Program-made: the position numbers and the translations under genes | NCBI RefSeq assembly: GCF_000313135.1 | Contig: NW_004457384.1 | Coordinates: 187,374-251,373 of the forward strand | Length of the DNA: 64,000 nt | Source of the DNA: Acanthamoeba castellanii str. Neff | Taxonomy: Eukaryota; Discosea; Longamoebia; Acanthamoebidae | Direction: 5' to 3' | Notes under the pieces: generated by a model | Databases searched by the model: none | Seen by the model: only the letters and a program-made list of their open reading frames with translations | What the model was told of the DNA's origin: nothing | In this document: in pieces, positions 1-64,000 of the stretch | Numbering within the stretch: the first letter of the stretch is position 1 | Layout of the letters: each line of letters starts with the position of its first letter

Positions 1-1145
1 GTGCAGGTGATGGAGTTGGGCTCGAAGAAGACCCCGAGGAACTGGAAGCCGGTGAAGAAGATGAAGCAGAGGGAGATGTAGAGGAGCACCGAGGCCGGGA
101 AGCGTCGCTTCTTCGGGTTGAGGCTCCACGTGATGCAGAGGAAGAGGTTGATGACCAGCGAGATGAAGGAGAACACGTAGGCCACCACCCGGATGGCCAC
201 CCACTCCCCGCTGCTGTAGAACAGGTTCGGGCAGGGCGCCACGCACATGTCCGACGCGCCCGGCGCCGCCTGCGGGTCCCAGTTGAGCGGGTAGGGACAG
301 TCCGCCTGGCTGTAGGGCACCACTGCGTTCGGCCGAGACACCGCACGAGCCCCAACTGTCAGTTAGTATAACTAAACTCAAGTTTGCGCCCCAACGAAAA
401 AGGGGGAAACGGCGGGCGGCAAGATATCCGGGTACCGGCGTCGGTGGGGCCGTAAGCGCAGCTGACGGGCAGGAAGGCCGGCAGGGGGGTGCCGGTGACG
501 TTGATGATGCTGTCACAGTCGGGCAGTTGATTAAGCTGGTTCTGGCTCTCCAGGAAGGCGTAGCATGCCAGCGTCATCTCCTCGCATACCGACCGGCACG
601 GCGGCAACACTGCACCCCATCACCATCATCACCATCCGTGCCCACACATTCCGTTCGTTGCCATCTCGCGGTGCGGAGCCGAAAAAACAGAACGAAGCGA
701 AAAAAAGAAAACGAATGAAGAGCGGAGGAGACGAACCGGCGAGACCCGTGCTGCTGAAGTCGCAAGGGAGGAACCAAGAGAGGCAGAGCAGCCGCAGGCC
801 CGCCGTGCGACAGTCGGGCGGCATGAAGGCCCCGAAGAGGTGGGTGAAGTTACCGGCGGCCGCGTCCACCGACTCGTAGGTCTGGTCGGAGGCCAGGAAC
901 ACGTTGGTGCCCGGCACCAGGAAGGTGTCGCACTTGTGGGCCGTACCCGGTGATCCCCGGAATGGCACGCACGCCTGCGCGCGGGCACCCGACAACATCG
1001 CCACGCTCGACCGACACTGCGCCGGCGGAGCCCATGACGCCCATCCGTGTGAGCTGCTGCTGCTGTCGAGGGCTGGCCAGCAGGGGAAGAGGGAAGGCAC
1101 GGCGAAGAAGCAGAAGACGAGAAACACCACCCGTGTGGCACTCAT
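1..1145 (-). CDS. Frizzled/smoothened-like seven-TM receptor, C-terminus cut by window edge
   Basis: Start chosen at the ATG at 1145, which opens a signal peptide (MSATRVVFLVFCFFAVPSLF). A Cys-rich domain follows across exon 1 (to about 735) and exon 2 (610 to about 434): FTHLFGAFMPPDC, then LPPCRSVCEEMTLACYAFLE, the frizzled CRD pattern. The exon 2 acceptor is GGGTGCAG. Exon 3 starts near 322 (acceptor CGAACGCAG) and encodes an ectodomain end (MCVAPCPNLFYSSGEW), TM1 (VVAYVFSFISLVINLFLCI), a basic loop (NPKKRRF) and TM2 (VLLYISLCFIFFTGF). The rest of the seven-TM core lies left of base 1. Dictyostelium has a family of such frizzled/smoothened-like (fsl) receptors; by analogy this is a plasma-membrane receptor. 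Ligand and downstream partner cannot be told from sequence. Confidence 0.85.
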
Positions 1146-1757
1146 CCAGGCCTGCTTGCTGTGCTGCTGCCGCTGTGTGTATGCTGGCGTGTAGGAGGAG
1201 CGGGCAGAGGTGCGCCTGCGCGAGGCACATGAAGAACACGCGAGCACAACAACGGTACACGAGGGAAAGGAAATGAGGCGGGGCGCCAAACGCACATAAT
1301 ACCACACAAAAGGGCGAACCAGTAGGCCAGCACAGGCGAGGAGGGGTGCGACGAAGGGGACATAACGTAGGAGAAAAGAGGGAGGGGGCAGTGAGGTACG
1401 GGTGCAAGGCCTCCACGCTTCGTTCTTCTTCGCTCTTTTTAGCACCACGCCCACCACTCACCACAGCTACAAAGGGGACGAAGGTGGCGAAGCAAAAAGC
1501 TCAAAAACAGGCGACGCCCCACAAATAGCGCACAACGGCCACCAACCACCAGCCAGGCTCAAGGACGGATAAGGAAAAAACGACTCCACGTGCCAATACA
1601 CCCAAGATGATTCAAATTCCACTGGACGAAAGAAAAGCAAAGAGAAAAGTTGTCCTTTCGGTCAGCAAGGAATAGGAAAAAGAAAAGTGCCCTCATAAAC
1701 GGCAGAGCAAAATAAAAGACAGGTGCGCCGTCACACAAATCGGCAGCGAGAGGAGCT
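1146..1757. other. Intergenic, divergent promoter region
   Basis: Upstream region of the frizzled-like gene (leftward) and the tweety-like gene (rightward). Open frames here are short and unlike known proteins; I see no RNA gene or repeat. Confidence 0.5.
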
Positions 1758-2966
1758 ATGAGGAGCGATGCTTGTTGCGTAGGGACATTCCTTCTCGTCC
1801 TCCTTTCCATTTCCGTGGCTTACGTTGCCGGTTCGTCCCCAATTGGCTTCATCTTTCGCGCCCCCCCCCTCGCAATGCGTGACTTCGTTGTGCCCAGGGT
1901 CCCCCGTGCTCAGCCAACCGGCCCTGTCATCGACCGTCCTCTCCGACGACACGAGCCGTGACCTGGGTTCATGGATAGCCGACGTACTCCTTCCCTTCCC
2001 CTTTATTTTGTTTTGTTTTGTTTTATTGTAATTTATTTTCCTTTCCCTGCGTGCGTGCACAGATCCTGCACGAGTTCCCGCACATCTCCTACCGCCTGCA
2101 GCTGGTGGGAGACCGTTTTGACCCGAGCGAGAGTGAATACCTTCAGGTACGGACCACTCTCCGGCCTCTTGAGGCGGGAATTGAGACTCACGTCTTGGCC
2201 GTGTGGCGTGCGTGTGGCGTGCGGTGTTGCGATGCAACTGCAGTCGGTGTCGACCTTCGCGGTGCCCTTCGCCTGCCTGGGGGCGCTGTTGTTCGTGGTG
2301 GGATCGGCCTACGCCATCTATCGCTGCGCGTGCACCGACCCCAATGCCGAATACCGGTAATACAGCCCAAATCACACACACACACACACACGACACACAC
2401 GACCACAAACATCATTGGGGCTAACCTTTACCGATGCATCCAGATACCAGAAGTGGCATAGGACTTCTTCCGGGTGGCGCTGGTGTTCCTCACCTTCTTG
2501 ATGATGTACGCCGGCTTTCTTCTTCTTCTTCTTCTTCTTCTCTCTCTCTCTCGCCACTCCCTCCTTACGGCGTGACTGTGATCCCTCACGTGATCCCGCA
2601 CATTGTTTGGGGATCAGACTTGCGTGCGGCCCGGGGATCTGGGGCTCGGTCGAGGTCACCCGCAGCGGACCTGACATCGCCGATCGGTACCTCCTCTTTC
2701 TCTTTATTTATATATGTATTTATGTAGTTTGTGTTTTGTGTTTCTTGTATTATTTATCCGTCACACTTCGAAGAAATACCTTTCTGTATCGACGCGAGAG
2801 CTCTCTTACCGTTTCTCCGGCATGATGCTCTCTCTTGCTCCTCCGCCTTCGACAGGATCCAGGAGAGCACCGATTTCCTCGTGGACAACGCTGAGGGCGT
2901 GAACTACTCAATCATCCAGCTCTCGAGTATGTCCTTTTGCTCCATGTGCACCACCCAGACATATTT

Positions 2967-3000
<34 letters not shown>

Positions 3001-4603
3001 GAGTTCCGTGGCCACCCCGCCACTCACGCGCATGTTTTCTCTCGATTTATCGTGCCTGTCGACCAACAGACTACCTGAACGGCACCTACAGCTCGGCCTC
3101 CAATGCCCTGAGCAACGCCTACGCCATGCAGAGTGATCTCAACGAGTACAAGGATCACATGCTCACGGCCGAACTCGTGAGGTACCTAGCACACGCACAC
3201 GCACACGCACACGCACACGCACACGCACACGCACACGCACACGCACTCTCTATTGGTACTGTTCTTTTGACATTTCTGTTACAATATTCCTAACCTAAAG
3301 GAATATCGTGGTCGTCTGTCTCTTCGGCGGGATCGTGTTGGCCTGCACGCTGGGCCTGCTCGCTGCCCTCTTCGGCTGGGGCGCTCCTTCCCTGATGTAC
3401 GCTATGCTGCTCCCCTCCCCTTCATCATCGTCTTCTTGTCTGGTTTGAGCTCTGACCCGAGCCCACCCAACGTCGGCGCGTCGTGGTGTGGTGTGTGTCT
3501 GTCGACAGGATGGTGTTCATGCTGTGGCTCCTGCTCTCCTTCGCCTGGTTCATGTGCGGCGTGCACATGTCCAGTACGTAGTCTTCCCCCCTTTCGCCGC
3601 CAGTCGCCACCAACCAACCCAACCACTCACCACTTTGACCTCCAACTCCCTCTTGCAGCCGCAGTTGGCGTGGCCGATGTGTGCGAGACGGGCGACGACT
3701 TTTTCACGTACAACTACTTCAAGTCTAACGAATCCGTCGCCTTTGTCAAGGTGCCTCCTCCTCCTCCTCCTCGTTTAATTCTTCTTCCTCCTCGCCCTCC
3801 TCTTCCCAAGAAGCCACAGGTGTTCACTTCAGTTGTTTTCCCCTTTTTTTCGTGTGCAGTACTACATGCTCTGCAACTCCTCGATGCCCTACGAGAACCT
3901 CCAGGCCGATGGACGGAACCTCTTCATCCGGGCCAACGAGAGCTACTATGAGGCGCTGGCCAATAACAACACCGTACGCTACGCGCGCAACCAGCTGCCT
4001 CATGAGTACCAGGCTTACCCGAGACATACTCTCTCTCTCTTTCTCTCTGGGCAGGAGGAGGCCCAGACCTGGCTGCAGGTGCGCAACCAAACGCAGGAGC
4101 TGCTGGGCAACGTGGCGGCCCTGGCCGACTGCAGCAGGACGTCGAGCGACTACGCCGAGTCCAAGGACAGGCTCTGCAGCGATGTCATGTACGCGTGTCA
4201 TCTCCTCCCTTTCAGCGGCCTGCTCGCTCACACAATTAATCGTGCAATTCCCCGCGCTCCAGTGTGGGCCTGAGTACGATGGTGGGGATGTGGATCTTCA
4301 TCGGCCTGTTGGGCCTCGCCGCCATGCCGATCGGCGTTGCCGGCTACAAGCAATTCCCGCTTCCTCTCTGGGTTCGCACGCACACCCCTCGTCCCTCTTC
4401 CTTCGTTCGTTTGGGTTGCTCACGTAGGCGTGCTTGCGCTGCCATTTGTGTGTATCGTGTGTGTGTCATGTGTGTGTGTGTGTGTGCCGTGCGTCGTGCG
4501 TCGTGTGTGTTGTGTGTAGTATGAGGAGTTTGGGTCGGAGCTCGTGCTGACGAGAGAGGAGAAGAACTACTACCCCGAGCTCGCCCCCATCAATTTTGAC
4601 TAG
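1758..4603 (+). CDS. Tweety-family (TTYH-like) membrane protein, about 12-13 exons
   Basis: The recognisable protein starts at the exon near 2062 (LHEFPHISYRLQ), matching the N-terminal LHxLPH region of tweety proteins. TM1 is near 2235-2340 (FAVPFACLGALLFVVGSAY), TM2 near 2462-2505 (FFRVALVFLTFLMM), TM3 near 3300 (NIVVVCLFGGIVLACTLGLL), TM4 near 3510 (MVFMLWLLLSFAWFMCGV) and TM5 near 4280 (MWIFIGLLGLAAMPIGV). The TM4-TM5 extracellular loop has tweety landmarks: VGVADVCETGDDF, YYMLCNSSMPYENL, and a C...DYAESKDRLC pair just before TM5, with several N-glycosylation sites. The stop is TAG at 4601-4603. The family is membrane-associated and was described as anion channels, though that function is debated. 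The first exon is uncertain: the ATG at 1758 opens a hydrophobic leader but its splice to 2062 is not established. Confidence 0.85.
2971..2998. repeat. (AT)n microsatellite in a tweety-gene intron
   Basis: About 14 uninterrupted AT units in the intron before the DYLNGTYSSASN exon. Confidence 0.95.
3191..3246. repeat. (CACACG)n microsatellite in a tweety-gene intron
   Basis: About nine tandem CACACG units directly after the exon ending LTAELVR. The same hexamer family, or its complement, recurs in introns across the window. Confidence 0.95.
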
Positions 4604-5209
4604 GCCGCCCACACCCCTCCAGTTCCTGTGACCGCATTTTTGCCGTATTTATTGTTATTGACCACGCATCATTCCCTCCACTCACTCGTCCCAATCTAGC
4701 CTAGTGTGTCGTCTCCCACAGAGTACACGTCCACAACATAACGGCGACCAAGCTCGCTCAAGAGATCGTCCCCTTCGGGCGGCACGGGAGACAAGGTACC
4801 CAGCGTTTGGCGTGAGCTTTCTTGTGGATTTCGGGTTTCAGAATTTCCGCGGTATTTTCTGTTGAAACGGCGGACGTGCAATTACGTCGGGGCGGGGATT
4901 GGTTCGCTTTTCTGCGACGTTTCGTTCTTCGGTTCGCTTTGTTTTGGGCTGCCTTCCCTCCCCTCCTCTCCCCCTCATCACCCCACCTGCCCGCCATCCA
5001 TCCATCCGACCCTCCTCTCTTTCACACTCGACCTCCCACCAGTAGTTTCTAGCTTTCGCTTGCTTGCGACAACACACCACACCACACAGCTGCCTTCAGC
5101 GCTCCAACAACCACACAGCCGCACCAAGCGAAGAGGACTGACGCAAGGGTAGAGAAAGGGCCGAAAGAAGAAGAAGGAAGAAAGAATCCGTCAATCCAGC
5201 ACACAAAAG
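4604..5209. other. Intergenic: tweety 3' region and VAMP promoter
   Basis: Nothing coding is supported. The right part is pyrimidine-rich (runs of C and T at 4960-5050), as expected just upstream of a start codon in this genome. Confidence 0.5.
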
Positions 5210-6198
5210 ATGCCGATCGTGTACGCAGCGGTAGCGGAGGACGGACAGGTGACGACTGAGTGCCAGCTGGCGGGCAACAAGACCGACTTCTCGAAGGTCA
5301 TCACGGTCCTGCTGGAGCGCATGGAGCACCGCAACCACAAGAAGTCCTACAGCCACGAAGGGTACCTCCTCCCCCTCAAGTAAGGCCTTGCTCTTTCTCT
5401 CTCTCTCTTCCATCTACTCGGCGGATTTTTGAGTAGCGGCTGGTGGGGGCGTGGCTAATGGGACTTCCAGGTTCTCGTACAACTACATCACGGAGGACGA
5501 GGTGACCTACGTGTGCGTGGCCACGATGGACCTTCCGACGCGCCTGTGCTTCGGCTTCCTCACCAAGATCAAGAACCTCTACGACGGCGGCGAAGAATTC
5601 GACGCCGTGCTCGAGGAGCAGATGGTACTGACCCCCTCCCCTTCCCTTTCGGCCTCCTTGCCCTAGGTGCTGACGTTTGTATTCGTGTCATCGCGTGGCC
5701 CGCCAGGCGTTCTTCAACAACGACCCCAAGGCGGACAAGATCAAGGGCATCCAGTCGGACATCAAGACCGTGCAGGACATCATGATGGAGAACATCGGTA
5801 TACGCCCCTCCCCCCCCTGCGCCCCACAAACAACGTCAAGCAAGACTCACACCGGACCGGCTTTTCCTTGCTTCCTCAGAGAATGTGCTGCAGAGGGGTG
5901 AGAAGCTGGAGGACGTGCTAGACAAGACGGACAAGATGAACGCCAACGCCTCCACCTTCCGGGAGAGCTCTCGCAAGCTGAGGCGGGCCATGTGGTGGCG
6001 CAACGTGAAGCTCAACATCTGCCTGTGCTTCATCTGCCTCATCCTCCTGGTACGGCCCAAGTCTTGCCATTTCGCCTTTTTACATTTTGGCACGCCTGAC
6101 CCGACCTGACCACGTCTGTTTCACTCCTCTCGCAGGTGGTGATCTTCTTCGTGGTGGTGTGGGCCTGCGGTGGGTTCAGCTTCCCCAAGTGCGGCTGA
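5210..6198 (+). CDS. Longin R-SNARE, VAMP7/VAMP72-like
   Basis: Five exons. Start MPIVYAAVAEDGQVTTECQL at 5210, stop TGA at 6196-6198. The N-terminal longin domain (about residues 1-120) includes TDFSKVITVLLERM, FSYNYITEDEVTYVCVA and LCFGFLTKIKNLY. The R-SNARE motif follows (IKGIQSDIKTVQDIMMENIE, VLQRGEKLEDVLDKTDKMNA); the zero-layer Arg is in VLQRGEKLEDV. A juxtamembrane basic stretch (RKLRRAMWWRNVK) leads to a C-terminal TM anchor (LNICLCFICLILLVVIFFVV) and a short lumenal tail. R-SNAREs of this class drive fusion with late endosomes, lysosomes or the plasma membrane. Introns lie near 5362-5471, 5625-5705, 5797-5879 and 6049-6135. The first has two in-frame donors (see findings). Confidence 0.93.
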
Positions 6199-6539
6199 GC
6201 TTGATTGAGAGAGTAGCTGTCGATGTCCACGTACGCGATCAAGCGTTGATGCGCGAGGGACTGACACTTCACGTGGAACAGGAAAGAAGGAAGGGCGGGG
6301 GGTAGTACATAGCGATCACTCAAGGATGCAACGATTCTATTGTTCATCCCTGTACATACGTCATCAATGCATAGGCAACACCATTTCACCATTTCGCTCT
6401 TGCAAGTTTGGTTGGGGTCCGGGCTACGGAGGCAACTGCAAAACCTCAAGACAGCGCGGGTGCCGCCAAGTCTTGGAAGCCGCCAAGAAGCAGCTGCAAG
6501 GTGAGCCGCGATCCAACTAACAACAAGGTGTGGTGGTAA
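6199..6539. other. Intergenic, VAMP 3' region and tRNA 5' flank
   Basis: No convincing ORF. Holds the VAMP 3' UTR and the upstream flank of the tRNA gene. Confidence 0.5.
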
Positions 6540-6611
6540 AGCAGAGTGGCGCAGTGGAAGCGTGGTGGGCCCATAACCCACAGGTCGATGGATCGAAACC
6601 ATCCTCTGCTA
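6540..6611 (+). tRNA. Initiator tRNA-Met (CAT)
   Basis: A 7-bp acceptor stem pairs AGCAGAG (6540-6546) with CTCTGCT (6604-6610), with discriminator A at 6611. The anticodon loop reads CCCATAA with anticodon CAT. The T-arm GATGG ATCGAAA CCATC carries A at position 54 in place of T, the eukaryotic initiator signature, and the sequence closely matches eukaryotic initiator tRNA as I remember it. There is no intron. A TTTT Pol III terminator lies at 6617-6620. Confidence 0.97.
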
Positions 6612-6717
6612 ACGCCTTTTCCTTTTCCCCTTTGCCCCCAAGTTGTTTTTTCTCTTCATTTTTCTATTTTATTTGCCTTTCGAAGCTCTCGTTCTCTTTT
6701 TCTTTGAATCGAAGGCA

Positions 6718-7211
6718 ATGGATACGCGACGCGTGGCAGCCTCGGGCGGCCCCTGGATCACACCGTCCTATTCTGTTCGCATCGAACCTCTCGGATCCGA
6801 TGAGCAGGCGCGCAGATCGTCCTTGCACTACAGCCTCCTCGCCGAAGAGGATGACGATGCAGGTGCAGCACCGACACGCTCCGCTGTACCCCTCCTTCAA
6901 CGCATTAATCTTTCCTCTTTTGTCGGCCACCACCGCCAGACCTCGAAGCCGCCAACCGAAGGCGAGCAGCCGCGGCCAACGTGAAGCTCCGTGGCCGCGT
7001 GCTTCGGTATAACCAACCGCACACTGCCCCTGAACTGCACCACCTCACCGTGCGTTGCTGCCCTGGGGCGTGACCGTTATTGTCATTGTCAGGCTGGTGG
7101 CGAGCTTCGTGCTGCTGCCGCCGGCGGTGCTGCTGTGCATCCTGTTCTCCCCCGTGTGGCTCGCGCTCAAGCTCATCGACTGGACCACGTGCGGACGCGA
7201 ATGCATCGGTT
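6718..7211 (+). CDS. Unknown membrane protein, truncated by assembly gap
   Basis: Exon 1 starts at ATG 6718 (MDTRRVAASGGPWITP...), a polar stretch ending in LLAEEDDDA. A first intron (near 6863-6941) ends in CACCGCCAG and joins an Ala/Arg-rich exon (DLEAANRRRAAAANVKLRGR). A second intron (near 7009-7091) ends in CATTGTCAG and joins a hydrophobic segment (LVASFVLLPPAVLLCILFSP) followed by VWLALKLIDWTTCGRECIG, where the Ns begin. The three exons keep one frame. I recognise no family; a cytoplasmic N-terminus plus at least one TM helix is all that can be said. Its 3' end, in or beyond the gap, must be close because a 5S gene begins 150 nt after the gap. Confidence 0.5.
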
Positions 7212-7340
7212 NNNNNNNNNNNNNNNNNNNNNNNNNNNNNNNNNNNNNNNNNNNNNNNNNNNNNNNNNNNNNNNNNNNNNNNNNNNNNNNNNNNNNNNNN
7301 NNNNNNNNNNNNNNNNNNNNNNNNNNNNNNNNNNNNNNNN
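7212..7340. other. Assembly gap (129 N)
   Basis: Run of Ns. It interrupts the membrane-protein gene to its left. Confidence 1.
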
Positions 7341-7489
7341 GGAGAGAAGCGTTTTCTCCTGCAGCACGAACCCCCAACAAGGCACACACAAACTTTCTTG
7401 ACACATCTTGACTCACGATACTATTCCTGCAGCAGAGGCCTGGCCCAGGTCAGAATGCAGAAGAAGATGCTGCTGCAAAAAAAGGAGGA

Positions 7490-7607
7490 GGATACGGCAC
7501 GGTGGATTCCCGGGTGGTCGCCCACCCCAGTACTAACACCGCCTGGCGCAGCTTAACTTCGCTGTTCGGATGGGAAGCGGTGCTTTCTGCGCAGTATGGC
7601 CGTATCC
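7490..7607 (-). rRNA. 5S rRNA, copy 1
   Basis: 118 nt, minus strand, from GGATACGGCCATACTGCGCA at 7607 to CGTATCC at 7490; the ends pair to form helix I. The internal control region AGCGAAGTTAAGC and GTGTTAGTACTGGGGTGG are the eukaryotic 5S hallmarks. A T-run terminator follows on the minus strand (complement of 7477-7483). Identical to the other two copies and to Acanthamoeba 5S rRNA as I remember it. Confidence 0.97.
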
Positions 7608-7983
7608 ATCAACCCTTGCTCGCCTCATCTATCAAATTAGGCACACTCTCCTATTTTATACGAAAATCCCTTCAATGGCTGTACCCTGGCCAGAGGTTAG
7701 GCAATTTTCTTGTTGCAGAAGTGTGCTTGGACCAGGTGCCTGTCAGTTCCCGCATGTGCATTCATACTATTATGTGCAGAATAACCCCTGGCCCAATCAT
7801 CCAAAATGAGTGTAAGTGAAAAAGGACCAACTTGTGGTCATTTGAAATGAGAGGTCCAGTCATTTTGAAAAGTGATTTCATTTGTGAGTTTAAGCCCATA
7901 TAAATGGTTTGTACAACACAAAAATGGTGTTAATTTAACAATAACAAGACAAAATTGGGAGCATCTTGAGAAATGGCAGATTA

Positions 7984-8165
7984 TTCCTGGTTCTGTGGTA
8001 GCTGCAAACGCTAAAACTTCTACAAAATTTTTTTACAGGGTATTCCGCGCTAAAACGCGGTTTACCCCAGCTCTATTTCGGTTTTCACTGTTTTAGAGCG
8101 GTTTTCCCTGTCCCGCAACTTTTTTGCGCAGTTTTAGACGTTTGCAGCTACCACAGAACCAGGAA
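7984..8165. mobile_element. Putative MITE with about 35-bp terminal inverted repeats and TA target duplication
   Basis: The left arm reads TTCCTGGTTCTGTGGTAGCT then GCAAACG. The right arm (about 8131-8165) is its reverse complement, differing by a one-base insertion near the inner end. TA lies on each side (7982-7983 and 8166-8167). The 182-nt element has no coding capacity. Inverted ends plus a TA duplication are typical of Tc1/mariner-derived miniature elements; the class is an inference. Confidence 0.7.
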
Positions 8166-8194
8166 TAAAATACCATCATAATGAGTGAGAAAAT

Positions 8195-8276
8195 GTGACC
8201 CTTTTTGCTTAGCACAAAAATCAAGTATCTGTACAAAAAAGGCCACCATTGGGCTGTTTTTCATGAGGTTGGTGTA
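8195..8276 (+). repeat. Inverted-copy repeat, arm 1
   Basis: This 82-nt stretch matches the reverse complement of 11220-11301 with about two mismatches; weaker similarity continues for about 20 nt beyond 8276. Confidence 0.85.
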
Positions 8277-8863
8277 CAGATCCAGGAAAGCTTGGGCATC
8301 ATTTTCAGAATATGTACAGAAGTGGAGGATGTTATTGAAGATGGAATGACAAACACAGAATCCCTTTTTATGTACAGATTTCCCATCCAACACATGATGT
8401 GTGTTGGATTGCAATTTTGCTGAATGTTGTGCATTTTTAAGGTCTTTTCTTGCATTTTCTGTTCAAATTTCTCAGATTTTGGGAACACTTGGTTGAATCA
8501 TGTACACAATAAAGTAAGTGTCTGGTTTTATATTCTTGGTTGTCACCTACATGTTGAATCTCACATGATTTTAGCACAACAAGATTTCCACAGTCATTTG
8601 TGACCTCTCATTCCAAAGGAGCACAAGGTCATACTTCACCAAACTGAACTGTACTAGGTGTTTTTGGCCATTTATTTTCACTCCAGCTACAACCACAAGG
8701 CACCAACACCATGCCCCACCACATGGAGGACGTTCCACACCTTCAATAAGGGCTCCTCCTGCCATGAGGTTTCCATGAAAACTGTTTCCTTTTGTTCTGT
8801 ACATACCAAACAAGAAAATAGAAGAAAATAGAATATCAAACAAGAGATTCTTCTTCATCGGCC

Positions 8864-10684
8864 ATGCAAGAACGATTCGACGTCGTGTCGAGGCTGCCGC
8901 CGGAGGTGGCGGTGGGGGTTCTGGCAGCTCTCGATTCGCTGGAGGACGTAATGAAGGGGGCGGCCCTCGTGTGCCGCGCCTGGTTCGCCCTCGCCACGCA
9001 CCCCGCCCTCGCCCGCCTGTGGTACCGTCGGCTGCTGCGGCCCGAACCCCGCCTGCCCGACCTCTCCTGGACCGTGCGCCTCCCCCCCCCATCCGGCCAC
9101 GCAGTGCACGCACGCAACGTGACCCAACACGCACGCCACGCACGCCACACACAACGCGACCCGACACTCACGCACACGCATCACCACACGCGCACACAGG
9201 AGAACCTGTGTACCGAGCTGCGGGCGTGCCGGGAGCTGGGCCTGAAGCGCGAACGCGAGCGCATCGCATACTCGCACCCGACCATGGATCGCTTCGTGTG
9301 GGCCGCGTCACGCGGCCACATTCGCATGATCGAGCAGCTCTGGCACAAGGTACGCACCCACACCCACACTACGCACTACACACTACACACACCACGGCCA
9401 CGCCAACTTCACACCGACTCAGGCCTCTGTGTGCGTGTGCGGTAATGCGTGTGGGCAGGCAGAATCGGGAGTCGCGGGGAAGGGCCGAGGGAGAGGGAAG
9501 GCCAACGCGGTGCACAAGTTCTACCTGCTGGGGGACTCGCTGGTGGACACCAGCCACGGCCTGGTGAAGGGGGCCGCCTACCGCAGCGAGGAGAAGCGCA
9601 TCCCGCTGCTCGTCGCCTGCGCGGCCGGCGAGCTTGCAGCAGCGAGCTTCCTTGTCGAGGTCAATGCGCGCCCCTTCACCATAAGCCACGCCCACACTTT
9701 AGGTACTGTGTATCTAACTAAGCAGTGTTGCTGTTGTTTGGGCCAACGATCAGAAAGGGGCGCCGGTGGACGTGAGCAACACGGAGATGCAGACGCCGCT
9801 GATGGCCGCCTCGTGGAACGGACATACTGGTACCAGAGCCCCACATTGCGTGGCTGCCGCCGGTTCTTCTTAGGGTCGAGCGTGTCTGGCTGACAATGTT
9901 CACTGCTATTATACTCGGCGGCCTGGCAGACACGGTGACGTTCCTGTTGTCCAAGGGAGCCGACGCCACGACAGCCGACATGGGCGCAAAGACGCCGCTC
10001 ATGCTCGCTGCGTCGGAGGGCCATGCGGCCATCGTGCAGGCCCTTCTTGCACATCTGAGCGCCTTGGGCAAAGGTTTGCTGTCTGCTTTTTGCAGTTTCT
10101 TGTTCAACGTTTGATGTTTGATGTTTGCTGATGGTGTACACCAAACCAACATTGCGCGCGGCTCGCAGACATGAAGAAGATGGTGGAGAGGAAGGACCAG
10201 GACAAGCGGACGGCGCTGTGGTGGGCGGCATGCAATGGCCACGCGGATGTGGTGCGGCTCCTGCTCCAGCATGGCGCCAATCCACGAGTCAAGGACGCCG
10301 ACAAGCGCACGCCAGGTACACGACCATTTTGTGTCAACGGTCATCATGTGGTGCTGCTGCTGACCGCACACGCGCGTCTTGGCAGAGGAGGCAGCGCTGG
10401 ACGAAGGCCACGACGAGCTGGTGGAGGAGTTCTTCGGCCACCCGGCACGCAGCCAACGCAAGGATCGAGCGGCGCAGCGCAAGCGGCAGCGCAGGGAGGA
10501 GGACGCCGAATATGGCGACGAAGACGCTGATGCGGATCCAAGCAAGCCAACACGGCAACAACGACGCACATCACGTGCTGCCAACGAGGAGGACGAGGAA
10601 GAGGGTGTCGACCAGCAGGAGGCCACCGCCCCGCTCCGACGATCGCGCCGGTTACGCGGCCAAAAGGTGGATCAGACCGACTGA
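8864..10684 (+). CDS. F-box and ankyrin-repeat protein
   Basis: Start at ATG 8864. An N-terminal F-box occupies about residues 10-57 (SRLPPEVAVGVLAALDSLED, then VCRAWFALATHPALARLWYR). After an intron (about 9070-9199) come ankyrin-type repeats: DRFVWAASRGHIRMIEQLW, RIPLLVACAAGELAAASFL, QTPLMAASWNGH, KTPLMLAASEGHAAIVQALL and RTALWWAACNGHADVVRLLL followed by GANPRVKDADKRTP. The C-terminus is a charged, probably nuclear tail (KRQRREEDAEYGDEDAD, RRSRRLRGQKVDQTD). F-box proteins recruit substrates to SCF ubiquitin ligases through Skp1, with ankyrin repeats binding the substrate. The gene lies between two 5S genes of the same orientation. AATAAA occurs at 10722-10727 after the stop. Confidence 0.88.
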
Positions 10685-10813
10685 GCGCCGGACAGCATCC
10701 ACCAAGGATCAGTCAACACACAATAAATGTGGTCGCGTGAATGCAGATGAAGAGGTTGCGGCCAAAAAGGAACGCCGCCCGTGGCCAAAGAAGGCTGCTG
10801 CAAAAAAGGAGGA

Positions 10814-10931
10814 GGATACGGCACGGTGGATTCCCGGGTGGTCGCCCACCCCAGTACTAACACCGCCTGGCGCAGCTTAACTTCGCTGTTCGGATGGGAA
10901 GCGGTGCTTTCTGCGCAGTATGGCCGTATCC
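10814..10931 (-). rRNA. 5S rRNA, copy 2
   Basis: Identical to copy 1 over 118 nt. Its 5' flank (10932-10984) is also identical to that of copy 1 (7608-7660), and its 3' flank (A-run on the plus strand, then GGCTGCTGC) is shared with the other copies, so a unit larger than the gene was duplicated. Confidence 0.97.
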
Positions 10932-10984
10932 ATCAACCCTTGCTCGCCTCATCTATCAAATTAGGCACACTCTCCTATTTTATC

Positions 10985-12336
10985 GTACAAACTAACATTT
11001 CACACCAGGTGCTGTTCTTGGGTAACCATTGTACTAATTCCAAAGTGTTAGTCAAGTGACTAGATAAGGATGCCACAGTATGTGGTGTCACACTTACAAT
11101 GCCCAAGAAGATCTGGCCAAGCTGTGTGTGCAAAATCTCACTCTCTCCAATGAAATTGAATTCATTAAAATGAGGAAAAACAAACTTCATGAACAAGGAG
11201 AACAAGCCTTCCTTGATCTTACACCAACCTCATGAAAAACAGCCCAATGGTGGCCTTTTTTGTACAAATACTTGACTTTTGTGCTAAGCAAAAAGGGTCA
11301 CTGACCCTTTTCCATGAACACTTGGTTATGAAGTCCACATGAGCTGTACCATGACAGCATCATTGGGAGGGTTATTTTATTTAAAATGTTGACAATGGAG
11401 GTCAACTAATATCTCACACATGAAATGACATGTGGAGATGCTAAATAGGCACTCTGCAGGGCTGAACTCAGGGCAGTATTCTGGCAAAAGCTGATACTCT
11501 GCCCCAAGAGCTGAGATTGGCCCAGAGGCTGTCTTGCTGCTCCAGGCCCATTGATGGAAGGAGCAATTAGCACCTCAAACAGCATCACCAGGAAAAATAA
11601 AAGGAAGACAAGGTCAAAGTTACAAATTTCTTGCCCTTGCTTGCATAAGTATGTTATGGTTTAGCTTTCCATAATGATGTTGCATCACTCAAATCAGTCA
11701 TAGGCCATGCCTGGACCAGATGACAAGGTTGTAAGATGTCAAGTGATATCTAAATTGCCAATTTGGACTCAGACCAAAATCTGTGATGATGTGTGCATGT
11801 GACCTTGTGGCCTGCTGATTTTGAGGAGTAGTTGAGAAAAAAGTGCACACAGTGAGGTGTGCCATTGGCTGGTGTTAGGGGTTGAGATCATGACTACACT
11901 GCTCTATAGCCCCCAAAAAGGTTGGTAGACAGTCAATTCGACAAGAATTTGAGGAATTCTCTTGACTGCAGCCATGACAATCAATATTTGCTGCACAGGG
12001 TACATGCCCCTCCCTAGGGCTGGAATTCATGGGTGATGGTAGGTGCTGGGGGGTGATGGCAGGCACTGGGTAAACAACAGTCAGATTAATTAGGTTCCAC
12101 AATCAAAACAGTCAGGTGCAGCCCCGACCCTGAACTGTCCCTGCAACAGAGCATTTCATAGCAAAGCTGTGCTCTGGATGCTCAGCCACTGCAGTTGCCC
12201 TCTCCCACTGGATACACATGAACATGGAGAAGCCACCACAACTGAGCAGCTGTGGGCAACACAAACACATGTATTGAGTTTAGTGCTTGCTGCCCCGTCG
12301 AACTCTAGCATGTGAATGGAGAGACCCGTGCCTGAT
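10985..12336. other. AT-rich island between two head-to-head 5S genes
   Basis: AT-rich DNA with no credible gene; the longest frames are short and unlike known proteins. It starts where homology of the 5S 5' flanks ends and stops about 5 nt before copy 3. It holds arm 2 (11220-11301) of the repeat shared with the 7.7-8.8 kb island. Its composition is like that island and unlike every gene in the window. Confidence 0.6.
11220..11301 (-). repeat. Inverted-copy repeat, arm 2
   Basis: Reverse complement of 8195-8276 with about two mismatches in 82 nt. Confidence 0.85.
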
Positions 12337-12454
12337 GGATACGGCCATACTGCGCAGAAAGCACCGCTTCCCATCCGAACAGCGAAGTTAAGCTGCGCCA
12401 GGCGGTGTTAGTACTGGGGTGGGCGACCACCCGGGAATCCACCGTGCCGTATCC
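12337..12454 (+). rRNA. 5S rRNA, copy 3
   Basis: 118 nt, identical to copies 1 and 2 but on the plus strand, so copies 2 and 3 are divergent. It is followed by TCCTCCTTTTT (terminator) and by a 3' flank (GCAGCCTTCTTTGGCCACGG) shared with copy 2. Its 5' flank differs from those of copies 1 and 2 after only about 5 nt. Confidence 0.97.
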
Positions 12455-12764
12455 TCCTTTTTGGCCGCAGCCTTCTTTGGCCACGGGCGGCGGGCAGATG
12501 GGAGCAGCTTGAACGAAAACGGTAGAACAGCATCTGTGAACGGTTATTTACCATCTGCTCCACTGTGAGCATCACACGAACAACAAAGACAGAGATCGCG
12601 GCTCGCAGACGTAAACCTCCTCCTTGCCGTACGCAGCTCCTTGTTTTTGCTGTTTTGTTGATAGACCCATCCCAGTGTCCTGCCTGCATCCTTTTCCAGT
12701 TGGCAGATCGTGGCGGCTTGTGGTCTTTTCGAAGCACGTCTTGTTCCAGACCAAGCCAGCCGCG
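12455..12764. other. Intergenic between 5S copy 3 and the J-domain gene
   Basis: Contains the conserved 5S 3' flank and then the 3' UTR of the convergent J-domain gene. No gene seen. Confidence 0.5.
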
Positions 12765-15352
12765 TCAGTGTCGTCGCGGGATCGGCTGAGCGGAGGCGGC
12801 GTCGGGCTGGTGGTGCTCTTTCTTGTCTGTCTTTTCCTTCTTCTTGGCGCCTTCGATGAGGCCGACGTGCTGCTTGGCCTTGTACTCGAGCTTCTTGTGG
12901 CGGAGGGCCTTCATCTCCTTGGCCTCTGTCTCCACGTCGCGCTCCTCCTCTTCCTCCTCCTGCACGCCCTCGAAGCCGCCCGCGAAGCCCTGGATCGTTT
13001 CCCACTCCTCCTCCTTCCGGTGGCCCACCAGATCCAGCGAGCCGCCGTAGATCGAATAGATCGTGTCCGACGCGTGCGCGTAGATGTCCTCCTCCCTCTC
13101 CCGCTGCTCCTGCTTGACTGCACGACACACACCGTACACACCGCACACACCGCACACACTACGTGAGCTTTGAGAAGGGAAAGAGGTTGCACAGTGGTCG
13201 GCGTACCTTGCTGTTCCTTCTCGACCATCATCCGGCGCAGCCGGGATCGGGCGTGCGATGGCGGGAGCGGGGCCTTCAGGGCCGGCGCTGCTGGCTCGAC
13301 CTCCGCTTCTTCCCGCTTCGTTTCATCAGCGACCGCCGCTTGCTGCTCAGACTCAGCGACGACATCGTCTTCGTCTTCGTCCTCGCGCGGCTCCTCCTCC
13401 GGCGCAACGTCCTCCTTTTCGGTGAGCTTCATCTCCTCGCGCTCGCGTCGCTTCTCCTCGTTGAGGTCGAGCTCGAGCCGCTTGATCCGCTTGATGTCCC
13501 TCTGCGTCAGCTTGGCCTCGTCGGCCTGCGCGCGCTCGGGGTCCAGCTCGACCTCGTCCTCCACCGCCGCAGCCTCGAGCCGGCCGCGCTTGCCCAGCGT
13601 CGACGCTGCCGGGCCGCCGTAGGCGATGAGGCCCGGACCGGCAAAGTTGAGCTTCAGACCGCGGGGCACCTCGACCTCGGCGGTCACCACCTCGCCGGTC
13701 GTCTCGCTCACGTAGGTGAGGGTCTTGGTCGTCACGCCCAGAGCCTTGGCCTCCTTGTCCTCGTACAGCACCGACGCCTCGTAGTCCCCGATCGCGTACT
13801 ATGCGCAGCACGTGAGTGACCAAACGCACACGCACCACCGCATACGCACACGCACACACGCGAAGGAGGGATGTGTACCTCCTCTTCGCCGGATCCGGCG
13901 GCGTAGAGCTTGCGGGTGGCCCAGCAGACCACGGAGCCGTTCTGCTCGCGTCGGGTGAGGTGGCACTGGAGGCGGGTGCAGAGGTGGGGCGCCCTGCCCA
14001 CGTGGCACACCCACACGTCCCGGTCGAGCTCCTCGTACCCGTGCCGATGGCACACCTCGTATGTACACACGTGCCGCTCCTCCTCCTCCTCCTTTCCCTC
14101 TTCCTTTTTTTCTGCCTGCTCTTTTTCAGTCTCTGTCGACACTGCAGGCCGCCTCGTTGGCGCGTCGCTGGTGGTGATCTTGGCCGACCGAGGCGCGGTG
14201 TCGAGCTCGGGCGACACTGGTGTGAGGCGCTCCTGCTCGCTCTGCTTGGCAGCATCGCCATGGGCGTGGCCGTGGCTGTCGTCACGGACTACGCGGGCGG
14301 CGGCGGCCCGGCGGTCATAGTCGTCTCGGGCGCGCAGTACATCGTCGCGCTCCCACTCGTCGACCCAGAGCGAGCGGCCGGTCTTGGCGTTGAACCAGTA
14401 GGGCAGCCCGCAGCCGGCGCCCGGGCGGTGGCTCACCTGCACGCTCCACTCGCCCTGGGCGAACATGGCGTCCCAGCGCCGCCGCCGGGCGTCCATCCAC
14501 CGCTCGACGAGCCACAGGGCGTAGACGGGGCAGATCTGCTCGTCGGCCGTGCAGTGGTCGCCCGCGCACATGTGCAGGCAGTTGTGGCGGTGGCACAGGA
14601 AGATACGCTGATCATCGCTGCTGGTCTTCTTCCCCGCACTCGAGGGCGTCGGCGCCTGCTTCGCTGCGCCGGGCTTGTTTGTTTGCGGCTGAGGTGTGAT
14701 GGGAGTCGTGGCGGCGGCGGTGGTGGTGGTGGTAGTAGAGGTGATGGTGGTCGATTGGGTGTCGACGAGGCCGGTGCAATCGGCGGCGCTGAGGCGCCGG
14801 ATGTGGCGGCAGCCGGACTCGTAGCCCGCGCACGGCACGCCCTCCCGGAAGCGCAGCTGGCCCGCTGGGATCTTGTACCGCCGCTCCAGCTCGTCCACCT
14901 TGCCTGACCGTTATAAATAATTAAATTAAATTACACATTTATCGATATAAATCAAATCAAAAGATGGTGGTGCGCTTACTGAGGACAGCAAAGCCTTGCG
15001 TCCTGAACTTGTCCATGACCTCGAAGGCCTGCCAGATTTCGTTGCCTTCGAGCATGAGCGGCGTGAGGCGCTCATCCCCACTGGCGCGCAGGCTGGCGTC
15101 GTACTTGTCCCTCAACTCCACTTGGCTGAGGGTGTTGTAGGCCACCTGCACGAGGCTGAACAGCTCTGCCGCCTCCTCGGGTGCATCCTGATTTTTGTCT
15201 GGGTGGAGCAACAGCACCTTCTTTCGAAATGCCTTCTTGATGTCGTCGAGATGGGCTGTAGCCGGCACCCCAAGCAAATCGTAGTACGACTTGCAGCTTC
15301 GCTTGGTCGTTGCCAGCAGTGCTGCCGCCCCCTTGCCACCCTTTGCCGCCAT
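12765..15352 (-). CDS. J-domain protein with Cys/His modules, a WW-like segment and charged coiled coils
   Basis: Start MAAKGGKGAAALLATTKRSC at 15352, stop TGA at 12765-12767. The J-domain (about residues 18-85) has YYDLLGVPATAHLDDIKKAF, the HPD motif in LLLHPDKN, and YNTLSQVELRDKYD. An intron (about 14902-14979) joins KVDELERRYKIPAGQLRF. Next come a Cys/His cluster (CHRHNCLHMCAGDHC), a WW-like stretch (GLPYWFNAKTGRSLWVDEWE) and a second Cys/His cluster (CTYEVCHRHGYEEL, VWVCHVGRAPHLCTRLQC). The C-terminal third is Glu/Lys-rich and probably coiled (RDIKRIKRLELDLNEEKRRE; MKALRHKKLEYKAKQHVG). J-domains stimulate Hsp70 ATPase. The other modules suggest a nucleic-acid or protein scaffold role, which is inference; I do not recognise a named orthologue. 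Confidence 0.8.
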
Positions 15353-15647
15353 GGCAGAATAGCGCGAATCTCAAGCTCGAGATTTGTGCCAGGGAATTGC
15401 TGGATGGAGAGCAATCAGGCGTTAACCTCTTAGAACCTACGGACCTCTTGTCCCCTGCTGGTGGTTTGCTTTCTTCACCTGTTGATGCAGATAAACAGAT
15501 AGGTACGGGCTGAACCGAGGGCCAGAGGGCCAAAGCCAACGTTTTTGGTCTTGGCCGTCAGTCAACCTTCAACAGTGAAGGTTACAAGGACCGGTCTCTC
15601 AGATCAACAACGCAGATCTACGACAGGAGGAAGTCAAGCAGACAGGT

Positions 15648-18259
15648 ATGCTGAGAAGAAACAAATCATCATCAAAGGAGGAGAGTGGCGGTGGACCGCC
15701 ATCATCTCCTTCCAATGGAAAGAGAGGAAGTGGCAAGAAGGAGAAGGCAGACAAGGGCGAGAAGGAGAACAAGAAGGGGAAGGACAAAAAGGGCCTGAAG
15801 AAGCTCAAGAGCCGTATCGCCCTCTCACAAAACGCTTCGCTCTCCATCTCGAGCCCCGAAATCAACAGCCATCGCTCCAATTCGCTGCCCGAGCCAACAC
15901 CCGCCCCCAGCCCTCCATCCACAGCCGGCTCTCCAGTCCACTCGCGAGGCGAAGCCCCCACCACGGAAAGCTCATCAAGCTCCTCTTCCTCGTCATCGTC
16001 GCGGCCCATGATGCGGCTACGTTCGGCCTCGCTCTCGTCGGCGTGTAGCACCATGTTGGCCTCCCTCTCGCTTCCCCTGTCCTCCTCCACCGCCTCCATC
16101 TCTTCCGTCTCCTCCTCCTCCTCTGCTTCTTCATCTTCTTCCGCCTCGCGCCAGGTCATGCTCGTCGAGAGATCGGAGGCGTGCCAGACCACTCCCACCC
16201 CCGGTATCTCTGGCTCCACTCCACCACCCGCGTCGTCGTCGTCTTCTTCCTCCTCCTCTCCTTCTTCCTCCTCCGACGTGTCGTCCGTGTCTTTTTCCGT
16301 GCCTGCTGCTTCCCCGCCTTCCTCTGCTCCATCTACTTCCTCCTCTTTGTCTTCTTCATCAGCATCAAGCAAACAGGCGGCGTCGTCATCGGCCTTGGCG
16401 CCCGGCAAGACGAAGCGGGACGCGAACGGTTTGTCATCATCATCAGGCTCCTCCTCGACATCATCGTCTTCATCGAATGCCCCGAGCACGACACCATATT
16501 CGGCGACTTCGCGGTCTCCGACATCATCGGTCTCTGCGTCGAGGGCTCCCTCTCCCCGTGCCACGACTTCTTCGTCGTCGTCGTCGTCGTCTTCATCGTC
16601 GTCGGCCCCGGCCGCGCCGTTCGTGCATCCCTACTTCGAGCCCTCCCGCTACCAGTACCACCAGGTCGACGGCTGGGCTCTCGCCACTCCCGTCTCCGAC
16701 CGGGACGACCTTCCCAAGATGAGCGGCATCGTCAAGCTCAATATCGGTTCGCGTGATCTCCACCGTGCGTCGTGTGTCGTGTGTCGTGTCGTGCGGTGTC
16801 CACTCACATCTCGTGCTGTGTGGGCGGTCGCGCAGGTGGCGTCAAGTACGAGACGACAGTGGGCACTCTGGTGTCGCGAGGCGACAACTTCTTCACGACG
16901 CTCTTCTCCCACATGTTCGCCACGCTCAAGGACGAGGAGGGCTACTACTTCATCGACCGCGATGGCGAGTATTTCAAGCCGCTGCTCTCCTACCTGCGCA
17001 CGGGCGAGCTCCGCGTGCCGCCCGGCATGTCCAAGATGTGCGTCGAGCGCGAGGCCCACTTCTACCTCATCGATCTCAACAACAACAGCATCGCCGACGG
17101 CGCGCCGCCGGTGGGTACGCAGCTGGCCGGACCACCGGTGTACCACCCGTCGCCGCTCGGCTGCTCGCTCGCGCGACCCAACGCGCGGTCCTACTTCCTC
17201 CGCTACGACGGCGTCTACGTCCAGAAGACCCGCGACGGCGAAGACTTCTTCGCGTACTACCGCTTCTTCCGCGACGGCAAGGTGTGTGTTGTGTGTGTTT
17301 GTGTGTGTCACGCGTGCTTGCTTCGTCTGCTGAATGGAGTGCTGACCTTTATGAGTTTGTGGGGGCGTGTGGGAGGGCAGGTATCGATCGTGACGACGTC
17401 GCGCCACAAGGTGCAGAACAAGGTGAACAACACGTACGAGGTCATCGAGGGCGAGTGGCTGCTCATCCGGTCCAACTTCCAGAGGAAGCCCACCATCCTT
17501 ATGGGTACGCTACCCCATTTCTTCGTTCAGCGTCGCCTTTACTTGCTGACACCCACGCACACGCACACGCGCCACCGCACACGCGACACGCACACGACGC
17601 ACATAGGTTCGTTTGGCTATAATTCGATCCAGATCCACTGGCGATCGCCGCGAGACAAGAAGCACGTGGACTGCAACACGCTCCACTTCTTCCCCTCGTT
17701 CGAGCCGCCGACGGACCTGCTGTTCTCCAACCAGCACTGTCGGATGGGCAAGAAGCAGTACCACCGCCTCAACTTCAAGGACGACCACCAGGTCACCATC
17801 ACCGTCATGGAGAAGGACCAGCAGCACCACCGCCTCATGAACAGCATCAAGCGCACGGCCACCTACTCCCTCGAGAAGGAGGAGGTCGTGACCCTCAGCA
17901 TCAACGACGACTTCTTCCCGGAGCCCATAATCTCGCTGGGCACCGTGCTGTTGGAGCGGCGCGTCGAGCGGCAGGTGGTCGGGCAGCGGGAGACCTGCCG
18001 GGTGTACCTGGCCGTGGACAAGCACGAGGAGGAGGACGACGACGAGATCGACATCTACACCTTCCTCCGCACGTCATCGCCGCCGGTCTCGCTCAACGAC
18101 GACGACACGGCCAGCAGCGACGATGACGAGTACCGCGACATGTACGCCGCAGCCACGGTCACCAACAACGCGCCCGCTGCGACCAACAACAACAACAACG
18201 CGTCCGGTGGTGGTGGCCCCAACGCACGCACGCGAAGCGAGAGGAGCCTGAGCCAGTGA
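15648..18259 (+). CDS. KCTD-type BTB (T1 tetramerisation) domain protein
   Basis: Start MLRRNKSSSKEESGGG at 15648, stop TGA at 18257-18259. The first about 330 residues are low complexity (a Lys-rich start, then long poly-Ser tracts). A BTB/T1 domain follows: IVKLNIGS, an intron (about 16747-16835), then GVKYETTVGTLVSRGDNFF, YYFIDRDGEYFKPLLSYLRT and EREAHFYLIDL, the potassium-channel tetramerisation pattern. Downstream is a conserved-looking globular region (RPNARSYFLRYDGVYVQKTR; QIHWRSPRDKKHVDCNTLHF) over three further exons, ending in an acidic and Asn/Gly-rich tail. There are no TM helices, so this is not a channel. KCTD proteins act as oligomeric adaptors, often for cullin-3. Two introns are CA- or GT-repeat rich. 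Confidence 0.87.
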
Positions 18260-18488
18260 CGCGCACAAGTCAAGAAGGACGACCGGTTCGAGAGTGTGAA
18301 ACGGGTTAGAACAGCCAATCCGACCTTTTTGGAGGGCCCACGATACCATGACTGAATATAACTTGCATTATATAACCCACTTGGCTGACGTGTGAACAAC
18401 GGAGCCTATGCTCCCATTTTCAGTTGATGTTTGCTATTTACAGCGTTCTATCTCACAAAGAGACAAAGCTTCGGTGCGCCACCTAGGG

Positions 18489-19129
18489 TCAGCGTTGTTC
18501 GTCGAGGTAGGCCGCGAAGCGATGGACGGCCAGCTCTTGCTTTGAGCACACCAGCGAGTGAGGCCGCTTCTCCCGCACGAGCTGGATGGCCTCGTGAGGG
18601 GCGAAGCCCTCTTCGGCCACCAGGTAGCACGCGATTACCATCCCTGGAGACGTGGAGAAGCTGAAAGTTAATCGCGAGGGCGTGTAGTGAGTAACAACAT
18701 TTAGTGGCTTACCTGTTCTACCCAGACCAGCACAACAATGGATGGCAACGGCTTGGCCGCCGGCTAAGGTACTTCGCACCTCATCTACAACGCGTGCGAG
18801 TTGTGCATTTGTTGGGCAGGAATAGTCTGGCCAAGACGCTTTCGCGTCAGAGTGCAACCGACTTGTGGAGAAGATAGGAACGTACCGGGAAGAGGGATGT
18901 GCAGCAACTGGGGTGCACCTTCGCCGAGCAGGTGCAGCCCATTTCGATGAATGTCGCGATCGGTGAGATTAATCACCACCCTCACCGCTAACTGTTCCTG
19001 CAATCGTAGCAGCTGGAGCACAGATGTGGGCTGGCACATGCCTGCAATCTTGTCCGCTACGACCCAGCTGAAGTCGTGAGGGATAGCCTGCAGTTGTCGA
19101 AGCTCATCTAAGGTTTCGGGTGCCGGCAT
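18489..19129 (-). CDS. Dual-specificity phosphatase, DUSP23-like
   Basis: Start MPAPETLDELRQLQ at 19129, stop at 18489-18491. Conserved blocks: IPHDFSWVVADKIAGMCQP, VRVVINLTDRDIHRNGLH, the general-acid loop WPDYSCPTNAQL, the signature HCCAGLGRTG (nucleophile Cys, Arg and P-loop all present), and MVIACYLVAEEGFAPHEAI with REKRPHSL. Length (about 160 aa) and order match the small atypical phosphatase DUSP23. A frame change between LLHIPLPG and SWPDY needs a short intron of about 46 nt (donor GTACGT near 18882); the intron after GRTG uses GTAAGC. An active enzyme on Tyr/Thr phosphates, probably cytosolic, is expected. It shares a divergent promoter of about 170 bp with the peptide gene at 19302. 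Confidence 0.9.
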
Positions 19130-19301
19130 TCTCGTCCTCCCCGCAGATGGACAAAAAAGAGTTTGCCTGCGTTCTGTCGGACTTTCGCGCCAAAAAAAGG
19201 CGCCAAAGAGTTCAGGCACTGATTGGTGGGCGCTAATGTTGTTGGGCAATTTTTTGCAGGCCAACGCCACTTTCTGGTGGAGACAAGAAGGAAGCGGAAA
19301 G

Positions 19302-19451
19302 ATGAAAGACCTCAAGGAACCGCTGACGACAGCCAAGCACGCGAGGAAGGTGAACAAGCACTGCAGCTGCCTGTCGTTTTCGTGCCGGTGGAAGATCTTC
19401 AAGTGCTTCCGTGCCATCCGCAAGAAGTGCTGTTGCTGCGTCAAGTGCTGA
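19302..19451 (+). CDS. Small Cys-rich basic peptide, family member A (49 aa)
   Basis: One exon, MKDLKEPLTTAKHARKVNKH then CSCLSFSCRWKIFKCFRAIR then KKCCCCVKC, stop TGA at 19449-19451. Two further genes in this window (41384-41533 and 41932-42066) encode the same core: KxNK, SCL, RWK[IL]FKCFR, RK and a Cys cluster. Conservation across dispersed copies, with equal length in A and B, argues that these are true genes. The middle can form a basic amphipathic helix, and the Cys block at the end suggests S-acylation or metal binding (inference). An upstream in-frame ATG at 19236 is possible, but the shorter start matches the other members. No signal peptide and no recognised family. Confidence 0.75.
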   Translation: MKDLKEPLTTAKHARKVNKHCSCLSFSCRWKIFKCFRAIRKKCCCCVKC

Positions 19452-19836
19452 CTCGATCGCCTTCCCTTTCTTACGCCACCGCTATTTATGATGTACCATA
19501 AACATGTACAGAATTATGCCACCTCTTATTTATCGTTTGCAATTTGTTCTGGTCGGCCACGTTGGCGAAGAAGGCCTCCTTCCCCAGGGGCCGTGAACTG
19601 CGTCTTGCTGAAGGATAGACCATTAATTCATTATTATTACTCCGCCCACTCCGAAATTGCAGGCCTTGTGGTCCTGGTCTTGGGCCAAGGGGCCACAACA
19701 TCTTTCGATTACATCAAGAGCAGGCTTTCTTGTGGAACTGTCGCGTTCGTTCGGTTCCCACTAACACTCCAATCTCTGACCAGGGACCGATCCTTCGCAT
19801 CCTAGCGATTTTATCCACCACATAATTCTACATAAC
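19452..19836. other. Intergenic
   Basis: Peptide A 3' region and the promoter of the long helical-protein gene. The open frame here looks random; no RNA gene seen. Confidence 0.5.
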
Positions 19837-22800
19837 ATGTCCAGCGAAGAGATCGTTGAAACCCCCACCGAGACGTACGCCCGCCAAATCCCTCATCCAA
19901 AAATTGCAAGCTTGAGAAAGAATGTAGCAATTTAATTGATTCTCTGCGATAACACCCAACCTCTTCATCATCTTCTCCCTGCCCATTCTTTATCAATCTC
20001 ATCTTCAATTCCACCGCTACGCTGCAGGGAGGAGACGCCCAAGACGGATCAGCAGGAGCAAGCCGGCGGCAAAAAGCGCGGGAAAAACGTGGCCGCTCTT
20101 GCCGGCTCCCTCGGCGCCTCCATCCCCATGGCCGCCCCCGGCGGCGGCCGCGGAGGTGGTCGTGGTGGCCGCGGCGGCGGCAAGGTCGCGGCGCTGGGCC
20201 AGGGCCTCAACCTCAACGCACTGCTCGGGTCGGGCGGTCCGCCCGGCATGGGCCGCGGCAAGCCGCCCAAGAAGCAGGCCGAGGCCGAGGCGACGGCGGC
20301 GGACGAGGAGCCGGGCAAGAGCAAGGAGGACGAGGGCGAGGACGAGGCCGAGCAGAAGGCCCGCGAGGAGCTCGAGCGCGAGAAGGCAGCGACCACGACG
20401 ACTGAGGAGAGCGGCAGCCTGGTCCACCGCACCAAGAACCGCCCGCGACCCACCCTCCGGCGCCAGCCCTCCGAATTCCCCGTCCCGTACTCTACGCCTC
20501 ATGTGTGTGTGCGTGTGTGTGGTGTGTCGTGCGGCTCACCTGTCCGGTGTGGCGGCGCATGCGGTGGCACAGGTGGAAGCCGGAGGACGGGCAGCCGGAG
20601 GAGGAGGGCGGTGCGGTGACGCTCGCGCAGCTCAAGGCCGTCGCTGCCGCCGAGGCCGCCGCCGCCGGGGACGAGAGCCCCCAGCAGGAGCAGACCGAAG
20701 AGGGCACCGCCGCCGCCACCGCCACTACCAACGAGCAGCAGCAGCCCGCCGAGGACGACGCCGCTGCCGAGGAAGAACAGAAGCGGAAGGAGGAGGCCGA
20801 GCAGGCTGCCGCCGCTGAGGAGGAGAGGAAGCAGAAGGAGGCCGAGGAAGCCGCCGCTGCCGAGGAGGAGCGTAAGCGCAAGGAGGCTGAAGAGGCCGCC
20901 GCTATCGCAGCCGAGGAGGAGAGGAAGAGGCTCGAAGCCGAGGCCGCCGCCGCCGAGGAGGACAGGAAGCAGAAGGAGGCCGAGGAGGCCGCCGCCGAAG
21001 AGGAGCGCAAGCGCCAGGAGGCCGAAGAAGCCGCCGCCGCTGCCGCCGAAGAGGAGCGCAAGCAGAAGGAGGCCGAAGAAGCCGCCGCCGCCGCCGCCGA
21101 AGAGGAGCGCAAGAGGAAGGAGGCCGAGGAGGCTGCCGCCGAAGAGGAGCGCAAGCAGAAGGAGGCCGAGGAAGCCGCCGCCGAGGAGGAGCGCAAGCAG
21201 AAGGAGGCCGAAGAGGCCGCCGCCGAAGAAGAGCGCAAGAGGAAGGAGGCCGAGGAGGCCGCCGCTGCCGCCGCCGAGGAGGAGCGGAAGAGGCTCGAGG
21301 CTGAAGCCGCCGCCGAAGAGGAGCGCAAGCAGAAGGAGGCCGAGGAAGCCGCCGCCGCTGCCGCCGAGGAGGAGCGCAAGCAGAAGGAGGCCGAGGAGGC
21401 TGCCGCCGCCGCCGAGGAGGAGAGGAAGCGCAAGGAGGCCGAGGAGGCCGAGGCTGAAGCCGCCGCCGAAGAGGAGCGCAAGAGGAAAGAGGCCGAGGAG
21501 GCCGCCGCCGCCGCCGAGGAAGGAGGAAGAGGAGCGCAAGAGGAAGGAGGACGAGGAGGCCGCCGCTGCCGCCGAAGAAGAGCGCAAGAGGCTCGAAGCC
21601 GAAGCCGCCGCCGAGGAGGAGCGCAAGCGCGAGGAGGCCGAAGAGGCCGCCGCTGCCGCCGCCGCCGAGGAGGAGGAGCGGAAGAGGAAGGAGGCCGCCG
21701 CTGAGGAGGAGCGCAAGCAGAAGGAGGCCGAAGAGGCCGCCGCCGCCGAAGAAGAGCGCAAGAGGCTCGAAGCCGAAGCGGCCGCTGAGGAGGAGCGCAA
21801 GAGGAAGGAGGCCGAGGAGGCCGCCGCCGCGGCTGCTGAAGAGGAGCGGAAGAGGCTCGAGGCCGAGGCCGCCGCCGAGGAGGAGCGCAAGCGCAGGGAA
21901 GCCGAGGAGGCCGCCGCCGAAGAGGAGCGCAAGCAGAAGGAGGCCGAAGAGGCCGCCGCTGCCGAGGAGGAGCGGAAGCGCAAGGAGGCCGAGGATGCCG
22001 CCGCTGCTGAAGAAGAGCGCAAGAGGAAGGAGGCCGAGGAGGCCGCCGCCGCCGAGGAGGAGAGGAAGAGGCTCGAGGCTGAAGCCGCCGCCGAAGAGGA
22101 GCGCAAGCAGAAGGAGGCCGAGGAAGCCGCCGCCGAAGAGGAGCGCAAGCGCCAGGAGGCCGAGGAAGCCGCCGCCGAGGANNNNNNNNNNNNNNNNNNN
22201 NNNNNNNNNNNNNNNNNNNNNNNNNNNNNNNNNNNNNNNNNNNNNNNNNNNNNNNNNNNNNNNNNNNNNNNNNNNNNNNNNNNNNNNNNNNNNNNNNNNN
22301 NNNNNNNNNNNNNNNNNNNNNNNNNNNNNNNNNNNNNNNNNNNNNNNNNNNNNNNNNNNAGCGTAAGCGCAAGGAGGCTGAAGAGGCCGCCGCTATCGCC
22401 GCCGAGGAGGAGAGGAAGAGGCTCGAGGCTGAAGCCGCTGCCGAAGAGGAGCGCAAGCAGAAGGAGGCCGAGGAGGCCGCTGCCGCCGCCGAGGAGGAGA
22501 GGAAGCGACGTGAGGCCGAGGAGGCCGCTGCTGAGGAAGAGCGGAAGAAGGAGACCGAGGAGGCTGCCGCCGAAGAGGAGAGGAAGAGGCTCGAAGCCGA
22601 AGCCGAGGCCGCCGCCGCTGAGAAGGAGCGCACGCGCAAGGAGGCCGAGGAGGCCGCCGCCGAGGCGGAGAGGAAACAGAAGGAGGCCGAAGAAGAGGCC
22701 GCCGCCGCTGCTGCCGCTGAGGAGGAGGAGGAGCGGAAGCAGAAGGAGGCCGCCGCCGCCGAAGAGGACAGGAAGCGGAGGGAGGCCGAAGAAGAGGCGG

Positions 22801-23027
22801 CCGCAGCTGCTGCGGAGGAGAAGAAGAAGCGAGAGGCGGCCGCGGCCGAGGCCCAGGAGGCGGAGGAGGCCAAGCGGAGGAAGGTGGGCGAGCGGCAGGC
22901 GGCCCGGAACCAGTTCGTGGAGGACGGGGAGGACCTGGCGCCCGTGCCCAGCAGCTCCGGCTCGAGCTCCGGCCAGTCAGCCTTCAAGGTGCCGCCGTGC
23001 TGCAAGCAGTTCTGCGTCCTCTTCTAA
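19837..23027 (+). CDS. Long Glu/Ala/Lys/Arg-rich helical protein with C-terminal CaaX box
   Basis: Start MSSEEIVETPTE at 19837. A first intron ends CGCTGCAG before 20030, and a second (about 20487-20571) joins PEDGQPEEEGGAV. The N-terminal part has an RG/GG stretch ([15 protein letters not shown]). From about 20770 to 22870 the protein is made of about 12-15-residue units such as EEERKRKEAEEAAA. Such sequence forms a single alpha-helix or coiled coil, used as a rigid spacer in cytoskeletal proteins. The C-terminus is VPPCCKQFCVLF: CVLF fits a CaaX box, and upstream Cys residues could be palmitoylated, so membrane anchoring is likely (inference). A 178-N gap and a frame slip near 21520 break the repeat region, so the assembled CDS is not continuous. 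Confidence 0.75.
20770..22870 (+). repeat. Tandem degenerate coding repeat (E/A/R/K units)
   Basis: GAGGAGCGCAAG..GAGGCCGAGGAGGCCGCC-type units repeat for about 2 kb, in phase except for one slip. The repetitiveness explains both the gap and the likely assembly error. Confidence 0.95.
22182..22359. other. Assembly gap (178 N)
   Basis: Run of Ns inside the E/A/K/R repeat gene. The coding phase before the gap differs by one from that after it. Confidence 1.
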
Positions 23028-23167
23028 AGCAGAACACCACCAGCAACACTTATTTTAGCTAAAATAAGAGTTTAAAAAATACAATAAAATAAAATACAAA
23101 TTATTCTCTTTATGTAAAATGACTTTGTATTTATTCACCCTAATGGGTTGTAATTGAGACGAGCCTG

Positions 23168-23494
23168 CTACTCCTCGCGGAAGAGGCACAGCTTGCGGCC
23201 GGCGACGTCGGCGTTGAGTACGCGGCCCTCGCACGAGGACTTGAGGTGGCACTTGTTGTGCAGCCACTCCACGGCCACGGCTTCGGCGCGCTGCGTGCGC
23301 TCGGTGTCCTCGCTCCACGCGAACTCGCCCCGGTACCGGCCTCCGCCACCGGGCAGCGAGGCCGTGAGCACCAGCTTCTTCACCTTGCGGCCGCCCATCG
23401 TGGGCGCTCCTGACACTGAGCGCGGGTTGATCCTCGTCGCCTCCATCATCTCCCCATTGTCGTACTCCACCACCGCTTCCAGTACCGACGCCAT
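23168..23494 (-). CDS. Small protein of unknown function (108 aa)
   Basis: MASVLEAVVEYDNGEMMEAT at 23494, stop TAG at 23168-23170. Body: VSGAPTMGGRKVKKLVLTAS, a Gly run, YRGEFAWSEDTERTQRAEAV, WLHNKCHLKSSCEGRV and KLCLFREE. Codon composition resembles neighbouring genes and the frame is closed on both sides. I do not recognise a family. The frame stays open upstream of the chosen ATG but only with non-ATG starts. It converges with the helical-protein gene about 140 bp away. Confidence 0.6.
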   Translation of the reverse strand: MASVLEAVVEYDNGEMMEATRINPRSVSGAPTMGGRKVKKLVLTASLPGGGGRYRGEFAWSEDTERTQRAEAVAVEWLHNKCHLKSSCEGRVLNADVAGRKLCLFREE

Positions 23495-23840
23495 TGAGAA
23501 GTAGTTGTTAGCGGTAATATTGGTGCGTGAGGCGCACCGCGAGCTTTGTGCAGGTACAGGCTTGTGGCGACGAAGCGGAGAAGGTGATTCGAGGAACGAC
23601 AATAATGAACCCTACAAGTAAGGTGGCGGTTGACGTGTGAGCATGTGGGTGTGCTGTGCCGGGATGTGGAATGCGAAGTATGCGATCGAGGAGTTACCGA
23701 CGGTTCGCGTGGTTAGGCGAACAGGGCGACATTCGGCAAAACTATTTTTCGTGTGTTGAGCCCCACCAGGTACTTGTGCTGTGCTGTGCTGTACATGTAG
23801 CAGTTCTCTTTACTACACACCACACACAACACAAGCAAAG

Positions 23841-24526
23841 ATGGAAACCATGCGTCTGGTGTTGCTCGGTTCGGGAGGTGTGGGCAAGTCTTGCATCACC
23901 ATCCGCTACGTTCAGGACTCCTTCGTGACCGAGTACGACCCCACCATCGAGGACAGCTACCGACGGCAGGTCGAAGTAGACGGCCAACAAGTCATGCTCG
24001 AGATTCTCGACACAGCCGGCACCGAGCAGTTCACTGCGTACGTGTCTTCCCTTCATCTTTTTCTTCCTCTACCCGTTGCAATCTTGACTTCTTAAACCTT
24101 GTGGCTGACTTCGTCTTCTACACGCATGCACACAGTATGCGGGACTTGTACATGAAGAACGGCGATGGTTTCATCCTCGTGTACAGTATCATCGCGCGAT
24201 CGACCTTCAACGACCTTCCCGACCTGCGACAGCAGATCTTGCAGGTCAAGGACAGGGACGAGGTGCCGATGGTGCTGGTGGGCAACAAGTGCGATGCCGA
24301 CGACCACCGCCAGGTGAGCCGAGACGAGGCCCAGCGGCTGGTGGACAAGTGGGGCAGCTCGGCCAGCTTCTTCGAGACCTCGGCCAAGCAGAACCTGCGG
24401 GTGAGCGACGTGTTCGCAGACCTCACGCGACGCATCCTTGAAGAAAAGCGAGGCGGCAAGGACGGCAAGAAGAAGGGCCGAAAGTACAACAAGGACGGAT
24501 CGTCCTCCAAGTGCACCCTCTTCTAA
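23841..24526 (+). CDS. Rap-family small GTPase
   Basis: Start [20 protein letters not shown] at 23841, stop at 24524-24526, one intron (24039-24136). All GTPase motifs are present: P-loop GSGGVGKS, effector loop [12 protein letters not shown], switch [21 protein letters not shown], and ETSAK. Thr instead of Gln at the Ras-61 position (DTAGTEQF) and the [14 protein letters not shown] segment are Rap hallmarks. A basic C-terminus ([11 protein letters not shown]) leads to CTLF, a CaaX box, so it is prenylated and membrane-bound. Rap1 in amoebae controls substrate adhesion, myosin and phagocytosis. Confidence 0.96.
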
Positions 24527-24656
24527 ACGCACAACACTATTGTTTTTTTAAAAAACTTGTAAATACACATGCACAGAGAATGAGAAATTATTGCAGTAAC
24601 ACAGGGAGAGAGAAATATATCTACATGAAGGTGGTGTTCGTGTCGGGCCACGCGGA

Positions 24657-25091
24657 TTAGCCGTTCCAGCGGTGGGTTTCGACTTGCGCGATGCCATCGA
24701 TCTTGATGGTGTCGAGTTCGACGTCGGGCGTGGGCTCCTCGTTCAGCGCCGCCATCACGAGGCCCTGGCCGTGGTCCGCCGCCAGCCGTCGCTGGCGCGC
24801 CTTGTACACCGATGCGCCCAGCACCACCACGGCCAGCATCAACAGCATCACGCAGACCGCCACCGTGCCTGCATTATTATTATTATTATTATTCGGATTA
24901 TATTATTCGGCCGGCACATCAGCACACCATGGCACCAGCACGCGTGTTGTGTCGTGTGCTAATTGAAGCGTGCGGTGATTGAGCGTGTGTCGAGTACCCA
25001 GCACGATGCCGAGCACACGGCTTGTGTCGGTCGAATCCGCGCTCGGCGGTTCCTCACAGTAGGTGCCCTGCGCCAAATGGCACGACGGACA

Positions 25092-25143
<52 letters not shown>

Positions 25144-28100
25144 TGAGGGAAATGGACTGGCACGTGTTTGCGGCGCGATCAGTTTGGCGTACGGAGTAGC
25201 CGTTGCGGCAGGAGCACCCGGCGGTGGTGCAGGTGCCCGTGTTGGAGCAGAGCACGCCGTCGTTGATGCACCGATAGAGCGAGCTCGTGGGCTGGCCCTG
25301 GCAGCGGGCCTCGGCCAGCGCGCGCAGGATGGCCCGCCGCACTTGCGGCAGCACACCCGCAACGATCGCCCCGTTCCTGTGTGTGTGTGTGTGTGTGTGT
25401 GTGTGGTGTGCGGTGTGGCATGTGTGCGCACGCGCGTGTTAGCGTGACATTGGCCCACGATGTACGCACGCACGACGCCAAGAGAGGGTGAGCGCACTCG
25501 AGAGCGTCGTCGAAGGCGTTGGTATCGGTTTGGGTCCACCACAGGAAGTCGTTCAGGGCACGCGCGCTCGCGCAGAAATTGGTCGGGTGGGTGTGGAAGG
25601 CCATCGCGCCCATCCCCACCAGAGGCCACCCGGTTGCATCGGGGCCTTCGCGAACACATTCACCGTAAGCCGCGGGGAACACGACACGAGCGCACACGCG
25701 CACACCGCACACGCGCACGACACGCGCGGGTAAGTACCGAGGGCGAGCGTGTAGAGGCCGCCGGTGGAGTTGGGTCCGGGTGCGCCGACGAGCTGCGGGG
25801 CGAAGTCGAGGAGGGTGGTGAGGAGGGCGTTGAAATCGAGCTCGACGAGCACTTGTTCGCCGTCGGGCTTCTCGCGGAGGACGTTGCCCGCCTGGATCTG
25901 CGGGCTGAGGGCCGCCGCCGGCCACACGGCGAACCCGTCGTTCAGCCCGTTCAGCGTGTTTGGCACGTCTGCGCGCGACACGACACGACACGACACACGC
26001 GACACACGCATCAATCATGACTTCTTCTTCTTTTTCTTCTTCTTCGCATCGCGTTACCTGACGTGGACACCGAGGTGTTGAGTGCGACCACGAACGAGTA
26101 CATGGACGATGCGTCGGCCACCTGAACACACGACACGACACGACACGACACGACACGACACGACACGACACGACACGACACGACACGACCAACGACACGA
26201 CACGACACGACACGACACGACACACAAACCACCACACGGATGAGCGTTTCTTCCGGAGAAGAGAGGAGAGGAGGGGAGGAGAGAGACGGACGGAGGCGTT
26301 GAAGAGTGGGACGGCCTTGGCGAGGAGCTGGTGGAGGGCGGAGGTCTCCACGCCGGACGCGGACGCCGACGCCGGATACACCACCCGCACGAAGCGGTCG
26401 GGCAGCACCACCAGCGGATTCAGACGACTCAAATTCTCGTGATTCCACTTCTGCGCTCGTCGCACACGCACACACACGCAGATGAGACACACGCGCACAG
26501 TGTGTCGTGTCGTTGGTCGTGTCGTGTCGTTGGTCGTGTCGTGTCGTTGGTCGTGTCGTGTCGTACCTGGATGCGGCCGAGGTAGATGTCGGCGATGGCG
26601 GGGAGATCAAAGGTGAGCAGGGGGGAGTCGGGGAGGGTGTAGGCCGGCACGTAGGGGAAGGCCGCGACCGGCAGCACCACCCGCCCCTCGCCGTCAGCCA
26701 TGGCCGTCGTCGTCTCGGACGGGTCGCCCCTGAGCAGCGCAAAGTCGGCGTTGCCGTGGCCCAACCCCGACAGGGCGACTGAGTCGGTGAGCACGGCCTC
26801 CACGTCGATCTCTTCGACGACGACACTGACCCGCGCGTAGTCATCACTACGACGCATGTGCGTGCGTGCGGCGGTGCGTGCGTGCGGTGTGTGCGGTGGT
26901 GAGTCTGAGAGAGCGGAGAACGCACACGCCCACCGGGGGGGGGGTACGAACGCCCATCGGGAGTAGAACTCGTAGGGCGTGCCCGCGAGGCCAAAGAGCG
27001 CCACCGTATCGAGAACGGCCAGCCCGTTGCAGGTGAACCGGTTCAACGAACCCAGCACACGCCTGCGCCACGCACCCAAACCGCATAAGCACGCGTGTGC
27101 GTGTGCGTGTGCGTGTGCGTGTGCGTGTGCGTGTGCGTGTGCGTGTGCGTGTGCGTGTGCGTGCGTGTCGGTGGAATTGAGGGCTCGAACCGGGTGTAGG
27201 AGGGGAGGAGCGGGGCGTAGCCGGCGGCGGTGGCGTCGTTGCTGGCCTGCGTGTTGGAGAAGGCCCACTGGAGGAATTCCGCGAACTGCTGGACGGGCAC
27301 GCACGAACCTCCGCCGGTCCGGTCGACGAAGAACGTCGCGAAGGAGAGGTACGACAGCGGCCAGCTGTCCTCTCCTGTGCGCGTCGCCATCAATCGAATG
27401 AAGACAATGATCAAGACAATGAGCTCTAATAATGATAATAATGATGACGATAATAATGATAATAATGATAACGATAACGATTGACGAGGTGTAGCAAAGT
27501 CGTACCGGGTCCGTTGAAGAGGTCGGCCGTGAGGTTACCGGCTTCGATCTGCGACTGCGCGTCGAGCATCGCTGCACGCGCGCGTGTGTACGATCAGAAC
27601 CTCGAATCAAACGCGCGCGCGCGCCACACAACGACACGACACGAGACGCATGCGCGATGGTATACCGGATTGTACGCCGGCGGTGGTGGCAGTGAGGAGA
27701 CGGCCGCCGCGATTCCACATCATAGCGGCGGGCAGCGACGTGTTGGCGAGCAGACCCACGCGCGCGTAGGTCAGCGCGTAGGGCGTGATCTGTGCGAGAA
27801 GCCACAAACTCGTGTTAATAATTTCGATGCGCTCCTGCGTGTTGCGTGTGTGCGGTGGTGCGTGTGCTACGTCGTGTGTGGCGGGAGTTGCAACGTACGG
27901 CGACGTGGTCGACGCGCTGCCGTGGGCTGACGAATCCTACGGAGCGGCCCTCCAGCACGGGCGGCAGCGACTCCATGTCCGTGAAGGCCGCGGCAAAATC
28001 GTAGCTGAACGACCCCAACGACCGAGCAAACGCCTGTCCACACAAAAACGAACAACACAACGCGCATCGCACACGACACACGACACACGCAGCACGACAG

Positions 28101-29044
28101 GCCATACATAACACGCATGACGCGCGACGCGCGACGCGTGATATGCGGAAAGAGATGAGGTCGAGAGGGGGAAGGGTGTGCGGAGGCGGTGGCGATGTAC
28201 AGAGGTCTCGTCGAAGGAGCTGTTGGTGCCGAAGACGGTGGTGATGTTGGCGTGGGGCAGGTTCATGGCGGGGTTGAGCTCGATGAGCGCGGCATCGTCC
28301 CACATCGCGATCTTGCCCTGCCAGATATCTGCCAGCACCGTCCCGTTCAGCACCTGTGACACACGACACACACGACACACACGGTCAGCTTGAATTTGAT
28401 GTGTCGTGTGGTTGAATCGGCGAGAGTGAAAAAGCGCACGAGCGTGGCGTTTGCGCCGGGCAGGTTGTAGGCGATGACCACCGTGTTGCCAGCGATCGGC
28501 AGCTGCACCACGGATTGACCGCCGGCGCCGGCCACCTGGGACTGGAGCACGGCGGGCGGCAGCGCGTCGTCCACCGCCGCAAAGTCGAGCTGGCCGCCTG
28601 GTTGCATGCAACACGGCTGGCGTGTGAGTCCCCCCCCCAAGAGCGAAGAGCGTTCGTGGGAAAGAACGAAGCGAGGTGTGGGTACTGAGGAAGAGCTGTA
28701 GGGCGGCGATGGCGGGCTGTGGCGTGTGGGTGACGGCCACGGGGCTCGTGGTGAAGGCGTGGTCGGCGCTCCACACCTCCCAGAGACTGGTGGTCAGCAC
28801 CCCTCCGCCACCGAACACATCGTATGCCCCACTTGCCGCACCTGCACAAGAATTAATATTACAATTATTGTTGTTATTATTTTAACAAAAAATACTGCTA
28901 AAAATCTTATAACGATGCAATACAAATAAAAATAAAAATAAAAGTCAGTTGGTTGTAATGGGTACCGGCAAGGATAAGAAAAAGAACGAAGGAGAGTGCC
29001 CACGAGGAAGAAAGGGACGAGCGCACTCCTGCTCTGGCGCGCAT
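24657..29044 (-). CDS. Large membrane protein with two PstS-like phosphate-binding domains, EGF-like motif and TM
   Basis: Start at ATG 29044 opens a signal peptide (MRARAGVRSS, ALSFVLFLILAG) spliced near 28973 to GAYDVFGGGG. Domain 1 (28850 to about 27180) has PstS-type blocks: SVVQLPIAGNTVVIAYNLPG, VLADIWQGKIAMWDDAAL, VGLLANTSLPAAMMWN and SWPLSYLSFATFFVD. Domain 2 (about 27050 to 25480) repeats the plan: VVLPVAAFPYVPAYTLP, IADIYLGRIQKWNHENLSRL, SMYSFVVALNTSVS, GWPLVGMGAMAFHT. A Cys-rich EGF-like segment follows (INDGVLCSNTGTCTTAGCSC, YCEEP), then one TM (VCVMLLMLAVVVLGASVY) and a tail of about 45 residues. Many introns carry GTGTCGTG repeats. Extracellular phosphate or ligand sensing is plausible; function is unknown and there is no enzyme domain. 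Confidence 0.82.
25093..25141. repeat. (CA)n microsatellite in intron
   Basis: About 24 CA units within an intron of the PstS-like gene; (GT)n on its sense strand. Confidence 0.95.
25378..25405. repeat. (GT)n microsatellite in intron
   Basis: About 14 GT units in the next intron of the same gene, with opposite strand polarity to the repeat at 25093. Confidence 0.9.
26127..26223. repeat. (ACACG)n pentanucleotide satellite in intron
   Basis: About 18 tandem ACACG units with a single AACG interruption, filling most of one intron. Shorter arrays of the same pentamer occur in other introns (e.g. 43785-43828 and 44060-44103). Confidence 0.95.
27094..27168. repeat. (GTGTGC)n hexanucleotide repeat in intron
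   Basis: About 12 tandem GTGTGC units between the two PstS-like halves. Confidence 0.95.
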
Positions 29045-30018
29045 CTTTTGTGGTTTGCCAGCCTTGGGAACGGTTGTCGCGATGAAAAAATAAAAAAACA
29101 TAAAAAAAATGAAGCCTGTTGTGTGGGCCAATCCAAAGCCGCGCCTTTTTGCACAACACGACAATAGAACAGCTGCGTTGATGGTCGGATCGCCGTGAAT
29201 GTGCGTGGCGGCTGGCTATGTAAGATCGCACGCAGGATGACTACAGCTCACTCGCGCGGTGTGCCATGCCCGGAGACAACCATACGGCCTCGCACCGTAA
29301 CCTGTGCGTGATCGAGTGCCTTGACGTTAGCCCATAGCGGGAGTGTGTCTGAACTGGCACCCAACGAAGAAGCGCGCGAGAACGACGCCGCCACCCGCAA
29401 GAACGACGGAGCCGTGAGGAGAGCGTGACAGGCGACCGAAGCAAGGGCAGGCACCACTATAGTTCACACATTTCAACAACGACTGGATTGTCTGCCGATT
29501 TTGCTGTCTGAGTCAGCGTGTAGGTAACACTGCGCATTTATGTGCCCGATGATGGTGCTTGTAGTCATCTCGCTTTTCGCTGCCGTGTAGTTATCTCGTC
29601 TTTAGGTCATTTTCAATTCCCTGACGGACCCGCGGAACAAGTGCTGTCGACAGCTTTTTAGCTGGGGAGCCTGCAGATTTTGACGGCGCTGCAGAGCGGT
29701 CCGAGCGAAAAGTGTCGCCAGTCGGCCCTGGCAACGAAAGTAACGAAACACTTCTTATAAGGAAATAAATACCGAGAGCTGCCATCATCTTTGATTCTCT
29801 ATTGGCGAAGTCCGTTTGATGCGATCATTGCGTAGCGGTGCGTAGTTTCTTGCTAAGGGCGATGATGGTGCCTTCGCGCAGGTCGAATAAAAAGAAAATA
29901 GATTTGCGTACTCGTTAGTGAATGCTATCGTGCTCTCCGGCGGCCATAAAAGCCCTCTGTTCATCTTCTCCATCTTTGCCGCTTCTCTCTCCACTCTCTT
30001 ACCTCTTCGATCATAATT
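29045..30018. other. Intergenic, about 1 kb
   Basis: Divergent promoter region of the PstS-like and LONRF genes. A minus frame at 29248-29457 (69 aa) is the only notable open frame; it is unlike anything I know and unsupported. No RNA gene or element seen. Confidence 0.4.
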
Positions 30019-32473
30019 ATGGAGACGAAGGTACGGTCATACACATTTCCGGGGTTCTTCTACTTTTGAATTACCTCGTTAATTCGAGGTCACCATCTAA
30101 CTCTGCGGGTCCCTTGCAGTCTCCCACCGAGATTATGGCCGATGAGCTCCTCAAGCGCGGCAACGATGCCTACGAAGCGCGAGAGTACCTCATGGCCGTA
30201 CATCATTTCAGCGAGGTACTCAAATTGATCCCCAGCCATCATACCGCCTACTACAATAGATCAGCCGCTCTGGTCTCCCTCAAAAGGTATCATTAACCGG
30301 GATTGCAACAATGCGAAGGCGCCATGACTCACATTGCCTCTCCCACCAGATTCGAAGAGGCTCTCAATGATGCACATTTAGTCACAACTCTCGCACCAAA
30401 TTGGACTCCCGCCTATTCGCGCAAAGCCTATGTGCTTTGGTGCATGGGTGAGATCGGAAGAGGTACGCCTGCCCCATTGCATGGTGTTTCGATTTAGCTT
30501 TGGCTCATCCTTTCATTATTGTAGCGCTCGAAGCCTACGAAATCGCCAACTCGATGGAGCCCCACGACGAAGAGGTAAAGCGTCACATCGCCACGCTACA
30601 GAGCATTCTCCAGGAGAAAGACACATCTCTGCACCACGGAGACTCGAGCGGCTTGATGGAGGAAGAGGAGCCGCGAAAACGCTCTGAAAAAGAAGGTACG
30701 GAATTCCTCTTGATTTCGTCCTCGTTACCGATGCTCGCGGACCTGTCAGACAGATGTCGTAAGAGCTACACACATGTGTATCTTTCTAAATATTAACATT
30801 CCTCTTGCTTCCATACGTACTAGTGACCCTCTCCGAAGACTTCGAGTGCGTTCTGTGCCTGAAGGTCTTCTACGACCCGGTCACCACCCCGTGCGGGCAC
30901 ACCTTCTGCCGCAGCTGCCTCTTCCGTGCCATGGACCACGGCACGCAGTGCCCGCTGTGCCGCGGCGTGGTCCACCTGTCGTCGAACCACCCGGCCACCG
31001 TGACGCTCAAGAACATCATCAAGCGGCTCTTCCCCGACGAGTACCGCCAACGCGAGGAGGAAGCGCAGAAGGAGCTCATCCAGGACGAGACCTGCATGCC
31101 GCTCTTCCCGCTCAACGCGGTCGTCTACCCGGGCATGCGCTTCCCAATGCACATCTTCGAGGCCCGCTACCGGCTCATGCTCCGACGGTGCATGGCTGGG
31201 GCCAAGACCTTCGGCCTCATCAACATCCGACGAGACAGCTCCGGCTCGTCGTGGGTGCCCTACGACGTGGGTTGCACGCTCGAGATCAACAAGATCAACA
31301 TGTACGACCTTCTTTCCCCCTTCTTCTTCTTCTTCTCTTTCTCCGGAGCGGGAGGAGGCGTGGTCTAACCTTCAACTCTCTCTCTCTCTTCTCTCTTGCT
31401 GCGACACAGTTTGCCGGACGGGCGAAGCTACATCGACACTCGATGCAAGCGGCGCTTCCGGGTGCTGGAGAAGTGGGAGATGGACGGCTACCTGGTGGGC
31501 AAGATTCAGTACATCGACGACGAGAACATGCGGGAAGAGGAAGCTGAGATCTTCCGCCGACAAGTGCAAGAGACCAGGTACGAAGACAACTCTCCACCCA
31601 CACCCTACCCCGCACTCTGCGTTCGTGTGTGTTGATTATGTTGTTCCGCTTGTTTGGTTTAGTCCCGTTTCCGGTGATGATGGCGATGGTGATGATGATG
31701 CGCTGCACTTTCCTTATGATCAGTAATTAGATTCTCTCTATCTCTCCATCATTATTATTTTCATTCTTTCCTCTCTCTATCCACAAACTGTACAGCTCTC
31801 TTTCTTGTAAATACGTTCCTTCTATCAGTTTCACATGCCCGCAGGCAATAAATTAGCTTTTACACTTTACGTGCATCATCATCGTCATTGTTTTATCATC
31901 GCCACGCAAACACACTGCCTCCGTTAAGGACTACTTCTCACCGGTGCCTTCTCCTTCTTCATGTTATTGCAGGGGATTGATGAACGGCCTCCTGGCCTCT
32001 GGCATTTGCGAGACGAACGAGCAGATCAAGAAGCTGCTCACCCAGGCTGGCGACATGCCCACCGACGACCTCCAGTTCTCGTACTGGATGTCCACGATCC
32101 TCCCCGTCAACACAGATATCAAGCAAGAGTTGCTCGAGATGACGTCGACGACGAGGCGATTCGCGCGGATCCTCGACATCCTGCGAATCTACTTTGGCTT
32201 CTCCTACAACACCCAGCCGACCTTCTTCCCGCCGCCACCACCACAGCAGCAGCCACCACCTCTCACCGCCCTTCGAGGACTCTCTGGCGGCACCATGGGC
32301 GGCGGCGGCGGCATGCAAGGAATGCAAGGAATGGGCGGAGGAATGATGGGCGGCGTGGCGACGGGCGGCGGAGGAATGCAAGGGCTGGGTGGCGGGGCGA
32401 TGGGCGGCTTCGGCAGAGGACAAGCGCCTGCGAGTGGAACGTCAACGGGCGGAGGCTTCCAGTACGGCGGCCC

Positions 32474-32505
<32 letters not shown>

Positions 32506-32543
32506 GACCACCAGCGCTGCCCGAGAACTGCATCCTCTCCTAG
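30019..32543 (+). CDS. TPR-RING-LON protein (LONRF-type E3 ligase) with CaaX end
   Basis: A first exon of only METK (30019-30030) is spliced to SPTEIMADELLKRGN at 30120; the Met of MADELL (30136) is the alternative start. Three TPRs follow (DAYEAREYLMAVHHFSEVL; FEEALNDAHLVTTLAPNW; ALEAYEIANSMEPHDEEV), then a RING finger ([25 protein letters not shown], CPLC). The LON N-terminal-type domain is LFPLNAVVYPGMRFPMHIFE with RYRLMLRRCM and CRRRFRV-like strands, continuing through DDLQFSYWMSTILPV. The tail is Gly/Met- and Gln-rich and ends PENCILS, a CaaX box. This order is that of animal LONRF1-3, ubiquitin ligases. Seven or so introns; the last is about 400 nt (31577-31973). Confidence 0.92.
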
Positions 32544-32860
32544 CCACATCACCGTCCCGACATCTCTCCTTCTTCCTCCTTCGACTTCGTCGCTTGCGAC
32601 GGGGTGCTCTGCGCCGGCTTCCGCCTTTCCGCAGCACAGACCTTATTTATTCGACGGGTGCAGCCACCTCTGTAATTACAACATCAACCAAGCACACAAC
32701 ATCCAGTAGCGCTACACAGTATATTGTGTACATATAAAATACAACAACATCAACAGCGTTAACCTCACTCGGGCACTTTAAACACGCCGAGCACAGCTCC
32801 CCACTCTGCGCAACAGTCAGCCGGAAACACGTGATGCAAATCGAGAGCGGCATTCCCGTC

Positions 32861-33052
32861 CTATTTCTTCTTGCCCTTTCCCGGTTCGCAGTGGCGCGAG
32901 CTGGTCTTCTCTGGTTGGCGGTGGCAGTTGATGGCGATGTTGGCACACTTGCTTATAAGTTGCGGAGAGATTGAAGACTTTGCTCCGATTCGCCCTCGCG
33001 AGCCGATGGCTCCGCTCTCTACACCCGAGGGGGCGAGGGCGCTGTTCTTCAT
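32861..33052 (-). CDS. Possible small protein (63 aa), low support
   Basis: ATG at 33052, TAG at 32861-32863. The C-terminal half is SKCANIAINCHRQPEKTSSR then HCEPGKGKKK, with spaced Cys/His that could bind zinc, and a basic end. No family recognised. It lies between the LONRF gene and a plus-strand gene starting 156 bp away, so it could also be a chance frame in their UTRs. Confidence 0.3.
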   Translation of the reverse strand: MKNSALAPSGVESGAIGSRGRIGAKSSISPQLISKCANIAINCHRQPEKTSSRHCEPGKGKKK

Positions 33053-33207
33053 GTCCTCCCCTCTTGTGGTCCCTTGGTTGTTCGTTTCCGGACCAGAGGA
33101 ATTACTCTCTCTCTCTCTCTCTCCTCTCCACCAGCAACTTGTTTTTTATTTTTATAGTCTCTCTCAGCATCTCTTTCGCTTTTCTACTTCACCCACCGCC
33201 TGCAAAG

Positions 33208-34557
33208 ATGAGCCATCACCACATGACCGCGGGTGTCGTCGAAGATTCAGGCCTCACGTCGCTCGCCCTGGCCAGCATCGCTCACTCGCGATCATCACCA
33301 CCCTCGAGGAGTTCTGTACAGATCAAACCTGCGCTACGTCGACCCCTGCGACGACACCACCGACCCTGGGAGGAAGACGAAGAGGATGATGATGCATCTT
33401 CCTCAACATCCTCACCATCGTCATCATCATCTACGGCCGAGAGCTGGACCAACCACGGCGTACCCCAGGACCTGACGTCGCGTCATCGGCCTCTTCCTCA
33501 TGACCGAAAAAGGACCAGCAGGCGAGTAAACGTAAAGCTCGAAACCGACCTGGGAGGCCCTCGGGACCACCTTCATCAACAAGATGAGGGCGATCGAGCT
33601 GCAGCTCCAGCTACCAGGACGAGAGCTGGACGGTCGAGGGCCAAGCGCGTCAAGGTCGAAGAAGAGCCCGCCCAACTACTAGGTGAAACGCGAGACCGCG
33701 CAGAGCAAGAAGAAGAAGACGTACTAGCACGACACGCGACAGAGCCTAGGGGCAAGGCGTCGCCCATGAGCCGTCCAGTGCCTGCATCACCTTCGCGACT
33801 TCCATCTCTGCCCTCGCTACTTCTTCCCTCCGCCCCCTTCCAACACCCCTCGTCGCACCCTCTTCTTCCCACGATGGCCGCTACACCGACCATCTTCACC
33901 CCCTCGCCTCCTTCTGCACCATCTTCCTCTTCCCTGGCACCGCAGACGAGCTACTACGATGCGGCGGTCCTACACTACTACCTCTCCCTGGCGGCCTGGT
34001 ACTCGCGCCCTCAACCAGACCAACAGCAGCCGCAACATCCCTACCCACACCTTCTACCCGCGATCAGCATGTCGTCGACCACGACTTCTACGTCCATCGC
34101 ATCATCTTCTGATCTACTGCCCACACAACCACAACATCTCGCTTCTTCGTCTACGCGCTTTCCTCCCATCGAGCCTTCTCCTTCATCTCCTTCATCTTCC
34201 ACTTCTGCTCAACCACCGGGCTTCGTCTTCAGGGACGAGACGGACAAGCTCGCCCTGGCCGCCGAGAGAAGGAGGCGCCGCTCGCTGACGACACCGACAG
34301 CGACGCGTTGGGACGACCGCCAACCGCTCCCCGAGCAGCGAAGCCCTCCGAGCTACGCCGGCCAGCAGGCAAAGAGCGAAAGCGACAACTACAAGAAGGA
34401 GAAGAACGAAGAGCCGACGGCGGGTGGTGAAGGCAACGAGCGCCAGGCTACGTGGCGAGACAGGCAGGGCTGCTTCACCTTCCACACCCTGGAGTCTCTC
34501 GAGGCGAGCAAGAAGAAAGGAGGCCGGGTGAGGTTGAAGTGGCGGAAAGACCCGTAG
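33208..34557 (+). CDS. Disordered protein of unknown function (449 aa)
   Basis: An uninterrupted frame from MSHHHMTAGVVEDSGL to RVRLKWRKDP, stop TAG. Ser/Pro/Thr-rich with acidic, basic and Gln patches, and no globular domain I recognise. Two sites fit the SUMO consensus (VKLE in RRVNVKLETD and VKVE in AKRVKVEEEP) beside basic stretches that resemble nuclear localisation signals. A Tyr-rich patch (SYYDAAVLHYYLSLAAWYS) and a final block (WRDRQGCFTFHTLESLEASK) look more ordered. A nuclear regulator is a guess. A second, spliced gene model cannot be excluded given the intron density of the neighbours. Confidence 0.6.
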   Translation: MSHHHMTAGVVEDSGLTSLALASIAHSRSSPPSRSSVQIKPALRRPLRRHHRPWEEDEEDDDASSSTSSPSSSSSTAESWTNHGVPQDLTSRHRPLPHDRKRTSRRVNVKLETDLGGPRDHLHQQDEGDRAAAPATRTRAGRSRAKRVKVEEEPAQLLGETRDRAEQEEEDVLARHATEPRGKASPMSRPVPASPSRLPSLPSLLLPSAPFQHPSSHPLLPTMAATPTIFTPSPPSAPSSSSLAPQTSYYDAAVLHYYLSLAAWYSRPQPDQQQPQHPYPHLLPAISMSSTTTSTSIASSSDLLPTQPQHLASSSTRFPPIEPSPSSPSSSTSAQPPGFVFRDETDKLALAAERRRRRSLTTPTATRWDDRQPLPEQRSPPSYAGQQAKSESDNYKKEKNEEPTAGGEGNERQATWRDRQGCFTFHTLESLEASKKKGGRVRLKWRKDP

Positions 34558-34897
34558 GGTTGCCTCTTTGTGCTACCCGGGTGGAATAGTAGCATGACCT
34601 AGTGAACTAAGTAAGTTGAACAACAACCACGCATTGGGCACATCTCAGCAATCAACACCTGCTTTCTCATTGGGGGGCTTTTTATAAAACCTGGCCGAAC
34701 CAAGGTCATCGGTTACCCGCCACCGGGGAAGCCAGGGAAGGTCATGTGCCGGTCATACGGAATTATATGTTGTGTTTTTATTTCTCTCTTACTTTACAGC
34801 ACACCTGGTGATGGCAGCAGCTGACCATCCACACCTCCTCGAGCCACCCGGTCGTGCGCTCCGCTCGCTTCTTTCTTCTTTTCCACCGTTCGCTCAT
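34558..34897. other. Intergenic between convergent genes
   Basis: 3' regions of the disordered-protein gene and the GATA gene. Nothing else seen. Confidence 0.5.
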
Positions 34898-36585
34898 TCA
34901 CCCGTCCATGTTCTCCACCGGCACGGGCGCAGGGGCTGCCGCAACGCTCTCCACCGCGGCGGCGAGCTCGTCGCCGTCGCTGTTGGCGTCGATGTTGTTT
35001 TGTGTCATCGCTGCGGCGAGAGCCGGCGTCGTCGTTCCGTTGTTCTCGCTGCCCACCACCGCACCAGCGCCGTGGGCCTGGGTGGTGGTGGCTGCAGGCG
35101 ATGTTCGGCGCTTGGCCAGCCGGACGGGCGAGGGCTGCCCCGCTGGCGCGTTCGGTAACCGCCGCCGCTTGGTCGCCGGCGACCCCTGTTCTTCAGCCTC
35201 GGCCTTCCCATCTTCTGCGACCAGCGCTGCAGGCGACGCTTCCTCAACGCCGCTAGCGCATTCCATCGCCGCGCCTCCGCCATCTTCCACCACCACCGAC
35301 GTTGCCTGGTGCTCGTCGTTCTTCTTCTTCTCATCATCGCCGTCGTCTTCCACATTCTTTCTCTTTCCGACGATGCTGCCGCTGTCGGCGCCGGCGGAGG
35401 CTTGATGGCCGTCCGAGTCGCCGTCGCGGTCCATCTCGTTGTGGCCGCCGTTCTCGCGGATGTCATCGCCCGCTGGCGTCGGCTCGACCATGGCCTCGCT
35501 CATATTGGCCGCCGACTTGAGACTGCTCTCTGCGCTCTGCTCCTCCTCCTCTGCGTCGCGGTCATCATCGCGCTCTCCCTCGGTCGACTGTTGTGGCTGC
35601 TGCTGCTGGCGGGCTGGCGCCGCGCCGGCCTGGCCCCACCGGGGCACGTACACGCTGTTCTCCAGCAAGTCGATCAACGTCTTCTCGATCGCCTTCTCCC
35701 TCTCCCTATCATACGTACGTCATCACACGTCAGCACGCGACACACGACACACGACACACACATGTTCATCTCGATCTCGTGTGTAAGCGAACCGTTTGAG
35801 GCGGGCGTAGTCGTGTCGCCTCTCGGAGCGGCCGCAGTCCTGGCAAAAGGTCTCGCCGCGCCGGCCCTTGCGCCACTGGGGCGTCTGGTCGGTCAGGCAG
35901 TTGTCGCAGTGGTCCTTGTACCGCACGTTGGCCTTCTTCTTCTTCATCACCTGGTGCAGCTTCGAGGCCGACATCGACCGCGACAGCAGGTGGCCCGTCG
36001 GCGACGCCATGTACGCTGCAGCGGCCGCCGCCGCCGCTGTGGCCGCCGAGGGCGAACCCAGGCCTCCGCCGCCGCCGCTGCTGCCGGCGTTGGCGAGGCC
36101 CAGGGAGGCGGCCAGTGCGGCGGCGACGGGGGCCGAAGCGCCAAAGGAGGAGGGCGAGGCGGCGGGCACGAAGAGCGTGGTGGTGGACGAGGGCGCCGAC
36201 GAGCTGAGCGACTGCGAGCCGCCGCGCGATGACGATGATACGAACGGGCTGCCGTGGGCCGAGCTGCTGCTTTCGTCATCCTCGGACGAGCTCGAGTTGA
36301 AGTGAATCGACGACGACGAGGAGGAGGAGGCGGCGGCGGTTGAAGAGGATGAAGGAGACGGTGACGCCTCGACGTAGACCCGGAGTGGGTGGCTTCGGTG
36401 GCGCTGTGTAGGAGGGGCGACGAAGACGTAGATGACGACGTAGAGCCAGTCGACAAAGTAGTGGTGGTTGTAGAAGTAGAGGAGGAGGAGGAGGAAGAAG
36501 AAGCTGCGAGTAGCGGCTGCAATGGCTCATGAGGTGGGGCACTGCCCGTGCTGGTGACGCTGCTCATCGAGGTGGTGGACGCCAT
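34898..36585 (-). CDS. GATA-type zinc-finger protein
   Basis: The core exon (about 36340-35795) encodes Ser-, Ala- and Gly-rich sequence and then one zinc finger, DHCDNCLTDQTPQWRKGRRG ETFCQDCG, with Cx2C-x17-Cx2C spacing and TPQWRKG as in GATA factors, followed by a basic stretch (RSERRHDYARLKRF). After an intron (about 35790-35710) comes EKAIEKTLIDLLENSVYVPR and an acidic, Gln-rich tail with a basic cluster (KRRRLPNAPAGQPSPVRLAK). Stop TGA at 34898-34900. Expected to be a nuclear DNA-binding regulator. The 5' end is tentative: the ATG at 36585 opens a Ser/Thr-rich frame in a different phase from the finger exon, so an intron or another start is needed between 36585 and about 36350. Confidence 0.82.
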
Positions 36586-37464
36586 ATCGCGCTTGCTACT
36601 GCTCTCTGCTGAGCAGCTCGTCTACTCTGCAGAAGCCAAGAAGGGGGCAGAGGGAGGAGGTGAGGAAGGATCTGTCCGCGGCACATAGGAGCACAGAGCA
36701 AAAGGAACGGCCAAAAGTGAGAGAGAAACGTGTCGAAGAAGGAGTAGAAGATGAACGACAAGAAGATGCGGATGCGTCACAACGGAAGGGCAAGATTTTC
36801 ACACAAAAGAACAATCTTGGCTCCCTTTGCTTTGTGCCATGAGTCCAGAAGGAGGAGCCCACGCTCGCATCCACGCCCGCTAGGTGCCAGGAGGCCATTG
36901 TTGTGTGCCAGGCAAATCCGACCAGACAAGCACAAGGATGACGAGAGCAAAACCTACTTCCCTGCAGGAAGTTGGCTGCCCGCTAATTTGGAGAGAGAAT
37001 CCAAAACCGGAGAGGGAGAAGGAAAGCCAAAGTACCTTCTTGCCCAACGAAGAAGGAGGCCCAGGGAAGTGTGTCCCTAGATTTGATTTGAAAGCGGCCC
37101 GCTGCACAAGAAGGCGGCAACGGTACTCTCCCGGCAGTGCGACTCCGGAGATTTGAGAAAAGGCAGGAAACACAAGAAGAAAATATTAAATTATGGGTAG
37201 CGCCCATTGGCTCGTCCAGGGCAGGCCACAACACAGGGTGTGAAGATGATGCACCATCTTCTGGCTTTCTTTGGTGAACGCTGTTGAGCTGTTGTATCCC
37301 TGCTGCCAGAGAGCTGGAAACCAAAGGCCTCCTGGTGCTGGGCCACTTGGCGCCAAAGAGTGTCGACATTTCCACGAAAGATTCAGAACAGCAGGCAAAG
37401 AGCGCTTCGCCTGGTGCAGCAACAATCACAAACGCAGGCGGTTGCGTAGAGCACGTAGCGCGAG
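36586..37464. other. Intergenic, about 0.9 kb
   Basis: Divergent upstream region between the GATA gene and the ankyrin gene. Open frames are short and overlapping on both strands with no similarity I recognise. Confidence 0.4.
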
Positions 37465-38967
37465 ATGGATTTGTGGTCCAGTAGCATGGAGGGTACGGCC
37501 TCCTGGCGATCTGGCCTTGCGTTCATCGTTGATATGGAGCACAGGCCCGGCACTACGCTGGGCATCAGGTCGTTGAAGAAAAGAATAATCAGCCGAGATG
37601 AAAAGGGAGATATCAAATCGAACGCACATTCTCGTCGAACAGCAGAAGGTGAGGAAAGCGAGGAGGAAGGAGACGAGGCCAGAATCGAGCAAGAGCAGGG
37701 CGACATGTACCAGATATCGGATGAGATTTTGCTGCACTACGCGAAAACCGGGGATCTCAAAGGACTGGAAGAACACATCGTGATGCATCGACGCTCTTCG
37801 GAACAGCGCCTCCAATTCAACGCCAACTGCACGGACAGGTACAAGCCTAAATCATTAATGAATAAAAATAATGCTCATGATTCATCATTCACCGTTCTTG
37901 CCCGCAGCATGTCGCCGCCATTGTTCTACGCCGCCGAGGGCGGTCACGAAGAGTTTGCCGCGTTTCTCCTGGCCAACGGGGCCGAGGTGGATGCGAAGAA
38001 CCACAACGACGTGACGGCCCTGTTCATCGCGGCGCAGGTGGGCGCGGCTAGCGTGGTGCGGCTGCTCATGGACAAGGGCGCCGATCCCAACCTTCGATCA
38101 ACGCGAGACGACGTGCTGCCCCTCTACGTGGCCTGCTTCGAGGGCCACCTCGACGTCGTGAAGGAGCTCCTCCTCTTCCACAACGCCAAGGAGTGCGAGG
38201 AGCAAGGTGCCGATCTCTCTGTGTGCGTGTGGTTGTGTGTGTGCGTGTGCGCGCGTGCTGAAGCTCTCTCTCTCTCTCTCTCTGTGCCTGGCAGGCGGGT
38301 CAGAACTGCCGATGAGCGTCAACATGGTGAATGCGGCGGGCGTGGGCGCGGATGGGAGCACAGCGCTGATGGCCAGCTGTGAGCGAGGGCACAAGGACAT
38401 CGTCGAGTTCCTTCTCTCCTACGGCGCCGGTACGACCCTACGGCCGTCAATCACTCACTCAATGGTCTTGACGTCTCTCGATTCTGCACTCACTAGAGAA
38501 CTGGATTGCTTCTTTTGCAGAGAAGGACGCGCGAGGCAAGAGCGGAGAGACCGCTCTTATGTGGGCCGTGCAGGAGGGCTACTTCGGCATCGTCGAGCTC
38601 CTGCTGCAACGGGGCAGCAGTGTAAATATCCAAAAGAACGACGGCGCCACTCCTCTCTTTCTCGGTACCGCACCTGCCTCACCCCAATTTCATTTTCACC
38701 CCGCTCTCTTTCGGCTGCACGTTGACCGGCCAAACTTCAATGGTTCTTGTTGTTGTTGTTGTTGGATGCCGGTGTTGTTCGTTCGTTGCAGCGGTTCTCA
38801 GTGGCGATACGCGGATGGTGTCTCTGCTCCTGGCTTACGGCGCACGCAACGAGATCCCCAACGACCAGGGCGAGACGCCGCGCATGGTGGCACGACGGAC
38901 CGGCCTACACGACATCGCCCACCTGCTCCTCGTCCCACCACCTTTCTCCCTCGTCGACCAGCTGTAG
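37465..38967 (+). CDS. Ankyrin-repeat protein
   Basis: Start MDLWSSSMEGTASW at 37465 (an internal Met, MEHRPGTT, is possible), stop TAG 38965-38967. A charged N-terminal region of about 80 residues precedes ISDEILLHYAKTGDLKGLEE. Ankyrin repeats follow over five exons: PPLFYAAEGGHEEFAAFLLA, TALFIAAQVGAASVVRLLMD, LPLYVACFEGHLDVVKELLL, TALMASCERGHKDIVEFLLS, TALMWAVQEGYFGIVELLLQ, and AVLSGDTRMVSLLLAYGARN ending TPRMVARRTGLHDIAHLLL. No other domain. Probably a protein-interaction scaffold; partner unknown. Confidence 0.88.
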
Positions 38968-39155
38968 CTGGCGCTGCAACCAACCAAGCACCGCCCAACG
39001 AAGACCACATTCATTCTGTACAAACTAGAGGGCCGCGTGCTGATGAAGTTGGCGTTGCACCAAGTTTATGCGATGATGACAAGCAAGTGGGACACGCCAT
39101 TGGTGGGCTGACACAGCAGGGTGTGTGCGGGCTGAAGGTGCGAACGACGAAGCGC

Positions 39156-40217
39156 TTAGAGCTGGCCGCAGTCGGCGATGACGCACTTCTTCCTGGGGGC
39201 GTCATCAGCGTCAACGGTCTGCGACTCGACCTTCCTGACTGAATTGAGGAAGGGGAAGCGGGAGGCGATGGGTTAGAGCCAACAACAAACAGAGACAAAA
39301 ATTGGCTGATGCTGAAAGAGGTGGGAGGAACGCACTCACGTCCATGCCGTCAACAACCTTGCCGAACTGGTTTGTTCATTCACAAAGGGACGGTCGTGAT
39401 TAGTGAGGCCGATCGTTAAAGCGCCCCAAGATGAGCGAAGGAAAGGTGGGTGGGTCGTTCCGTACCACGACGTGCTTGTTGTCGAGCCAAGTGGTCTTAA
39501 CGGTGCAGATGAAGAACTGGCTGCCGTTGGTGTTGGGACCAGCGTTGGCTGCGCAATGAGCAAGCCCGAGGTCAGCGCGGATGCCAGGATTGAGAAAGCG
39601 TGTAGAGGCGGCGAAGTGGTAACTGTACCCATGCTGAGGATGCCAGGGCCAGTGTGCTTCAGCTTGAAGTTCTCATCCCTGAACTCACCACCCTGCGCAC
39701 AAAAACAAATGTAAAATGTGAAACCGGTTAATTTGTGCAGTAGATAGAAGCCAAGAGTAAAGTGACGTACGTAGATGGACTCGCCGCCAGTACCGTTACC
39801 CGCGGTGAAGTCGCCACCCTGGATCATGAAGTCCTGAAGAAAACGAAATTGAGATGAGCCTCTACAAAGAAATAATCGCGAGTACAACCACTTCTTTTTG
39901 AGGATCTCCTCAAGTTATACTCGCGATTATTGCAGCTTCGACCGACAATGTACCTTGATGACGCGGTGGAAGGCGCAGCCCTTGAAGTGGAGGGGCTTGC
40001 CCGAGCGACCAACGCCCTTCTCACCAGTGCAGAGAGCCCTGAAGTTCTCAGCAGCTGTTGAAAAGAAAAGAGGGGCAGAGTCAATTGAACGGACAGACGA
40101 CGAAGGGGACGCAAGGATCGCACTCTTGGGGACGACATCAGCGAAGAGCTCCATGGTCACACGGCCGGCAGCTTCGCCACCGATGGTGATATCGAAGAAA
40201 ACGCGAGGATTGGCCAT
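39156..40217 (-). CDS. Cyclophilin A-type peptidyl-prolyl isomerase
   Basis: Start [20 protein letters not shown] at 40217, stop TAA at 39156-39158; six or seven short introns. Catalytic and binding residues are in place: [55 protein letters not shown]. The insert [16 protein letters not shown] matches the divergent-cyclophilin loop of plants and nematodes. A single-domain cytosolic cyclophilin of about 172 residues, a cyclosporin-binding foldase. The C-terminus is [11 protein letters not shown]. Confidence 0.96.
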
Positions 40218-40597
40218 TCTGATGATGCAATGAAAGAAAGAAGCGAACGATAAGCAACAGCGATTCGCCACGCCTCAATCGCAGCGTGAAGGGATGAGAG
40301 GAGTACGTTTACTGTGGGGCGAAGTAGGCGTAATGAGATTTTTAACTGGACCCACGCACAACAACTCGCTGGTCGGTGGTGCCTGCGAAATTTCGGCAGG
40401 TCCACCGCGGCCACAACTTTGGCGGTGGGCCAGGGTGCCTCACGAAGCCAACCGAAACAAGGCAGCAATGGTTCGGAAGTGTGTAGTTTATCTCGTCAAC
40501 TGATGCTTGTTCACATGCTCTTGTATGGGGGATAAAGGAAAAAGAAACCGGTTCCAGTTCTGGGTTGGTCATATCTATGATGCCCAGTGCAGCAGCT
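40218..40597. other. Intergenic
   Basis: Upstream region of the cyclophilin gene and downstream region of the next minus-strand gene. No gene supported. Confidence 0.5.
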
Positions 40598-40865
40598 CTA
40601 GAAGAACTTGAAGGGGGAGAGCGAGCCAGCAGCGGAGACCTCGAGCAGGAAGACGACGCTGTCGGCGTTGTAGAGGCCGTCGTTGCCATCGTTGTCGGCG
40701 GTCAGAATCGTGGTGGAGCCGGCTGGGACCACCACGGGCGAGGCGGCCACGTTGACGCCCTGCACCACGCTGGTGGAGCTCACCACCGTCGTGGAATCCT
40801 CACCATCAGCCAGGGCCACGGCGAAGAGGCAGAAGAAGGCGAACAAAGTAGCGACGAGGAACTTC
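40598..40865 (-). CDS. Small secreted protein, first exon not found
   Basis: The exon begins after acceptor CATTGACAG (40866) and encodes a hydrophobic leader (KFLVATLFAFFCLFAVALA), then DGEDSTTVVSSTSVVQGVNV, PVVVPAGSTTILTADNDGND and LLEVSAAGSLSPFKFF, stop TAG at 40598-40600. The leader with an ALA-DG boundary reads as a signal peptide, giving a mature protein of about 65 residues rich in Val, Ser and Thr. The initiator ATG must be in an upstream exon I could not place within 40870-41050. Function unknown. Confidence 0.5.
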
Positions 40866-41383
40866 CTGTCAATGTGAATGATGAAGGTGAGCCCACAACA
40901 TCATCGATCAACATGTGCTTCAGTGTCAAGGTGTCAAGGCGGGGCGATAGAGTACATCGTGTGGCTATAAGCTGGTGGTGTAAAGGGCCTGAGGCTGTGG
41001 GTTACTTGGTCGCTGTGGAGGGATGATTGATGAACTGCAAGTGTGGCGTGGCCCTGTTTTTATACTGTAGCACCATCAGCGGAGGCCAGCAAGCCTGGAG
41101 CAATTGGAACGGAAACCCGCCCAAGAACTGTTTCGATCAGGTTTAGTACGCTCCGCCCTTGCTGGGCTTGGTCTCCTTCCTGCAGAACTCACCCACCACA
41201 AGAGAGAAATGTTGGGCAAAAAAGACGCCCCGAAGCCTGGTGAAAACCGACACTTTAAAAACTGCTTTTCGACCAATCGTGACAGTGTGAACTGTAGTTG
41301 CAATTTCGTTGCCTGCGCCACCAGCGCAACTCTCTCCGTTGCGGGGGGGGGCAATACACTTGGCCACATTGTTGGATGCGAGC

Positions 41384-41533
41384 ATGGGGCGGAGGATCTC
41401 GAGGAAGGATGTGAAGAGGGCGCACAAGGCCAACAAGGCCCTCAGCTGCCTCTCCTTGAAGCAGCGGTGGAAGCTATTCAAGTGCTTCCGCAAGTTTAGG
41501 AAGAAGTGCTCCTGCTGTTTCCGTTCCTCCTGA
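41384..41533 (+). CDS. Small Cys-rich basic peptide, family member B (49 aa)
   Basis: One exon, MGRRISRKDVKRAHKANKAL then SCLSLKQRWKLFKCFRKFRK then KCSCCFRSS, stop TGA at 41531-41533. It is exactly as long as member A and shares its KxNK, SCL, RWKLFKCFR and RK-C-CC core. The frame continues upstream to 41309, but the ATG at 41384 gives the length seen in A. It lies 400 bp upstream of member C on the same strand, so B and C look like a tandem pair. Confidence 0.72.
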   Translation: MGRRISRKDVKRAHKANKALSCLSLKQRWKLFKCFRKFRKKCSCCFRSS

Positions 41534-41931
41534 CCAACAATCAACCTGTGGTAGTCTCTCTCACCCTCCCTTTCTTTCTTCATTCACTTGTCTCACGCCC
41601 CCCCCCTGACCGCAGGCGCCAGACCGCAGTAGTCATTTATTTATTTATTTATTTATCGAGTTCACAAATTGTAAAAAATAAAACGGGAAAAAACGTTTTC
41701 CTGTTCACTGTCCGTGTCCAGGCGCCCAGTTGCGGGGCTGGCGGTTTTTTGTTCTTCGCCTCGACGTACGCCGCTCAAACTCAAGCAAGCTGCTCCGGAA
41801 GTCCCCCAAAGGTACCTTGGCCCCACCTTGTACGACCCTCACTGAGCATCTCTCATGCTCCGGCGGCCGGCGTTTGTCTTCACCGCACGAGCAGGAAAGT
41901 AGCCGCACCGCACACAACCCACCCAACAAAA
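41534..41931. other. Region between peptide genes B and C
   Basis: 3' flank of B (with a TTTA-repeat at about 41635-41656) and the promoter of C. No gene supported. Confidence 0.5.
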
Positions 41932-42066
41932 ATGGACGACATGGCGGATCTGAAGAAGGCGAAGAAGATGAACAAGTTCTGTTCGTGCCTGCCCATGTCG
42001 ATGCGGTGGAAGCTCTTCAAGTGTTTCCGCAAGATCAGGAAGACGTGCTGCTGCTGTTGCAAGTGA
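41932..42066 (+). CDS. Small Cys-rich basic peptide, family member C (44 aa)
   Basis: MDDMADLKKAKKMNKFCSCL then PMSMRWKLFKCFRKIRKTCC then CCCK, stop TGA at 42064-42066. The ATG follows CAACAAAA, an A-rich context usual before starts here. An acidic-amphipathic start, the conserved RWKLFKCFRKIRK basic helix and a final run of five Cys. AATAAA-like signals follow at 42150-42180. It converges with the ROCO gene 143 bp away. No known family. Confidence 0.78.
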   Translation: MDDMADLKKAKKMNKFCSCLPMSMRWKLFKCFRKIRKTCCCCCK

Positions 42067-42209
42067 GAAGTAGAGCACTAAGCCCCCAGCGTTCACCAAG
42101 GCAAAGGGCACATGCCACACCACATGCCACTCGGTGTCTGTTGCACGTTCAAATAAAATTAGGAATAATTAAATAAACAAATATGTTCAAAATTGTCGGT
42201 TGTGGGCTG

Positions 42210-45200
42210 CTACTCGCTGAGCAGGGCCTTGGTGAGGGCCTCCACCTCGTCCTCGAGCTTCTTGTGCATGTCCTGCAGGTCCGCCATCTGGCTCTTCTCG
42301 CTCTTCTCCGCCTCCTCTCGCGCTGTCTTTGGGGCTTCGGCCGCTACTCGCGTAGCGGTTGTGGCCGTGGTGGGCGTGTGCCGTGATAAGAACGGTTGCG
42401 GCGGGCGTGTCGTGGTGCTTGGCGGCCCACCGTCGCCCCACCACCACCACCACCACCACCACCGGGCGTCGACGCGGCCTTCATGTGGTGGATGGTGTTG
42501 AGGAAGGCCTTGCGGGTCACCTCGCCCTCCGTCTTGGCCTTGGTCCGGGTCCACAGCGTGGCCACCTTCTCGGCTGACTTCTTCTTGGGCGTCAGGGGCG
42601 TCAGCGTGCGCCGCTTGCCCAGTGGCGACGTCGGTGGCCCGCCGCTGCCGCCGCCACCAGCGACCTGGTCGGCCGGCTGCGCCTGACCACCCGCTGCGGC
42701 CGTGGGCTCGAGGAAGCAGGCCGGCGCGGGCGGCGACGAGCCCATACGGACCCGGCCCTGTCGCTGACGGTACCGCCGTGCCCGGGTCCGGCCATCGGCC
42801 TTCTCTTCTTCTTCTTCGGCTTCTTCTTCAACCTCAGCCGGTTTGGGCTGATCGTCATCGCCATCGTCGCCGTCGACATGAGCGTTGTCGGTCTCGGCCT
42901 CGGCCGCGTCATCGTCTTCGTCGTCGTCGTCGTTCTCGGAGCCCACCTGGCTTCGAGTTCGCTTGGCGCGAAGCGCGCGGCCGCTGCGCAGGATGCCGCG
43001 CAGCATGGTGCCCTTGGTCTTGGACAGGGTCGACGAAAACGACGATGACGGTGACGACGTCGACGGCGAGCCCGCCGACTCGCTCTCGTCTGAGTCGCCC
43101 TCGCCCACGAAGAGGCCGCTCGACAGCAGCTCGCCCGTACTGTTGTCCTTGTTGTCCTTGCCGTGCTTGCTCTTGGCCTTGTGGTGTTGGTCGCGCGGCG
43201 ACTTCTTGTCGACGCTCGGCTGCGGCTGCGGCTGCGGCTGCCCGCCATCGCCGTCGCTGGTCACGGCCGTAACGACGATCGTGTGCTGCTGCTGCTGGTC
43301 GTCCTTCTTCGTTTTCCGCTTCTTCGTCTTCTTGTTGTTCGCAGCTTTGCTGTGCTTCTTCTCCCTCCGGCGGGGCGTGAGCGCTTCCGCCTCCTCCTCC
43401 GCTTCACCGCCACCGTCGCCGTCGGCCTCGTCGCCGTCGTCGTCGTCGGCCGCGGGGCCGCCCTGCGAGGCCGAGAGGGTGTGGGCGCGCTGCTTCATGA
43501 ACTCCTCCATCCACTCCGTGATCTCGCCCTTCGTGCACGCCGTGGCCTCGCTCATTAGGATGTGCTTCTTGATCGACTGCACACATCGCGCATGGCACAC
43601 ACAACACACGGCACGACACAATTTAGCGCTTCGAACGCCCAGCGTTGTCATGGGAGGCGAGGTGAGAGCGTACGTCGGTCAGGAGCGCCTTCTTGGAGTT
43701 GGTGGCCAACAGCCGCGGGTGGCTCTTTGTCAGCGCGAGCCTGCGCCAACCCCTTATGTATCAGCCAACAGCACACGCACGGTCGCACGACACGACACGA
43801 CCAACGGCACGACACGACACGACACGCGTACTTGTTGCGTTTCTTCTCCTCCTTCTCCTGGCGACGCTGCTCCTCCTCGAGCTCGCGTTCCTTGCGGCGG
43901 CGTTCCTGCTCCTCGCGGTACTTTCGCTCCACGTCGGCGTCGTAGTCGGCGATCTGCGGGCACAGCTCGAGGATCATCGCCTCGATCATCTTCACCACCG
44001 CATCGAACGACGGCCGGAGATCTGCGCCGTGTGCCATTGGCATGTGAGCTATGCCACCGTGTCGTGTCGTGTCGTTGGTCGTGTCGTGTCGTGTCGTGTC
44101 TCGTACCGGGATCTTGAGCCCAGCAGGCCTCGATGAGGTTGCGATAGGAGGGCGGGCACGAAGCGGGGATGGGCGGGCGCTCGCCGCCGATGACCTTGTC
44201 CTCGACGAGCGACATGAAGCTAACCTCGCCGAAGAACTTCTGGCGGGTGAAGAGCTCCCACAGGATGACGCCCACCGAGTACACGTCGGCCTTCTCCGTG
44301 TAGGGCTTATTCTGCAACACCTCCGGGGCCAGCCACACTGCCGCCCAAAGAACGAAGAAAGAAAACGAGAGGAAAAGAAGAACGAATTATGTTAGTGAGA
44401 AGAACAAAGAACAAAGCGAAGTTCGGGGGGGGGGGACAAGGAGCGTACGAGGGCAGTCGACGATGCGTCCGGCGGTGCGTTGGGCGCTGTTGAGGGAGAC
44501 GCCAAAGTCGCACACCTTGGCCACCAGGTCGGCGTCGGGGGAGATGGAGGCCAACAAAATGTTGGGCGATTTCAGATCGCGGTGCATGACGGGAGGACTG
44601 GCGTTGTGCAGGAAGGCGCATCCCTTGGCTGTGTGTTCGTGCGCAAACGATTAGTATGCGTATGACACGACACGCACGACACGCAACACGCACGACACAC
44701 ACACGCACGACACGTTACCGATGTCCTTGGCGATTTTGAGGCGCAGGGGCCACTGGAGGTTGGCGCTCTTGGCGTCGTCGGCCAAAAAGTCGTAGAGCGA
44801 GCCGGCCTCCACCAGCTCCGTCACGATGCACGCCGGCCGCAGACAGAATCCCTTGAGCCCCACCAGGTTCGGGTGTGATAGGCCACTGTAATGGTAATGG
44901 TCAAACGCGTGTGTGTGCGGTGGTGCGTGTGCGGTGGTGGCGTCGTGTCGCGTCGTGTGTGCGGTGGGCATGGGTAGGAAGCGCACCTCATAATCCACAC
45001 CTCGTGGCGGAATTCCTCGAATGCCTTGCGCTGTGAGTCCCGATCTTCGTCGTCGCCCTCGAAGGGCGACACGGCGGCAGGCTTCAGCTCTTTGATCGCC
45101 ACCGCCTGCCCGTGCCACACGCCCTTGTACACCACCGCATAGCCGCCTGCACGCACCCGCACACACTCAAAGGCTCAGCAACCTTTCTCTCAATGGTGAG

Positions 45201-48200
45201 CGTGTGCGTGTGTGTGCGTGTCGCACCTTCGCCGATTGGGATCTCGTCCTTGTGGAGATCGCACATTTTGATCTTGTGGCTGCCCAGGTGGACCATCGCC
45301 AAGTCAGGCGCCAGCAAGTCCAAGCGGACCGGCTTCGGCTCCGCATTCTCCGCACCTGCGCGCCAGACGCGACACGCACGACACGGTGAGTGTCAGGAAT
45401 TGAAGCGCGACGCGCGCGAGCGAGCATGAACGTTACCGTTGGGGCAGTGGAGAAAGGAGGTGTTGGGCGAGGCGGCGGCCTGCTGACACTTCTCGAGCGG
45501 GAACATGAAGGGCGTGGGGCTGTCGAGCGACAGGCAGTGCGTGCACGGCACGAGCGTGGTCACGTTGAGGTTGTACCAGTCCCGGACCAGCGTGTCGACC
45601 GCGGCGAAGACCAGCCACGACAGGCTCGAGAGCTGCTCGCCGCGCAGCTCCGTGCGCACCATGATGTTGAGCGCACCGATCTCCGGCTGCAGCTCCAACA
45701 GAATCCTCTCCCTGTGCGTGACGTGAGGTGTCGTGTGCGCGTGTGTGTGTCGTGTGGTCAGTTCTGAAGGTATGAAAAGAATGCACGGGCGATTGAAGAG
45801 AAATGTGGGAAATGCAACGTACTGGCCCATCTGGGCGAGCATGCCGGTGCGCCAGTAGACGCGAGCGGCCAAGGGGAAGGCCAGGAGCCGGATCATGAGC
45901 CGCCCGAAGAAGCCCTTCGGCACGAAGGCCATCCGATAGCACCGCCCGAACAGCGACTCCTCGCGCCCTGCAAATCCAAACGCAAACGCAATTCATTGCG
46001 GAAACGATTAGCGAAACGCAAACTGTAATTATAATAGTAAAATGAAACTGAACTGGAATGTACCTTTCTTGGCGGGCCACAGGTCCTGCAGCTGGGCGGG
46101 CTTGACCTCGGGCAGCATGCTGGGGATGAGGTACAGCTCCTCGCCCGCCGACGTGGGCCGCAACACGGACGCATAGTTGCCTACAGGTGTCGTGGTGAGA
46201 TCGTGTGTCGTGTGTGTGTGTGTGTGCCGTGTGTGTGTGTGTGTTGTGTGTGTGTACCGAGCTTGTGGACGTTGGCGTTGATGGGGAAGGAGATCTCGAA
46301 GCGCTCGAGAAGGGAGAGGATGAAGGGGTGCATGTTCGACGGGAACGACGGCGGCTTCCAGATCTGGGGCAGCGCCGCTTGCGACAAAATGCCATCCCTG
46401 CAACAACAGCACCCCAGCATCAGCAACCGTTGCGCACATGTGTGCCGTGTGCGCGTGTGGTGTCCCCCCCTCTCAAGGAGGGAGCAATGGACGAGTGGCG
46501 CACCGGCAAAAGTTGTGCTTTGTGGAGATCACCGTCGACATCACGTCCATCAGCCACTGCGGATCCAAGATGACCACGTCCTTGAGCTGCACCAACACAC
46601 ATCAAGCGATCAGCAATCAATTGGCCGTGTGTCGTGTGTGTCGCGTGCCGTGTGCCGTACCTTTTCATCGTTGGGGAAGTGGACGAGTGAGCCCAGGTTG
46701 TGCAGGATGGAGGTGGCGGTGAGGAGGTCGCGTTCGTCGTCGATGAGGCAGAGGCGGGCCATGGCCTGGTACTCGGCCCACGACACGATGGGCGGCAGCT
46801 TCTTCTTCCCCTCGGTCACGATCAGCTTCTCCAGCTCCATGTAGTTGCTCGGCAGCGGCTCGCCCACGCATTCCTGCGCGCACCACCAAGCACGTAAATA
46901 CTTTGCATTCTCTGGTGCACAGACCGCACACGCACACGCGCACGCGCGAGGGTTGGCGGAGGGAGACACGCACCTGCGCGGCGATGACGTTGACCAGGCT
47001 GGCGTGGAGGGCGTCGAGGCCCTTGCCCGACGGTGCGCCGATGAAGTGGAAGCCCGCGATGTTGGGGAAGCGCCGCAGATACTTGTCTTCGAGCCTGTCG
47101 CAAGCAACAAAAGCGAATCAGGACGAACTGAACGACACGACACACACGACACACACGACACACACGACACACAGCGTATAGCTTTCACGCACCGCTTCAG
47201 CATGGCGGCGGTGTATTCTTCGGTGCAGCGTTCGTCGTCAGCGTGCGAGCCGATGATGAAGACGGGCGAATCGGGCGCGGCGTTGCGAATCGATTGCAGC
47301 CAGAACTCGACGTGCGATTGGACGGGCGAGAGCAGGTTGAAGACGAGGAAGTAGAGCGAGCGGGCCGACAGGAAGAACTGGTGGGTGGCGTAGTAGATCT
47401 CCTGGCCCGCAAAGTCCCACGTGGAGAGGGTCACCGTCTCCGGCTGGCCCTCGGGGCCGTAGGGAATGGTCACGCCCCAATCGTTGATGTCGATACCATC
47501 CGTCGAAATCGTATTCGACGCTGCACGCCACGTCATGCCACGTCACGCAGAGAAATCGGGTACGGTGGTTGAGACAAAAGAACGAAAGAACGAAAGAAAA
47601 GATCGAGAGAAAGGAAGACGGGGACACGCACGATCGTCGTCGGACGAGCGACGGGTGACCTTCGAGCCCAGCGCGCTCCGGTTCTTGCGATCTCTTCGCC
47701 TCAGCGCGCGAGTGAGTGCCGTTTTTCTACAGCCAATCCCAAATCAGTACATCCAAGCGCGGTGTGTGTGTGTGTGTGTCATCGTGTGTGGTGTGTGTGT
47801 GTGTGTGTGTGCTTGTGTGTGTCGTACCCGACGTTCTCCTGGCCGACGAACATGAGCTTCATGCGGAAGCACGGCTGCTGGCCGCGCAGCAGCTGCTCGA
47901 GGAAGTGGAGGATGGACGAGGTGCCCAGCGCCACGACGTCCTTGGGCGGCGACCGCAGGCAGCCCTGCTGGTCGCCCACCTCGAACGACTCGAGCCGGGT
48001 CGCGCCCAGCGGCGGCGGCAGGACCGCCACCCGGTTGTGGGTGATGTCGAGCACCTTGAGCGCGCGCAGGCCGCCCAGCTCGGGCGGGAGCCGCGTGAGC
48101 GCGTTGTGCTCGAGGCGCAGCACGCGGAGGGCGGTCATGCCGCGCAGCTCGGAGCCGAGCGCGGTCAGGTCGTTGTGGCCGACATGGAGCTCGGCCATGT

Positions 48201-51200
48201 TGGTCCACGACGCGAGGCATACGGGCGGCAGCGCCGAGACGTAGTTGTGCGCGATGTCGAGGCACCGCAGGCCCCGGAGCTTCGCGAATCGCGCCGTCAA
48301 AGGCGACGAACACGAACTCACCCTGCAACCCATCGTGACGGTGAGCTTCAAACACGCACACCACACGCACGACACGCACGACACACGACACACGCGGGCG
48401 AGGGTGAGTACAATCGCTGCTCGGTCTTCTTGCGGATCATGCCGGGGATGTTCATGGAGAGGCCCAGCTTGGAGCCCAGCGTGGACGGTCCGGGCGCGGC
48501 AGCGGCGGCCGAGGAGGCGGCCGTGGCCAGCAGGTTCTCGGACGACGTGGCGGCCTGGCCGGCGGAGAGGAATGGCACCTGCGAGAGGAGCATGGTGCCC
48601 TTCAACTGCGGCTGCGGCTGCGGCGCCTGCGCCTGCGCGTCATCCGTGCACCCCAGGCTGCAATGTCTGTTGTATGCGCGCAATCGATAAGCGCACGCAC
48701 ACGCACACGCACACACGACACACGGTGGTTAAGGAGGCGGTATACCGGAGATAGAGTTCTGCGAGGGCGTCGAGCTCGAAGAAGTCCTCGGGGAGAGAGT
48801 TGAGGGCGGCGTTGTGCGAGAGGGTGAGCACGCGCAGGCGGGTCATGCAGCGAATGCCGGGCGGGAGGGTGCGGATGCGGTTGTGCGACAGGTCGAGCTT
48901 CTCGAGGGCCGACAGCGACGAGAAGAAGTGGTCCGGGACGGTGGCCACGTTGTTATGCGAGATGTCCAGCGCCCGGAGTGACGACAGCGACATCACCACA
49001 TCCGGAATGCTGTCCTCCGCTGCCAATGCATAATTTACATTCCAATCATTTTAGCCACATTCCTTGTGCGTGTGCGTGTGCGTGTGCGGAAATACCTTTG
49101 GGATCGCAGAACTGGTTGTGTGAGATGTTGAGGGTGGTGAGGGCGGTGAGGTTGAAGAGGTGCGGCGGGAGCTGGGAGAAGGCGTTGTGCGAGATGTCGA
49201 GGTGGGTGAGCGACTGGGCCACGGACGGCGGAAACTTCTCGAGGTACCACAGCTTGTTGTGGGAAATGCTGAGCTCGGTCAGGTGCGCGAAGTGGGGCAG
49301 CGCGTTGACGAGGTGGAGCGGCAGGGAGGTCATCAGGTTGTTGGACAGCCGCAGGCAGCGCAGCGTGGACAGCGGGCCCAGGTAGAGCGAGACGGTCGAG
49401 AGGTAGTTGTGCGAGAGGTCGAGCGAGTGGAGGTAGGGCAGCGCGAGGATCTGCTTGGGGATGGCGTGCAGCGCCCGACTGCTAAAGTCCAGCGTCACGC
49501 CCTCGTTGGCCTTTCCGCCCGGTCGGCCTACATTATAAATTAGAAATATATAGATATAGATATGTTAAAACAATGTAATTATGTAATTGATCAAATATTT
49601 GGCTGTGGGGAAATAAAAGTTGTCTTGAGAAGGCGCTGCGTACTGTCGAGGTAGTCCTTGAGGACGTGGATGTCTTTGATGGCCCGCTCTGCGGGCGCGT
49701 GGCATGCCCACCGCAGGTAATACTCTGTGCAACACAAAAGTGTGAGACAAACAACACGACACATGCACAACACGACACGCACACAACACGACACACGCAC
49801 ACAACACGCGAGAAAGGGCAAGTGTGGAGGGAGTTGGTGCCACAAGCGTACCGGACCAGAACTTGACCTGGGACGGGTGGGGCGCCAGCGGAGCGGCAGA
49901 GGAGGCGCTGTAGAGGGGATTCATGAAGTCAAACTTCTTCAAGTCGACGTAGGACCAGATCGAGGTCGTCTTCTGCATCAGCTGCTGCTTGCCTGAGTGC
50001 ACGAATCGTCGAGAGAAGCCAGTAATGATAAGAATGTAAAAAAAAGAGAAGAATTTCATAATATTTGAAATAGTGTTTTGTGATGAAAGACGGGTACCTG
50101 TCTTGCGCTCCTTCTCGGTGTCGGCCAAGAAGGTGCCGAAGCGGGCGCTGTGGAGGGCGTCGATGAGGAAGATGAGCAGCGACGAGTCGAACTCGAACAA
50201 CTGCGGCGACTGGTCCCACAATTGCCATACTGCACGAACGACACGCGCGCACTCGGCGAGTCAGTTTATGTCGCGGCTGTCAGCAGCGCAGAGAAATGGA
50301 AGGGGAGCAGACCAGCATCGATGAATTGCACGAAAATGTGGGCGTGTTGCTTGGGCAGATATCTTCCCTTGCTGCTCTGGCGCCACTTGTGACCTGCGCG
50401 TGTGGTACGCACACGGTTGGTTGGTTGGTCGTCAGTCGCTGGCGTGACGATTTACAAATCGGAGCAGCAGTTGCAGGTGTGGCGCACGTACTGAAGCTCA
50501 TCCACTCCTTCTCGATGAGGCTGCAGAAGCCTCGGAGCGTCCGGAAGTACGGATCCAAACACAGCTGGACGAGACAGGCAACCTGCGGGACCCAATCGCT
50601 TCCCTCTGCTCCCTGCAGTACCACCTGTTGCGTGCAAGTCAGCATCACGTGTCACACCACCTGGGTGGATGGTACGACAACACGCACGCACACACACACA
50701 CACACACACAGGGTCTGAACACAACATACGGGGTCGCCGAGTTGCAGGAGGGCGATGACGCGGGAGGCGGCGTCCATGAGCTTCTTGATGCCGGAGAGCC
50801 ACTGCGTGCGCTCGATCTCGTTCTCCCAGCCCTCCTTCATCATCCGCTTCTTGGCCTCGAGGGCCTTGCACCTCCTCCTCCTCCTCCTCCTGGGTGGCGG
50901 CCTCCTCCGAGGCCCGCGGGCTCCTCTCGCTCTTGCCCTCCTCGATCACCTGGGCCAAGTGCATGGGGTCGAACTTGGTGATGAACGTCGTCAGCCGCAG
51001 GTAGCTGTCCTCGACCGCGCTCGACGGCGGCAGGTTGGTCGACCTGAACTCCACCTTGCGCCCGCCCGACATCACATACTCGGTCGTCTGCGTGTACGCT
51101 GTCGTTGATAAACAAAAAATATTAGAGAATGAATATATAGACATAGATCTATTATTGCCATTTAGTTTAGTTTTAATTAATATTATTAATAATAAAATGA

Positions 51201-53028
51201 ATAAATAATAAAGGGCGTACCAGTGTTCTCGGTTCGGCGCTTGGTGGCGGCGTTGAAGATGTGGATGGCGTCGGAGTGGGGGTAGAGGAAGAGGACGTGG
51301 TCCAGCACGGTGTCGCCCTTGCTGGTCGACGTGGCCCCGAGCGCGGCGGCCAGCTCGGCGTCGAGCTGCAGCGGCTGGGCCGCTACGCTCCCGCCGCTGC
51401 CCGCGGCGGTCAGGCCGCCGGCGCCCTCGTAGCAGCGGAAGAGGCTGCCGTTGGTCCGCGGGTGCAGCCAGCACAGGGCCAGGATCAGTCGCTTCCACTT
51501 GATGTCCGAATTCAGACACGCCGCAATCGACTCTGCATTCGGACCCACATTAGCTTTGCCCGAGCGTGTCGTGTGTGTCGTGTGTGTGTGTGTGTGTCGC
51601 GTACCATCGGAGATGGAGGCGGGCACGATGAATTGGGCGGGGAAGGTGGACATGGTGTAGTTCTTGTTGACCTCGGCCAGGCGCCACTCGTCGGTGGGCA
51701 GGTTCTGTCGCTTGAACTCCTTCTGGACCGAAAAGAGCGGCCAACCCGACAGCTCCGATTGCAGCGGGTACTTCTCCTTGTTCTGGAACGCAAACAAATT
51801 CCTGTGTAACAATGTAGTTCGTCGTCGTCAACCTAATGCGTGTGTGCGGTTGTGCGTGTGCGTGTGCGGTTTGTTTGAGGCGCAGGTGCGTACTTGAGCT
51901 TGGTGGGGAAGAGAAAGTGTTTGAAGATCTTCTGGGTGGCCTTGTGCGCCTGCGGCTGGAGGAAGAAGAGGGAGATGATCCGGAAGTCCTTGCACGTCAG
52001 CAGGAAGCCCAACAGATGTCGCTCCTCGTGCTTGGCCTGGTCGAGCTTCACCACCACCGCCAACGGCACCGAGTTCTTCTTTTTCTGTGTGCGTGCGTGT
52101 GCATGTTCCATGACGAGTTGGTGGTGAGTCCATGTCGTGTGTGCGTGTGCGTGTGCGGTTGTTTGACTACCTTGACTGCGAAGATGAGGCGGAAGTTGGT
52201 GATCCACAGGTGGCCCCACTTGCCCTGGTGGAGGGCGTGGTGCGAGAAGAGTACGCCCTCCTGCTTCGTGAGAACTCTCTCTCCGCCCAGCAGGCCCAGC
52301 TCCTTCTCCTCCTCCTTCCGCGACTTGCGAAGCGCCACGCTGCCGTCGCCTGCACCGCGCACACACACGATCAGACAGCGCCCTCGTGTGCGCGTGCGGT
52401 GCGTGCGTGCGTGCGTGCGGCTTGTACCTTGTGCACTACTGGCGCGCTTCTGCTGCGGGTCCTCGTCCTCAGAGTCAGAGTTGACGCTGACCGAAAGCGA
52501 GGGCAGGTCGCCGGCCTGGTGCTGCTGCTGCTGCTGCTGGGGCTGGGGCTGGCCACCCGTGATGTAGTCGTCGAGCTCGGTTCGCTTGCGCCGCTCCTCG
52601 TCGACGATGTAGTGTCGCAGGCCGTCGACCCACTTGCGCGCCATCTCCTCGGAGTCGGTGGCCAGCGTGTAGACGCGCGTGGGCGTCCGGATCTCGAACG
52701 CCTTGCCGCCCTCGTCGCCGCCGGCCTCACTTCCATCCACGCTCTTCCTCTGCAGAGCGTCTGAAGGAGTGGAGTTGGTGGTGTTGCTGTTTTGTTCGTG
52801 GCTGCTGTCGTTCAGGCCTTGCTGCTGCGGATGTTGTTGCTGCTGCTGCTGCTGGGCTGCGCGCTTCCATCGGATCTCGGTGATGTCGGCGCAGTCGATC
52901 ATGCCCAGCGGCGTGACGTCGCCCTTCTTGCGGTAGTAGTAGATGACGCCCTTGCGCTGCTGGAAGTAGCGCGTCTTCCATAGCTTCACGATGCCCTTCG
53001 GCGAGTGTTTCTGCAAGTAGCCCTCCAA
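42210..53028 (-). CDS. ROCO-family kinase: PH-GRAM-pseudomyotubularin-LRR-Roc-COR-kinase (Pats1-like)
   Basis: About 10.8 kb, more than 25 exons, one long protein. In order: PH domain ([35 protein letters not shown]); GRAM ([33 protein letters not shown]); myotubularin domain ([70 protein letters not shown]) with a destroyed active site; about 12 LRRs (49500-47900); Roc GTPase (VGQENVGKTALTRA across an intron, [18 protein letters not shown]); COR ([20 protein letters not shown]); TKL kinase ([48 protein letters not shown]); then low complexity and a coiled coil ([20 protein letters not shown]), stop TAG 42210-42212. The 5' exon before 53028 (acceptor CACCACCAG) was not found. Confidence 0.88.
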
Positions 53029-53746
53029 CTGGTGGTGGTGCGCAGTGGTCCCAGATCAGATCAGGAGGAAAGAAGGGCAAGATGATGATGATATAAGGAG
53101 GCATCCTCGCAGATTTGATGTGAGCGTTGGGGGGGGGGCAGAAGATGAATGCGCCACAATTTCACGCTCTTGGAGATGGAGAGGATGTACGCTCAATCGC
53201 AATTCGCACATCTCGAACAATTTCCTAACGGTGCAGATTTTGGCGATCTAGAAGGAAGCGAGCCCCCCCCCCGCAAAAAATGAAAAGCGAAAGATGGGGG
53301 GGCATACATCGGAGTGGTTGCGCCAACTCGCCATCTTCGTCCTAGGCTGGCGATCTTTCTATGAGATACCTGCCACTGCAATCAACTTGGTTGTTGTCGG
53401 CCGGAGTGAAAGTAACCTGGGTGGTGGTGTGCCGCGGTTGCCGGTATCCCACCCTAACCGAAGGCGCTTCGAGGAAGATGCAGAGTGACCACCCCACCAC
53501 TCGACGCCAACCTTCACAGAGCCACGAAGAGGAGGCCACAGAAGAGTGCTGCGGTTACAGAAATGTACGGCGTGTGCTCTGGAGTACCAGGAAACACATT
53601 CCCGCCGCCTTTGCTTGCGTGACAGCCATTGGCCGAGGCCCAATTAATCATGCAAAAATATCCAACCACGCCGAGGTGGATCTACCTCTTATCTCTTAAA
53701 TGTCTTTTTATATTTATATTGTTTGTTTGTTATTCGTTGTTTGCTC
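53029..53746. other. ROCO 5' region and POP4 3' region
   Basis: Must hold the missing first exon of the ROCO gene, which I cannot identify. Open frames on both strands are unlike known proteins. Confidence 0.4.
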
Positions 53747-55109
53747 TCACAGCTCGACGGATGGCTTGCTCTTGAACTTGCGGGCGGAGCGGTCGCTGGA
53801 GCGATAGGTGAAGTTGTTGCCGTAGAGGGTCACCACTTGGCTCGACACCACAAACGTGAAGACGTTGTTGGCCTTCGGCACAACTGCACCACGCAGCCGC
53901 GATATTGAACGCACGCGAAGAAAAGGAGCGTGAGCACCACGCTTTACAAGTGTGTGGTGTGTGCGGTTGTGCGTGTAAAAGTGAAAATGGGCGCAGGGAC
54001 CACCTCGCAGCTGGTTCTGTGGCGTGATGATCTGGAAGGTCTGTTCCGTTTCGAGCAGCACTATGCCCTCCAATCCGATCAGGCTCGGACACTTTGATCG
54101 CGTCACTGCACGCACAACGAATGATGATCAGAGCCAATCCATCGCGGCGGTGAAACGTCGAGCGTGAGTGCTCACCCTTGAGGCAGCACCCGTGCAGGTC
54201 GGCCTTCAGGAGCTTCGCGGTCAGCGGCGCTCTGCCAGCAGAAAACGCCAACACACACACACACACACACGCGCGCGCCAAGCCACGGGTGAGTTGAACG
54301 AAGTCACGGCGAACATATGGTTTGGGGCTGCCCCGAGGTACCCAGTAGCGTTGCCCACCAGGGAGTCGATATATTCCTTCCACATGGCGTGCAGCGGAAC
54401 GTACATTTCGTATCTGGGACGAAATAAGAGAGAGAATGATGAATCAACCATCATCATCATCGTCAGTGAGTGAGTGAAGGACACGTGAATGGTGGTGGTG
54501 TACTTTCGCGCCTCCTCGGGTATCTTGAACATGTTCTTCTCTCGCTGCTCCTTGGCCTTCATGACCTTGGAGCGCTTCTTGTTTTGCAGCTTCTCGAGCC
54601 TCTTCTCTTCCCGTTGGAACGGCGTGGTCCGCTCCTTCACGTTGTCCAGCATCACCGTCTTGTCCTTCACTGTTTTTTCACGCGCGTGCGAGTGCCCAGG
54701 TCAGTCAGCCGAGCCACCTCACGTAAGAGCGGATTGCCAACGCATACATTTGTGGGTCCAAACTTTGCTGTTGTCGTTGCCCTTTGCCACCACGCTCATC
54801 ACAAGTTCGCACACATCCTGGACAGGATTCGCGCAACCGACTCATCTCGATTAATTCGCAATTCACTATGTCAAATATCTCGGGAGAAGATTTAAATACC
54901 TGTTTCGTTTTACTGCCGCCCTGCCCTTCGATAACGACTCGAGGAAGTGGCGAGTAGAGGCCCACATCGCCTTGTGGCTGTTGAGATCGCGATGAATTCA
55001 GGTTCTCCTTCCCCGTTGATGACGCGCTGCCCAATTTGTGTGTTGCTGCTAGCTCGGCAACGAGCTCTTTATCATCGAGGCGCCGTCTCTTCTGCTGGCT
55101 CGGCTGCAT
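53747..55109 (-). CDS. POP4: RNase P/MRP protein subunit POP4 (Rpp29)
   Basis: Start MQPSQQKRRRLDDKELVAEL at 55109, stop TGA at 53747-53749, about seven exons. After a disordered N-terminus comes a basic helix (KRLEKLQNKKRSKVMKAKEQ), then the conserved core: YVPLHAMWKEYIDSLVG, LTAKLLKADLHGCCLK, VTRSKCPSLIGLEGIVLLET, FQIITPQNQLR, VVPKANNVFTF, LYGNNFTYRSSDRSARKFKS. This Sm-like fold is the POP4/Rpp29 signature. It is a nuclear component of the ribonucleoproteins that mature tRNA 5' ends and pre-rRNA. The tRNA-Glu gene next door is coincidental context. Confidence 0.93.
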
Positions 55110-55421
55110 TTTGGAGGCAATCAATTAATTATTTGATTATTTCGTTGCGTTCCGAAACGGCCGCGCCAAAAAATAAAACAAAGGAACGTACCACGCCAGA
55201 TCGAAAGTGGCGTGCAAAGCGTGTGTGGCGCCCTACTCACGCTGGCAGGGAGGATCAGCGGGCCATAGTACGTGTGGACAGGTGGGCGGGGCGGGGTGGC
55301 AGACGATCGGTCGGCCGCGATTGCGGGCCTGCTCCTCGGCGCCAGCTTGGCCGCGATGGCCTCGCAATGGGCGGCTGCGAAGAATAAAGGTGCAGTTCTC
55401 TGTCCCAGAGCCAAAACGATA

Positions 55422-55493
55422 TTCCGCTGCCGGGAATCGAACCCGGGGCGCATGGGTGAGAACCATAAATGTTACCGACTACACCACAGCGGA
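55422..55493 (-). tRNA. tRNA-Glu (CTC)
   Basis: Read on the minus strand from 55493: acceptor stem TCCGCTG pairs with CAGCGGA, the D-arm region is GGTGTAGTCGG, the anticodon loop is TTCTCAC with anticodon CTC, and the T-arm is CCGGG TTCGATT CCCGG. Discriminator A at 55422. No intron. Confidence 0.95.
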
Positions 55494-55627
55494 TTTGTTA
55501 GTTGCGGCAAGGAAAGAGAGTTGTTGGAAAGGACAACTCCGCCAAAAAATATAAAATATATAAAATATATAAAAATATTTAAAAAAAACCACGAAGTACT
55601 TGCAGACGTCTCTCATCTGCCTTCAAG

Positions 55628-56446
55628 ATGGTACGTGCCTGCTTCTGGTGATTGATAGCAACCGTCTTATCATGCTGTGCCATTATTTTACCTGCAGGCA
55701 GCGAGTCGGTTGTTGAAAGAGTATCGAGCATTGCAGAAGGAAGGCGCAGAGGACATCGTTCTCTACCCCAAGGATGAGGGCGATCTTCTACACTGGCGAG
55801 CGTACATCATCGGCCCACCAGACACCCCCTTCGAAGGCATTTGCATCCCCTCCTGCAATCTCTTTTTGATGTGTTGTGTATTGTGAGGCTGACCCCTTTG
55901 CTGCACCGCAGGCGGACGGTTTGAGCTGGACATCGCGGTGCCGAAGAACTACCCCCTGCGGCCGCCCAAGATCTACTTCATCACTAAGATCTTCCACCCC
56001 AACATCCACTTCAAGACTGGCGAGATTTGCCTGGACCTGGTTTGCTCTTCCTTCACGTTGAGGGGTGTCTGTAGGTTGTTGTGCTCACACACAGCGTTCT
56101 GTCCCACCACAGCTCAAGAACGCCTGGTCGGCCGTGTACACCCTGCAGTCCGTGTGCCGATCCATCATCGCCCTCCTCTCGCACCCAGAGCCCGACTCGC
56201 CCCTCAACTGCGACTGTGGTAAGCACGCCCCCGTGTGCGTGTGTCGTGTGTGTTGTGTGTGTTGTGTGTGTGGTGTGTCGTGTGTGTGTGTGTGTGTTGG
56301 TGTTCGTGCGGTCTTGCTCACGCTCGGGTTGATGCGCCAAAGGCAATCTTTTGCGAAGCGGGGATGTGCGGGGCTACAACTCGCTGGCGCGGATGTACAC
56401 CAAGCTCTACGCGCACGCCCTTCCGCCCTCCCTGACCGGCGAGTGA
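55628..56446 (+). CDS. Ubiquitin-conjugating enzyme E2, PEX4-like
   Basis: Exon 1 is only the ATG (55628-55630), followed directly by donor GTACGT; exon 2 begins AASRLLKEYRALQKEGAEDI after CCTGCAG. UBC fold: HWRAYIIGPPDTPFEGGRFE, YPLRPPKIYFITKIFHPNIH, catalytic Cys in FKTGEICLDL, then LKNAWSAVYTLQSVCRSIIA, HPEPDSPLNCDCGNLLRSGD and VRGYNSLARMYTKLYA. The NAWSxxxTLQSVC, PLNCD and GNLLRSGD blocks match plant PEX4 (UBC21), the E2 that ubiquitinates PEX5 at peroxisomes. The intron at 55837-55911 begins with GC. Stop TGA at 56444-56446. It converges with the phosphatase-cullin gene 75 bp away. Confidence 0.92.
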
Positions 56447-56520
56447 GCCTCCTCGAGTTCTTTCCGCGGTGTGTGTGTTTGTACATAACAGCGACCAACA
56501 AACAGGTGATCGTCGCCTTT

Positions 56521-59500
56521 CTATTCCATCATCGCTCCTCCGGTCGAAGAAGAGGAGGAGGAGGAAGAAGTGGGCTGGCGTTGCTTGCGGGGTGGCGGGT
56601 AGGGGAGGGCGGGCACGCGGATCTTGCGCAGGCGCGAAGCAAAGGCCGCGTTCACGCTGAACCTGTCCGTCGGCTCGAACTTCCCCTTGACCGGCTGCTT
56701 GACCAACAGCCCCACCCGCGATCCTTTTGTGTGTCGTGTGCGTGTCGTGTCGTGTGCGTGTCGTGTCGTGTCAATGACTGAGCAACAGTTGTTGGTGGTG
56801 GTCTCGCGTGCGAGCTCTCGAGAGCATACCTTGGAGCGGTGAGATGAGGGAGAAGAGGGTGCGCTTCAGGTCCTTGTCGGGGATGGCGGTCTCGTCCTGC
56901 AGCTCCCGGAGGGAGAATTCCTGGCCGAACGCGAAGCGGTGGAGCACGCACATCATGGCCGTCGTGACGGTGAAGAAGTACCGGCTCTCGCCCAGCACCA
57001 CCTGCATCTCGGCCGTGCCCTGCTCACCCAAATAAATGTTGGTATTCACCGCACGACACGCACGACACGCACGACACGCACTACGCACGCGCGTACCATG
57101 TGCGGAATGTATTGGAGGCGCCTCTGGGGATTCTCGGCGAGGTAGGCCGCCGCGAAGGCGTCCCACTTCTGTTGCACTGAACTCGGCAGGACGTAGCTGC
57201 GCACCACCACCACCACCGTCATCACCACCATCATCACCACTCCTCGTTGTGCATCATGACCCCCAGAGGGAGGTGCTGGTACCTCTTGGGCCAGTTGGCG
57301 AGAGGGACGCCGCGCCAGCTGCGCATGTCGGCGTCGGTGAGGTCCTTGGAGGCCGGAGGGAGGATGCGCCGGCGAGGCCACAGATCGGCGGCCAGCAGTC
57401 GCACGCTCACCAGCGCCCCGCTCTCCTCGCCCTGTCGCACCTGGCAGCACCCTCCCCCCCGAAGCCACGGTGAGGCTCGAGTCGACGACTGGGGCGTGCG
57501 TTGCGTGTGTTGCACGTCCGGTGCGTTGCGCGCGACACGCGTGTGCGGCAGGTGCGGCACTGACCTTGTCTTTGGCGGCCGATTTCTGCATTTCCTCCAT
57601 TTCGAAGGAGAACTGGGCATCGCTGACCATCGCCTCCATGAGCGCACCGAAACCGCTAAAGCTCGGAAAGCGACCCACGAGCTGTGCCACCGCGCGCTCC
57701 ACGTGAAACCTGTCGCACGGCACGCACACACGACACAAACCACACACGCACGCGCGCGGTTGAATGAACGAGTGCGACTGAGAGCGGCGCGAGTGGTTGA
57801 GCGTCACCTGTGGTTCTGTCCGGGGCCAATGGAGAGGAGGCGGCCGGCGAGGGCGTTGGCAAAGTGGAACTCGAAGGCGGCCGCGTTCCTGCCCATGTAC
57901 GGCAGGCTGCTCTCCAACAGCGGCCACAGCTCGTCCTCCACCTCCTTGGGGCTTCGCTCACCCGCACTCCTGCCCACACCATCGAATGAGCCTCGTGTCC
58001 GTGTGCGGCGTGTGCGGTGTGTGTCGTGTCGTGTACTTGAGGGTGCGGTCCAGATGGGCGACGATAGGTCTTGGCGAGCGGGTTGAGGAAGTAGGGCAGC
58101 GTTTGCTCAAACGCCCGCTGGAAGCCGGGCTCCGGGGCGGTGCCAAAGGTGGATACGAGCCGCTCCTGCTGTATGCGCCGCCAGTCGACGACGGCATCGA
58201 GCTTGGCCTCCTCGCCGGTGGCCGTCTGGGCCGCGACAATGGCAGCGGCCGCAGCAACGGCGTCGGCCTTAGTCGCCGCGAAGTAGGCCGCGCGCACGAT
58301 GTTCACGAACTCGGGCGTGTCGCGCAGCGACGCGTAAACTCGCTTCAGCTCTGTGCACAACGCTGTTAGTACACACGACGCGCGACGTATGATGCTCGAC
58401 GCACGACACGCACGACACATAACACGACACGAGCGCAGGTGTCATGCACGCACCTTCCCAGTTGCCGGCGGCGAAGAGGGCGCTCACGCGGTGGGCCAGG
58501 GCGGCCCTCCGATGTCGGACAACGAGGTCGACCAGCGCCGGCGGCTTGGCGAACCAGCGCTGCCAGTCCCGCTTGGCCTTGGCCCTCCTGGCCTCTTCTT
58601 CCCGCTCCTCCCGCTCCTCTTCTTCATCATCTTCCTCTTCATCTTTGCGTTGCTTCTCCCAATTCAGATCTTCGTTCGTGTTCGCCACCGCGGCTGGCTG
58701 CTGCTTCTCTTTCCCCTTGACCAGTGGCTCTTGGTCATCGTCGAGCTCCATCTCGTACTCCTCGCCTTCTCCCTCGTCGCTGCTGTCGTCCTCGCCGCCG
58801 CCGGCGTACCGCCGCATGAAGGCCGCGCGCCTTCGCGCCAACTCCAGCTCCATCGCGTCTTCCTCCTCCTGCGCCCCTTCATCCCCGTCTTGGTCTTTAT
58901 CGTCATCGTCGTGATCGTTTTCCTCCTGCTCTGCTTGCTCCTCCTCTTCTTGAAGGTACCGCTGGTAGATCGCCAGTTGTTCCTACCCATGATGACACAT
59001 AACCGTTTGTTGACGTCGTGAGCCTCGCGAAGAGCTTTCGCGTGCACCGCACGACACACGCGACACGACACACACGACACGGAAGGGTGAAACGGGACCG
59101 TACGAGGAATCCCTTGTTGGGCTGCGCGGCTGGGCGCTTCATCTTGACAAAGGCAAACGCCTTGGCCAGCGGCCTGCTCCCCCGCATTGAGCATGAGAGC
59201 AACGTTCAACAAATTCACTCACAACTCTCGACACACAGCACAACTGAAGGAGGAGGAGGAGAGGGAATGGAACAAGCACCAGCGGTGGCGGCGCATGAGG
59301 TGGGCTATGCACAGGGCGGCAGCGCGCGAGTTGCCCGACTTGCAGTGCACCAGGGCCACCTCACCCTTCCTCTCGGCCTCGTCTGCACACGCACTCGGAG
59401 GTGTCAGCTGTGTGCTTGCCGGCTGTAACTTGCCACCACACATGGAGCACGTACCGAGAAAGCGACTGTAGGGTTCGATGTGCTTCAGCAGATCTTCCTC

Positions 59501-59773
59501 TGCCGCGTCCAGCAAATCGATCTTCATATGTATAATCGCGAGTAGCGCAAATCGTCACATGATTACTCGCTCAAATGAGCTTGGCAGAGGGAAGGAGGAG
59601 CGTACGGAGTGGTAGCGGTAGCAGGAGGACTCCTGAATGAAATGATTGGCGGTTTGCGGCGCGGCAGCATTCACGATTGCCGAGATGTTGTACTCAATCA
59701 GCAGCTCCCTGTTTGCTGCATTGAATTCCGATCCCAAGTAGAGGAAGTTGGGGATCAGCAGCGTGGCCTCCAT
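56521..59773 (-). CDS. Fusion of dual-specificity phosphatase and cullin-like scaffold, lacking the neddylation domain
   Basis: Start MEATLLIPNFLYLGSEFNA at 59773, stop TAG at 56521-56523. A DUSP domain (59773 to about 58950): IPNFLYLGSEFNAANRELLI, IDLLDAAEEDLLKHIEPYSR, signature VALVHCKSGNSRAAALCIAH (Cys and Arg present), KRPAAQPNKGFL and EQLAIYQRYLQ. The same exon continues into an acidic linker and AKPPALVDLVVRHRRAALAH. Cullin-like C-terminal half: FQRAFEQTLPYFLN, PIVAHLDRTLK, EDELWPLLESSLPYMGRNAA, FHFANALAGRLLSIGPGQNH, ALMEAMVSDAQFSFEMEEM, MCVLHRFAFGQEFSLRELQD, TDRFSVNAAFASRLRKIRVP, then a short tail and stop. No WHB domain or neddylation Lys follows. A one-base phase problem sits near 58070. 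Confidence 0.8.
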
Positions 59774-59999
59774 CTTTTTGTCCTTGAGCCCACACAGCAC
59801 TTGGTGTCAATATTATTTTATCTTATGTTTCATTTTGTTGTATTTGCGTGGTGTGTGGAACTTTACAGTCAAAGAGAGTGTAGAGAGTAGTAGCAATGTA
59901 GCGGTGGCTTTGTGACATATTAACATGCAAGTAGCAGGATGGAGTTGTTGAAGGAGCTGATCCTGGTGTGGGCTCGTGATGACGCTGCGTTCGAGGGCG

Positions 60000-62156
60000 C
60001 TACGAGAAGTCCCACACTGTTGCGAAGGAGGAGGAGGAGAAGGTGGTGGTCAGCGGCGTGGGCGAAAAGCACAACGCCAGGTGGGGGCACCACCGTACCC
60101 TTGACCGTCTTGTCGCGACTGCCAGTGACGAGCTTGCAATCATCAAAGTGCAGGTCGCACAGCGAGTCGGTGTGGGATTGTAATGTTGTCTGCCATGTGA
60201 TAAAAAGAAAGAAAAAAAACAACAATAACAACAGAAAGAAGACGATGTGAGCGGAGATCGATGTGCATCAAATGATAGACAAAGTCCTCTCGAAGAGGAC
60301 ACGTACGAGTTGTTTGCCTGTGTGGAGATCCCAGACCACGATCGTCTTGTCCTGCGCGCCCGATATGATCTTGGTTTCGTCGAACTGAAGGCACATGAGC
60401 TTGTTGCTGTGGCCCTGCAGCGTGTCCGTGTTCCTGTACGTGTTCACGTCCCAAAGCTATTGTTCACGACAATCACGAGCCTTAGCACGAGCCATATACA
60501 CATGCACACACTGTACAGTGGAAAGGGCCAGTCGCGCTGCCGCACCTTGATTGTGTTGTCCCAGGAACCCGATACGATCCTCGTGTCATCGAATTGCACG
60601 CAGCGAACCGAGGACTTGTGGCCCTTGAGCGTCTGCGCACATCGCATCATCGCCAAGTCCCACACTGTACGACACCCAGCTGGTTAGTCTTGCTCCATGC
60701 GGGTCACATCGTTCACTTTGCAGCCATGTCATGGCTGAAGGAGAGAAGGGATACCCTTGATCGTCTTGTCGGCGGCACCGGATATGATCTTGGTGCTGTC
60801 GAACTGCAGACACCCAATCTATTTGATCAAATAGAGTTGGCACACGCGTCAGTCAGTCACGATTCCCATACGGAACAGGGTGCAGCGGCGCGTACTCCCC
60901 ACGAGTGGCCCTGGAGGTCGGTGATGAGCTTGCCCGAGTTGATGTCCCACACGTTTAACCGCTTGTCGTCACTCCCCGACACGATCTTGTGCTTGTCGAA
61001 CTGCAGTGAGTGTGGGTCGTGGGTGCGGAGCACGTGGAGTCAGCACAAGGCCCGAATAGCGCCAGATAGAGAAAAGAGAGGGGGAGGGGAGTGAAAAATA
61101 CCTGAAGACACCACACTTGGCCGGTGTGGTTTTTGAAGGTGCTGATCGTTTTGCCCTTCTCCAGATCCCAGAGTCGCAGCGTCTTGTCCCTCGAGCCCGT
61201 TATCATTTGGTTGCCTAGTACAGGCGGGGAGAGAGAGAGAGAGAAATGTAAGCAATGCCGGGGTGAGACACAGCCGAGTACGACTCGGCTCTGCGTGCGG
61301 CGTGTCTCTCTCTGTCGGTGTGTGAGTCGTCGTACCGTCAAATTGCATGCATATGATGCCGCCTTCGTGGCCGGTGAGTTTCATCTTGGGCACGTATGCG
61401 CCTTTGTCAGCGTCCCAATCTAAGCGCTGTACCGTTTTGTCGTCACTGCACCACACGAACCACCGGGACCCAGCGTCAGTCACCGTACGCACGACACACA
61501 CGACACACACATACAACACACACGACACACGGAAAGCAGTTGTGTACCTCGCGGTGATCATGTTGTAGTTTTCGTCGAACTGGACGCAGCGCACGGTGTT
61601 CTTGTGGTGGGTGAGGGTGGCCAGCGAGTACTTGCCGGTGTCCCAGTTGCGCTTCGTCCGGTGGTACTTCATGAAGTAGGACTTCCACTTGCCGTGGTCC
61701 CGTCGCTCGCGCTCGAGCTCCTCGTCCTCCTCGGGCGTGCCTCTGTACATTTTGTACATCTTCGCCATCTTCTTGCCCCCGTACGACGGCGTCGCTTGTC
61801 CCGACGTCGACCCACCCGCGGCTGACGTGGCAGACGACGAAGATGACGAAGAAGAGGAGGGCCACAGCGAGAACCTGCGCACCGTCGTCGCAGCGGGCTT
61901 CTTGATGATGGGCGCCTTGTTGTGTTCTGTGTGGCGTCGACGAATTCATTCTTCAGCGCTGCACATGCGCACGCGAGTGAAGGGCGGCGGCAGAGAGGGC
62001 CAAACGGTACCAGAAGCCATGTCAAGCGGCAGCGGCTTGGGCCGGTAGATTTGGTTGGAGCTGATGCGTGCGGCGGCGTCGGCTCCCCAATAGCGCGCGT
62101 AGAGGCTGTCGCATGGTGGTGGGTAGGTGAGTGAGGACCAGGCCACAGCCATGGCG

Positions 62157-62190
<34 letters not shown>

Positions 62191-63160
62191 AGTGCAGCAT
62201 GGCTATACTCGGTCAAGAAGTAAGAGTACCTCTTCCACAGGGTGTTGTCCGAGGTGAGTGAATGCCATTCGCGACACACGCTGGCGGCGCTGCTGAGTTC
62301 GCTCTCGTTGAGATACGAAAAGACGTGGATCGTCACCTGTATAGATGGAAAGCGCGGCGAAGAGGGGATGAGTCGTAGAAGGAATGAGAAAGAGAAAAGG
62401 CCAAGTGCCATGCTTCGCGCCGCTGCGGATGTCGTACCTCGTCTGGAATGACTGAAAAGTAGCCCGTGTTGCGTGAGCACGTGACGTTGTGCCGCTTCTG
62501 CGTATCAAAATGGAAATGAATTAACAATTAAATACAAAAAAAGATTTAAAGAATTGATCCATGGCGAGCCGGATGGAGAAGACGACGTACAATAAATTCG
62601 AGGTAGCTCTCTACGGTGGATATCTCTGTGTTCAAGTCCTTGGAGACGGAGGAGAGGCGGAAGACGAAGTTGATGAAGTGATCCTCGAGCTGATTTTCGC
62701 AGATGAACTGGCCAATGTCTTCGATGACCTCCTCCAAGTGGCCCATCTTCGAGCGCAAGGTGTGGAAGGCAAATTCGCGATCGCCCGCGGTGGGCGGTCC
62801 ATTCGTTTCGATCTGCTGGTCGATGTCGTTCGTGGCCATGGTGTCCATCATGGCGCCGTCGTCGTCTAGGTCCTCCCCCTCCAAGCCCAGAGGGCCGCCT
62901 TCTTCAGCCTCGTCCACGATCGATCGTGCAGCCTTCTTCTTTTTCTTGTTGTGAATGAGGTACTCGAGCTCGAGCGAATCGTGCAGCCCTCGCCCTCGTC
63001 GTTGATCGACCTGTTCTTCCAGTCCGCTATGAGGAGATGCCCCTGTTGCTGCTGAAGAAGAAGCTGCCGCTCCCTCACCTCCCCCTCCTCTCTCTTGTTT
63101 CCTCTTCAAAATGGTGAGAGGGGAAAGAAGCTGCTGGTGCTGATGCGAAGGCTCTGCCAC
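60000..63160 (-). CDS. F-box/WD40-repeat protein (Fbxw7/Cdc4-like SCF receptor)
   Basis: The first frame begins at GTG 63160 (AEPSHQHQQLLSPLTILKRK), so the true ATG is in an upstream exon or is the Met at about 62850. A low-complexity N-terminus leads to FAFHTLRSKMGHLEEVIEDI, then an F-box (PDEVTIHVFSYLNESELSSA, ASVCREWHSLTSDNTLWKR), a Ser-rich linker, and seven WD repeats each ending in GSxDKTxxxWD: e.g. NQMITGSRDKTLRLWDLEKG, HKIVSGSDDKRLNVWDINSG, TKIISGAADKTIKVWDLA, TRIVSGSWDNTIKLWDVNTY, TKIISGAQDKTIVVWDLHTG, CKLVTGSRDKTVKVWDFS. Stop TAG at 60000-60002, in a last exon of five codons. This architecture recruits phosphorylated substrates to SCF ligases. Confidence 0.92.
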
Positions 63161-64000
63161 GATGTCGCTTCTTTGATTCGGCTCAATTATGCAAGAAGAA
63201 GAGTGATCCCTCCCCCGTTACGCGGCGTAGAGAAGAGAGGCTGTGGTGGAAGATGTGCGATGTATGGCGCTGGTGAATGAGGAGGACGTTACGCAGGCCG
63301 GCGGCGCGTGTGGATTATTGCGTCGCAGGGCAGGCCAGCGTGTGGCAGACAAGTAATTTGAACGATTTTGAGGATGTCTCTACGTGCATGCGAACAGCAC
63401 CGCGTGGGTGTCCCGTGTGGCCAGGTCGCAGTTCGTGTGTTGTTCGCGACAAGGAAGGACGAGTCACGCCCAAGCGCGCCGGGAAAAATCCTGTCTTGGG
63501 ACTTTCTGTTTATTTCGTTTTTCCTTGATGATTTCTTTTTTTCATTAATGTGGTAAGGGTCTCTCGTCATGCCGCGGACGCGGAAAAGATGGAGGCAAGG
63601 AGGAGGACGCAAGAGAGGCTCACATTCGCGAACAACGTAGGCATGGACGTTGCCATGCCCGAGCGTACTAGGCCGCTCGTTAAGCCAAAACTAGTTGCGA
63701 CCACGTCAGTCGTGCAATTGAAGAACAGTTTCATTAATCGCGCAACATCTCGAACGCCCTCAATCTCCAAACCCGACCGATACAATACACCGACCCCCGA
63801 ACAACACGACTATAGTACACCCCCCCATAGATTTAATAAAACAATCAAAACCATCTACATTATCACATCGAAAAAACACCCCACTCGCATTGCAACCGAA
63901 TCCCACCCAATCGGATTGAGCCTAAAACACCAAACCACCACCAAAACCAATAACAAAACACACCGATGCCTCACAACACCGCCACGCACACCACGCGCAA
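63161..64000. other. Intergenic and unusual G-poor end segment
   Basis: 63161-63780 is the upstream region of the F-box/WD40 gene with no supported ORF. From about 63781 to the end the plus strand becomes A/C-rich with few G (about 19 of 220 by eye), unlike anything else in the window, and no gene is visible. Confidence 0.5.

Follow-up and report, generated by a model that had tools for sequence, protein, structure and literature searches.

Three short genes with a shared core

The window analysed here is a stretch of 64,000 nucleotides, and it carries on its forward strand three open reading frames (ORFs) that encode small, basic, cysteine-containing peptides. Member 1 (P0001; 19302..19451, + strand) encodes 49 residues with 9 Cys, a net charge of +12 and a GC3 of 0.88. 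Some distance downstream lie member 2 (P0002; 41384..41533, +; 49 residues, 5 Cys, net charge +17, GC3 0.90) and member 3 (P0003; 41932..42066, +; 44 residues, 8 Cys, net charge +10, GC3 0.91). The three frames, two of them equal in length, were thus found as an earlier reading of the sequence alone had described them, and 22 columns of their alignment are invariant. The DNA pattern of the core matches once in each gene, at 19386..19411 (+; RWKIFKCFR), 41465..41490 (+; RWKLFKCFR) and 42004..42029 (+; RWKLFKCFR). Member 2 opens with MGRRISRK (41384..41407, +), which fits the N-myristoylation consensus MGxxxS/T given in PMC4736023. A possible poly-A signal, AATAAA, follows member 2 at 41677..41682 (+), 144 nt past the stop, and another follows member 3 at 42152..42157 (+), 86 nt past the stop. 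The member 1 ORF has an in-frame upstream ATG at 19236, which would give a 71-aa form; the database protein P0004 begins MKDLKEP, the same start as that of the 49-aa ORF and not that of the longer one. When the 300-bp regions upstream of the three window genes were compared, they shared no 8- or 9-mer.

The frames look like coding sequence

A first question is whether these frames are genes, or chance frames or repeat remains. The core DNA pattern matches three times in the window, whereas 100 shuffles gave 0.00 matches on average, which bears out the earlier view that the shared frame is hard to obtain by chance. When the three gene regions (2.3–4.2 kb each) were compared by blastn (E ≤0.01), similarity was confined to the ORFs, in blocks of 92–113 bp, and the sole match outside them was 17 bp long. 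Amino-acid identity between the copies exceeds what these base changes would give if placed at random: of 20,000 trials for each pair and direction, only 0 to 121 reached it. The GC3 of the four intact genes of the family (0.83–0.91; the fourth is described below) resembles the 0.85 of 478 training codons and is a signature of coding sequence. The preference among synonymous codons resembles that of genes only fairly well, being reached among 105 control ORFs by 6 for member 1, 11 for member 2, 6 for member 3 and 14 for the fourth gene. What speaks for chance or repeats is that member 2 is without a known ortholog and that dN/dS between paralogs is moderate (0.34–0.93, the whole-length value rising to 0.93 for members 2 and 3). 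Set against the absence of expected chance matches, the restriction of conservation to the ORFs, the GC3 signature and the existence of relatives among public proteins, this makes a non-genic origin very improbable. We take the frames to belong to a genuine family of protein-coding genes in Acanthamoeba, apparently confined to the lineage; its coding sequence is conserved between the copies and in public relatives, and its cysteine spacing is fixed. The genus assignment is based on a profilin that agrees with the Acanthamoeba protein 1acf at 123 of 125 residues; the 18S primer JDP1 had no match, and the assembly may lack rDNA.

Family size and relatives

The family had been described as having three members. 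The genome holds a fourth intact gene, on contig C64 (11827–12149), which has one intron and is extended by a lysine-rich stretch; contig C68 carries a truncated copy. The family in this genome thus counts four intact genes plus this fragment. The description "single-exon" accordingly applies to the three window ORFs but not to the C64 gene. Of the core proposed earlier, the first element widens to K-x-A-x-K-x-[NT]-K and the second to RWK[ILV]FKC[FY]R, and the Cys cluster stands, but S-C-L is missing from the spliced C64 product.

In the protein database, the only family relatives besides P0003 itself, an entry assigned to three contigs, are P0004, P0006 and P0007. P0004 is identical to member 1 at 43 of 49 residues and differs at 6, and is likely its ortholog. 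P0006 (85 aa, 4 Cys, net charge +25) matches the spliced C64 product except that it lacks one Lys, whereas P0007 has 42 exonic residues in common with C64, all unchanged, and then ends in a different 4-residue tail, the intron also being different. The sequence is kept in these likely orthologs. No ortholog of member 2 was found in this database. The earlier reading had staked its case on further copies and on selection: other copies do exist and the likely orthologs are conserved, but dN/dS between paralogs is only moderate.

More distant paralogs were sought with the core pattern at up to three mismatches, which gave 82 matches against 125 in the reversed control. Five had no mismatch, all being already-known copies, and three with two mismatches were judged unfit when the table was inspected by eye; the inspection covered these 8, the remaining 74 having three mismatches. 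Three weak tblastn matches were set aside as well: those on C99 (E 0.04), which on reading resembles chance, and C102 (E 0.02), each with an internal stop, and that on C122 (E 0.8).

Searches of Pfam and NCBIfam returned no match above the curated cut-offs, and no PDB sequence matched with E <0.19. Pattern stretches in IMG/VR viral records (541) and in prokaryotic genomes (357) included none confirmed by tblastn, in collections that may omit records near this genome, and a viral or bacterial origin was set aside on that basis. The titles and abstract starts of the matches listed in open-licence literature mention no such family. Within these databases, the supposed newness of the family is supported, and we could find no described family that it matches. 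The nearest likeness was to Pfam DUF6052 (PF19522), below its cut-off of 25 bits, for P0006 (E 0.0008, 20.1 bits) and P0007 (E 0.0012, 19.5 bits). In the genome only exon 2 of C64 showed it (E 0.03), and one of the five members of the alignment (A4), but none of P0001–P0004, matched at E ≤10; it is probably a chance helix match. These are conserved micropeptide genes of mostly 50 codons or fewer, present in a much-studied amoeba genus and with almost no relatives in the databases searched.

Cysteine spacing and the basic helices

All members share K-x-A-x-K-x-[NT]-K and RWK[ILV]FKC[FY]R, and they have cysteines at W+5, +13, +15 and +16. The cysteine pattern (C-x7-C-x-C-C) is present in 5/5 sequences and also in P0007, and in all five the clustered cysteines W+13, +15 and +16 come after a K/R-rich helix. 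Four invariant cysteines at fixed spacing, together with 9 Cys in 49 residues in member 1 and 8 in 44 in member 3, could be read as metallothionein-like thiolate binding of metal, or as a four-Cys zinc site. However, Cys content falls to 4 in 85 residues in P0006, the positions beyond the shared four hold other residues in some members, and neither Pfam, above its cut-off, nor PDB yielded a relative. A high conserved Cys content of the metallothionein kind is therefore not what the family has, only four positions being shared, and we regard a metal-binding role as decidedly doubtful.

Both AF2 models, built on 4 and 5 sequences, consist of two helices, at modest confidence (mean pLDDT 71.5 and 66.8). 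The core had been called amphipathic, and amphipathicity is indeed moderate, but it is no better than that of shuffled residues, a fraction of 0.250–0.278 of the shuffled versions reaching it. Near the N-terminus, the best 8-residue Kyte-Doolittle mean among windows that begin within residues 1–25 is 0.61–1.51, and the 71-aa form of member 1, scored at its first 18 window starts, gives 1.09; judged by hydropathy alone, no member has a signal-peptide-like stretch, and neither does this longer form. The highest 15-residue mean (0.05–0.58) is too low for a transmembrane segment. Such a segment is a feature of FAST-type fusogens, and we set these aside for want of one.

Cecropins are peptides that insects secrete, and their second helix is hydrophobic. 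Their N-terminal helix, as described for papiliocin in PMC4496781, contains RWKIFK with conserved Trp2 and Phe5. The likeness noticed earlier is real: RWK[ILV]FK occurs in 5/5 aligned sequences, its Trp and Phe are invariant, and with net charges of +10 to +17 in the window members it is conceivable that these are antimicrobial peptides of the amoeba's own, with cecropin-like membrane-active helices that it releases onto the bacteria it engulfs. It is, however, only local, and six residues could easily converge. The amoeba motif is internal to each peptide, a Cys is fixed within the basic helix, and in place of the hydrophobic C-terminal helix that follows the hinge in cecropins the sequences end in a Cys-rich tail, whereas the papiliocin sequence in PMC4496781 is without Cys. 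No cecropin appeared among the PDB sequence matches (E ≤10) for P0001, P0003 or the profile. Because the likeness is local and no signal peptide is evident, we place an antimicrobial role second and consider it unlikely; if true, it would bear on how amoebae handle the bacteria they eat.

The extreme basic charge could instead suit micropeptides that bind nucleic acid or reside in the nucleolus. P0006, of the C64 type, has a net charge of +25, a lysine run and monopartite NLS-like matches, and Foldseek against PDB with the P0003 model gave four matches that include IHF and RNA polymerase, which at E 5.5–9.3 are not meaningful. Yet of the five sequences scanned only P0003 and P0006 contain an NLS-like match, and nucleic-acid binding would leave the fixed Cys tail and the MGRRIS start unexplained, so that we find it improbable.

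Possible membrane tethering

The earlier reading had left open both a membrane-tethered and an antibacterial role. We now favor the former, namely that the peptides are cytosolic membrane tethers, because the cysteines are fixed in their spacing, member 2 opens with MGRRIS and no stretch resembles a signal peptide, and we would put its probability at roughly one half. The basic first helix (K-x-A-x-K-x-[NT]-K) and the basic second helix (RWK[ILV]FKC[FY]R..) would rest on acidic lipid via their Lys and Arg residues, while Trp and Phe would insert into the bilayer. Amoeba DHHC enzymes would then S-acylate the invariant cysteines at W+5, +13, +15 and +16, which would fix the peptide to the membrane, and member 2 would probably be N-myristoylated as well. 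At the plasma membrane or the phagosome, such a peptide coat could be a microprotein that masks charge or serves for docking.

The host genome contains 15 stretches matching the DHHC S-acyltransferase family (PF01529) and three, at one locus, matching N-myristoyltransferase (PF02799). The MGRRISRK start belongs to member 2 only, one of the four intact genes; among the 285 ATG ORFs of 30–100 aa in the window, MGxxx[ST] begins 4, and MGxxx[ST][KR] begins member 2 alone. As S-acylation has no universal consensus (PMC8107437), cysteines next to basic residues predict it only weakly.

Known systems offer partial parallels. Type-II plant ROP GTPases are not known to need prenylation. They depend on two or three S-acylated cysteines at the C-terminus (PMC9363829) and, per a reference title cited there, on a proximal polybasic domain, and the amoeba peptides resemble them in having a basic stretch followed by C-terminal Cys. 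The ROP tail, however, ends a GTPase, whereas the amoeba tail is nearly the whole protein and has no Gly-Cys box, and we do not claim homology. In myristoylated targeting sequences the second signal is Cys S-acylation or a polybasic region, as in the N-terminus of the sperm hexokinase HK1S (PMC4736023). Member 2 could combine signals in like manner, but no other member begins with MG, and the Cys cluster of member 2 is at the opposite end; HK1S itself is described in PMC4736023 as being without Ser/Thr6.

A combination of the two roles would make the family a new, amoeba-specific class, a tethered intracellular antibacterial coat of peptides mostly below 50 residues. Fatty tails would hold a cecropin-like helix at the cytosolic side of the membrane, where it would act against bacteria or vacuoles breaching the phagosome; we consider this a long shot.

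We counted several points against tethering: the myristoylation start in one of four intact members, the dN/dS of 0.93 between members 2 and 3, the only fairly gene-like codon preference, amphipathicity not above that of shuffles, and the modest AF2 confidence.

If tethering is correct, these peptides would represent a membrane anchor at its smallest, made up almost entirely of signal and lacking an enzyme. Its four natural variants, of which one bears a myristoylation start and another a polylysine extension, would lend themselves to comparison.

The five sequences, which may conceivably bind calmodulin, were also scanned for calmodulin-binding spacing. The 1-5-10 motif occurs in none, 1-8-14 in 4/5, and 1-14 and 1-10 in all five, these last three being loose patterns.

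Results

The three small frames proposed in the sequence-only reading are present in the window, at 19302-19451, 41384-41533 and 41932-42066 (+; members 1, 2 and 3, encoding peptides P0001, P0002 and P0003 of 49, 49 and 44 aa), and a chance origin is indeed unlikely, as the pattern of their core (RWKIFKCFR in member 1, RWKLFKCFR in members 2 and 3) occurs three times in the window, whereas 100 shuffled versions averaged 0.00 matches. Their alignment has 22 invariant columns, and blastn of the three gene regions against each other aligned coding sequence only (71.7-75.2% over 92-113 bp), the exception being one 17-bp match elsewhere.

The count of three members was too low. In the whole genome (38.4-Mb assembly, 250 contigs, window included) the exact core pattern occurs at five sites, namely the three window genes, an intact gene on contig C64 and a truncated copy on contig C68, and tblastn, one of the checks suggested in that reading, likewise found copies beyond the window on C64 and C68. 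P0003 gave at least five matches (the same five loci), P0001 at least four, C68 being absent from them, and P0002 at least five, again without C68 and with a weak match on C99 as the fifth; the public relative P0006 gave at least six, falling in both exons of C64, in each of members 1-3 and, weakly, on C102.

GC3 is 0.88, 0.90, 0.91 and 0.83 in members 1, 2, 3 and the C64 gene, and 0.74 in the C68 fragment (reference 0.85 over 478 training codons). The GC3 excess was equalled by 3, 3, 1, 4 and 12, respectively, of 105 control ATG ORFs of 40-60 aa from the window, members 2 and 3 being among the 105, and the less telling synonymous codon score by 6, 11, 6, 14 and 33 of them. We read the C68 copy, where the coding signature is weakest, as a degenerate partial duplicate: it aligns with the 3′-terminal part of member 3 (92% identity, 100 bp), extending beyond the stop codon, lacks the first helix (K-x-A-x-K-x-[NT]-K) and carries F-to-C and R-to-H changes at core positions conserved elsewhere.

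The description as single-exon genes holds for the window ORFs of members 1-3 but not for the C64 gene, in which a 65-nt intron, splitting a Gly codon between its first and second bases, separates exon 1 (C64:11827-12004) from exon 2 (start 12070); the spliced product has 86 aa, including a lysine-rich extension. For comparison, PMC4053784 gives a mean of 6.2 introns per A. castellanii gene. Starting at an in-frame ATG further upstream would lengthen member 1 by 22 residues (19236-19301), but as this stretch also looks like an intron 3′ end (TTTTTTGCAG), member 1 may have a 5′ intron. AATAAA follows the stop codon of member 2 at +144 and that of member 3 at +86, and the 250 nt 3′ of the stop of member 1 contain none of the signals sought. 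A minus-strand frame facing member 1 is dual-specificity phosphatase-like by eye, with no Pfam match in the pieces searched.

P0006 (85 aa, from a 2,836-base contig) equals the spliced C64 product minus one Lys, and its contig therefore holds the spliced form and derives from RNA or, failing that, from the DNA of an allele that lacks the intron. Its source label, 'lgn', presumably denotes Logan assemblies of sequencing reads. P0007 (72 aa) starts inside C64 exon 1 and has 19 + 23 exonic residues identical to the C64 gene, with 26 residues in between that are read through from an intron unlike that of C64; it ends in CASS vs. TST in the C64 product. Near-identity suggests Acanthamoeba as the source of P0006, P0007 and P0004, a relative of member 1. 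On the same strand, 3′ of the C64 gene, lies an FAD-dependent oxidoreductase frame (L041 5696-6163, +; DAO match just under the cut-off), mitochondrial glycerol-3-phosphate dehydrogenase-like by eye, and the P0006 contig might span both.

Protein database searches, which are blind to much longer proteins and to relatives without common 5-residue words, returned P0003 itself, P0004, P0006 and P0007 (2/167 and 4/975 candidates, E up to 10) and no candidate relative of member 2. Members 1-3 had no Pfam match; P0006 and P0007 matched DUF6052 below the cut-off. NCBIfam matched the 96-aa C64 form alone, always far under the cut-off, and in the PDB the matches of P0003, to uteroglobin fusions and katanin, were weak (E 0.19-1.2). 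The claim of a new family is thus upheld as far as searched.

Discussion

The micropeptide family is real, apparently lineage-restricted and, within the databases searched, new as a family, though ordinary in kind; orphan small genes are common. Nei-Gojobori dN/dS, with dS based on 19-28 synonymous sites, was 0.326/0.946, 0.300/0.618 and 0.297/0.425 in the core and 0.491/0.960, 0.376/0.615 and 0.383/0.413 over the whole length (pairs 1-2, 1-3 and 2-3). The comparison between copies, also suggested in the sequence-only reading, gives moderate ratios that reach 0.93 over the whole length for pair 2-3, so that strong constraint is not proved by the paralogs on their own. When the same base changes were randomly placed, an amino-acid identity as high as that observed arose in 0 to 121 of 20,000 trials, by pair and direction. 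The public relatives are stronger evidence of constraint than the paralogs: P0004 differs from member 1 at 6/49 residues (L8I, H20Y, S22G, I32V, A38S, V47I), and a run of 42 exonic residues is unchanged between P0007 and the C64 gene.

Cys at W+5, +13, +15 and +16 (counted from the core Trp) is found in 5/5 sequences and in P0007, the remaining Cys positions being variable. Of 285 small ATG ORFs of the window, 4 have C-x(0-1)-C-x(0-1)-C within the last 15 residues, three of them from this family. AF2 models predict helices at 3-13 and 22-38 in P0003 (mean pLDDT 71.5) and at 43-58 and 62-78 in P0006 (mean 66.8, with blocks between residues 51 and 80 averaging 82-89); helical moments (0.46-0.52) were no higher than in shuffles. 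Member 2 starts with MGRRISRK.

We infer throughout, with a probability of about one half, that the peptides function as cytosolic membrane tethers with S-acylated Cys. Such a model unites the basic helices, the fixed Cys tail and the one myristoylation start, and the host enzymes for it are present in the genome. Alternatively, though less probably, the peptides could be antimicrobial, as the cecropin likeness noted earlier might imply: the core of member 1 shares RWKIFK with the cecropin-type papiliocin (PMC4496781). The likeness consists in a common arrangement of Trp, Phe and Lys by which a helix can rest on a membrane; it therefore fits tether and antimicrobial models alike and is no evidence of descent.

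Elsewhere in the window, three 5S rRNA genes of the same score, at 7489-7607 (-), 10813-10931 (-) and 12337-12455 (+), stand singly on both strands, with no tandem array. Frames at 20128-21704 (+), with no Pfam match, carry LVHRTKNRPRPTLRRQP, which resembles a capping-protein-interaction (CPI) motif, followed by long AEEERKRKEAEE repeats. An ankyrin-repeat gene (37459-38379, +) and a cyclophilin-type exon (39930-40274, -; PF00160 above the cut-off) precede member 2. At about 43757-48333 (-), a kinase exon (Pfam) has Roc-like and leucine-rich-repeat-like frames (by eye) upstream on the same strand, a possible LRR-ROCO kinase.
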